Under the pieces are notes generated by a model. That model did not search any database, was not told where the DNA came from, and worked only from the letters and a program-made list of their open reading frames with translations. This document shows positions 1-64,000 of a stretch of 64,000 bases of DNA, piece after piece. Positions within the stretch are counted from its first letter, which is position 1. Each line of letters opens with the position of its first letter. The DNA is from Eretmocerus hayati (lineage: Eukaryota; Arthropoda; Insecta; Hymenoptera; Aphelinidae), in NCBI GenBank assembly GCA_029851415.1, contig CM056743.1:34798714-34862713 (forward strand), given 5' to 3'. The position numbers and the translations under genes were made by a program.

Positions 1-700
1 CACACTTAATTTCCATCAGAAACTGCAGTATCCGCATCAAATTCTGCAGATCCCACAACAAAATTTCTGCCCCGTCACACAAACACCAAAAATTGCTGCG
101 TGGAAAGCAATGTTTACTGCCAAAGAATTAACATTTATTGCGGATACCCGCAGAAACTGTTCTGCACCAGTGTCAGAAGACGTCTGCTGTGTTATATCCT
201 GTATCCGTAAGAACTGGAGTTAGCCGCAGTCCCTGCCAGGGGAGCGTGTTGGAATCTGACGAATAAAATCTTACTACAAGTATGCCGCTATCAATTTGAA
301 TCTAAGTTGAATCATGAGATCTCAATGATACTGCGAGGATGTTATTCTCAGGGACGTAGACGTTGGATATTGAAATTATGCAATGATCAGAAGCCGATGG
401 AGCGATGACTTTAATATTATGCAACTACAATCAAGACGAAAAATCCGCAAATATAAAAAGACAAAGCGAAAGCACGCGATAAGACAGATCTCTGGGTATG
501 GTTTTCTCCTTCAGGGTTTTTCCTGCCCACGGGGAAAATCCCGGCGAATGCAAAAGACTCTGCAAACGATGTTGGATCCGCGATCGTCATGCTATTGATT
601 AAACAGTCGTTGGCTATTCAGGACATTACGCGTGAACCTTATCAAATAAAACTGGCCCTTAAATTTATTCAGACTTATATGTTGAGCTATCGGATACAGA
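1..700. other. no recognisable gene
   Basis: I see no supported coding region, RNA or repeat here. The one short open frame (383-598) has no recognisable domain and a composition typical of chance frames. Confidence 0.5.
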
Positions 701-761
701 CTCGAATCTAGCTTTTACAACTTTATGTGATCTATTTCAAACAGGATGAGTTTCCGTGAGA

Positions 762-950
762 ACCAACTTCCAAACTTCCAAGAAATACATCTGCCTTCAG
801 CTCTCAGCAGATATACATCCGCTACGGAAATTGGACTTCCGAACTTCCAAGAAATACATCTGCCTTCAGCTCTCAGCGAATATACATCCGCTACGGAAAT
901 CCAACTTCCAAACTTCCAAGAAATACATCCGCTACGGAAGTTCAACTTTG
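762..950. repeat. 70-bp minisatellite, about 2.5 copies
   Basis: Direct repeats of about 70 bp carry the phrases ACTTCCAAGAAATACATC and ATACATCCGCTACGGAA. The first phrase recurs near 773, 843 and 912; the last copy is shortened. Open frames run through it on both strands only because the period leaves several frames without stops. I do not read it as a gene. Confidence 0.85.
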
Positions 951-1129
951 ACAGACGTATACAGCAAATGCGCTTCCGTAATGAACACGTCAAAATATAT
1001 CATAGGAATTTGTCTAAGGATGTACATTTCGGAAATCCATCAAATACCTGTCAGCCGGAGCGCATCCAGGAAGTCAAATCATGCAGAGATTTTGTACGTC
1101 CTCTTTTGATATGTATTCTATTAAAATAG

Positions 1130-4100
1130 GCTCATTCCTACGAATAGGCAGGAAAGGAAGCATCCGGCAACAAATAACGCATCCGTCAAGGGCTGTTCCC
1201 GTCAAAACAAGCTTTTGCTTTGTCGCTCGGTGAAGAGGGGATAACGCAAGATTCTCACGGTCATCAAGATATAAAAGGAGCTGCCAGACTAAGAAACTTC
1301 ACTTGATTTTTGGATCTGAACCACTAAGCATCTAACCTTGTACAATTTGTACTTCCACAACTCAGTGAATAAATAGCCAGTGTTCAACTCATACTTGGTG
1401 TCCGATTTCCTCAACGATTCCTTTGTTCCATACATTCACCTCGAATAGAACCCAATTTCAAATATTTGCCGCCAGTAGATCAGGCAACTGCGCAGTGTCG
1501 ATTCACACCGACTCTGGGCGTAACACTGCAAACTTTGTTGTATCCGCAGTAAAAATTCGTGCATCCTCTCCAAAAAGTCTCGGCTGATGACATGGAGATG
1601 GTGTGGTGAGCTGCGCATGCGTCTTCTCCCGGGTGCCGAGGCGCTGGCGATGCTGATTAGCTGAGCACACCTACTTGGATATACACGCACGTACACGGTC
1701 CATCGCACAGAGCAACAAAATTATTCTTCAATTGATTATTCTAATAATGAATAATTTTTCCGAAATCTTAGGACTGATTCGGAGCTAGGAAATTCTCTCG
1801 CGATTCGATAATATTTGCAGTGATAGTGATAACCATGTGGCTCTCAAAGCCAGCCTGTCTGACCATGAGAAGAATAACGTTATCACAGCTGCAGTGACAG
1901 TGTTGTGAATCCGTCAAGTGTCATATATTATTCTTTCTCTACTCATAAATAGTTACAGTTCCTAGATGCCTAGAGGTCATGTTACGAATGTACTTGTTGT
2001 TCTTTTAACATGCTTTTCTCGGGCAAAATCTATGAATCTCTGATCTTGATCCAACTGAATCTCCAATCATATACTTGCCAGAATAAAATAAGTTGCCTCT
2101 GTGTGATGAAAAGATCTGGATATTGTGTAAACGATGATGTAGCTTGAATTCTTTGGCCAATATATGTTTTGCAGGGAAGTTGGCGTACGACCGGTCAACT
2201 ATTTCCAACTTGTGATGAGGAAATCCAATATTTTGACCCAAAACACAGGTATTCAAGAACAAGAATTGCCTATAACTGCTGTTGTTGTTTCATAAGGACA
2301 TTATCTTGTATGTCAAGCACCGCTCGTGGAGCAAATTTTTTTCTCCAAGTATAACGTCCAGGTGGTTGGCATTATTTTGAATAGACATGATGGCTTTGAA
2401 TTCCTTCAATATAATATTGAGTAGCCTCCCGTAGTTTATAAATATTCATCATGTCTGATCATCAGATATCCTATCTATGAATCTCTTAATGAAGGGAGTT
2501 CATTTTTCATTATTGACTGCATAATTTGATATCATTTGCCAGCTTTATAGCTCCCGCTCGTAGTATATCTACATAGTTAAGAAAGTTTCCTTACAGGACC
2601 GCTACTGTCTAAGCCCTTATTTTCAATATTTGAGTAACATAAATGACTCTAAGTCATTATAGTCTATGATGGTTTCTTGATCAGCCGTTCCAATAGAAAA
2701 ATGTTGATACAGCTTATTCAAAATAATTCACCACAAGTGAACTGGAGTAAAGGCTAATTGCAGCAATTGGTGATTATTGTTGATCATTGCTTAAAACCTC
2801 AAGTGTGTGATTTTTGTTAACCTCATCAAGCTGTAAATTAAAATCATCAATGCAAAACTAACTACAAGTTTTTCATGAGATAAAATTAGAAGGAAGAGTT
2901 GGAGAACTCCAACTCACTGATTTTCATGCCTTTTTTGTTCACTTGACAGGAAATATTTGAATGAACAACGTTAATTGATGAATCATAGTAATAATGTTTT
3001 CTGATGGTTTTTTGCTCCATCCTGAACATTGAATCTTGTGACTAGGATGAGAATTGAATACTCCCGCTATACATTCACTGGAGCGTGTAGCAGACAGGTC
3101 GCACCATTTCCCATACATGCCACCAGATGGATGCGAGGCGCTCTCCGTCCGTTCTGAGACTCAAATAACGACACCTTTGAATCCGATTTTAATAGAAATA
3201 AACAGTTTCAAATTCCCTCATAGTATTAGAATGATAAATTGGCCCTATGCGCACTTTAGCTCATTGACAAGAAAACCATTTATATTCATGCAAAAATCGT
3301 CAACGACTAGTTTAGTCTTCCTCGCAAGCGGTCAGCTCTAGCCTTGTTTGGTATATATAGAAGTTCCAAATTTTTGTTGACAATATCTTAATATGTATGT
3401 GTGACCGTTACGATAGTGTATTATCATGTAAGTGTGCGTGTGCGATGATATCCTACAATATTATAAGTCTTCGAGATAAGATAATAAGATTTCTATCGTG
3501 ACCATTCCATACAATACGCTGACAATGACTAATCTGAACTTCACAATAAGATTACAAATTTCAAGCGTGATTAATCTCGTACCTAAAATGCAGTTAATAA
3601 CTATGATTATGAAAATGATTAATACTGTAAAATGAATTTTTCTTCTTCCTGCCATTCAGGACGCAATATTTACAGCCACCGTAATAAATTCTATTCCAAT
3701 CGACAGCAAAATTTACTGAGATCGATGCAAAAGCTGATGAACTCTGATGTTACAACAGTAAAATTTGCAGCTTGATCATCAAAAAGTGAAGAAGAAAAGT
3801 GTGTCCCACAGGTGCAGCAGATTTCTGTAAAAATTGATTCCATATCTGCAAATTTTAGTGTCAAAAATCTCTCAGTGTAACCCACAGGATGATGGTGCCA
3901 CATTTGATAAATACGATAGATACCCATTATATCGTGCACATCTTTGCTATAGCTATAGTTATACTTACTCAAACTGTGTTGTGCATTAAGCAATTTTTTA
4001 AAGGAAATTTCCAAGAGTTTTTCTCCATTTCACCATGTCAAATTTTACAACGTTCCTCGACGCAGTTAATAAAAGCGCACCTTGAAAATTCTTTTCAACT

Positions 4101-4300
4101 CTTACTTATTAATAATTTACTTTGAGGCGTGATCTATACTGACAGGCTATTGACTTTAAATTACTACATATATTGATCTACAGAGATGCTAAGTATCCCA
4201 AATAGCCGATCACCATTTGGGTCCTATACGTCCTGCGCAGGGACAAATAAACGTGAGGGCCGCCACTGCGACACAAATGCGAGCAACTACCTGGCAACTG
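1130..4300. other. anonymous DNA, no supported gene
   Basis: About 3 kb of AT-rich sequence with scattered short open frames on both strands. None shows a domain, a run of splice-consistent exons, or a recognisable repeat boundary. A diverged or non-coding exon could be missed. Confidence 0.4.
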
Positions 4301-4326
4301 CGGCGCCACACAGTTGCCCGCAGGGT

Positions 4327-6405
4327 AAGGAGTCATAACTCCCCTGGGACCTAACTCCGCGAGTATTATTTCTCCCTCTGGACAAAACTCCCCGTCATTC
4401 TTCTCCCCCTGGCCAATACTCCCCGAGTATATTCCCTCTTCTGCTAGAGCTCTCTCAACGTATTCGAATTCCTCGGCGTCAATAAACAAAAACCCAATTG
4501 TTATTGTACTTCCAATCTCAGTTCAAATCCTCATCTTTTCGGCCAACCACTTCAAAATCTTCGGTGAAACTCTCTTTCAAAACTTGTATATAATTCCCCG
4601 GAAAAATAGCAGAAATCATAAGAAAAGATAAGCGCATTTATCTGCACCTTGAGGGATTCCTGTACATAAGGCACAAGACGAATGATCGGGCTATCGAGTG
4701 GAGATGCAGGAAGGATCCACATTGCAAAGCACGAGTGAGCACTTCTCCTCTCGGTCAAAATTTGCACGTTATGAAATTGCCGTCTGCACATGATCATGCT
4801 CCTAATAGAGAGGAAGTAACAGCTCTACAAACTGTTCCGGAAATAGAACGCGCTTCTGCTGACCAACCAGGTACGCAACCCGCGCGGCTTTTACAAGCTT
4901 CATTGGCTGTTCCTACTGCCGTTCTTGCTGAAATTCCTGTTCGGCCGAACCTGCGAAAAATTATTCAACGTCAGAGATTAGTAGACCAACCAGCAGCGCC
5001 TCGAGACATAGAAGTTTTGAGAGAAATCCCACATAAATACCGAGAAACGAAGGACAAGGATAATTTCATTATATACGATTCTTTTGAAGATAGGAATGAT
5101 GACCAGTCTCTTGAAAGAATTATTGTTCTCGGAATCGATAAAAATTTGAAGAAGTTGGCAAGACCAGTGATTTGGTACGTGGACGGTACGTTCAAAACAG
5201 TACCAGACATATTTTTCCAGCTATTTGCCATCTCGGGTTCTGAAAATCAAACTGTCGATGAAATTGAGAAGAAGTTGGTCCTACCGTACGTTTACGCACT
5301 ACTTGAGAACGATGAAGAACGAACGTATTCTCAAATATGTGAAGTTGTTCTCACAAGAATTGGCTAGCTCTCGGAACCTGCTACTTTACTTCAATATGTC
5401 ATGTCTGACTTTGAATTGGCTATCATCAATGCAATCAGAACCAACTTCGGTGATATTGTGAAGGCATGTTTTTTTTTCACCTTTGTCAAAATGTATTTCG
5501 ACAGATTCAAGATGAAGGCTTATAAGGGCAGTATAATAACGAAAACGACAGGACTCTGAAAAAATCTGCTCAGATGATGTGCGCAATTGCCTTTGTTCCT
5601 ATTGATGATGTTCCGGTGACGTTTGACACATTTCTCGATGAAGTACCGGATGACCTCATCCCCGTAGCTGATCACTTCGAGGTGATTATTTGGATTCATC
5701 TCGGTCATTTTCTCCAAACTCTTAGAGAATATATGTAATATTTACAATTTCACTGTACATGAATTTCAGTTAGACTATATTCGTGAGGAACCTGCAAGGG
5801 GGAGACGTCGAGCTGTCTAAATTCGGTTTGCTCCTATGAGCTGTGAAATCAATACGAAACTACCCGAAATCGGCTCTCTCGAACGAACAATCTTTCCGAA
5901 GGCTGGCATAACCGACTCAAAACCATCATGGGTCGATGCCATACCAGTATCTATCATTTTCTTGGTGAAATTCTACACGAACAAACTGACACAGAATTAA
6001 TGCTCCAACAGCTCTCCCTAGGACAAAATATAAGGAAAAATCTTGCACCAAATCGCCGGCAACAAGAAGAAAGGCTGTCCAATATCGTGTCGCGCTATGA
6101 CACCTATGTACAAGATGGTGAAATTATTGAGTTCCTCCGGCATATTGGTTACAATCTACATTTTTAATCGGACGTAATTATCATAAATTACAAAATTTGT
6201 AAAAATTGTAAAATCTATACAAAAGACGACGAGAAGAGTGAAAAATGCAAAGGATGAATAAAAAAGATAAATTTCCGGGAAATCAGAGTTCTCTTTTGAT
6301 GTTTAATATGTCCGCTAGGAAATTTGGATGGGGAAGTTCTGGGACGGGGGAGTTTTGACCGCGGGGAGAAACGGACGCGGATTTATGTCCCAGGGAGTTA
6401 TGACC
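4327..6405. mobile_element. Mutator-like (MULE) DNA transposon, degenerate
   Basis: A broken FLYWCH-MULE transposase frame lies between two inverted GC-richer segments. The left segment (about 4,327-4,430) reads GTCATAACTCCCCTGGGAC and then TTTCTCCC and CAAAACTCCCC. The reverse complement of about 6,300-6,405 repeats these blocks in the same order (GTCATAACTCCCTGGGAC, TTTCTCCCC, CAAAACTCCCC). I read them as terminal inverted repeats of about 80-100 bp, as expected of MULEs. I could not identify the 9-bp target duplication typical of the group, so the ends are approximate. Confidence 0.75.
4634..6167 (+). pseudogene. FLYWCH-MULE transposase, broken
   Basis: The N-terminal part (about 4,634-4,790) reads as a FLYWCH zinc-binding domain, with EGFLYIRHK, EWRCRKDPHCKAR and a later H-D-H. 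The transposase core follows: NFIIYDSFED, the DGTFKT block near 5,180 with the first catalytic-type Asp, FQLFAI, then VLPYVYALL. Past an in-frame TAG at 5,365-5,367 the same frame continues with SDFELAIINAI (the conserved DFE region). It is then shifted in a run of nine T (about 5,467-5,475) before the HLCQN motif. Another stop follows the motif IQDEGL, and at least one further frame change precedes the C-terminal region with EGWHNRLKTIMG and a tail ending at 6,167. The order of motifs matches insect MULE transposases. Nothing suggests a surviving function. Confidence 0.85.
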
Positions 6406-6409
6406 CCCA

Positions 6410-8690
6410 ATCGCTTGCAATTTCCGGGAGTAGCTCATATTAGTTGCAAAATATACGCCAACTTGGCAAGCAGCCTCTCGAAAATAATGGCATGCATCAC
6501 TATTTCGAGGTACTTTTCTTTGGAGCACAATCAGCTTCGTGAGAAAGTAATGGTTAGATAATGGGCGCTGATTTTGGAGAATGAATGAATAGTTGCTAAT
6601 TGTTGTGAATCCAATCCATACCCAACTTCCAAAAATTGAGCAGGTCTTCTGGAGACTGCTAAACTCAACTATCTGCGTGGAGAGATAACTGTGACATCAC
6701 AGACATGGAGTTCATGAGCGCGAGTACAAACATTTTCAGACTGACTAATTGGTGAACATGGATGAATTGAGAAGGAGTAAAAACAATCCCCCAGTATTTA
6801 GGATGGGCTAATTACAATTTGGTTCGCCATTTTTTGGGTTAGTTTCTATTCTCCTTCGTTACACCAGAAATCAGATTCTTAGATGATTTTAATCCTTAAA
6901 TGGCACACGTCAAAATCGATGTTTTTATCGTCAAGCACGTGGTGCTTTCCACTCTTTACGAAATTGAACAAATCTGGGCTCATTTTACAGTCCATCAAAA
7001 AGGGTTGTGAAATGAGTCCAGAAAAAGATAGGTGGGCTGTAATACACCCCATGAGGTGTCCAAATAGAAAATAATACGTGGGGTGTGGTAAATTCCCGGT
7101 GTCATTTAAGGGTTAAAGTTCCATCACACGGAAAGTACAACATTGTTATCAATAATTATAGAATCTAAGTGAGAGGAATCTGAACCAAACTTCATGAAAA
7201 TTCTGATAGTTAAGCATTATTTAGATTGTAATATCGTCAACTGCTTTGAGAAGGTCAATGCAGGTCTAAACTTAAATTTAGAAACATGCTAGAGGATCTA
7301 CGGAACTTTTGACCTACTACACGCTATCTCTGAACCTTCAAATGATTATCAAGTTAACAAAACTGATTCTGATATGTTCGAAGGTCTCTGAATAAGTACT
7401 CTGTGCGGCAGGCTGTCAGAGGGATGGTAATCTGTGGCGCGATCCAACCCTAATTCTTGCGATATCTCATCTTAGCGTACTCGCGCCGTTTTCGGACTTT
7501 CTAAGCATGTAGCGAAAATAACATTGCTTGAGAAATGCTGCCAAAATCCAGTGACCATTCAGACATCCAATATTCTGAGAAATCATTGGCTCCAATCGCG
7601 TACCTTCGACGTATCATTCATGAACAAACTTTGAAATCCCGAAACCGGGTTTTCACAAAAATTTAGATCTCCTGTACGTAGCTTATAAAAAAAATAACAT
7701 CGCCGATAAGTACATCACTGAAACGGGTTCTGATAGTTTTCAAAAACAGCAATCATATCCCATTTAGTTTAGGTACGTGTGACTACGTGGGTTGAAATGA
7801 TAGCTTTGTCAAGATAAATAATAATTTCATGCGCCCATTCGAATGGAAAAAGGTCAAATTTTCATGGCACAGAAAGGGGAAGGGAACGCTTCTGAAATAT
7901 CCTGGCCATTCCTCTTCACTCTTATATGAATCGTATCTCCCAGTTTTCAGGTGCTTATATGAAATGGTATCTGGATGGGAAGCACTATGAAAATCTTATC
8001 GTAAGACTCATATAAGTGATCATGCTCGGGGAAGCTCTTCCATGACGTTGCAGTCGTTTATATCAATCTATAAAACAGCTGAATTATATACTAAAGAACT
8101 CCTTCTGAAAGTGTCAGTGCAGACTCAATTTTGGGAGTTTCATATTGCAGTAGGTAGAGGAGCCAAAGCTCTAGTAAAAGGAACTCGAATGTTCGCGCTT
8201 GTCGGAAAGGACAAAAAGTTAAATGACAGTAAGATACGATGTGTGTTTATCACGTTTGCTGCAACGCCGTTTTTTCGTAGTTTCATTTTGGTTATGAACT
8301 GGACCCCTGCATTTCGATAGAAACGCACATATGGATCTAGACCCTCCTTTATCTCATTGTTCACTTTCTTGGTTAAGTAGACCACCATGATGGATTTTGT
8401 TGGGAAAATTTTGCCGAGCAAGTCTGAGTCGGCAAAAATTAAAAGATGAAAACGCAGCGAACGTGTTAAATTGGCCTGAGCGTGTTGTAAATCCGTGGGT
8501 CCAGATTCAATGGGGTGCATCCGAGTTCATTTTAGACGGTTGGATGTAGTATTCACCAATAAAAATACTCTGCTAAAAGAAATTAGCAGAATGCTTTCTC
8601 TTGGCGAAATTTGCCTGAGTAGTTCGATCGAATTGCGTGTAAAAAATCAATTTAGGCTGTAACAAACGTAAAGTTGATTTGGGTGGGTTT
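6410..8690. other. anonymous DNA, no supported gene
   Basis: No domain, splice pattern or repeat family was recognised. Frames at 8,042-8,320 (+) and 8,140-8,520 (-) overlap on opposite strands and neither resembles a known protein. Confidence 0.4.
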
Positions 8691-10230
8691 ACTATATTTT
8701 GAGTTATTTTTTCGAGGAAGATTCTTAAGAGAATTCAGGGCATCTAAACCGGGGTTTTGTTGATCGTTTTATTGATAGGAAATTTCGATAAAATTGATTT
8801 GAGGATGATTAAAATGACGGTTTCGGTAAAAATTTGAGTTTTTGTTGGAAGAAACTTCTTTTAAATCATGATTTACTAGTTCAATTGGAATTCGGTATTC
8901 ACCAATGAATGGAAAATGCTTGATAGTTATGAATCTAGGTCTTCGGAAGTTTGGTAAATTATTTGTACAGGGTAATACGGAGGGAAAACGAATATTTGAA
9001 AAGAATGTTTTAATATATTTTGAGTTATTTCTTCGAGGAAGCTCAGTAGGAGAATTTGGGTGATCTATACGAGGGTTTTCTTCCCAATGTCTATGGATCA
9101 GTTGACATGGAATTTCGATAAAATCCGTTTGAGGATGAGTAAAACGACGATTTTGGTAAGAATTTCAGTTTTTTTTTTTTTTGGAAAGGAACAATTAAAT
9201 AGCGATTTACTAGTTAAAGTGAGATTCGGCATGAACCAATTCATGAGGAATGTTTGAAAAGTATCCTTTTAGGTAGATGAAAGCTTGGTCAATTACTCAA
9301 AAACGAAGATAAAGGAGAAAAATGGATAAAGGAGACAAATGTTTCATTACTTTTTGAGTTATTTTTCCGAGGAAGATTGTGTTAGCAGAAGTTAGAGGAT
9401 TTAAACTATATTTTTCTCAACAATATGTATTGTTTGGTTCAGACAAAATTTTGATAGAATTGATTCGCGGATGAGTAAACACGATTTTGGTGGAAAGAAA
9501 CTTCATTTCAATCGTGATTTACAAGTTAAACTGAAATTCCGTATTAACGAACTCATGAATAATTTTCGAAAAATGTGCGTTTAAGTCGATAAAAGTTTGG
9601 TAAATTACTTGTAAAGGAAGATAAAGGAGAAAAATGAATATTCAGAAGAAATGTTTTTTTATTTTTCGAGTTATTTTTCCGAGGAACCTTGGTAGTGAAA
9701 ATTGGGGAATTGAAACTCTATTTTTCTCACCAATATCTATCGTTCGGTTGAGACAGAATTTCGATAAAATTGGTTTGAGGATGATTAAAATGACGATTCT
9801 TTCAAAAATTTCAATTTTTCTGAAATATCGAGGTTTAAAGGGATCAAATGGAATTTTGGTATCAACCAATCGATAGATCATGCAGAAAAAGTCATAGTTT
9901 AGGTCATTGAAATTGAGATAAATGAGTCATAAAGGAAGGTAGGAGGAAAAAAAAGGATATTAAGGAAAATTTTCCATTATTTTTTGAGTTATTATTTAGA
10001 GGAAGCTTTTTAGAGAGAATTAAGCCACCTAGTCTGAGGTTTTTTCGATGATATCTATTGTTTGGTTGAGACAGAATTTGGATGCAGTAGGTTTAAAAAG
10101 GCTCAAAAAGAAATTTTTGGTGAAAATTTTGGTTTTTTTGAACATTTGAGATCTGTAAAGATTCAATGAAATTTCGGTATTAACCAATCGATAGATCGTG
10201 CAGGAAAAATCATAGTTTAGGTGACTCAAT
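8690..10230. repeat. diverged tandem repeat, about 310-bp units
   Basis: The phrase TTTTGAGTTATTTTTCCGAG (variants) recurs near 8,699, 9,018, 9,354, 9,665 and 9,983. Each copy is followed by a motif like TTTGGTTGAGACAGAATTT, then a T-rich block, then GGTATTAACCAA and GAAGATAAAGGAGAAAAATG. About five units are visible, each diverged. The same family recurs at about 32,170-32,402 and 33,500-33,720 inside the giant element, so this is a dispersed satellite-like repeat. Confidence 0.8.
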
Positions 10231-10234
10231 TCGT

Positions 10235-11100
10235 GGTGAGAGTGTGTGAGAAGGAGATATTTATGTATTAAAAGTCGAAATTTGAGCACTTTTGCTTGAA
10301 AAAGCCCATGGATCAAATTTGACTGGGAGCCGAAAGGTGCCAAATCACTGGGCTCTCAGAAATTGAATTCTGTACAACTTGTAGAAAGCCAAAAGTTGAT
10401 AAGGTGGACAGCAAGAGAGAAAGCGTGTCCGGTATAAAACAAGATACATACACACACAAACACGGACAAAGGGGTGCAAAGATGAGTCTTTGTCAGATTT
10501 GAGAGGCCATCAGGAGGAAAAGTGTTACCTACAATTGATAGATTTTGCCAAGAGGAAGAGAATGGTCTGAGGCTTTTTTAGATAAAAGAGATTTTGTTGA
10601 AGAATATGTTGATTTTAATGAAAAATTTGATCAAATTTTCGTTGGGGTGAAAACAACTCTTTCTCTTTAGAGAAAACAAAATAGCATACCTCCAAGACAG
10701 TGGACACGTATTCGTTTACCCATCTTGGATGTTCTAGTATAACCAGCAAAATTGGTACGAGTCGCGAGGTCATACGAAAAAAATTACTCTTCTCAGCAAT
10801 CTGAATGTGAAAAGTTCTGTGAATTCTTTCATTATATGAATTCATATTTAGGGTCCGTGAAGTTCCGCTTTGAATAGTAGACAATTTTCATTAGATTTTG
10901 AGCCGCATAGTTCCAATTTTTTGCTCGAGCAGCCGAGTTTTGAAGTTGTTCACATTCATGACTGAGGCTCTGAGTTCAATTGTTCAATCTTGATTAAATC
11001 AGAAATTTTGTGATCAATAATAATAATAGAAAGAAAATAATAGATGTGGAACCATGAATATGATCAGACAAATAACATATATACAACATAAATGTCTGGT
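10235..11100. other. anonymous spacer downstream of the protease
   Basis: There is no supported gene. The segment lies 3' of the minus-strand protease gene. Confidence 0.4.
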
Positions 11101-11107
11101 CAAGAAT

Positions 11108-11113
11108 TTTATT
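11108..11113 (-). terminator. polyadenylation signal AATAAA
   Basis: Read on the minus strand, AATAAA begins two bases after the TGA stop of the protease (11,116-11,118). This implies a very short 3' UTR. The hexamer is canonical and correctly placed, but usage is inferred. Confidence 0.6.
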
Positions 11114-11115
11114 CC

Positions 11116-15725
<4,610 letters not shown>

Positions 15726-15729
15726 GGTA

Positions 15730-18430
15730 TTAAATCTGATTGACGTGAAAGCCTGTCGGGAGTCCCAAATTTTCCCTTGGACGTCTTATGCTTTCTAGGC
15801 CAAAAACGGGTCTGTTGAGAATAAAATGTTTTTTAGAACTGTCTAATTTGTATACCACTTCACATGAAATGAGAGAGCTCCTTAATTCCCTGTAACCATA
15901 ACGTACTGAAATTATTATCAACAATGAAATAGAATCAATTCTGCACCGATAAAAGACGTTCCTATGTATTTCATTCGTTCAAATCTTCGAATAAATGAAT
16001 CGATGAAGATTCGACTTCAAAAAATTTGACTTCCGCAATTAAAAGCAAAAGGTTGAATAAAAATAGCGAAATTACCCAAATTTACTTATTTGATTTGTAC
16101 TCAAGTGAACATATCTGCCGAAATCTTGCTAAAATGTGCGAAGTAAATTATTTCAAGTAACCTGATTCAGTCGAAGTATCTGGTTACTAGATTATCATAT
16201 AATCTCCAAATAAATAGGCAAAACAATGATGAAAATTTTCTTGTTTCTAATTGATGAACTATCTGAAAACATCGCTTTTGATCGAACATTATTATTTATC
16301 ATTTCTCAATGGTTTAAATCGAAGGGGCTCACGATTACTGGAAGAGTGAGCCGCATAAATTTGTCGTCTGCTAGGAAATAACACGGTACCTTTGGAAGCT
16401 TTCTGATTATCTCAAGTAACTATAGATAAGAAAATTTGTTTGGAGTGAATCGGAAAGGATCTTATTCTCCCGCAGTTCAGCAATTCAAGGAAAACCTTCC
16501 ATTACTCGACTCTCTTGAAATCAACTCCGTTGCGCACTGCATCTAATGCTACAAGGATGAATTGTTATTTGCTCGAGGTAACTTGACCTGGTACGCCAGG
16601 GGACTAATTCTTGATCAAATATATAAAGAGAGAGTTGAATCGGAAGATATTTGAGTGAGAATGAAAGGAATCCGAACAATCTTACGATTTGCATTATTAA
16701 ATACTCAAATTGAAAAAAAGAGTGCATACTAAGTGTTTGAATCTCTCGGAAGCGATAACATTCGTGTTCCGGTATGATAGTTCACTATTCAAATAATTGA
16801 GAGCTTCATTCTTAGCTTATATATCCTGATTAGAGAATTAACATGTGTATTATACTCAATCTTTATCGATTTCCGTATGATTCACATAATACATTTTGAT
16901 AATTTGAAAAAGCAGCTCATTGACGTCATCTTTGAGAGGACAGTTCGCGAGTATCGAAAAAAATTTCTCTCGAATGATAACACACTCATTCCTGATGCAA
17001 TTCTGAAGTTGAAATACTAACGATAGTTCATGAAGCGATTGCGACCTTGTGGCATTCTAATAATTTTGCGTCATTTTTTTTGTTCACACGTTCAGTGCAG
17101 AAACTGAAATCCCTTTGGTATGGCGGGGCCCACTGATGAGCTCTGTCGCGGTAATTGTATTGAAGTAAGGATCAGAATGATATTGTTTACAGAGATAATT
17201 CTAAAGTAATCTGATAGTTATGACCTACTTCCTTTTCGACTGCGTAGTTTATTCTTACTCCTTCTAAAGACAGGCGACAACTGAATAGACTAATAATTTT
17301 TTCACCACCATTGGCTTCACACGAGATTCTTGCAGACAGGTGCTTGATTAACGCGAATTCTTCCACATAAACTCTTTTTCGGATGGTTTGAGTAGAATTA
17401 ACGCATGAGGTCGTTCTTTCAATGGCCATCTGTCTGGATCGTTATTGAAGTCTTTATGTGATCCAGATTATTTTAAGAACTTTAATGTGAAAAAATAATA
17501 TCCATGCAAAAAGATTATCGCATTCAGTAACCTCTTCCGTACTGGGAATTGACAAGATTTATTTCATTCAAAAACTGTACGTTTTCGAAATTGAATTGAT
17601 GCGATTAAAATATGGGGAAAGTTCGTCGACATAAAGCGTACAGGAGATTTTTTCATTTTTAGGAGGAAATGGTAAGAATGTTTGATGGAGTCCAAAGACG
17701 TTTATGACCGCTCACACGTCACTATTCTCACTCGAGATGTCAGTTTTGGCCGTGGAGAGAATAAAGGAAACAGGCTATCCGAAAAGTGAGCAACCGCTCT
17801 TCCTGCCTGCCCTGATTTTTCGGATTTGTCGGAATTTGCGAAAGCCGTCGAAAAACGTGATCCTTTCTTTCGAGGGGGACGTCTCATGTTGACATGAGTT
17901 TTGATATTGAACTCAACTGTGTGAGCGGAAACGCCCACCACCGATTCCGTTTCAAACAAGAATTCCACGATTTCTCAGGTTCCTGGATATTACGCGGTCA
18001 AAAAGAGCTGTTCTCAAAGTAGAGGAACGAGTTTACCTCCAAATGACCTTGAAAATGGCCTCCAAGGTACAACACAAGAGCTTGAGTTCAGATTTGTTTA
18101 GATTACCAACATTCACTATCCCGAATTCCCTCCAAAATAACGTCTCCGCAAAGTCTTGATCCTTATCTCGTCAAGGTCAAGTTGGATTGAAAAATATTCC
18201 ATCCATTAGTTCCATGATTTTGTACATTCTTTCGGAAATCGGGGTCGAATTCGGATGTTTTTTCTGACCATATCAAGTTGATCTCAATATGTCCTTGATA
18301 ATGACTTTGGAACGACTTTAAAACCAAGGTCACAATCAGCGTAGACGATACTTTGAACATGGAAAAACTCATTCAAAGGTTTTTGATGATCCGCAAGCCT
18401 TTCCCGAGAAAGCAGAGTTCCATCCCTCCG
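15730..18430. other. anonymous DNA upstream of the protease
   Basis: This probably contains the protease promoter next to 15,725, but I could not pick out a convincing TATA box or initiator. No coding region was recognised in the remainder. Confidence 0.4.
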
Positions 18431-18439
18431 CTTTTCAAC

Positions 18440-18777
18440 GGCGGATACAGGATTTGGATTGGGGGGGGGGGGGGAGGGGTCGCGCGTATATATATATTGC
18501 ATCGCACGCGTGTGCAGCAGCGGCAGCTCACCAGCTCAAAACAAGAGGCAGCAAAAATCGGCAGCCAATCAGAGCGCGAGTTCGCTTGTGCCGGCAGCAA
18601 AAGTCAAGCTTTCGTGACTGAAACGAGGCACGAAAGGACGTGCTTTCCTGACGGGAGGAGGAAAAGAAAATTATTTGAGGGTGGGGGGGGGGGCGATTAA
18701 GATCTGAAAATTGGTTTGGGGGGCGATTGCTCCCTTCGCCCCCCCCCCCCCCCCCCCCCCTGTATCCGCGCTTGCCG
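18440..18777. repeat. G- and C-homopolymer tracts, possible foldback
   Basis: A run of about 12 G starts near 18,462, another G tract lies near 18,682-18,693, GGGGGG near 18,717, and about 22 C at 18,739-18,760. The outer motif GCGGATACAGG near 18,442 recurs inverted near 18,762-18,772 (CCTGTATCCGC), which suggests a small inverted-repeat element. The G tracts could form quadruplexes. Reading frames across the tracts are not credible. Confidence 0.6.
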
Positions 18778-18789
18778 CTTTTTCGGGAA

Positions 18790-19275
18790 CGATCACGGAT
18801 CCTCGGGAACGGAGATCTCTACTTTCCGGATATCCTGATGATACATGATGATCCCATTCATGACGACTCAACGAAGGTCCAAAATGAACATGGAAACTTC
18901 TATATCCTATAGGATATACAGTAGTTCAAATTTGTTGTTACAATCACTAGTAACACAATGAATCAGAAACACTGATTTACCGAAATAGCACGTATACATT
19001 CATCGTTCAAGTTGTAAAAAAATGAGACTTCTCTTCATTATTTACAGTTCGAGAAGTAATGCGCAAATGACGTCTGACATAGCTTTACATTCACGCACTG
19101 GCGGAGAGTACGTGATTGTATTTTCTCGCTCTAATGAATTTTCATCCACACACAGTTCCAAAATATGATGTCACATCATCCCTCTGAGTTCGGCCTTTCT
19201 CCAAAATTTCGTTTTTAAAATAAATCTTGCTCGGACAGTGGTGCATTGAATTACAACTTCACGCACAGTTGCAGA
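18790..19275. other. anonymous spacer
   Basis: No gene or repeat was recognised. Confidence 0.4.
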
Positions 19276-19278
19276 AGA

Positions 19279-19369
19279 TAGTATACGCAACATGTACGAG
19301 AAGATTCCGCACTCTTTTGGCAACTTGTGCGGAAATTGACCTTCTCGCACCTGTTGCGTAATATACTAT
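19279..19369. repeat. short imperfect hairpin, about 90 bp
   Basis: ATAGTATACGCAACA and CGAGAAG near the left end are matched inverted by CTTCTCG and TGTTGCGTAATATACTAT at the right end; TTCCGCAC pairs with GTGCGGAA inside. It may be a very short foldback element. It abuts the next foldback at 19,370. Confidence 0.65.
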
Positions 19370-20186
19370 GGTAAATGTACCCATCTTGCCCCCCATTAAG
19401 CCATTTTCTCAATAACTCTGGCCTATCTCAATATTTTCCAACGTACCTTAACTCATTTTAAAGCTTGACTCAATATCAAGACCATGAGTTGAAGTACATC
19501 CAATTTGGATCAACCGGAGCCAAACTGTTTTAATGCTCCCAAAAGGCGATTTTGAGGGTTTACAAAAAAGTGTACCCAACTTGCCCCCATCATTTAAAAC
19601 AATGTAGATCGGCGATAAAGGCCATAAAATCGCTTTGATATATTTTTATCATCATGCAGCGACATTTTGAGCTTTTCGATGGCCCAAGTTACTGTCTCCG
19701 ACCTATTTTGATGCAGTGAACACATTCTGAGTGGTAAGAAAAGCCATACTGCGAGCCTTTCCGAGATAACCATATGGGGGCAAGTTGGGTACACTCCGAT
19801 GTCGGCCTTCTAGATTCTCAAATCATCTCCGTGTTTTGTACATAAAATCGCTCCAAATCAGAGTATTCCAACTCTGAGAAGCGGATTTCGAAGGTCTTGA
19901 GACAAGGAATCGAATGCGCCAAGGTACGTAGAGATTGGTCGTACGAGAACAAATTTGCACCGGTTTTAGCGAACGCGATTTCCTCAGTGATTTCTTAGCC
20001 ATGCAAACACGAATAATGGGAAATACCTTTCAAAATTTTCTGGGAAACGCAGGAATGATTCGGGGTCGATGCGAACTGCTCACTTTCTCATATCTTAAAA
20101 TAACAAATGTAAAAAAAATATGCGGGAAGGTCCACGAGTGCCCATTTCTGAGATCGGCTTATGGGGGCAAGTTGGGTACATTTACC
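19370..20186. mobile_element. foldback element with GGTAAATGTACCC termini
   Basis: The left end GGTAAATGTACCCATCTTG is mirrored by CAAGTTGGGTACATTTACC at 20,168-20,186. Extra inverted copies of the GGGGGCAAGTTGGGTACA block lie near 19,572 and 19,775. No clean target duplication was found. The element ends 11 bp before the giant inverted-repeat element begins. Confidence 0.7.
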
Positions 20187-22041
20187 TTATTAAATAACAC
20201 AGGCCCACATAAAGAAAAAAGTACCTGTACCCAGCGACCTGACCCATGTATTTCCACGTAAAATTGTGCGCTGAATTCGAAAATGACATCAGTTTTCACC
20301 GGACACCCACGGATTTTCAAAAAAATCAAGACAACAATTTTTTAAGCTAGATATTGGATTTTCGACCTCGGAATCTGAAAGGGGAGTAAAGGACTCCGCT
20401 CCGAGAGATAGGATTTTGGCTTTCGGTTAACTTTGTCGGGGAAGAAATATGTTGTCAAGCACAAAATTCTGAACAAAAAGTTCAATGGGCTCGAAGACGG
20501 AAAATGGCTAGTTTTTTCAGTACAAATCAAATGAATACCAATAAATGGGAGGCTATGAGGTTATCTAGAACAACAACAAAGGCTTGTCTGCAGCGTTCGA
20601 ATTTGAATGGAAAATGTACAATTTGAGTGAGATGTAGCTAAAAGGTCATCACTTTGGTAATTGAAACATTTTATCTGAAACCTTCGATACAAGAAACAAA
20701 TAAATGCATGCAAGAAAAGTGATAATGCGCGATTGACAAAGAAATCATAACGGCTTGTATTCTCAACAATTACATTTCATTTCAATCAATGTAGCAGCTG
20801 ACGCTGGAGCTAGATCATAAGGCTGTGCTGACTTGATGCAACGAGTACATGATCTTGAGAGCCCAGATATGGGGCGGGAGCGGCTTTTTGACATCAACAT
20901 CATCGCATAGCATGAGGCTCGCGCTTTGAATAGTTGATAAAAGGTGTCCGATAGTGCATGGCTGCAATTAAATTATATGGAATGAATCAAAATTAATCTT
21001 GGATCGCGTGAGACTAGTGTCTGACAAATATTTTGAGGATATGGAAATCGAATATCATATTTCCGTATCTCGAGATCATATCGCGTAAGAGGCTGCGGGG
21101 TCGAGAGCAAGCGACTATCAAAATCGAGCTCGAAAAGTCGAGTGGAGGCTGTTTTTGAGGTATTTCAAGGTCGCTGAACACGAATATGACATTGCCTTGC
21201 CTCCTAATCGTGTTGCGTGGGCGGCTGCGGGGACGGAGGCGCGAATTGACCGAGATCGAAGCTCGAGACTTGAGTAAGGGCGTTTTTGGGGTATTTTGGG
21301 GTCGTTGAGCACGAATTTGAGATCATCCAGCCTCCAAGTCATGTTGCGTGGGCGGTTGGGGGGGGGGTCGAGTAGAAGCACAAATTGACCAAGATTGGAG
21401 TTTGAGAGTTGAGTAGGGGTTGTTTTTAGAGTATTTTGGCATCGCTAAGCACGTATTTGAGATTACACAGTTCCCGAATCGTGTTGAATGGGTAGCTGCA
21501 AGATCAAGGACGCGTGTTGAACTAGATAAAACTGGAAGAGCCGGCGGGGGGGGGGATCCTTGATATCTCGAGATCACTGGACACAAATCTCAGATCACTC
21601 AGCCTCAGAACCGTATTGGGTGGGCGGCTGATGGTGAATTCGATGTGGTTTCCTGACAATGATCATTTCCTGAGATAGAATCTGACCAGGATTGTAAGCC
21701 GAATTAAGACATCGGGACCAGATCACGAGCATACGCCAAGTATCTCCTTTAACCGAGGAATCGAGCGATATCCTATTTATCGAAATTCCGAATCGCTCGG
21801 TATGTAATCATAATCCTCGATCACGGAATAGGCCACAAATAGTTTCAGGCGTGAATCTGCGAGAAAGTGGTGACTGCCAGGAGATTTGACCGTTAAATCT
21901 CTATTCTGCCCATCTTCACATACAGGATCAGATTGGATGTACCGAGAGGCACGATGACTAAACAACGCCCAGAATCACCACGTGATCCAATAGCCTAAGG
22001 ATCGGAAGATATCCCAGGACGTGCGCCCACGTAGCACGCAA

Positions 22042-22250
22042 CGTTTCAGAAACGTTTCAAGAACGTTTCAAATGAAACTTTGAAACGTTTCTTGAGAAGG
22101 TTTCTGGGAAGTTTCCCGTACGTTTCTGAAACGTTTGTATGTCCACATTTTTAAACGTTTCGGTAGCGTTTTGGAAACGTTTCCGGCTCCACATATTATC
22201 CATGCATGCAGATTGGCTTTATGAGGTTTCTCTAGGACGTTTCAGAAACG
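22042..22250. repeat. cluster of GAAACGTTTC palindromes (left arm)
   Basis: The palindromic decamer GAAACGTTTC and near variants (AAACGTTTC, GAAACGTTC) occur about a dozen times in 200 bp, starting right after GCACGC. The cluster is conserved inverted at 46,785-46,984. It might be a multi-site protein-binding region of the element, but that is inference. Confidence 0.75.
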
Positions 22251-23929
22251 TTTAAAAAATGACGTATATTTGGATGGGCACCGTGAGCGGTCGTAGCCGC
22301 CCATTGCTACTATAAGGCGTTTTTTAGCGGATTCCAAGGCAGCGTGTCGCCGTGCAAAATTGTCAACGGCAGGTGACAAAGTTGAAGATGTCTGATGAAA
22401 GATTGGTGATGTCTGGTGCGAGTGAGCAATAATTCTGACTCACGTATGGAGACATTTAATTTATTTGACTAATTCATATGCAAGTATTTCGAATACAATT
22501 AGCCCCGGTTTACGCTTCGGCGAGTCCTCGACATGGATTTTTAAGGATTCGTGAGCTAGCTCAGAAACTCGACACATAATTTAAATGCCATTAGTTCATA
22601 AAACATCCTGATTTCGTTTGGTACATGCGCAAGTAGATAACCTTAGGAATCGCTAGTGACAACATGATGTTCGATGTGTAGGCAAGGGAATATTTGTCAT
22701 CGTGCGTAGTAACGCCAACGATCAAGAGCTACATATTCTCAATTCTCGGGTGGATTTTGGCGCAATCTCAGCCTGAGCGAGTTAGTTTTTGAATGATCAT
22801 TGATTCGTTGCCCGATGATAGTGCGCAAAACCACGTTGCCACAAGTGAAATATCCACTCATTCGCCGAGTTTCTTAGAATGCATTTTCACGCTGGCGATT
22901 CTTCGCCATTTGTGTAAGAGAGAACGACTTATACAACTTTCCCTCACACCAATGACGAAGATCGCTTGCCGCGGCGAAGAATCGCCACCGCGAGAATGCA
23001 GCTTGACTCATAGATAATAGATACGAGAATGAATAGTAGTTTGACTTACTTATATGGGAACAGTATATGTTCTAAAAATTGGGCGATAGTAAACTGGCAT
23101 GTTACGGCCGTCATGGATACTCGAAAATAACTCAGAAGAAATGTTTATTCGTTCACCGATTGGCTCAATTATTAGGTTTATTCGATTACGCCGGTCAGAC
23201 CAACTCAGACTAGGTGTGACAATCGGATTTCCCTTTCTAACTTTATGAGAAAGAGAGAAAGGCCCGTTGATCTCACCAGGTCTGCCCGCCGTAATCGGAT
23301 GAACCTAATATTCACAGCATCAAGGAACGTTAATAGTTCAGCAAATGTAGCCCAATATGAGTAGTGGAAGCAATCACATTAGACGTCAAAAATATTGCAA
23401 ACGCAAATTGCATCATATCTTTTGGAGCGCCGCGCGAAGTTTTCAGCAAAGAAAATCTGAGCAACGTTGTGCAGTAGCAACAAGTTTCACGTTCGTTCAA
23501 GATACAGTTGTATACACTTTACACTCTGTGATTTACAGCCACACGACCTTATACATTATTCTAGTGATATTAGGTTTTCGATATTTATCGATTGATTCAA
23601 CCAAAAGCTGACTTAAACCTACGACAAATTTTTTTCTCGTAAAATTTTTTCCTATGCACTATTAGACACTGTAACTTAGTATGAGTTTGAGCTAGAGCCG
23701 GTACTGCTCTGCCGGATAGTGCTTGCAAGAACCTGCGTGGAACTCCGTAGTAGAAACAAGTAGCCGATTCATCAAAACCCAGCCTCATACAACAACAAGA
23801 TTCTACGTGTCTACAAATATCAGGTCCACGTAAGTTTCTTCAAATGATTCGTCCCAGAGGCTTTTGCCTTCTGCCTCCACCACGTTCTGGGTCCATTGGT
23901 GAGACAATGCATACCCAATTAGCATCACT

Positions 23930-26900
23930 TCAGATAATCCTTCGTCTTGTTTTAGGCGCTGTCATCATTGACCCGGTGGTGCGCCCGCCTTCCCCCATTG
24001 TAGTGGCAATTTCCACCAATTGCCGTCGCAAGCATAGATCTCGCCCTGCTCCTTTTGGGACACCCCTCCACCATTTCATTCCAACATTCTCAGGATCTGT
24101 AAATCGCAAAATGAAAGATGTATTTATTTATTTATCTATTTCAATTAACGGCAAAAAGGCTTCAACGAATTTGTCAACGATTGGCTAGAATAGAGAACAT
24201 TACGAAATGAAACTCATAATAATCTGTGGAAAATTGATTCCCAACTGATGATCATTAATGCAATCCACCATTGCAAACATTCTTATCCATATTCTAATAG
24301 ATTCCGGCTTACTCATTCTTTGAGCTGTATTAATGAATGCTTAGAGAGCTTAGATTACGAGAAGAATAGTTGCTTTCTCCCGGACGTAGTTTGATTTCGC
24401 AAATGTTCTCACTTATTTGATCATCGCTGAACCCATTATCGTATATTATCGTAACCCATTATAATACTACGGCACCGGGCTGCGAATGACAGGCATACGT
24501 AAGGCACTTTGCAAAAGGCATAAATTATAGTATATATTAATCGCACCAAAGGACTGTTTACTCTACAAATTCGGATGCGGAGGTTTGCGCGTTTCACCAA
24601 TCATCCTCAACTTTCAATTAACGAGATGCACTGCAAAACATCACACTACCCCGACCCAAAATAAATTAGCCAACCCGACGTCATCCTACAGGCGTACCCC
24701 CTTCCCCTTATCACACAAACTACAATTTACCTGAAACCGGCATTATAAGAATTGTCACTTCTATGGCATCTTCAATATCATCGCCAGTGCATGGGACTTT
24801 TAGGTAGAACCCCAACCACATCGCTTTCTACGGCATCATCCGCAGAGCCCTGGCACACGGTCATGTGCAACTTGGCGCTGATAGGGTGCGGATTAACGTG
24901 GAGAGCTGACACCATCTTCTGCGTGACCTTCTCGGCATAAGCTGGTTCATCCATGCAACAAGAGATAAGTATATAATTCATTCAACTATCCCTTGCACAT
25001 TATCCAAACTTGATAATACTGATAATACCTCTATCAGGACAATTATCCTCAAGTATCCGCTTCTTTCTCTCCCGTGAAGAGTTCTGGGAGCCGTTGATCC
25101 ATCTTCTTCCTATAAGCATTGCATCGTCCTGATCGCTGTCGTCCTCTGAAGATGTAGCTATTCCAGAATCATTATCACTCGACTTCCACATTGGCGCCAC
25201 TGGCATCAACTCGTCCATGTACCCGGTATCTGCGCAATATAATTGGGTCAGCCAATTGACCTTCGCGTGCCTTGCTCTTATAGTATGAAGAAGATTCATG
25301 TTACCCATCGCTCCTCGCCCGTGTGAAATACTCCGACTACTCGAAGAAGGAGCCTCTCTCTCCTCGTATAAGCCTATACTACGCTCTTTCGCCAATGGCA
25401 TTGGTTCGTCCTTGTCACCATCACCTATTATACCGATTTTATCATTGCACGTCAAAATAAGCATTACATTATTTACCACATCATGAGAAAAAGCGCCGAA
25501 TAATGTGCGTACCTGCCGCGTCCTCGCCATTAATGCTTCCTGCGCTTTTTGCTGCTGCAACGAAACCATCCTCCTCATTGATCCATATGTCTCCGTCGAC
25601 CAGCATCAAGTCACTCGTCTCTCCTGCACCTGAGAATCACAAATCAAGCAAGTACCAAAGCTGATTTCGCAAACATATTCGTTTGCTCAAGCAATCACTC
25701 TTAGAATTTGATGTCACTGACTCTTACCAGCACCATATGCCGCACGACTGTCGTGAAACTCATCATCACTATCCTGAGCACAATGGTCGTTCATGGTGTC
25801 GTCGTCGCTGGTATCATAGTCGGCTGCAATAAGCAGGAGCCTAGCCCGGAGCTCATCCAATCTCTCTGCAAATTAAGAAAAAATTGTGCTTTTATGAGTA
25901 TAGTCGATAATGAGGCGTGGAGGGAGTGTAAATCTCGCCCGATACTGCGAGCGGTGCAAGTGAGGCAAGGGGAGAATACTAGAAATATGATACACAGACG
26001 AGACGCGAAAGATGAGTACTCGCCAAGACCTTTGCCACTGCGCGACGACCGGGTGAGGCGAGAAAAAAAAGTGGTGAGGCAAGAAAAAAAAGGCACGAGC
26101 GGGTGAGGCAAGAAAAAAAAGGCTCGTGCACCGACAGAATTTCTCGATATAAATTGAGATACTGGTATCAGAATAATTACCCTACATGCCAGCAGTCGTG
26201 GGACGCGCCAATTTCCACGGGCATGTGGGGTACTTTCTCCCTGTATCAAGGAGATGGTTACTCTCGTGCCACTCATGATTGTTCTCCGGTAATATCAAAA
26301 TCGACGCGACTGAGAATCCAAGCGATTCAGGAAGATTCGAATGACCTTACCAGTTTGCATGCTCCAACTTCGATCAAAATCCAGCCATCTTCAGCTGGAC
26401 AATGCGAACGATGTGAACATTTTCTGAGCAAAATCTATCTGACATCAGGTAAGCAAAATCAAACGACGAAAATAATCCGCATTTTAGAACGTCCAGCTAT
26501 GCCACAAGTTCCTCGAACAGTCAGTTTTGATTAGAGAATCTCGAGCGATGCCAGAGCTACGCGAACTCCTTATCGAGAGATTGACGGGAGGCACAACAAA
26601 TAAGTACAAAAGCTTCCGCTGATGCACGCGATATACCAGTGAGGCACAAGAAATAAGTGCCAACGTCCATTGCCCTGACCTTTGCTGTGTCACGTCTACC
26701 ATACTATCAGGTTGTGATTTTCGGTCCGTTACATATTCTGAGACAACCTTGAAAAAATTCTGGATTCTAGGACGTTCAGCGATGCCAGGATTCCCTCAGA
26801 AAGTCAGTTCGAATTAAATAATCACGAGCCATGCATAGCCAGAGCTACGCGAACATCTTATCGAAAGCTTGACGCGAGGCACGACAAACAAGTACACAAG

Positions 26901-27855
26901 CTCCCACTGCTGCACGCGATATACCTGTGAGGCACGAGAAATAAGTGCCACCGCTCATTGCGCTCACCTTTGCTGAGTCACATCTACCATACTATCAGAT
27001 TTCAATTTTCAGTTTGTTACATATTTTAAGACAACCTTGACAAAAATCCGGATTTTAGGAAGTTCAGCTATGCCACAATTTCCTCAGAAATTCAGTTTGA
27101 ACTCAAAAATCTCGAGCCATGCATAGCCGGAGCTACGCGAACTTCTTATCAAAAGGTTGACGCGGGGCACGACAAAAAAGTACACAAGCTTCCGTTGCTG
27201 CACGCGATATACCAGTGAAGCACGAGAAATAAGTGGCAACGTTCATTGCGCTCACCTTTGCTGTGTCACATCTACCATACTATCAGATTCCAATCTGTTA
27301 CATATTCTAAGACAACCTCGGAAAAATTCCGAATTTTAGGACGTTCGGCTATGCCACAAGTTCGTCGAGAAGTCAGTTTGAATTGAAGAAGTTCGAGCCA
27401 TGCATAGCCAGAAATACGCGAATTTCTTCTCAAAAGGTTGACGCGAGGCACGACAAAAAAGTACACAAGCTTCCGCTGCTGCACGCGATATACCAGTGAG
27501 GCACGAAAAATAAGTGCCAACGTTTATTGCGCTCACCTTCGCTGTGTCACATCTACCATACTATCAGATTGTAAATTTCAGTCTGTTGCATATTTTAAGA
27601 CAACCTCGAAAAAAATTCGGAATATAGGTCGTTCAGCTATGCTTCACCTGCTGAGTCGAGGATTTCTTCAAAATCCATCAGCCGGGCACGTTCTGGGTGC
27701 TGCCCTAGGCGCGCCAATCTTTCTTGATCACGAGAACTCGCATAAATCGGCCACCAATATCTCCGCGTTCCTCGTGCTCCATCAGAACTCTCAAACCACG
27801 ACTCCGGGACAATCCGCAACTCATTTCTGCACCTTATAAGGAAGAATCGCTTCAT
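23930..27855 (-). CDS. arm gene of the giant element, 7 exons, unknown function
   Basis: Exons: 27,648-27,855; 25,728-25,865; 25,513-25,629; 25,305-25,424; 25,029-25,229; 24,731-24,941; 23,930-24,096. Every intron is phase 1 with GT/AG borders (donors GTGAAG, GTAAGA, GTACGC, GTAACA, GTATTA, GTAAAT). Exon 1 starts MKRFFLIRCRNELRIV, followed by ESWF and RYWWP; exon 2 continues ERLDELRARLLLIAADYDTS. This opening faintly recalls the N-terminal region of insect DUF4806-type proteins, a weak resemblance only. The middle is acidic and Ser-rich (SSEDDSDQDDAM) and then basic (SRERKKR). The C-terminus (DPENVGMKWWRGVPKGAGRD) is not recognised. Exon 6 needs one frame change near 24,800 (before CTGDDIEDAIEV), so this copy may be slightly damaged. 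Intron 1 holds a tandem array of about 289-bp units. Confidence 0.65.
26440..27640. repeat. 289-bp tandem array, left arm (about 5 units)
   Basis: The junction phrase CAGCTATGCCACAAGTTCCTC and the block ACAAGCTTCCGCTGCTGCAC recur at steps of about 280-290 bp (near 26,490, 26,771, 27,060, 27,340, 27,629). The array sits between exons 1 and 2 of the arm gene. Open frames of about 60-85 residues within units are by-products of the repeat. Confidence 0.85.
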
Positions 27856-29047
27856 CGTGTTGGATCACAGTGCACTACCAATATCAAAAACTAGGCGCGA
27901 TCTAGCCCGAAGCTCAGTCTGACCCTATTAGTCTGCAGTTATCGAGAAATAGTAAAACGCTCCTACACGCTCTTCCACGTACTGATGGCACACCGCCGCA
28001 TAAAGGACTGCAGTGCACATGGGCCACCGCCGCTCAGGGCCCTGTCAGCCAATCACAGCGCGTCGCTCCGTGGGCCTTTCCCCGTACTATTTCCCTTTCT
28101 GTCTTTTTACGCATCCCATCCGTAGCACCTATACAGGATCTGGAAAGTAAACAAACACAGATCCTCGCACGTGCGTTCTCTACGCTTCTCTTATCTGGTA
28201 AATCTTGGCCCGACTTCCTCATCCTTTCTTTCCCACATGGCCTTTCGCCCTTGTGCCTCGTCTTTTTTCTTTTTTTTTTCGTTTCCTCAATCACTTTCTC
28301 TTGCCGATTTTCTCTTAACTAACACACACCACATCGCACTTCTTATTTCTCAAGGCCACTTTTCAAGTAAGCCATTCACTCCCGTCCCTCATCACATTGC
28401 ACGGAAAACACCACACATTCGTATGATCATAAAGCTAATGTATATACCATCTCGGTTCCTTTACACTCGCTTTTACACAGGTCACGAAAATCTTGGGATC
28501 ATAATATGTATGAGTTCGGTTCCATGGAGAATTTGGAAAAACAATACCAACACCAAACGTAAAGATAATTCCCAATTCGTCATCTTTCTCTGCTAAAAAC
28601 TTTGGCTGCGTATGTTCTCATGCCCCAAAATACCCGTAATTTTGACGTAGAATAATAATAAAAGTGTGGGTCGAATTTAAAAACTGTGTACACTCCGCGC
28701 CAATGAATACTTTCCAGAACACTGAAATATAACACTGAAATATAATCTGTATCGATCGTCTAGACAATGTTCTGAATCGAATCTATTCGATTGAAGTTGA
28801 TTCACGAATGTTCGAAGTAAGAAATAATCCGTACATGTCGTTCTAAAACCGGATACCTCGGCTTGGAAAAGAGTGGCACCACTTTTTTAACATGTTTTCA
28901 AGGTCTAAGAATCACATGAAACCCATTTCAGACGTGTGCGATGAGAAAATTTTCTTCTTTTTCCAGAGGGTCAATAGTTAAAAGGTCCATGGAAACCCTC
29001 ATATATGAGTATGAAATATTTACTACTCAATGGATTTATCTTTGCAG

Positions 29048-30225
29048 GTGACAGTGTCGAAGGAGTACTCGATCAATCTAAAAAAGGGCGTGAGGCAGCC
29101 CTACAGTGAGCAGTGTGTTGGTGCGGAGGCTGCAGAAGTCCGGGAGAGAATGCTTGGGCAAAAACCGATCGCCGTTCGGGAATCAGGCGAGACAGATTCG
29201 GAATTCAGTTTCCGGGTCCACTGTCTTGCCTTCGACAACAATGTCGCCAAGAAACATACGTGTTATTGCCGGGACCAAGACTCCGTTAAAGATGCCAGCA
29301 TGTGCCTGATGGACGAGTTCGACTCGGTCATCAAACCACCCAAAAAACGATCGAGAAAGGAAGTGCACCGGGGCGTCAATACTTCTATGAGGTATTTTGG
29401 CGCGCCCGGGAGTCGTACGTGTTGGCACGCAGAGAATGGCGGATTCAAAAGCTGCAATCGCCACTTGGAGGGTGTGAAAAGTGCTGGGCCACGATCGACC
29501 CGGCCGATTACCCCAAGCTAGTGGATTGCTTAGAAAAGCACGGAAAAAATATAAAAGGCAGCGCCCTGTTCCACCAGAGCAGCGTGAGCATCGATCCGCG
29601 ATTGTTGCAGACATGGGGTATCAAGGTGAGATTTTTTTTGATTTTTTTTTTAATTTTTTTTATTTAAGCAAGTGGAACCTCATAGAGAGATTATTTTGCA
29701 TTCAAGGTGAGATACTTCGTGTAGCACCCGGGAGACTTTGTGTTTATCGGCGCCGGCATTCTTCATGCTGTGGTAAACGTTGGCTTTAACAATGCCATAG
29801 CAATGAACGTCGTCACCCGGGCTGATGCACATAATGAGGATATCTGCCGGAAGTATTGCCATGGATGCAGCGAGGAGGAGATAGGCAGGAAGCCACGTGA
29901 ATTCTACGAGCTGCAGAAGAAGGTCAAGGGCCGGATCATCTTCTCGCGGAAGGGGAAGCACGTGTACCCAACGTGCAACGTGGAGTTCGTGCGGAAAGCT
30001 CAGTTCGATGCTCACGTGCTTAAAGAGCACGATCTGAAAATCCACACGTGCCGCTTCAACGCTTGCGGAATCTCATTCAAGACCGTCTCATCACGAGACT
30101 CGCACGAACGGCGAGTGCACAAACAGCTTGATGAAGAGGTGCCGTGCACTGTAGAAGGATGCACGAAAAAAATGCGCAAGCGGAACATGGGACGCCACTT
30201 GAGAACCTGCCATCCCGGAGAATAG
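29048..30225 (+). pseudogene. JmjC-domain protein with C2H2 zinc fingers, broken
   Basis: Exon 29,048-29,625 follows an acceptor (CTTTGCAG); intron 29,626-29,706 (81 bp); exon 29,707-30,225 ends TAG. The JmjC core is readable: GVNTSMRYFGAPGSRTCWHAE gives the HxE metal ligands (H codon 29,426, E codon 29,432), then SCNRHLEG, KCWATIDPAD, IDPRLLQTWGIK, VRYFV, HPGDFVFIGAG, and the distal His in HAVVNVGFNNAIAMN. A C2H2 region follows: CRFNACGISF..H....H and CTVEGCTKKM..H...CH, plus a first finger that keeps FDAHVLKEH but has Tyr where its first Cys belongs. Known JmjC proteins with this fold are Fe(II)/2-oxoglutarate histone demethylases; plant REF6 has a similar order. Two lesions: a one-base loss in the A run at 29,477-29,480, and TAG at 29,722-29,724 where Gln is usual. 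The 5' exons were not found. Confidence 0.82.
29626..29706 (+). other. 81-bp intron with duplicated splice junction
   Basis: The 11-base string CAAGGTGAGAT spans the donor (29,622-29,632) and recurs across the acceptor (29,703-29,713). Removing 29,626-29,706 restores ATC AAG GTG AGA TAC in frame through a conserved JmjC strand. The intron is T-rich. Confidence 0.75.
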
Positions 30226-30229
30226 GTGA

Positions 30230-30645
30230 GAAGCACTATAATACTTCTTTGACCCGGTTATGTGTCCCTAGCCCGGATATGAAGTTGGTAAAACAATTTA
30301 TGAACTTTATAAAACTTCTGTAAAAGTTCATAAAAAGTTTATTCAAGTTCAGAAAATGTTCCGTTTCCAAGTGCAGGATGGTCTCATTTGTTTTGTTCAT
30401 ATAAACTTTTCCTGAACATCAAGTTCAGAAAAACTTGATACGAACAAAAAACTTTTTACGTGAGTGGTCGGCCCATGATGAACTTAACATGATTATAAGA
30501 TACGCTGCTAAAAGAGATTAGCACAATGCTTTCTCCTAGCCAAATGTGCACGCATGGTCAGTCCAATTCATGAAAAACTTGAGCAGACTGATTCAATACT
30601 AAATGAGGTCGCAATTTTTCCAGATATTATTTATTTTTCCCTCGC
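30230..30645. other. anonymous spacer with short GTTCATAAA-like repeats
   Basis: Several copies of AAGTTCA/TTCATAAA-type words lie at 30,290-30,450 and form weak local inverted repeats. There is no gene. Confidence 0.4.
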
Positions 30646-31800
30646 CCAAGATCAAATATTGACTATCTTCAATATATGATGGGAGGAACGGCCGAATTGC
30701 GAGGCATTCCTCCTCGAAGCAAGATTTCTCGACAGAGCTTCCGTCACTCTGATTGTCTGGGGAACGTACAGTCACCGGACAAAAATTCTGTGCAAATCTG
30801 AAAGAGCTTTTTCGTTCCTTAGCTCCTGCTCAGAACCCTTGGACTGGATTACATTTCCGTAGGTGTAAGGATAAAATTACGATTATGAAGACCCCACAAA
30901 CGGTATGATTCCGATTAAAACAATAGCCCAGGGACAAAAAGCTTTTTCAGATTTGCACAGAATTTTTATCCGGTGAGTGTACATCCCCTATAGAGCCACA
31001 GAGCCATCGGGAAGATATCAAGAACCCAACTTCAATATTATTATTAGTCTCGAATGCAGGGCTGATGGTAGTTTCCATCCTTGTCTCTACACCGTACTGA
31101 ATTATTTGAACTGTGAAAAGATGTGTGATATTAAGTGTGTGTTTCGCCCTGGTCTCTCTCTTGGGCTCGTCAGTGAGACGAAGAGAGACCTGTCTCAGAC
31201 ACTAGTGTAAATCGGGTGGATTGACATCGAGTTGAAGAAGGGTTAACATTGAAAGTTTGGTAAAACAACCATCAATTGAGATTGCCATCTAGTGATAAAG
31301 ACACGAAGCAGATGTTAAGCTTCGTGCGGTAAATGACTTTATACGGCCTCATGTCGTTTGGTGGAATAATGAAAATTATACCCTCGCTATGTTTCAATAT
31401 ATGATGGGAGGAACGGCCGAATTGCGAGGCATTCCTTATCGAAGCAAGATTCCTTGACAGAGCTCCCGTCACTCTGATTTTCTGGGGAACATACATCCCC
31501 TATAGAGCCACAGAGCCATCGGGAAGATATCAAGAACCCAACTTCAATATCATTATTAGTCTCAAATGCAGAGCTGATGGTAGTTTCCATCCTTGTCTCT
31601 TCACCGTACTGAATTATTTGAACTGTGAAAAGATGGCTCTGTGGCTCTATAGGGGATGTATGTTCCCCAGACAATCAGAGTGACGGAAGCTCTGTCAAGA
31701 AATCTTGCTTCGATAAGGAATGCCTCGCAATTCGGCCGTTCCTCCCATCATATATTGAAACATAGCGAGGGTATAATTTTCATTATTGACTATCTTCATT
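30640..31800. repeat. three-copy direct and inverted duplication
   Basis: A segment beginning ATATGATGGGAGGAACGGCC occurs near 30,675 and 31,399 in the same orientation, and inverted at about 31,632-31,765 (CCGTTCCTCCCATCATATAT). Each copy includes GCGAGGCATTCC and TCCCCTATAGAGCCACAGAG. The first copy is interrupted by a TA-flanked foldback at 30,769-30,979; the second lacks it and serves as the empty site. The short frames on either strand are mirror translations of one repeat. Confidence 0.85.
30769..30979. mobile_element. mariner-type MITE, 211 bp, TA duplication
   Basis: Ends CAGTCACCGGACAAAAATTC and, inverted, CACTCACCGGATAAAAATTC. It is flanked by TA (30,767-30,768 and 30,980-30,981). 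The homologous segment near 31,488 reads AACATACATCCCC without the insert, so insertion at TA is shown within the window. The ends fit Tc1/mariner-type elements; there is no coding capacity. Confidence 0.85.
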
Positions 31801-32169
31801 ATCAACTTGATGATACGATTGTTTCTTTCATTGTTCTTTACATCTTTTGCGTACTTATTAGTGCGTTAAATTAATGATAGGGCTCGGTTCAATGAATTAA
31901 CAGATCGATATGATGCTTAATTACGAATGTAATTTTATCTGATGCCTTCATTATTTCACTAGAACAAGATGATTACCACGATCTCCGACTATTACAATCT
32001 CCCTGATATTCTACATTTCGTTGTAAATACATTGTTGAACCATTTTTAATTTCCAAGCATCCAGTTTTTTATCACTCGCCAATTACTTTAGCATAATCTT
32101 TGATATCCCGTAACACCATGCACCACTTGGTTGATGTGGAAATTTGGTACACTCAGTTTGAAAATGTTT

Positions 32170-33720
32170 CAAATGAAACTTTAGTTTAAACTTTGGATTT
32201 TTTTGGGAAGAAACTTCATCTTAATTATGGTTCATGAGTTCACCTCAAATTCGGTATCAACCAGTCTGTGAAAAATGATGGAAGAATATCCATTTAGGCC
32301 GTTGAAAGATCGGTAAATTACTTGTAGAGGAAGATAAGGGGGAAAAATGAATATACAAAATGAGTGATTCACACGATTTTGAGTTATTCTTCTGAGGAAG
32401 TACAGTACCTTCAAAATTAATGAATCATGCATGGTCTCACTAAATCCATGATAACTTCGAATCCTTTCATTGTATGGGAATTCTGAAAAAAGGATCTTGA
32501 AGATCACAAAAAAATCTATCGATTCATGTGTTTCAAATATTTTTCAAATGCTTTGTAAGTGCCCGTAATCGACATTGAAAATCTAAAAAAATTCTTCTTC
32601 AGTGGATCACCTACAACTTTGACGGGAAAGGTCGGATCACAAAAATTCTTACGGGTTCTTGTAGATCGTTCAAAAATCTGAAAATTTGGTCCGTTGTAAA
32701 ATTTTCGTACGACCCTTCCCGTCTGACTTACGAGCTCGGAAAGAAAACTCTGTATTAACTTAGGGTGCTTATGGAGATCCCGAAGCTGGTACTTATTTCG
32801 TTTCGTCTTGCTCTACTCTAGTGAGAAAATTCATCAAAAAAATATCACGCCACATGATTTTGACGTAGAATGATCTCATCTTTCAGAATATTCTATCAGA
32901 TTTTGTCTCAAATATAATATGGACGGCCAAAACATGGAATAAATCAATTTTCATAACAAAACTTGGAAAATTGTGGTCACATTAAATCTGAGACTAAATC
33001 TGATATCTTTTTTTGAAAGATGAGATCATTTTACGTCAAAATCATGTAGCGTGATATTATTTGATGAATTTTTGCACTAGAATAGAGCAAGACGAAACGA
33101 AATAGGTACCAGCTTCGGGGTCTCCATGAGCACCCTATGTTAATACAGAGTTTTCTTTCCGAGCTCGTAAGTCAGACGGGAAGGGTCGTACGAAAATTTT
33201 ACAAGGTACCAAATTTTTAGATTTTTAACGATCTACAAGATCCCGTAAGAGGTTTTGTGATCCGACCTTTGCCGTCAAAGTTGTAGGTGATCCACTGAAG
33301 AAGAATTTTTTTAGATTTTCAATGTCGATTACGGGCACTTAAAAAGCACTTGAAAAATATTTGAAACACATGAATCGATAGATTTTTTTGTGATATTCAA
33401 GATCCTATCTTCAAAATTTCTATACGATGAAGGGATTTGAGGTTATCATGGATTTAGTGAGGCCATGCATGATCCATTAATTTTGGAAGGTACTGTATAT
33501 GAGCGGAATTTGGGGCATCGAAACTAGGTGATTCCCAGCTATACCTATCATTTGGTTGGGATAAAATTTTCCTTTAGTTGAATTATGATCGAAATGAAAT
33601 TTTTCGTGAAAATTTCGATACTTTTGGGAAGATACTTAATTTGAATCATGGATTACGAGTTCGACTCAAATTCGGTATCAACCAAGCGATGAACAATGAT
33701 GAATTATAAGTTATCTTCAG
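32170..33720. repeat. 310-bp repeat units, interrupted by a foldback
   Basis: Units of the family described at 8,690 occupy 32,170-32,402 (GAGTTATTCTTCTGAGGAAG) and 33,500-33,720 (CTATCATTTGGTTGGGATAA, then CAAATTCGGTATCAACCAA). The 1.1-kb TA-flanked foldback 32,403-33,495 splits them. Confidence 0.75.
32403..33495. mobile_element. mariner-type foldback, 1.1 kb, TA duplication
   Basis: Begins CAGTACCTTCAAAATTAATG and ends with the inverse. TA lies at 32,401-32,402 and 33,496-33,497. Almost the whole element is a palindrome: CGATTACGGGCACTT pairs with AAGTGCCCGTAATCG, and GTCAGACGGGAAGGGTCG occurs in both orientations. There is no coding sequence. A possible diverged end lies near 35,280-35,320. 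Confidence 0.85.
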
Positions 33721-35415
33721 GGGTATTCACCAGAAACATTAAGCAATGTAATTGTTTTCAGCCTGCGCCTGTTTGGGACGGAAACAACTATTAGACCTGG
33801 ATGGCTCACTGTTGGTCCGGAGTTGACGAACACAATTTGCTTTGCTGCCATTTACAATAGCTACTTGTTGGTAACCAGATTACGACTGAATGTAGAGAAC
33901 GCATTGAAGCTCTGAGGCCAAAATCAGCTACCCCGTAAGGCAAAGTCGCGGGTCGTGGCAGAGGTGGCTTCAGTTGAGCAAGAGGCAGATGAATTCATTG
34001 GAGTCACTCCGTTTCTCACATACCTTTCATATGTAAATGGTTGCATCAAGCGTATAGGACAATAATGATACTTGAGCATATTTCCATCGCTTTCTCATTG
34101 TGTTAACTTACGGAGAGAATGAATGTCGGAACCACTACAGATAGGTGGCTTGTATAGTATTTGAGAAATGTTTTAAACACACCTATTACCGTTCTTTCCA
34201 TTATTAAATTTGTCATGTGTATGCTATAAGAACATGAATTTAAATACTACTCAATTCTTTGAATTTCACGAACTGGAACGTCAAACAGAACGTTTTTGTA
34301 ATTTTATTGTCATATATTAAATTTTGTGGAAAAGATGAAGGTTTGATTGATACAATTGTAAAGATTTGTCAGTATTGTCATCATTTTGAATGTTTTTAAT
34401 AGAAGAAGGATTAATCAGTTGGGACATGAATTCTTTCGTAGGTGATTTCTCAAGATCGTCAATTACTTGGTTCTACCACTGCGTTTATTGGAGAACATCA
34501 ATATCCATATCGCTGAAGCACTGCATTTAAATTATGTAACATTAGATTACAAACTTTCCACGAAGTCCATACATGCAGTCAAATGCATTCTATCGTGGAT
34601 TAGTTATTTGAATCACAATAAAATGGAAACAGTAATTTGTCGATGTCCAACATCAGGGTGCACGAGTATTTTTGAGCATGGTTTGAAGAGTTGAACTCAC
34701 TCTTAGATCGAAAATTTTAATTTCAGACCAACTAATGGGAGTGAACGTCAATGATATAACAATATTGCACGTGTGCCTCCTTTCCCATTAAATTCAATAA
34801 CGTCAATAATTCAAGTACGCGATTAAGTATTGAGGTAACAAAGTGCCGACAGTCCAAGAGTAGCATATTTATCATGAATGTTGAACAATACAAATTTCGT
34901 GCATTAGAATGGAAAGGGAAGAAATTCGAACGACATGGATTAGATTTTTATCAAAGACTATTTCTCCCTGTTCTCGAAGTTTTTGGATATTTTGAAAACT
35001 TTACTAGCCGATCTTTTGAAGCTCGTATATTGGTGTATTGACGACAATAGTGAAAACAATGTTCTTGCACATCTTCAAAAGAGAAAGTAATGTCAGTGTA
35101 AAGAATTCTTGTCTGAACTAACAATTCTTGTATGCCACGGCAACAGTGAAATGGTGAAAAGAGCGAAATTGCCATAGCGGTCACATACAAAATTCGTTAA
35201 ATGGCTTCGATATATTTTAGTTCAAGATATAAGTACTTGTCACGAAATTGTTAATAGGGTACTCTCATTTACTGAGGCTATCCATGATCCATCAATTCTG
35301 GCGGATACTATATGTAACCATGTAAGATTGACTCATCGCTTTTTCACGTCGAATTTACTACTCCAAACGCCACACGCGTAGTTGTAACAAGTATATTCAG
35401 TTGTTCAAATACATT
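33720..35415. other. unassigned central DNA, possible gene remnants
   Basis: There is an acceptor-like TTGTTTTCAG near 33,761 and short open stretches at 33,790-34,060 and 34,467-34,694. I recognise no domain and cannot connect exons. Remnants of further element genes may lie here. Confidence 0.3.
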
Positions 35416-35420
35416 GATTA

Positions 35421-35710
35421 CACCGGCACACAAAAAAAGAAGAAGTATCTGTACTTTTGACCAGACCTACTTCACTTCACGTATTTTGGCATGCTGAATC
35501 CGAATCCGAGGTCGGTTTGGCCCGGCTACTTTTTGTTTTCGAGAAAATCCTGAAAAACATGGAAATAGCGCAGAATAGCACGATTTTCTCGAAAACAAGA
35601 GGTAGCCGGGCCAAACCGACCTCGGATTCGGATTCAGCGTGCCAAAATATATGAAGAAAAATAGGTCTGGTCAAGAGTACAGATACTTTTTTTTTTTGTG
35701 TGTGCCGGTG
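35421..35710. mobile_element. small foldback of the CACCGG family, 290 bp
   Basis: Begins CACCGGCACACAAAAAAAG and ends TGTGTGTGCCGGTG. It is flanked by TTA (35,418-35,420; 35,711-35,713). The arms are nearly perfect inverted copies (GAATCCGAATCCGAGGTCGG, then GGCCCGGCTAC and TTTCGAGAAAAT). It has no coding capacity. Confidence 0.9.
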
Positions 35711-35718
35711 TTATACTA

Positions 35719-36020
35719 CACCGGCATACAGAAAAGAAAAAAGTATCTGTACTTTTGACCAGACCCACTTTCCTTCATGTATTTTGGCACGCTGAATCCG
35801 AATCCGAGGTCGGTTTGGCCAGGTTACGTCTTGTTTTCGAGAAAATCGTGAAAAATTCGGTGGAAATCGTGGAAATAGCGCAGAATAGCACGGTTTTCTC
35901 GAAAACAAGAAGTAGTCGGGCCAAACCGACCTCGGTTTCGGATTCAGCGTGCCAAAATACATTGAGTAAAGCAGGTCTGGTCAAAAGTACAGATACTTTT
36001 TCTTTTTTTGTGTGCCGGTG
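35719..36020. mobile_element. second small foldback of the CACCGG family, 302 bp
   Basis: Same ends (CACCGGCATACAG ... TGTGCCGGTG) and the same inverted arms as its neighbour, from which it is separated by 8 bp. Flanks are CTA on the left and TTA on the right. The two copies differ at several positions, so they look like two insertions rather than a fresh duplication. Confidence 0.88.
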
Positions 36021-36024
36021 TTAT

Positions 36025-37195
36025 CAGTTCTCTATCGTTAGGACTTTTGACATAATATTTTGTGACTGTTCGAAATACTTCAAAATTCTATTTCATGTAA
36101 GCGACTGTGAGACATGAAATATCCTTTCAGTTAGTTTATTTTCACAAATAAATCTTAAAATTTATAATGTAAATAGCTTGAGCATGTTCTAAGAAGCATT
36201 ATTTTTTCCCTGTAAAAAAAATCTTAGAAGGTTGCTGACATATAATTTCAACAATTTGTATAGATGGAAAAATGTAGTTGATAACGAAAGTGAATGATTC
36301 CGAGACTCGCGTCTGTGCCGCGTATTGTTGTTACAATTTCGTGGCCGCAGAGGATTTATAATCATCTGGAGCTCTTTCCAGAGTTATTGACGACACGCGG
36401 GATACTCTTATTATTATTATTGTAGTACTCCAGAAAGTAACACAGACTACGACAATTTTTTAGTTTAGGTGTCGTTAGGATATCTATATGCCTGGCTAGG
36501 ATGGGCTTACTCTATAATAGATTTAGTGATTGTTGATATGCACAAGGACAAGCTTCGTATATATTCTACAGGATTCGTTATCACGTCAATTTCGTGTTTT
36601 TGAGAGACGGTCAATGTATAGTATGAAGCAACCATCAGATTCCAACTGCAATTATGATACATTGCTAAAGCAGTCGTTCGCTAAGAATGAACCTAGATAT
36701 ACAAATTCGAACTAAGGATTCCACGGAGAGGAGTAAATCACAGTCCATTCTCAAATTCGAGTTGTAAACTGAAGGAAAAGAGTTTTCGTTGTAATTTAGG
36801 CACATTTTTGCAGGCAGTATCTCTGAGCATTTTTGTTGTTAGATAATCTCGGATTTGAGGTTAAGCTGAACTTGTAAACTCTTAGTGACCTTGAAACTCC
36901 CTAGAAACCTCAAGTCAGAACGTCAAGTTTGATCAAATAGGAGTATTTTTCTTGATCAAAGCTTGGTAAAAGTGATCAAGCCTTTGATCGAAACCTGACC
37001 AAGACTTACAGGTCATTTCTACTCGGGTTCGTTTGATCTCAGAAGCATTCATAATGGAATTTAGCACAGTGTTGTTCATGCAGGGAATGACTTGTATGAA
37101 TGAGTTAGAAAATTATGTTGGATTTTTCTACATGCTGCTATTCGTGGCTGATGATATTCTGTAATCTGGGGGTATCAATACAATGAGCACACGGA
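36025..37195. other. anonymous central DNA
   Basis: No gene, RNA or repeat boundary was recognised. Confidence 0.4.
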
Positions 37196-37887
37196 TTGTT
37201 TACTCGGCGTCAATGAATACTTTCTAGAACACTGAAAGAAAATGCAACTGTAGGTTAGAAATGCACGGGTGGGTTGCGAGTTCTTTCAGTGTTCTGGAAA
37301 GTATTTATTGGCGCGGAGTGTACACAGTTTTGAAATTCGACCCGCGCTTTTATTATTATTCTACGTCAAAATTACGAGTATTTTGGAGCATGAGAACATA
37401 CGCAGCCAAAGTTTTTAGCAGAGAAAGATGACGGATTGGGAATTATCTTTACGTTTGGTGTTGGTATTGTTTTTCGGATTTCCCCATGGAACCGAACTCA
37501 TACATATTATGATCCCAAGATCTTCGTGACCTGTGTAAAAGCGAGTGTAAAGGAACCGAGATGGTATATACATTAGCTTTATGATCATACGAATGTGTGG
37601 TGTTTTCCGTGCAATGTGATGAGGGAGGGGAGTGAATGGCTTACTTGAAAAGTGGCCTTGAGAAATAAGAAGTGCGATGTGGTGTGTGTTAGTTGAGAGA
37701 AAATCGGCAAGAGAAAGTGATTCAGGAAACGAAAAAAAAAGAAAAAAAACGAGGCACAAGGGCGAAAGACCATGTGGGAAAGAAAAGATGAGGAAGTCGG
37801 GCCAAGATTTACCAGATAAGAGAAGCGTAGAGAACGCACGTGCGAGGATCTGTGTTTGTTTACTCTCCAGATCCTGTATAGGTGCTA

Positions 37888-38368
37888 TCACTGAGAGAAG
37901 AATAAAGCTCGGGGTACTATATGCGTGAAGTTTATGCGACCTCCATCGAAGTGTAGCGCCCAGTCGCGATAAAGTACTGGGTACTATATGGAAAGTTCGG
38001 AGCACTCATTGTTTACTTCCAGGTCGTGTTTACATATTTCGATGCGCGACTCATAACCTCACATAACCTGTCCAAACCTGCATGCAAGACGCGTCTTCAT
38101 CAAAATAAAAGATTGCAATGAGTCGGATGGATAATTCCGGCATTCAAAACTATCAAAACATTTAATAATTGTTAGTATATTTACATTGAGACGACATGTA
38201 TGTCTCTAAACCCATATTTAGATACCACAAAGGTGCCTACTCTCCATAAAGTACTGGGTACTTTATGGACAGTACGGGTTACACTGTGAAGAATAGGCAC
38301 GGAAGTTACTTTACGTATAGTACCAGGTACTATATTAAAGTACACACTACTATATTCTTCTCTCAGAG
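37888..38368. mobile_element. TA-flanked insertion in right arm, 481 bp
   Basis: Termini TCACTGAGAGAAGAAT and, inverted, CTCTGAGAGAAGAAT, with TA at 37,886-37,887 and 38,369-38,370. The left arm at 28,123-28,124 carries one TA in the same context (CATCCGTAGCACC) with no insert. The interior repeats AAAGTACTGGGTACT-type words. There is no coding capacity. Confidence 0.85.
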
Positions 38369-38637
38369 TACGGATGGGATGCGTAAAAAGACAGAAAGGA
38401 AAATAGTAGGGGGAAAGGTTCATGGAGCGACGCGCTGTGATTGGCTGACAGGGCCCCGAGCGGCCGTGGCCCATGTGCACTGCAGTCCTTTATGCGGCGG
38501 TGTGCCATCAGTACGTGGAAGAGCGTGTAGGAGGGTTTTACTATTTCTCGATAACTGCAGAGTAATAGTGTCAGATTGAGCTTCGGGCTAGATCGCGCCT
38601 AGTTTTTGATATTGGTAGTGCACTGTGATCCAACACG

Positions 38638-38845
38638 ATGAAGCGATTCTTCTTAATAAGGTGCAGAAATGAGTTGCGGATTGTCACGGAGTCGTGGTTT
38701 GAGAGTTCTGATGGAGCACGAGGAACGCGGAGATATTCGTGGCCGATTGATGCGAGTTCTCGTGATCAAGAAAGATTGGCGCGCTTAGGGCAGCACCCAG
38801 AACGTGCACGGCTGCTGGATTTTGGAGAAATCCTCGACTTTGCAG
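38638..38845 (+). pseudogene. exon 1 of the arm gene, right-arm copy
   Basis: Same 208-bp exon as 27,648-27,855, starting MKRFFLIRCRNELRIV and ending at a canonical donor CAG/GTGAGG. About six of 69 codons differ from the left copy (for example Pro to Thr, Trp to Ser, Ser to Phe), so the arms diverged well before now. The frame is intact, but exons 2-7 are missing, so a full product cannot be made from this arm. Confidence 0.8.
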
Positions 38846-40074
38846 GTGAGGCATAGCTGAACTTCCCAGAATCCGGTTTTTTGTCAAGGTTGTCTTGAAA
38901 TATGTCACAAGCTAAAAATTGAAATCTGATAGTATGGTAGATGTGACTCAGCAAAGGTGAGAGCAATGAGCGGTGGCACTTATTTCTTGTGCCTCACTGG
39001 TATATCGCGTGCAGCAGCGGAAGCTTGTGTACTTTTTTGTCGTGCCTCGCGTCAACCTTTCGATAAGAAGTTCGCGTAGCTCTGGCTATGCATAGCTCGA
39101 GATTCTGGAAGTCCAAACTGACTTTCTGAGGGAATTGTGGCATAGCTGAACTTCCTGAAGTCCGGATTTTTGTCGAGGTGTTCTTAAAATATGTCACAAA
39201 CTAAAAATTGAAATCTGATAGTATGGTAGATGTGATACAGCAAAGGTGAGCGCAATGAGCAGCGTGCCTCACTGGTATATCGCGTGCAGCAACGGAAGCT
39301 TGTGTATTTTTGCCGTGCCTCGCGTCAATCTTTCGATAAGAAGTTCGCGTAGCTCTGGCTATGCGTGGGTCGTGATTATTTGATTCAAACTGACTTTCTG
39401 AGGAAATTGTGGCATAGTTGAACGTCCTAGAATCCGTGAACTTTTCAAGGTTGTCTTAAAATAGGTAACGGACCGAAAATTGCAATATGATAGTATGGTA
39501 GATGTGACACAACAAAAGTGAGAGCAATGAGCGGTGGCACTTATTTCTCGTGCCTCACTGGTATATCGCGTGCAGCAGCGGAAGCTTGTGTACTTTTTTG
39601 TCGTGCCTCGCGTGAACCTCTCGATAAGAATTTCGCGTAGCTCTGGCTATGCATAGCTCGAGATTCTGGAAATCCGAACTGACTTCCTAAGAAAATTGTG
39701 GCATAGCTGAACTTCCTAAAGTCCGGTTTTTTGTCAAGGTTGTCTTAAAATATGTCACAAGCTAAAAATTGAAATCTGATAGTATGGTAGATGTGAGTTA
39801 GCAAAGGTGAGAGCAATGAGCGGTGGCACTTATTTCTCGTGCCTTACTGGTATATCGCGTGCAGCAGCGGAAGCTTGTGTCCTTTTTTGTCGTTCCTCGC
39901 GTGAAACTCTCGATAAGTATTCCACGTAGCTCTGGCTATGCATAGCTCGAGATTCTGGAAATCCAAACTGACTTTCTGAGAAAATTGTGGCATAGCTGAA
40001 CGTCCTAGAATCCGTGAATTTTTCAAGGTTGTCTTAAAATATGTAACAAACTGGAAATTGAAATCTGATAGTAT

Positions 40075-41990
40075 TAGTCCGGTCTCCGGCCAACCTTTTG
40101 TTGGTCTGTTGGCCTCCAGCGAGGTGACAATTTGGCTGGATAAGAGCCAAAAATACAAGAAATTACCGCCAAAGGTGGACACTCTACGTGTGGTACAAGC
40201 TGAGATATGGATTTTTTAAATAATTAATTTGTAAGCGTTATATGTCCGTTATCCTCAAGTGGCCACCCTATGCTCATTTGGAACCTCACGAAACGTATAT
40301 TGAGATGGAAAGAAGGTGGACAGTCCTAGTGTGGTTGGAATTGGGGTATGGAGGGCCTAAAGGTCAAATCTTCAGGTCAAAATGGCGAAAATGACGATTT
40401 TTCGCGTATAACTCAGAAACGATGCACCTAATCGAAATTTTACATCAGTACCTTTTTGTTCATCTTGTTAAGATCTTGAAATTTGTATTCGGGTAATTTT
40501 TCTCAGAAATGCGTCATTCCTGAGATAATGGCGTTGCGAGTTGTGAAAAGTAGACGCCCAGACCTCCTGATACGTACAACTCAAGAGCGGCGCACTTGGT
40601 CAAAATTTTACATCAGTACTCTTTTGTTCGTCTTGTCAAGATCTTGAAATTTTTATTCGAGTAATTTTTCTCAGAAATGCGTCATTCCTGAGATAATGGC
40701 GTTGCGAGTTGTCAGGATTGGACGTTGGGATCTCCGGAAACGTACAACTCAAGAACGACGCACTTGACCAAAATCCAATATAGGTACTCATTCACTATTA
40801 ATGTATTTTGAGATCTTTAAATTTGTATACGAATCTTTTTCCTCAAAATCGGATAATTTTTGAGGTATGAATATTATTAGTTGCGGGTATTAATCGTCCC
40901 AGACGCTTTCTTGTGTACATATGGAGATTGATGCGATAGAACGTTATTCTCTGTTTGTTCTTTCTCGTTAACGTTATAAGATTTCAGTCTCAAAATCTCT
41001 GATTTTCTGAAATAGAATGAGTCCCTATTGAGAGGGTACCTATATTTATTCATATGTCGAATTTGTACCGTACATAACTGAAACAGTGGAACATTTTCAT
41101 CGTACAAAATTACCATCGTTCCTCATCACTTTCATCGGTAGCATACATATCGAAGTCATTCAAATCACCATCAGAATCACCACTGACCTCATCTTCATTG
41201 CGATCATCGTCGTCATGAAGGACATCTATTACTTTTTCTGGAGAAGGATTACCATCAAACCACACAATAGTAAATGAGTACTGATATTGAATTTTGGGCA
41301 AGTGCGTCGTTCTTGAGTTGTACGTATCCTGAGATCCCAACGTCTAATCCTGACAACTCGCAACGCCATTATCTCAGGAATGACGCATTTCTGAGAAAAA
41401 TTACCCGAATACAAATTTCAAGATCTTGACAAGACAAACAAAAAAGTACTGATGTAAAATTTCGACCAAGTGCGCCGTTCTTGAGTTGCACGTATCAGGA
41501 GGTCTGAGCGTCTACTTTTCTCAATTCGCAACGCCATTATCTCAGGAATGACGCATTTCTGAGAAAAATTACCCGAATACAAATTTCAAGATCTTAACAA
41601 GATGAACAAAAAGGTACTGATGTAAAATTTCGATTAGGTGCATCGTTTCTGAGTTATACGCGAAAAATCGTCATTTTCGCCATTTTGATCCGAAAATTTG
41701 ACCTTTAGGCCCTCAATACCCCAATTCCGACCACACTAGGACTGTCCACCTTCTTTCCATCTCAATATACGTTTCGTGAGCTTCCAAATGAGCATGGGGT
41801 GGCCACTTGAGGATAACGGACATATAACGCTTACAGATTAATTATTTAAAAAATCCATATCTCAGCTTGTACCACACGTAGAGTGTCCACCTCTGGCGGT
41901 AATTTCTTTTAATTTTGGCTCTTATCCAGCCAAATTGTCACCTCGCTGGAGGCCAACAGACCAACAAAAGGTCGGCCGGAGACCGGACTA
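40075..41990. mobile_element. foldback element, 1.9 kb, TAT duplication
   Basis: Begins TAGTCCGGTCTCCGGCC and ends with the inverse. TAT lies at 40,072-40,074 and 41,991-41,993. Uninterrupted array units read GATAGTATGGTAG, which is exactly the predicted empty site. Arms of more than 600 bp are inverted copies (TGTCACCTCGCTGGAGGCC; CGTTATATGTCCGTTATCC), with further copies of TTCCTGAGATAATGGCGTTG in both orientations. The unique centre (about 40,870-41,290) includes a minus-strand acidic frame. Confidence 0.88.
41110..41300 (-). CDS. acidic open frame in foldback centre
   Basis: The minus-strand frame runs VWFDGNPSPEKVIDVL, then an Asp-rich stretch, then FDMYATDESDEERW and stop. Acidic N-terminal regions of this style precede the core in many piggyBac-type transposases, but nothing else of a transposase is present, so the link is speculative. 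It may be the remnant of the gene that once filled this element. Confidence 0.25.
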
Positions 41991-44779
41991 TATGGTAGAT
42001 GTGACTTAGCAAAGGTGAGAGCAATGAGCGGTGGCACTTATTTCTCGTGCCCCACTGGTATATCGCGTGCAGCAGCGGAAGCTTCTGTCCTTTTTTGTCG
42101 TGCCTCGCGTGAAACTTTCGATAAGAATTTCGCGTAGCTCTGGCTATGCATAGCTCGAGATTCTGGAAATCCACACTGACTTCCTGAAGAAATTGTGGCA
42201 TAGCTGAACTTCCTAGAGGCCGGTTTTTTGTCAAGGTTGTCTTAAAATATGTAACGGACCGAAAATTGCAATCTGATAGTATGGTAGATGTGACACAGCA
42301 AAAGTGAGAGCAATGAGCGGTGGCACTTATTTCTCGTGCCTCACTGGTACATCGCGTGCAGCAATGGGAGCTTGTGTACTTTTTTGTCGTGCCTCGCGTC
42401 TACCTTTCGATAAGAATTTCGCGTAGCTCTGGCTGTAAATGGCTCGAGGTTTTGGAAATTCAAACTGACTTTCTGAGAAAATTGTCGCATAGCTGAACCT
42501 CCCAGAATCCGGTTTCTTGTCAAGGTTGTCTTAAAATATGTAACGGACCGAAAATTGCAATCTGATAGTATGGTAGATGTGACACAGCAAAAGTGAGAGC
42601 AATGAGCGGTGGCACTTATTTCTCGTGCCTCACTGGTACATCGCGTGCAGCAATGGGAGCTTGTGTACTTTTTTGTCGTGCCTCGCGTCTACCTTTCGAT
42701 AAGAATTTCGCGTAGCTCTGGCTGTAAATGGCTCGAGGTTTTGGAAATTCAAACTGACTTTCTGAGAAAATTGTCGCATAGCTGAACCTCCCAGAATCCG
42801 GTTTCTTGTCAAGGTTGTCTTAAAATATGTCACAAGCTAAAAATTGAAATCTGATAGTATGGTAGATGTGACTCAGTAAGGGTGAGAGCAATGAGCGGTG
42901 GCACATAGTTCTCGTGCCTCACTGGTATATCGCGTGCAGCAGCGGAAGCTTGTGTACTTTTTTGTCGTGCCTCGCGTCAACCTTTCGATAAGAATTTCGC
43001 GTAGCTCTGGGCGTGCATGGCTCGAGGTTCTGGAAATCCAAACTGACTTTCTGAGGAAATTGTGGCATAGCTGAACTTCCTAAAGGCCGGTTTTTTGTCA
43101 AGGTTGTCTTAAAATATAACACAAGCTAAAAATTGGAATCTGATAGTATGGTAGATGTGACTCAGCAAAGGTGAGAGCAATGAGCGGTGGCACATAGTTC
43201 TCGTGCCTCACTGGTGTATCGCGTGCAGCAATGGGAGCTTGTGTACTTTTTTGTCGTGCCTCGCGTCCACCTTTCGATGAGAATTTCGCGTAGCTCTGGC
43301 TGTAAATGGCTCGAGGTTTTGGAAATTCAAACTGACTTTCTGAGGAAATTGTGGCATAGCTGAACTTCCTAAAGGCCGGTTTTTTGTCAAGGTTGTCTTA
43401 AAATATAACACAAGCTAAAAATTGGAATCTGATAGTATGGTAGATGTGACTCAGTAAGGGTGAGAGCAATGAGCGGTGGCACATAGTTCTCGTGCCTCAC
43501 TGGTATATCGCGTGCAGCAGCGGAAGCTTGTGTACTTTTTTGTCGTGCCTCGCGTCAACCTTTCGATAAGAATTTCGCGTAGCTCTGGCCGTGCATGGCT
43601 CGAGGTTCTGGAAATCCAAACTGACTTTCTGAGGAAATTGTGGCATAGCTGAACTTCCTAAAGGCCGGTTTTTGGTCAAGGTTGTCTTAAAATATAACAC
43701 AAGCTAAAAATTGGAATCTGATAGTATGGTAGATGTGACTCAGCGAAGGTGAGAGCAATGAGCGGTGGCACATAGTTCTCGTGCCTCACTGGTGTATCGC
43801 GTGCAGCAATGGGAGCTTGTGTACTTTTTTGTCGTGCCTCGCGTCCACCTTTCGATGAGAATTTCGCGTAGCTCTGGCTGTAAATGGCTCGAGGTTTTGG
43901 AAATTCAAACTGACTTTCTGAGAAAATTGTGGTATAGCTGAACCTCCCAGAATCCGGTTTCTTGTCAAGGTTGTCTTAAAATATGTCACAAGCTAAAAAT
44001 TGAAATCTGATAGTATGGTAGATGTGACTCAGCAAAGGTGAGAGCAATGAGCAGCGTGCCTCACTGGTATATCGCGTGCAGCAACGGGAGCTTCTGTACT
44101 TCTTTGTCGAGCCTCGCGTCAACCTTTCGATAAGAAGCTCGCATAGCTCTGGCTATGCATGGCTCGTGATTATTTGATTCAAACTGACTTTCTGAGGCAA
44201 TTGTGGCATAGTTAAACGTCCTAGAACCCGTAAGTTTCTTAAGGTTGTCTTAAAATATGTAACGGACCGAAAATCGCAACCTGATAGTATGGTAGATGTG
44301 ACACAGCAAAAGTGAGAGCAATGAGCGGTGGCACTTATTTCTCGTGCCTCACTGGTATATCGGGTGCAGCAACGGAAGCTTGTGTACTTTTTTGTCCTGC
44401 CTCGCGTCCACCTTTCGATAAGAATTTCGCGTAGCTCTGGCTGTAAATGGCTCGAGTTTCTAGAAATTCAAACTGACTTTCTGAGAAAATTGTGGCATAG
44501 CTGAACCTCCCAGAATCCGGTTTTTGGTCAAGGTTGTCTTAAAATATGTCACAAGCTAGAATTTGAAATCTGATAGTATGGTAGATGTGACACAGCAAAA
44601 GTGAGAGCAATGAGCGGTGGCACATAGTTCTCGTGCCTCACTGGTATATCGCGTGCAGCAGCGGAAGCTTGTGTTTTTTTGTCGTGCCTCGCGTGAACCT
44701 CTCGATATGAATTTCGCGTAGCTCTGGCTATGCATAGCTCGAGATTCTGGAAATCCAAACTGACTTTACTGAAACCTAC

Positions 44780-46998
44780 CTAAAACTAGACGAAAGAGCA
44801 TCTGAAGTGATGCTAATTGGGTATGCATTGTCTCACCGATAGACCCAGAACGTGGTGGAGGCAGAAGGCAAAAGCCTCTGGGACGAATCACTTGAAGGAA
44901 CTTACGTGGACCTGATATTTGTAGACACGTAGAATGTTGTTGTTGTATGAGGCTGGGTTTCGATGAATCGGCTACTTGTTTCTACTACGGAGTTCCACGC
45001 AGGTTCTTGCAAGCACTATCCGTCAGAGCTGTACCAGCTTTAGCTCAAACTAATACTAAGTTACAGTGTCTAATAGTGCATAGGAAAAAATTTTACGAGA
45101 AAAACATTTGTCGTAGGTTTAAGTCAGCTTTTGGTAAAATCAATCGATGAATATCGAAAACCTAATACCACTATAATAATGTATGTGGTCGTGTGGCTGT
45201 AAATCACAGAGTGTAAAGTGTATACAACTTGATCTTGAACAAACGTGAAACTTGTTGCTACTACACAACGTTGCTCAGATTTTCTTTGCTGTGTTACTTG
45301 TTCCTACTACGGAGTTCCACGCAGGTTCTTGCAAGCACTATCCGGCAGAGCAGTACCGGCTCTAGCTCAAACTAATACTAAGTTACAGTTTCTAATAGTG
45401 CATAGGAAAAAATTTTACGAGCAAAAAATTTGTCGTAGGTTTAAGTCAGCTTTTGGTCAAATCAATCGATAAATATCGAAAACCTAATATCACTAGAATA
45501 ATGTATGTGGTCGTGTGGCTGTAAATCACAGAGTGTAAAGTGTATACAACTTCATCTTGAACAAACGTGAAACTTGTTGCTACTGCACAACGTTGCTCAG
45601 ATTTTCTCTGCTGAAAACTTCGCGCTGCGCTCCAAAAGATATGATGCAATTTGCGTTTGCGATATTTTTGACGTCGAATGTAATTGCTTCCACTACTCAT
45701 ATTGGGCTACATTTGCTGAACTATTAACGTTCCTCGATCCTGTGAATATTAGGATCATTCGATTACGGCGGGCAGACCTGGTGAGATCAACGGGCCTTTC
45801 TCTCTTTCTCATAAAGTTAGAAAGGGAAATCCGATTGTCACACCTAGTCTGAGTTGGTCTGACCGGCGTTATCGAATAAACCTCATGATTGAGCCAATCG
45901 GTGAACGAATGAACATTTCTTCTGAGTTGTTTTCGAGTATCCATGACGGCCGTAACATGCCAGTTTACTATCGCCTAATTTTCAGGACATATACTGTTCC
46001 CATATAAGTAAGTCAAACTACTATTCATTCTAGTATCTATTATCTATGAGTCAAGCTGCATTCTCGCGGTGGCGATTCTCCGCCGCGGCAAGCGATCTTC
46101 GTCATTGGTGTGAGGGAAAGTTGTATAAGTCGTTCTCCGTTACACGAATGGCGAAGAATCGCCAGCGTAAAAATGCAGCCTAAGAAACTCGGCGAACGAG
46201 TGGATATTTCACTTATGGCAACGTGATTTTGCGCACTATCATCGGGCAACGAATCAATTATCATTCAAAAACTAACTCGCTCAGGCTGAGATTGCGCCAA
46301 AATCCACCCGAGAATTGAGAATATGTAGCTCCTGATCGTTGGCGTTATTACGCACGATGACAAATATTCCTTTGCCTACACATCGAACATCATGTTGTCA
46401 CTAGCGATTGCTAAGGTTATCTACTTGCGCATGTACCAAACGAAATCAGGATGTTTTATGAACTAATGGCATTTAAATGATGTGTCGAGTTTCTGAGCTA
46501 GCTCACGAATCCTTAAAAATCCATGACGAGTACTCGCCGAAGCGCAAACCGGGGCTAATTGTATTCGAAATACTTGCATATGAATTAGTCAAATAAATTA
46601 AATGTCTCCATACGTGAGTCAGAATTATTGCTCACTCGCACCAGACATCACCAATCTTTCTAACTTTGTCACCTGCCGTTGACAATTTTGCACGGGGACA
46701 CGCTGCCTTGGAATCCGCTAAAAAACGCCTCATAGTAGCAATGGGCGGCTACGACCGCTCACGGCGCCCATCCAAATGTACGTCATTTTTGAAACGTTTC
46801 TGAAACGTCCTAGAGAAATCTCATAAAGCCAATCTGCATGCATGGATAATATGTGGAGCCGGAAACGTTTAAAAATGTGGACATACAAACGTTTCAGAAA
46901 CGTACGGGAAACGTCCCAGAAACCTTCTCAAGAAACGTTTCAAAGTTTCATTTGAAACGTTCTTGAAACGTTTCTGAAACGTTGCGTGCTACGTGGGC
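44780..46998. repeat. right-arm block matching 22,027-23,940, with internal duplication
   Basis: This is the inverse of the left-arm segment from the arm-gene stop to the GAAACGTTTC cluster. It contains two direct copies of a 300-bp piece (GGAGTTCCACGCAGGTTCTTG near 44,989 and 45,311) where the left arm has one. Parallel open frames in both arms translate the same repeat; I see no independent evidence that they are genes. Confidence 0.75.
46785..46984. repeat. cluster of GAAACGTTTC palindromes (right arm)
   Basis: Inverse copy of the cluster at 22,042-22,250, with the same dense run of AAACGTTTC words ending at GCGTGC. Confidence 0.75.
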
Positions 46999-47465
46999 GA
47001 TTCTGAAATCTTAGCTCTGTGGCAAAAAACTCAAGAACCTACCCGACTCTTTCTCAAGATTTTTGATCACACGCTGAGATTTCAGGATCACACTCCCTCA
47101 AACACCACACGGTCAAGCTGCTTTGAAATCGTGCTCTGGCCACGGTCGTTGTATTTTAGTCATGCTCATCGCAGGATCAGATGATACTCCCTGTGAAATC
47201 GGCCAGAATAGTAAAATCAGCTCTCAAATCTCCTTGCAGTCATCGCCCTCCCATAGATTCACGCCCGAAAAGATTCGTAGTCTATACCAATATCAAGAAT
47301 TGTGATCTCATAGCTAGAGGATCGTAGTTTCAATCCCCAGAAAATTGCTCGATCTTTGGACCACCAAACACACCCGGCTTAGTCTCGAGGTATGGTGACA
47401 GATAACAGGTTTATCCGAATATGCTGGTCGGAGCGCCCCGAACTCTGGGATCTCTCTCTCTCTCT

Positions 47466-47885
47466 CTTTTTTTCTTTGAAGGTGGTTGTAGGGCGAATAC
47501 GCTGCGACGTACGAAGGAGAGGCACCGGTCAGCCAAACACGGCTGGCCAGCACCTCCCCAACAGTCCCGGGCTGGAATCCGCATCGATACGGCCATCCGA
47601 ACCGGGTAAACCCTCTCTTCCTTGTCCGTTGGCGCCGGCCATTGGACAAGGGAGAGACCCACCAAATTACCAATCCGGCCCCGGCACCGCGTGAGCATTA
47701 CTTCAGGGCCGGCGGCGTCTCGCGCTCAGGATCGAGCGTCTCTCTTCTCACGACTCGCAGGTGTTGTTTTCCTTTCTTCGATCTTCTTCCATCTCTTCAT
47801 TCTTCATTCTTCTTTCTTCGTTCTTCGATCTTCGATCCTCTCTCTTCTTCCTTCCCTCTTCAGTCCTCTCTCTCTTTCTCTCTCT
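47466..47885 (-). mobile_element. LINE 3' UTR fragment, copy C
   Basis: On the minus strand it carries the same UTR organisation as copies A and B: a purine-rich stretch, then a GC-rich part, ending in an interrupted poly(A) (T-rich 47,466-47,476). The sequence is clearly diverged from copy B. Copy B's poly(A) abuts its 5' side, so the two tails are stacked head to tail. Confidence 0.65.
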
Positions 47886-48637
47886 TTTTTTTTTTTTTTT
47901 TAAGGTGGTTAGAGGGCAAAATCTGCCTCAGGATCCCTCGGATCCGTCCCCAGACACCGGACTGGTTCAGCTTACGCGGACTACGCATAGCCCACGCAGG
48001 CCATACCAGGCGGGACACGGGTTTGGGTGGGGCCCACTGAGAGGTGGGCCCGGCCGTGTAATATCCCTCTCCCCTCGATGTCCGATACCTAGGGCATCGG
48101 GCAATCAAGAAGGAGATCCACCTGCATCTACCATCTCATCCCGGAACCGCGTGAGCATTATTTCAGGATGAGCGGCATGTCTCGCGCTCGATTGCGAGCG
48201 TTCCTCTTCTCCATCTTCTCTCTTCGGCCACTTGTCTGCATCTTCTATCTTCATTCTTCATTGTTCCCTCTCTTTCTTCTTTCTTCTCTCTTCTTTCTTC
48301 TTTCTTCCCTCTTCAGTGCATCAGGTTCCTCCTGGAATCATTTGGGCCTCTTCTGTTTCAATCAGCAGAGTCACTGTAATTCGCCTGCTTCGAGGCGCCT
48401 CACTTCCCTCTTTTCCTCCTCTTTGCGGGTCATCACCAGCTTGATGTATCCGGTGAGTCTATCCCATGTCTCCTGGTTGCGGAGCAAGTACGGGACGAGA
48501 TTCTCAGGTGTTAGTTGAGCACCCAGCCATTCATCCAGCTCGGCGCGCTCTCTCCGGGTTTCGCGGCACTTGAACAGGGCATGTTCGGCGTCATCCTATT
48601 CGTCCCCGCATGACTGACATGCTGGGGTCATCCTCTT

Positions 48638-48650
<13 letters not shown>
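47886..48650 (-). mobile_element. LINE 3' fragment (R1/jockey-like), copy B
   Basis: Minus-strand reading from about 48,640: a C-x2-C-G type knuckle (CQSCGDE), a stop codon, then DDAEHALFKC, then the same C-terminal tail as copy A ending RRLEAGELQ with the stop at 48,371-48,373. The purine-rich 3' UTR ends in poly(A) (T run 47,886-47,902). The knuckle followed by EH..F.C is a typical LINE ORF2 C-terminus. It is 5'-truncated next to a CT tract. Confidence 0.82.
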
Positions 48651-48679
<29 letters not shown>

Positions 48680-48700
48680 TCTCTCTCTCTCTCTCTCTTA
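48647..48700. repeat. (CT)n microsatellite
   Basis: About 25 CT units with one CA interruption, next to the truncated 5' side of LINE copy B. LINE copy A also sits beside a CT/AG tract. Confidence 0.95.
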
Positions 48701-50301
48701 CTCATTGCGTTTGAAAAGAGAAATTCGGGGGTAAGAGCTCTCCGAGCGCTCCGAACTAGCATAATCAGGTGAATTTAATGTGAGTCTTCCCACGACTTGG
48801 GATCAGATTTCATCCGTGGGGATGTCCAGATTCACCAAAGGAACACTCGAATCTCCTACCCGTCAGTATCGAGTAGTAGATTCACGTCCGCCAATGTATT
48901 CGAATCGAATCCTTCTCGAGATTTTTGACCACATAGTTAGGATTTCAGAATCGGACGTCCAAGGTTATCTCCCGATCCCTAGGCTATTGGATCACGTGTT
49001 GGTTCTGGGCCGTTGTATGGTCACCATGCTTCTCGATACATGAGATCAGATTCTGCTTGTAAAGATGGCCAGGATAGAGATTCAATGCTGGAATCTCCTT
49101 GCAGTCAACACCTTTTCCTAGATTCACGCCCGAAAAGATTTGTAGTCCATTCCGTTATCAATATATGTGATCACATAGCTAGAGGATCGTAGTTCCCGTG
49201 CCCAGAGTATTGCTCGAATTTTCGGACACTGAATACGCTATGCTTAGGTTCGTGGTAAGGTGACCGAATAACGAAAGTCATCCCACTACTTGGGATCAGA
49301 TTTAACCCGTGGGGATGTCCAGATTCAGCAAGGGAAAACTCAAATCTCCTAACCGTTACTATTGAGAAGTAGATTCACGCCCGTGAATCTATGAGAATAG
49401 GCTCCTCCTCGAGATTTATGATCACAGAGTTAAGATTCCATAATCGCACGTCCTGGGATATCTCCTGATCCCTAGGCTATTGGATCATGTTATATTTCTG
49501 GGTGGTTGTATGGTCACCATGCTTCTCGGTACATGGGATCAGATTTTGCTTGTGAAAACAGTCAAAATAGAGATCTAACGCTTGAATCTTCTTGCAATCA
49601 TCACCCTCTCGTAGATTCTCGCCCGCAACGATTTGTAGTCCATTGCATCATTGAGGATTATGATCACATAGCTAGAGGATCAGAGTTCGAATCCCTAGGA
49701 TATTGCACGGTGCTCCATCCCACAAACACAGTTGGCTTAGGCTCGTGGTATGCGTGATTTTTGCCCGTCAATATATGAGAATCGACTGCTTTTTAAGATT
49801 TCCGGTTACAGAGCTGAGATTTCAGTATCACACTCCCTGAGTCATTACCCAATCCCGCTGCTATCACATCACGCTCTGGTCATGGTCGTTGTGAAGTGGT
49901 CATGCTTCGCGCATGATGAGATGAGACTCCGCCTGGAAAATTGGCCAGAATAGAGATTCAGCTCTCGAATCTCCTTGCAGTCACCACTCTCTCGCAGATT
50001 CACGCCTGAAACTATTTGTGGCCTATTCCGTGATCGAAAATTGTGATTACATACCTAGCCATTCGGAATTTCGATAAACAGGATATCGCTCGATCCCTCA
50101 GTTAAAGGAGATACTTTGCGTATGCTCGTGGTCTGGTCCCGATGCCTTAATTCGGCTTACAATCCTGGTCAGATTCTATCTCAGGAAATGATCATTGTCA
50201 GGAAACCACATCAAATTCACCATCACAGCCGCCCACCCAATACGGTTCTGAGGCTGAGTGATCTGAGATTTGTGTCCAGTGATCTCAAGATATCAAGGAC
50301 C

Positions 50302-50313
50302 CCCCCCCCCCCC
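50302..50313. repeat. C homopolymer tract
   Basis: A run of about 12 C in the right arm; a similar run of about 18 C lies at 50,503-50,520. Matching G runs in the left arm lie near 21,545 and 21,358. Tract lengths differ between arms. Confidence 0.85.
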
Positions 50314-51549
50314 TCACCGCCGGCTCTTCCAGTTTTATCTAGTTCAACACGCGTCCTTGCTCTTGCAGCCACCCATTGAACACGATTCGGGAGCTTTGTA
50401 ATCTCAAATACGTGCTTAGCGATGCCAAAATACTCCAAAAACAACCCCTACTCAACTCTCAAACTCCAATCTTGGTCCAGTCCATTCGTGCCTCTACTCG
50501 ACCCCCCCCCCCCCCCCCCCAACCGCCCACGCAACATGACTTGGAGGCTGGACGATCTCAAATTCGTGCTTAGTGACCCCAAAATAGCCCAAGAACACCC
50601 TTACTCAAGTCTCGAGCTTTGATCTCGGTCAATTCGCGCATCCGCCCCCGCAGCCGCCCACGCAACACGATTAGGAGGCAAGGCAATGTCATATTCGTGT
50701 TCTGCGATCTTGAAATACCTCAAAAACAGCCTCCACTCGACTTTTCGAGCTCGATTTTGATAGTCGCTTGCTCTCGACCCCGCAGCCTCTTACGCGATAT
50801 GATCTCGAGATACGGAAATATGAGATTCGATCTCCATATCCTCGAAATATTTGGCAGACACTAGTCTCGCGCGATCCAAGATTAATTTTGATTCATTCCA
50901 TATAATTTGATTGCAGCCATGCACTATCGGACACCTTTTATCAACTATTCAAAGCGCGAGCCTCATGCTATGCGATGTTTTTGATGTCAAAAAGCCGCTC
51001 CCGCCCCATATCTGGGCTCTCAAGATCATGTACTCGTTGCATCAAGTCAGCACAGCCTTATGATCCAGCTCCAGCGTCAGCTGCTACATTGATTGAAATG
51101 AAATGTAATTGTTGAGAATACAAGCCGTTATGATTTCTTTGTCAATCGCGCATTATCACTTTTTTTGCATGCATTTATTTGCTTCTTGTATCGAAGGTTT
51201 CAGATAAAATGTTTCAATTACCAAAGTGATGACCTTTTAGCTACATCTCACTCAAATTGTACATTTTCAATTCAAATTCGAACGCTGCAGACAGGCTTAT
51301 GTTGTTGTTCTAGATAACCTTATAACCTCCCATTTATTGGTATTTATTTGATTTATACTGGACAAACTACCCATATTCCGTCTTCGACCCCATTGAACTT
51401 TTTGTTCAGAATTTTGTGCTTGACAACATATTTCTTCCCCGACAAAATTAACCGAAAGCCAAAATCCTATCTCTCGGAGCGGGGTCCTTTTACGTCCGAA
51501 TATGGCCTTTGGAAATTTTTCATTTTTGATGGTATTTCTGATTCGGTAC

Positions 51550-52870
51550 CCAGAGTAGCAATCGTGATCTGGAACTCAATATGGTACTCGTAATCTAGGA
51601 GTCAATGTAGCACTCGTGATCGAGATCTCCATGTGGTACTCGTAATCGAGAACTCAACGTGGTACTCGTGATCCGGAACTTAATGTGGTACTCGTAATCA
51701 AGAACTCAATGTGGTACTCGTTTTCGAAAACTCAATGCGGCACTCGCGATCCAGAACTCACAAGGGGAGTCCGGAATCTCCGGGTCCTGAATTCTCACCA
51801 AAATTTTTTTTACAGTTTCGTACCACCTAGAATATGAAGAACCCAAAGCAACTCTGTCAAATGGACCTCCCGTTCAGAGCTACAGCCTATGACATTAGTA
51901 TTGCCCATATAGGCCCATATTGAAAAGTGATATATATATAGATATACTAGCAATGTTGGCGTTTCTGGCTGTAGCTCAGAACAGAAGACCCATTTGACAG
52001 AGTTGCTTCAGATTCTTCATATTCTGGGTGGTACAAAACTGTGGAAAAATTTTGGTGAGATTTCAGGACCTGGAGACTCCGGACTCTCCTTGTCAGTATG
52101 GTACTTGTGATCTAGAACTCAATGTGGTACTATACGAGTTGAATATTAACCATCAAAGACGAAAAAATCTACCAAAATCACTCATGATATCAATGTGGTA
52201 CTCGTGAACGAGAACTCAATGTGCTACTCGTGATCTAGAACTCGATGTGGTACTCATGATCGAGAACTCAATGTGGTACTCGTGATCGTTAGAACTCATT
52301 CACGTGTTTGAGGGATCGTGATCGAGTTTACAACAAGAGTACCACTCCGAGTTCTCGAACCACATTGAATTCTGGATCACGAGTACCACATTGAGTTCCA
52401 GATCACGAGTATCACATTGAGTTCTAGATCACGAGTACTATATTAGGTTCTGGATCACGAGTACCACATTGAGTTCTAGATCACGAGTACCACATTGAGT
52501 TCTGGATCGCGAGTACCACATTGACTTTTTGAACGACATTGAGTTCTGGTTCACAAGTACCACAATGAGTTCTGGAGCACGCGTACTATATTGAGTTCTC
52601 GTTCGAGTACCACATTAGGTTCTAGATCACGAGTACCACATTCAGTTCTAGATCACGAGTACCACATTTAGTTCTGGATCGCGAGTACCACATTGACTTT
52701 TCAAAAAACGAGTACCACGTGAAGTTCTGGATCACGAGTACCACATTGATTTCTGAATCACGAGTACCACATTGAGTTCTCGATCACGTGTTCCACATTG
52801 AGGTTTCGATCACGAGTACCCCATTGAGTTCTAGATCACGAGTACCACATTGAGCTTTAGATCACGAGTG
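51550..52870. repeat. GTACCACATTGAGTTCT satellite in both orientations
   Basis: Units of about 24-30 bp combine GATCACGAGTACCACATTGA with GTTCT. From 51,550 to 51,760 and 52,095-52,290 they read in one orientation (ACTCAATGTGGTACTCGTGA); from 52,310 to 52,870 in the other. More than 30 units are visible. The block is absent from the left arm, so it arose or inserted on the right after the arms formed. Confidence 0.9.
51761..52092. mobile_element. foldback element, 332 bp, TCA duplication
   Basis: Ends CAAGGGGAGTCCGGAATCTC and, inverted, CAAGGAGAGTCCGGAGTCTC. TCA lies at 51,758-51,760 and 52,093-52,095. Inner arms pair over about 120 bp (CTCTGTCAAATGG with CCATTTGACAGAG). It is inserted in the satellite. 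Confidence 0.85.
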
Positions 52871-53134
52871 CCCCTCACTGGATCAGAAATACAACAAAAA
52901 ATGGAAAATCTTGAAAGTCCATATTTGGACGTAAAATTCTCTCCCCTCTCAGAATCCGAGGTCAAAAATCCAGTATCTGCTTTCAAAAATCTTTTGTTCG
53001 GATTTTCTCAAAAATTGGGGGGTGTCCGGTGGAAACTGATGTCATTTTCGTATTCAGCGCACGATTTTACGTAGGAATTCACAGGTCCGGTCTCTGGGTA
53101 TGGGTACTTTTTTCTTTGTGTGGGACTGTGCAAT

Positions 53135-56100
53135 CATAATCTTAGTGAATATCGAAGAATCTTTCTTTATAGAGTTCCTTTTAAAATCCACTCATAATAT
53201 CTCACAGTTGTCCCAGTCGAGGGTTGGACCAAAATTATCAGTCCAACAAAAGTGAGAATGTTTCAATGAATTTCCAAGAGAAAATTTCACCCCCCAATGT
53301 TAAAAATCCACCGCAAGAAATTAAGAGTAAACAGCTGGAATACTTTGCCAAAATTTGTTTCACAAAATAATTTCTCTATGATGCAATTACAGTCGAAAAT
53401 ATTTTTACCAAAAATATCGGTTACCATCGCTCAAAAACTTCAAAATATTCCTTTTCACGAATGTTCATGGATTGTTTGTGAATTGAATTTCTCGATCGGA
53501 TCTGAGATATCAGAAAGCTGCGGTTAACCATGTCATTTCCATCTTTTCCTTTGTTTCTATTCCCGACAAAAGTTCTACAATGAATTAACCGCATAATGGC
53601 TCCTGTATTGAGGAAGAACGAATCAAAATAACAGGATTATCAGCCGATAAAAGTACTCATGAAACAAAGCGACTTACATATGACATGTACATACCCACAT
53701 CGAAAAAATGACGGAAAAAAGTGGGCCCAAACTCACCTCATGCGAAAGCGAAGTCCAAGTAAGGGGTGTATAAGTACGACTCGATCGTTATATCGCCATG
53801 TAGTTAGCGCCTATTAATATAATCGATCAAGATCGATGGGGTTGTGCGGAGCACGCGGGCGAGTTTACAGGCGTCATGATTATACGTTATCCACGTGGAT
53901 ATTGCCGAGAGGCACAAAAGTATACCGATGGCTGTAATATTCGCACATACCGGTGTGTACTCCAGCTGGCCTTACACTTTGAAGGGACTCTGTACTTGCA
54001 AAATTGTGCATTGCTGTATGATCTGCACGTACGAATAATGGTATGATATTAATATATCGGCGCGCGCGCAAGAAAGCAGAGATTGAAATGGTTTTCTTTT
54101 CGATTTAATGAGCAGTTTCTCGCCTTGGAACGATGTATATGTAACGAGCTGATGAGCTTTGGCAAGTCAAAGGGATAGGTACACTTGCGCCGGTGATGCT
54201 CATTTTTACCTGATATTGGATGCCCGAATGAAGAACTTTTTGTTTGATGAAAATGGTGCTGAGGTGAAATCAAGTAAAACTGATTTTGTATTTTGTTCGG
54301 GCAAAGTTTGACGATCCCGGAAGTTGGCATTCTTTTGAAATTGTTGATCTCTCATCTGATCGTATCGACATAGGATTCAACAATTTGGCAGATTCTTATG
54401 ACCGCTTATCCCAAGTAATTTTTGTTACAGCTCTAATCAGTATTAGCAGTATTCATGCAAAAAATTCATCCACTCACAATTTCAAGGTAATATCCATGTA
54501 TTTTTGACCACCTGGAGATATATTTCGTTGGTATTTACAAAATCGTTTTATTTTTCTTTCGACAAAGATGACCAACGGACAATTATTTGACTCGTTTTGA
54601 CCGGTTGTTTGAATTTATTGTGATATTTGGAACCAAATTTTGTTGAGTTCGTCGAAAATACGCTAAATTCAAGTTGAAAAACGCAAAAAAATTGAGGTAA
54701 GGCTTTATGAGACATTTCTCAGTGGATCAAAAGACGCAAGTCTTTTCGATGAGGAAAAAAGATGTTTGAAAAATGACTGTTCATTTCTGGCAAAATTCAA
54801 CTACAGGAATCATGCCGGAACTGTCAGAAAGGGCGTGAAATCCACCAGCGTATAGATCCCAAGGTAGTAATCACTACTAAAATGAGGGAACCACCACGTA
54901 TGAGAATCGAACCGTAGCCTACATATCATTCTGAAAATATTTTTAATCACATTTTATGTGCAGCATACCGGCGACTGTTTCACGTGCAAATGCATCGTCG
55001 CAGTTCTACGCAAATCGCCTTAGCTCATTAGAACATCAAAGAGCGCGTTCCAGGGAACAACTATTTTTTTATATTCATTATATAAGTCTTTTCCCTCAAA
55101 TTGTCTCACAAGTTTACATTCTGACAAGCTCAAATATTCAAGTAATAACAGAAACTAAAAAGAAAATGAATAGAATATCCCAGACGATATAAAATGTATG
55201 CTGTGGAGATAGGAGATAATGATTCTCCAACACCTGTTCAAACTATTAATGAATTAAAAATTTCTGAATAAATTATTCAAATTTTTGGAGCGAACGCCCT
55301 CACCATTGAAGAATTTCATTAGTTCGATCACTATTTTCATCACCATTAAGCAAATTTGACAAAATATATACACACAGACGGAATGCTCTAAATACAGGTC
55401 ATTGTATCACATTCGAGATCAATTTAGATTGTTAGTTCGTCGGAAGCATTCAAATATTCATGTAACTCCGGTTTTCTTGTGAATAAAAATTGCTTATGAT
55501 TTGTAATAATGCCTACTGAATCTCAATCAATACACACAGATGTACATATCAAAAATAACGCGTCATGCAGGTTATCATCAAGTTTACTACCCAACGAGTT
55601 TGATAACAATTTCAAGAAGGCACTCTAACAAGCCACTCATTCGTCAAGCATTGTTAAAATTTTCCTATACGTGTCCAAAACAATTTCATGTCGATTGTAA
55701 TAGGAAATTGAACAAATACAGTTGCCTCAAATTATTCATATTCTGATTTTGTATTAATGTTTTTGAACTACCTGGGCACACTGAAACTAAGAGGACATCT
55801 CAGGAACAGAAAAATTTACTTCGTGGAGCATGGAAACACCTAATGACAATCAAAGTTTTCCCATACAATACTTCCATATTTTGAACAATATACAAAAATG
55901 AATATTATTTTTGTCTATCGCGCAAACCACTTTCTTTAGTGTACCTCCTGTGTATAACCAAAATGTGAAAGGCTTGAAAAATTGAAACACGTGTTACTCA
56001 TGTTCATTAAATTGATAATTTCGTACTACATAGCAAAAAAATTATCGTGAGCACCTTTTAAGACAAAAAGGTTTTTTGTAAGCAAAACAAACATATCATT

Positions 56101-56600
56101 CGACAAAATACTTCATTAGTCTGAGATTGATAAGGTCATTCAACGTTGAAGGCATTGGTTGGATAAGCATGATTTGATTGCCGATGATCGAGCGGAAAAG
56201 GAGAGCCCTAGAATCATCGTGTAAAACGTTCAGCAATTTTCTGAGTTTTCTATAATTATTGTCCTTGCTCATCATCCACGGTAGGCTTGAATGTGTCTTC
56301 GATCCGGCGCAGGATGACCACGGGATTTTCGTTGGGAATGAAACTGGATGTTTCAAGGATCATGTTCCATTGTCGGAGTAAATCGGAAGAGGCTTGAATA
56401 TCTCCTTAATCCGGCAAGAGATAATTACTAGAATTTTTTCGGGAATGAGATTCGATGTTTCTGGGATCATCTTCTATTATCAGAGAAGATCGAATTTCGA
56501 CCCTTCTCTGAAAAATTATAAATTTAGTCGATTTTTGTGATTTATCATTATGCATTCCAGAAAAGCAACACACGATAATACGCTCTTCGAAAATGGTCCA
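53135..56600. other. anonymous DNA right of the giant element
   Basis: No supported gene. Frames at 54,049-54,507 overlap on opposite strands and show no domain. A short alternating purine-pyrimidine run (GCGCGCGC) lies near 54,061. Confidence 0.4.
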
Positions 56601-56616
56601 ATCCAGCAATCGCGTA

Positions 56617-57441
56617 CAGTCCCTCCCAAAAGTGATGGAACACCCATACCCACAAGAGAAAATCGATTACTCGAAAACTGTTCGTGGCGCGACAATTTTG
56701 CAAGAGCATTTTAAAGGTCGAAAAATGCAATTTTCCATGTCCAATATTCATTGTCTAAAAGTGAAATCGTCTAAGTCGCGTCAATCACTTGTAACTTTTA
56801 CGGATGTGAATGGACCGAGATAAACCCAACGGAATTTTTTGGGCCTTTTCAAGAACTTTGATTCATTCTTTTCAAAAGTTTTTTATGATGATGCTGAGCT
56901 GGATAATCGCTCTCGGACGACAACGATAAAACATGCGTGTTACCCGTAAGGTTCCAAGGGCCTTCCACCTTATCTTGATTCGACCTCGTTCCTGAACATG
57001 CAATATGCCCAAAAAAACTTCAAGAGAAACTTGATTAGCCTATTGATCATATTCAATGTTCAGGCACGAGATCGAATCAAGATAAGGTGAAAGGCCCTTG
57101 GAACCTTACGGGTAACACGCATGTCTTATCGTTGTCGTCCGAGAGCGATTATTCAGCTCAGCATCAGCATAAAAACTTTTTGAAAAAGGGAAATTGAAGG
57201 TCTTGGGAAGGTTATATCCGTCAAAATCACAAGTGATTGACGCGACTTGGGAAATTTCACTTTTTGACAGTATATTGAACATGAAAAAAGCGTGAAAAAA
57301 ATTCGTGAAGTACGTGAGAATTTAGCTGTTTTTCGATTTCAAAATGCTCATCTCAATTTTGTCGTGTGCCACCATAATAATTTTAGAGTAATCGATGTAC
57401 TTATGCTGGTATAGATGTTCCACTATTCCCGGTAGGGACTG
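56617..57441. mobile_element. mariner-type foldback, 825 bp, TA duplication
   Basis: Ends CAGTCCCTCCCAAAAGTGAT and, inverted, CAGTCCCTACCGGGAATAG. TA lies at 56,615-56,616 and 57,442-57,443. Inner arms are long inverted copies (GCGTGTTACCCGTAAGGTTC; CTTATCTTGATTCGA). There is no gene. Confidence 0.85.
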
Positions 57442-57682
57442 TATAACAGTGGAGAATCGTATATTTGATTCCAGAGCATAAACCTGAGTATGAGTGATTC
57501 ACAATGTTTTCTTTCTAGAGACAATAAAATTGGTTCTCGTAGTCTGATTACGTGCAAAAGCCCACCGTTTCTTATGGTAGTATTCGAATATAACGCACAT
57601 GAAATAATGAATTTATCTCCTTTTTTTTAGACACTTATGAAATTGCATGCTCGCGTAGTGGTACAAAATAGCTTGAACAAAT

Positions 57683-58066
57683 CTGCCGTTCTGAGTAAGA
57701 AAAGGCGTATGGCACAAACGTTGAAAGCCCGGTATTGCTCGTAATTTGAATTGAATGCCATACGCTTTTATTTTTTATCTGAGTGAAAAAAACTCGATAG
57801 AGCAACCTGGTTTGCACCATTACATTAGTCTTGGATGAACCTACACGACTCTATTTTTATTTCATTTCGGACAAAATGTGCCTGCCTAGTATTGCATGTG
57901 TTTTTGATAAAATGCCTTTTGTTTTTATTTTTTATCTCAATGAAAAAACTCGATACAGCGATGTGGTTTACACCATTAAACCCGGCTCAGACGAATCTAT
58001 ATGATCATATTTTTATCTCATTTTGGCCAAAATGTGTCATACGCCTTTTCTTACTCAGGACGGCAG
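57683..58066. mobile_element. foldback element, 384 bp, AAAT duplication
   Basis: Ends CTGCCGTTCTGAGTAAG and, inverted, CTGCCGTCCTGAGTAAG, followed by AAAAGGCGTATG on both sides. AAAT lies at 57,679-57,682 and 58,067-58,070. Direct and inverted copies of TTTTTATCTGAGTGAAAAAA-like words lie inside. Confidence 0.75.
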
Positions 58067-58069
58067 AAA

Positions 58070-58600
58070 TGTCTAGCCACAACTTTCGAGAATCCACCTC
58101 CCAAAAAATATTCACAGCACGATCTATTACCCCTAAACAATGATGAATCAATAAACTGATGCGTGGAATTATTTATCGAAGGACAGAGACGAAGTATCGG
58201 TGAGAGCTGCGTTATTGGTGTGAATTAGAATTGAGAAATCCACCTCATCCCTACCCTCTTTTGATGTATGCTCTCGAACACTATAATTCTTTAGAAGAAT
58301 AGTTTTGGATTTCTAGATTAGAAATATCTTTAAATGTGGATTTCAAATATATCGCGGGAGGTACATGTAACGCTCTCTCGCGTGCTTTATTACTACTCAT
58401 ACATGGGTTACGCTTCGATTCGATACCGACTGTGGGTCTGTGGTGCATAAATTCTCCTACAGGGAGCAGCATGCGTCTCGAGCGCGCTTTTCAAGAATTC
58501 AAATGATATTGCACAATTGTGACGTATTTACGAGACCTAACATAATTAAGGTAAACTATTTTTTCGAATTTGGTCACTCATGTTAACAAGAATGAGTACG
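58070..58600. other. anonymous spacer
   Basis: No gene or repeat was recognised. Confidence 0.4.
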
Positions 58601-58605
58601 ATTAA

Positions 58606-60778
58606 CAATCGATTCAGTGAGTCAACGGTTGTTCTTATAAAAGTGGATCAAAGTTTCGGTGGCTGTTTTCCGCCCTTATCGAGGGCCTGTAAATTTATTA
58701 TGAACAATATCACAAATTGATAACATCTCGTCAATGGGTATCTTTCATTGTACAAACCTTACAGTTACTATCACATTAATCCCATGAGTGATACGTCAAT
58801 CTCATAAATCCTTATTCTTAACCTGTTACAAAATTCTTATGTTGAGAGATGTAGGCATTCATCGACATTCCAAAAGTGGTTATGTTACAAGAAATCTCAC
58901 CATACTCTGTTGCTATCAAAAGTGAGATGTTTGAGATTCCTATGCATGTTCTTGAGATGACTGGGAAAGATATCATGAGATCTACATTTAATTAGGAATT
59001 TGATTTGAGATTTGATTTTTGTTATCTTATTGTTAAGGTTAGCAGAATTCTCCATTACCCTCACTTGTTGATGACCATGTGGAACGGAAGAATAACCCTT
59101 GACTCATTAAATCGGTCGTTAACCATACCCATTATTGTTAACATGACTGACCAAATTCGAAAACATTCAACCCAGGAGATTGGATCGCATTGCAACCCAA
59201 CGACAACAGCATCTTCATCCTCAATGAGAGGTCAACCGCAAACATCTCGTTAATTTTTTAGAACAATTGCTGTTCAACATGGTCATCAACAAGTGAGGGT
59301 ATTGAAGAACTATGCTAAGCTCAACAGTAAGATAACAAGAACCAAATCTCAAATCAAATTCCTAATTAAATATAGACTAGAAACTCTCCACGATTCTCAA
59401 ATTTCAAAATCGTAATAAGGGCAATTTCTTCCTGTTTGGATCAAGATGCCTGTGCTGAATGATGATACATTCGGAGGCAAAATCTTATTACCTTGATCGG
59501 TTAGCTCAAAATTTTAAGACTCTTTAGTAGTCCATTCGATCTGGCAATTCGCATCGTTCGTGACTTTTGGTCCACTCCCTTTTAGTCAAACAAAAAGAGA
59601 ATTATATCTTCGGCCCAAGCACTCCGAACACCCTAAACCTAATCAATCCCAGAACTCTGATTTCGTAAGTGTATTCGCGCAGTTTACGCACGCAATCATC
59701 AGGTATCAGCGGTAAATGATTAGATTCTTGCTTCTTTCAACCACCTTTTTGAATGAGGAAAGTCAGGAGCAGCATAACTGCTGAAGTACAGCGTTTTCCA
59801 ATGAGTATAAAAGCGATGGAAAAAAAGGTTGGATGAGCGTCGTATTGTGCTTTATTTCCATTCACATGTTTGTTGATAGACGCTTATGAAAATACGACCA
59901 AGTTTTTCTCATGATCATCCTCAAAATAGAAATTCCAATCATGGAGTAATTCACAACAGAGACCCGAGAGAATGTATCATGATTGGAAAGATCATCAGAC
60001 CTTTCTTAACTCTACAATTCTTTACCTCATTTGATCTTTGCACGCACGCAGCACAATGAAAATTCATTGCATCAAGATAAAATACTCTATCCATTGAGAC
60101 GCTTCCTTTCACTTCCATGCTTCGCTTTTTTTCTTCAAAAATCTACTGATTATACTATTTTTTCTCGAACGGTTGATTGTTCACGATCTATGAATTTATA
60201 ATTTACGAGGAGCAATTTTTTCCCGTCGATTCCCCGAAACTGAACCTCAAATCTTCATCACAACAAAAACATTGCAATTTAAAATCAAAAGATAAACATA
60301 TTGTCAGACACAGCCACAACCATTCTCATTTCCACACGAAAATAAGATATCGAAAAATTCGAAATACGCCAACTTTTCGATTAGCCTGCGGATTAATAGG
60401 AGGGATCTCATGAAATCTTTTCCAGTCATCTCAAGAACATGCATAGGAATCTCAAACATCTCACTTTTAATAGCAACAGAGTATGGTGAGATTTCTTGTA
60501 ACATAACCCCTTTTGGAATGTCGATAAATGCCTACACCTCAACATAAGAATTTTATAACAGGTTAAGAATAAGGATTTATGAGATTGACGTATCACCCAT
60601 GGGATTAATGTGATAGTAACTGTAAGGTTTGTACAATGAAAGATACCCATTGACGAGATGTTATCAATTTGTGATATTGTTCATAATAAATTTACAGGCC
60701 CTCGATAAGGGCGGAAAACAGCCACCGAAACTTTGATCCACTTTTAGAAGAACAGCCGTTGACTCACTGAATCGATTT
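58606..60778. mobile_element. TTAA-flanked element with about 375-bp inverted ends
   Basis: TTAA lies at 58,602-58,605 and 60,779-60,782. Ends CAATCGATTCAGTGAGTCAA and, inverted, AAATCGATTCAGTGAGTCAA. The terminal repeats (58,606-58,982 and 60,406-60,778) match closely, including TTTCGGTGGCTGTTTTCCGC. TTAA targets are used by piggyBac and Kolobok groups. Nothing in the 1.4-kb interior looks like a transposase. A second palindrome (58,986-59,372) is nested inside. Confidence 0.85.
58986..59372. repeat. nested foldback inside the TTAA element
   Basis: ATTTAATTAGGAATTTGATT is mirrored by AATCAAATTCCTAATTAAAT at 59,353-59,372, and the pairing continues inward (CCCTCACTTGTTGATGACC). It may be a separate insertion. 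Confidence 0.75.
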
Positions 60779-60782
60779 TTAA

Positions 60783-63195
60783 CCATACACAAATTATACT
60801 ATTATACCTCCATGAATGTATCAAAAAAGCTGATTTTCATTACTGCAAGGTAAGGTATGTAAAAGCGGGCTGGACGGACTCACCATGATATATGTAAAAC
60901 TCAGTCAATTCCCGAACCCGAGTCAAATCGCAAGAAGAATATTTTCTTTTTTCCTGGAAGATACCTAAAGGAGATCCCTGGTTTCAGTCATTCGGCAAGG
61001 AGCATTTCTGAAACCTGGAGCCTGACAACCTCATCAGCTCTTCGCTTTTCTCCAGGCCTCAGCTCGAGCGCGCAGCGATTAGAATCATACTCAGTCATAA
61101 TAATTTTCTTAGTACGTAGATCAATCGTGACCGGCATCCAGGACTGCATCAAAATTCCCTTTAGGATATAATAGGAAATCAGCTGTCTGAGATGACCCTG
61201 ACAGAGATATACACAATGTATCGATGTGAGTTGGTACGAATGAGTTGCAAGTGGACTTGGTAGGCTTATACACAAATTCTCTAGGATAAAGATTAAGAAT
61301 GAAATATAATCAGCCATGGATATTTAAAAAGAAACGTTTTGTTACTGACTATACCGTGGTTGATCAGTGCTCAACCTACACTACTACTGTTCTAATGATT
61401 CCCTTGAAATAAGAATTTTCAAAAATTGTTTGGAGCGGGGCCTAGTAAACTTTTGTTTGAGATCATTCAGAAACCGTTCCACCCTCGAGTCCCGGGAATT
61501 CAGAAGCTGTTTTTGAAGGTGTTTGTGCGAACCTAATCAGCGTTAGGGCTGAACAGAGATGCAGTGCATTGATCCGACGTCTCTGGAGGGTGATATTTGA
61601 AATATTTGCTAAATACTCTGGCTTCTCCATGGTACAAATATGACCATTTTTTTCCACCTATGGCCCGTAGAATTGTAACTTGGCCAATTATTGGGGAAAA
61701 AATGCTCATCAGGGCTTGATTTTCAGTTATATATTAGCCAGCAATAGATGCTTAGATATTTTACGTATATTCTCAGAGAGGAGGACATGATATTGTTCTT
61801 GAAAAGACACGTTTTCTGGCAAACTCGCAAACATTTTCATTTTCCCTTCATTTATTCTGCTTCCTCTAAGACGACATTAGACAAATATGCCTCCACCTTC
61901 AATAAGAGTACAAGATTGTTATTACTTCCTCTAAACATTCAGGATCCACTGCAGTCAGATTATTTTCACACTTTTCTAGACCTACTCGGGAATTTGGATT
62001 CGGGCATTTTCCCCAATCTCCACTTAGCAGTCAATGGAACCCCCATAATTTCTGAGACAGGTTTTCTTCACCATAAAAAACGTTGGTACATTTCAACCAA
62101 AAAACGAACTTTTGCCCCTGACATAATCATTCGATAACAACTGGGAAGTCATATGGAAGTCATACACGTTAGGCGGAAGTAAATGATTTGACACTGCATG
62201 AATCAGCATCTGTATACTACACTCACCTTTTACGATCAACTAAGTTGATCTTGCGAATGCGTGAGCGCAATAATGACCAATCATGTTCCGCTTACTCATA
62301 TTTGTGCGACACGCTCTGCCAATCGGTCAAAGAACTAGGCGGCAAATACTCGATGTTCATCCTAATAAAAAGGCTTGACTGATGGATGCACAAAATATGG
62401 TCTCGGATGAGATGAAGAAAAGCGAAAGTTTAGTGCAAAATATTTCCGAGTGAGTGAAAAGAGGGAAGTAAGTGAATTGGCTTATTTTCCAGTAGCGTTG
62501 ATATGAATTTGCAGAGTGCTCCCATTGTATTTATTTTGTTACTCACACAAAATTGACAACTCATGCGGTAAATTAGCTCTAGAATCAGTGCTGTTATGTG
62601 TGCACATTTTCTCTGTCGATGTTGACCATATTACATAAGTTGAAGACTCCAAGGGGAGGGTTTGAGGTTGTCTCACTGAAATTTTCATCAATCGATCCGA
62701 CGATATAGTGAATTGATAAGGTCCCTTTAATGGCGCTCTATGTGTGAGATCCGGACATTTCTTTGGATCAAAGTTTTTTTATACAAGAAAAATGAGAGAT
62801 AAATCATTCATTGGGAATCACAGAATGGTATGGCTCTACACGTTTGTAATCTTGGGCATTAAAATGATTTATTTCTCATGTATGAGTAGTTTCGCGCGAA
62901 ACAGACCTACGAAAAAGGGTCATGTCTTAAATTTTTTGCTTGACTTTTTCATTCGATTCTATGGCACAAAATATGAACTTTTCACTACCTATGGTGCCCT
63001 AAGAAAATTTTCCAGGTAACTTCAACGTACATTACTTTATCCTTTTGAATTATTTTCAACAAAAAAGTTAGGGTATTTTTTTCAATAAAATGAATTTCTC
63101 TCGAATTCGTTCAAAGATACAGAGATGCGGTTTGCGCCATTCAAAAGGTCTTTGAAAAACCTATCGAAATCAGTCTCGTGAAGTTGATTTTGATG
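60783..63195. other. anonymous DNA, one long unassigned frame
   Basis: The frame 61,748-62,137 (+, 129 residues) is the longest here, with no domain I recognise. It is basic and aromatic-rich without a clear membrane segment. There is no splice or promoter support. Confidence 0.35.
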
Positions 63196-63200
63196 TCTTG

Positions 63201-64000
63201 GGTGATTTTATCGGGCAAAAGAGTGAAATACATAGAAGATTAAATTTCTCGAAAACCCAATTTTTTAAAATTCTGAAAATTTGATATTTTATGTAAAATT
63301 TTGTGTTCTTTCGGAAAAGAATAGTCCCGAATTCCTTTTTTGCGTTCTAACGCCTATTTTTGCCAATTATCACAAATCCATTTTCGAGGCTTTTGGGAAT
63401 CATCTGTTTTCTGCGCATGCGCAGAAACTTGAATCCTTGAAACCAATTCCATTGGAAAGCCAAGAAAATTTCCTTCAAAATGACTACCTGCCGAAGTCAA
63501 TTCCATGCATTTGAGCCAGACTTGCAACGCTCAAAATACCACTGAATCTTGATAATTCCTCAGAGGTGGGTCGGAGGTACTTGAGACAGCAGTAAGGAAA
63601 ATCCACGCCTGCCCCTGTCCGATGGCGTCCATCGACGTGTCGCACTCGAGCTGGAAGATAATCTTTTATACGTTGTGGATTCGGTTCAAACGCATGGAGC
63701 TGACTTCGGCAAGTGGTCATTTTGAAGGAAATCTTCTTGGCTTTCCAATGGAATTGGTTTTAAGGGTCCAAATTCCTGCGCATGCGCAGAAAACAGACGA
63801 TTTCCAAAAGCCTGGAAAATGGATTTGTGATAATTGGCAAAAATAGGTGTTGGAACGCAAAAAAGGAATTCGGGATTATTTTTCTCTGAAAGAACACAAA
63901 ATTCCACATAAGATATCAAATTTTCAGAATTTTAAAAAATTGGGTTTTCGAGAAATTTAATCTTCTATGTTTTTCACTTTTTTGCCCGATAAAATCACCC
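63201..64000. mobile_element. large palindrome running off the window
   Basis: GGGTGATTTTATCGGGC at 63,201 is mirrored by the last bases of the window. Arms of about 320 bp (63,201-63,520 and 63,690-64,000) pair closely, including CTGCGCATGCGCAG near 63,411 and again near 63,777. The loop is about 170 bp. The true ends and target duplication lie outside the window or further left. Confidence 0.8.

Follow-up and report, generated by a model that had tools for sequence, protein, structure and literature searches.

Within the window, the 64,000-nucleotide stretch of DNA from the parasitoid wasp Eretmocerus hayati analysed here, the appearance of one 33-kb unit is produced by a very large hairpin DNA, probably a mobile element of the foldback type, that lies within a hairpin element both older and far smaller. 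The former is termed giant palindrome G and the latter element A, the features of both being collected in Table 1. With moderate confidence in the reading as a whole, G is best explained as a non-autonomous foldback-like DNA transposon that entered the left arm of A as one unit, and A as a CACTA-like palindromic element. A preliminary description had proposed one 33-kb element at 20198-53130 with matching inverted ends that start with CAC. The giant inverted repeat and the CAC ends are indeed present, but the single unit resolves into two nested elements of different age, and divergence assigns the CAC ends to the older A rather than to the giant repeat.

Table 1. Coordinates of element A, giant palindrome G and the features inside them
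Feature	Position	Strand	Basis
Giant palindrome G, inverted ends AAAGGACTCCGCTCCGAGAG / AAAGGACCCCGCTCCGAGAG	20388..51490	+	self-BLAST, end comparison, closure of A, K2P
Left arm of G, 8340 bp	20388..28727	+	self-BLAST, block divergence
Right arm of G, 14.2 kb, enlarged by tandem growth and insertions, with one deletion	37284..51490	-	self-BLAST, tandem repeats
Element A, left terminal part, ends CACAGG..	20198..20387	+	83.2% to 52936-53130, K2P 0.194; aligned with nearby MITE ends
Element A, remainder: palindromic core of 26-bp satellite (51491-52936) plus the right terminal part, as far as 53130	51491..53130	+	core arms 81.6% inverted, K2P 0.193; closure across G
2.5 kb in left arm only	23957..26466	+	self-BLAST; exon joins at other loci
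Arm gene, predicted exons 2-6, P0004-guided, GT/AG at junctions	24781..25865	-	tblastn, splice sites
288-bp satellite, 4.1 copies, left arm, in intron 1 of arm gene as modelled	26467..27642	+	tandem repeat search
Arm gene, predicted exon 1 (start ATG)	27649..27855	-	tblastn with models P0004 and P0005; donor site
8.5-kb centre, small-palindrome mosaic around JmjC pseudogene	28728..37283	+	self-BLAST
Broken JmjC gene (model QAD02_001504), C2H2-like fingers at the C terminus	29048..30225	+	domain and frame analysis
Copy of the inner arm end 28692-28727, 36 bp, next to right arm	37202..37237	+	33/36 identical, E 1.4e-7 against whole window
289-bp satellite, 4.3 copies, right arm	38850..40074	-	tandem repeat search
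1.9-kb palindromic element inserted in right-arm satellite, TAT flank each side	40075..41990	+	self-BLAST, flanks
289-bp satellite, 9.7 copies, right arm	41991..44772	-	tandem repeat search
Tandem growth of ~493-bp unit, right arm, interrupted by young dispersed element (also at 12272-12962)	47044..50095	+	self-BLAST, tandem repeats

Two nested palindromes of different age

Self-BLAST of the window bore out that the arms are reverse complements of each other: 20198-28727 matches 37284-53130 in long inverted stretches, of which the main ones show some 82-97% identity and E values as low as 0, far beyond chance. Seven blocks were compared for divergence. In the four main arm blocks of G, 175 of 4507 aligned sites differ (3.9%; K2P 0.032-0.047), against 32 of 190 in the outer 190 bp, which are thus four to five times as diverged (Fisher p = 1.9e-11). 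The outer 190 bp and the adjoining 26-bp-satellite palindrome are alike in this respect, 44 of 263 sites differing in the latter (p = 1.0). It should be noted that the pooled G rate is drawn from four of five G blocks, all five being free of satellites. The block left out, 113 bp at 21913-22025, is unlike the others only 79.6% identical to one tandem copy and, lying within the ~493-bp array, may be a paralogous pair. When G was excised in silico, the two arms of A aligned in one 461-bp stretch at 81% identity with 13 gap positions, six of them at the junction. Because their divergence matches that of the satellite palindrome and not that of the G arms, and because the arms of A close without G, the outer ends are part of A, and the boundaries of the giant inverted repeat are 20388-51490. 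The inverted ends of G coincide with the borders of the insertion and mirror each other right up to the border. They read AAAGGAC[T/C]CC..., an end type like AAAGGACTCC. The case illustrates how nested palindromes can mimic a single element.

Element A is a 1.8-kb palindrome with a satellite core. Elements of the CACTA/EnSpm group have CAC ends, a 3-bp target duplication and a CACTA transposase in the autonomous partner. The ends of A likewise begin with CAC and resemble those of small MITEs nearby in the window, and in two of three such small relatives the 3-bp flanks are equal (TAA/TAA and TTA/TTA). The group's pattern is departed from by the imperfect flanks of the third relative (CTA/TTA) and of A itself (TAA/CAA) and by the lack of any transposase seen. 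The flanks of A agree at two of three letters, which is the chance level. This agreement, together with the right arm closing neatly also without the satellite palindrome, is what favours one CAC-ended element of 33 kb in which the palindrome at 51491-52936 is a later right-arm insertion; in view of the divergence of the terminal 190 bp, strong relative to the giant arms and equal to that of the satellite palindrome, such an element is highly improbable.

Arms, centre and arm gene

As had been described, the arms of G differ by point changes, separate insertions, satellite growth and deletion, the point changes affecting 3.9% of sites in the four main blocks and the deletion 2.5 kb; tandem growth of the ~493-bp unit is a further difference. 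A folded read is ruled out because the arms, 3-5% diverged, carry separate insertions, tandem growth and the 2.5-kb deletion; the published E. hayati assembly was built from PacBio HiFi according to the available part of its report (PMC10482854). The 2.5-kb difference is interpreted as a right-arm deletion, since these exons are also joined at two other loci. Arrays of 288/289 bp occur in both arms, as internal repeats do in foldback elements, and the longest includes recent copies (smallest p-distance 0.010). The right-arm stretch 46999-48952 had been considered as a single TIR transposon; it holds diverged copies of the ~493-bp unit and is better read as a tandem array into which a young element was inserted.

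The centre had been presented as an 8.5-kb part of the element with a chromatin-type gene. A JmjC-domain gene does lie there, but it is broken by a frameshift at about 29.47 kb and an in-frame stop close to 29722, and its membership of G is putative; the related model P0002 (QAD02_019890) matches KDM4D. The 36-bp copy of the inner arm end belongs to a 47-bp hairpin (37202-37248 / 37273-37319, 85%) with a short loop adjoining the right arm. Since this copy stands at the far edge of the centre, the centre may itself be a late insertion, and the hairpin suggests a former meeting point of the arms. A foldback transposon with a complete spliced gene in each giant TIR and a KDM4-type histone demethylase in its loop is improbable; if true, an animal transposon would have moved together with an anti-silencing enzyme of its own, its ends holding an accessory gene in duplicate.

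Judging from tblastn with related gene models and from splice sites, the left arm probably carries a six-exon gene with the 288-bp satellite in its first intron. The local annotation P0003 (QAD02_001503) omits exon 1 and covers exons 2-6 in part, reading through one modelled intron. A copy of exon 1 lies in the right arm at 38638-38844 (+), from which exons 2-6 are missing. Related models occur at two other loci, QAD02_003271, on a contig equal in length to the present one and taken as the same chromosome, and QAD02_009488, on a 122.6-Mb contig. The homologue searches were limited to proteins sharing exact words and returned 2, 3 and 3 from 1015, 120 and 7998 candidates (the last being those sharing most words), all from E. 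hayati and the window's own models included. The predicted structure of the arm protein was unusable (mean pLDDT 36.9), its profile gave 0 matches in the PDB up to E = 1, and among 13 pattern matches in viral contigs for each of the arm and JmjC proteins there was no relative.

These models bear on whether G is a composite, that is, two copies of an 8.3-kb element X that carries the gene, lying in opposite directions with unrelated DNA between them. Each other locus has one arm-gene model, where two full arms would predict two; different sequence follows the inner ends on the two sides; and over the 69 residues of exon 1 the left arm shows 3 differences from P0005 but 6 from the right arm, so that it is at least as close to this distant copy as to its partner. 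Few residues are compared here, and the deletion may have been followed by faster decay of the right-arm exon. P0004, however, shows 8 differences from the left arm and 11 from the right, more than separate the two arms; both outer ends of G fall at the edges of a single insertion into A, and the hairpin adjoining the right arm suggests an earlier meeting of the arms. Overall, a composite is considered unlikely, although it deserves some weight.

Transposase, target duplication and mobility

No transposase had been seen previously, and none was detected by a six-frame Pfam scan that covered the left arm (20388-28727), the centre (28728-37283) and, in the right arm, 46999-48952. Polintons/Mavericks carry PolB and retroviral-type integrase genes, Mutator/MULE elements a MULE transposase with a target duplication of about 9 bp, and the Galileo/P superfamily a THAP domain with a P-type transposase. 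In the scanned stretches none of these proteins gave a Pfam match; a FLYWCH and MULE fragment lies outside G at 4594-5367. Weak matches to ORF29, PRNT, DUF3915, ActD and P22_Cro all fell below the curated cut-off and were taken as chance. Rfam gave 0 matches in the window at gathering score, and the G end 0 matches in viral contigs. At the borders of G, no target duplication beyond chance was found in the offsets tried. The longest exact match was 2 bp (TA or GT) within 4 bases and 3 bp within 8 bases; among 3000 random position pairs in the 4-base scan, at least 2 bp occurred in 97% and at least 3 bp in 67%. Neither the 7-10-bp duplication of foldback elements nor the ~9-bp duplication of Mutator/MULE elements was found there. 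Polinton or MULE identity is thus rejected, such genes being absent from the scanned stretches and no fitting duplication being present. The earlier view that the DNA fits neither Polinton, CACTA nor MULE elements holds for Polinton and MULE genes in these stretches, but the outer ends, those of A, are CACTA-like, and foldback precedents exist. A mobile element with giant diverged arms and without a recognisable transposase is still the best reading, though not as a 33-kb CAC-ended unit.

The same negative results, together with the short hairpin at the likely old centre, speak for an immobile G, an in-place inverted duplication of host DNA by fold-back synthesis at the small hairpin. Such an origin is improbable, in that it would not end the arms symmetrically at both borders of the break in A, and related arm genes exist at two other loci. 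For G as a foldback-like transposon, the original element would have been a giant palindrome with 8.3-kb arms meeting at a short loop and the gene once in both arms. A transposase acting in trans and recognising AAAGGAC-type ends would have moved it, perhaps aided in binding by the internal satellites, as proposed for Galileo, and G would have entered chromosomal DNA, in the left arm of A, as one unit by its inverted ends. The right arm would have decayed later, and the centre would have been inserted later. Paired arms of this kind are likely to give rise to inversions and satellite arrays in the genome, of which 53.58% is given as repeats and 32.39% as unclassified in the available part of the genome report (PMC10482854).

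Comparison with known foldback elements

In the open-licence literature, no report of palindromic giant transposons in Hymenoptera was found, and for Eretmocerus together with inverted repeats and transposons one paper, on MULEs, was found. Foldback elements, whose inverted arms make up most of the element as they do in G, are known from flies, nematodes and plants, as described in the available parts of PMC4079207 and PMC3169594. Such elements occur as several dispersed copies with common ends; for G, what was seen at two other loci is arm-gene models only. Galileo, a member of the P superfamily, has long, internally repetitive TIRs, as are the arms of G, and a 7-8-bp target duplication (PMC4168063, PMC3688188, available parts). 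Its longest copy in D. willistoni has 9021 bp, nearly all TIR (4246 + 4680 bp; PMC4168063). The left arm of G has nearly double the length of the longest published Galileo TIRs that were found (4.2-4.7 kb), and the duplication and P-type transposase of Galileo were not seen for G. A palindromic arm of 8.3 kb that contains gene-like spliced exons and an intronic satellite would extend the range of size and content recorded for foldback elements.

Tetris of Drosophila virilis is, in the available text, a non-autonomous foldback element whose TIR ends are common with the MITE DAIBAM, with a target duplication of 8-10 bp and complete copies without conserved ORFs (PMC4079207). Like G it has long, internally repeated TIRs, and a MITE shares its ends as small MITEs share ends with A; it differs by its duplication, none beyond chance being present at G, and by the lack of conserved ORFs, against the gene-like spliced exons in the left arm of G. 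Tm1 of Meloidogyne, a Mutator/foldback element with a 9-bp duplication and a Phantom-type transposase (PMC3169594, available part), resembles G in that its composite foldback TIRs enclose another gene in a non-autonomous copy, whereas neither such a duplication nor such a transposase was found at G. In the open-licence literature no report of captured JmjC genes in DNA transposons was found, and of 160 papers matching JmjC with transposable elements, parasitoids and related subjects none of the 10 listed was fitting by its title or the start of its abstract. The JmjC gene raises the question of whether histone demethylases occur in animal DNA transposons as TET/JBP dioxygenases do in fungal ones (PMC12730594, available part). 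Both cases have a dioxygenase gene of epigenetic type in or close to a DNA element; here, in contrast, the host is an animal, the JmjC gene is broken and its place in G is putative.

Nested palindromes

Self-comparison revealed inverted matches between 20198-28727 and 37284-53130, as claimed in the preliminary description. The window is assigned to Eretmocerus hayati, for whose 692.1-Mb PacBio HiFi assembly repeats are given as 53.58% (unclassified, 32.39%; PMC10482854). Satellite arrays of 288-289 bp are present in both arms of the giant palindrome, G. Its four main non-satellite arm blocks are 95.4-96.8% identical (K2P 0.032-0.047) and, when pooled, differ at 175 of 4507 sites, a count separate from a fifth, 113-bp block inside a tandem array (identity 79.6%). 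Indels and insertions also separate the arms, and the inverted repeat is thus an old biological structure, as had been proposed.

The reading of 20198-53130 as a single 33-kb element with CAC ends did not hold. The terminal 190 bp of this unit display 83.2% identity and a K2P of 0.194, far above that of the giant arms, with the divergence step at 20387/20388. A 1446-bp palindrome of 26-bp satellites (K2P between its arms, 0.193) fills exactly the gap between the right terminal part and the giant arm. With G omitted, the left terminal part and left satellite half form with their right counterpart a single 461-bp alignment of 81% identity; 6 of its 13 gap positions fall at the junction. The terminal parts and satellite palindrome therefore constitute one older element, A, into whose left arm G was inserted. 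The opposite arrangement, in which the satellite palindrome entered one 33-kb element, closes neatly too but requires the termini to have accumulated four to five times the divergence of the arms (p = 1.9e-11), and is very improbable.

The ends of A, CACAGGCCCACA and CACAGTCCCACA, align with those (CACCGG...) of three small palindromes. CAC ends and a 3-bp duplication presumably point to CACTA; A's own flanking triplets, TAA/CAA, match at chance level. Small hairpin elements abound in the window, and their ends are mostly unlike one another.

Positions of features in the window and of related gene models
Feature	Position	Remark
A	20198-20387, 51491-53130	older element
G left arm	20388-28727
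G centre	28728-37283
G right arm	37284-51490
Small palindromes with A-like ends	11381-13808; 35421-35710; 35719-36020	flanks TAA/TAA; TTA/TTA; CTA/TTA
Small hairpin elements	31365-31787; 32401-33497; 35421-35710; 35719-36020; 40075-41990
GA/CT element	12068-12962 (match 12272-12962); 47866-48698	~0.7 kb
Right-arm insertion	about 37888-38369	~0.5 kb
Left-arm stretch without right counterpart	23957-26466	2.5 kb
First exon of QAD02_003271 and QAD02_009488	27855-27649 (left arm); 38638-38844 (right arm)	exon 1
Later part of both models	from 25869 downward	to 24723 for QAD02_003271
QAD02_001503	G left arm (local model)	match of 201-codon frame
QAD02_003271	another locus, taken as same chromosome	match of 201-codon frame
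QAD02_009488	122.6-Mb contig	match of 201-codon frame
QAD02_001504	25987-26076; within 29048-30222	exons
Copy of inner arm end	37202-37237	36 bp
FLYWCH and MULE match	4594-5367 (+)	outside G
Serine protease pieces	14265-15641 (-)
Diverged tandem repeat	8688-10222	outside G
Sequence shared with it	32138-32407	G centre

Ends and arms of G

The ends of G, AAAGGACTCCGCTCCGAGAGATAGG and AAAGGACCCCGCTCCGAGAGATAGG, match at the insertion borders. No target duplication is shown there, since flanks compared within 4 bases of each border share at most 2 bp exactly (TA or GT), and matches of at least 2 bp also occur in 97% of random position pairs in the same 4-base scan. The left arm looks more complete. 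The right arm carries two satellite arrays of 4.3 and 9.7 copies, the larger holding recent copies; the left has 4.1. Also in the right arm are a 322-bp duplication, a tandem array of a ~493-bp unit containing a young element, an insertion with ends like ACTCTGAGAGAAGAATA, and a 1.9-kb palindrome with TAT flanks. This last-named young element, dispersed and with long GA/CT runs, is the one that also stands at 12272-12962; it is 97.5% identical between its two places, and so is young.

Genes in the arm and centre

A 201-codon frame on the minus strand of the left arm matched three gene models among 120 candidate proteins sharing exact words. With QAD02_003271 as guide, GT/AG is found at the junctions of six left-arm exons, the 288-bp satellite sitting in the intron between exon 1 and those downstream. 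Two observations count against this probable six-exon gene: QAD02_001503 has its start within exon 2 and runs straight on through one modelled intron, and the last part of the left-arm frame is shifted relative to QAD02_003271. The stretch absent from the right arm most likely represents a deletion, because two other loci join the same exons. Comparison of exon 1 between the arms gives 6 amino-acid changes and 3 silent codon changes, hence no visible constraint. The arm-protein profile matched solely these three models among the best 7998 candidates by shared words, and found no relative in PDB; the protein matched no Pfam family above cut-off. Its first 90 residues may resemble the start of insect DUF4806 proteins.

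The 8.5-kb centre contains several small palindromes and the chromatin-type gene previously noted, a JmjC gene, though broken by a frame shift near 29.47 kb and a stop near 29722; it was translated in pieces, with X placed at the breaks. Its own model matched PDB chains weakly (zinc-finger GLI, 4.3e-4; demethylase UTY, 0.038). The related protein P0002 (QAD02_019890; 73% over 61% of query), on a 205-Mb contig, matched KDM4D best (4.6e-11), which suggests a KDM4 type for the window's gene. P0002 has HVG where the window has HAE, at the expected metal-binding motif, and may therefore also lack activity. In the automatic model QAD02_001504, which is identical to the query at all 340 positions aligned without a gap (24 positions are gapped), a left-arm exon is linked to the JmjC exons; if transcripts bear out this link, the JmjC gene would belong with G. 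The copy of the arms' inner end (33/36 identical) pairs with right-arm sequence in a short hairpin. At this point the arms may once have been joined, and the centre may have arrived later. Outside G, a diverged tandem repeat has sequence in common with a stretch beside the 1.1-kb palindrome in the centre.

Mobilization and comparison with known systems

A composite origin of G, in which two copies of a single-armed element came to stand in opposite orientation, is considered rather unlikely. Element G would have moved by cut-and-paste, with transposase supplied in trans; consistent with the preliminary description, a six-frame scan of its left arm, its centre and 46999-48952 contained no transposase domain. 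By analogy with Galileo, whose internal TIR repeats are proposed as extra binding sites (PMC3688188), the internal repeats of the arms might serve likewise. The foldback form is described as having arisen with different transposases (PMC3169594), so form alone does not name the enzyme. Outside G, FLYWCH and a MULE match below cut-off may represent a fragment of a Phantom-like Mutator transposase; a trypsin-type serine protease gene, present in pieces, probably belongs to the host.

In one recent arthropod MULE survey, the text mentions TIRs of up to 1193 bp and a table row lists 1527 bp (PMC13359780). The closest kinds to G are Tetris and Galileo, the latter in its longest copies, whose TIRs are reported as 4246 and 4680 bp (PMC4168063). 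In contrast with Tetris and Galileo, G lacks a 7-10-bp target duplication, has a longer arm (8340 bp), and carries exons within that arm.
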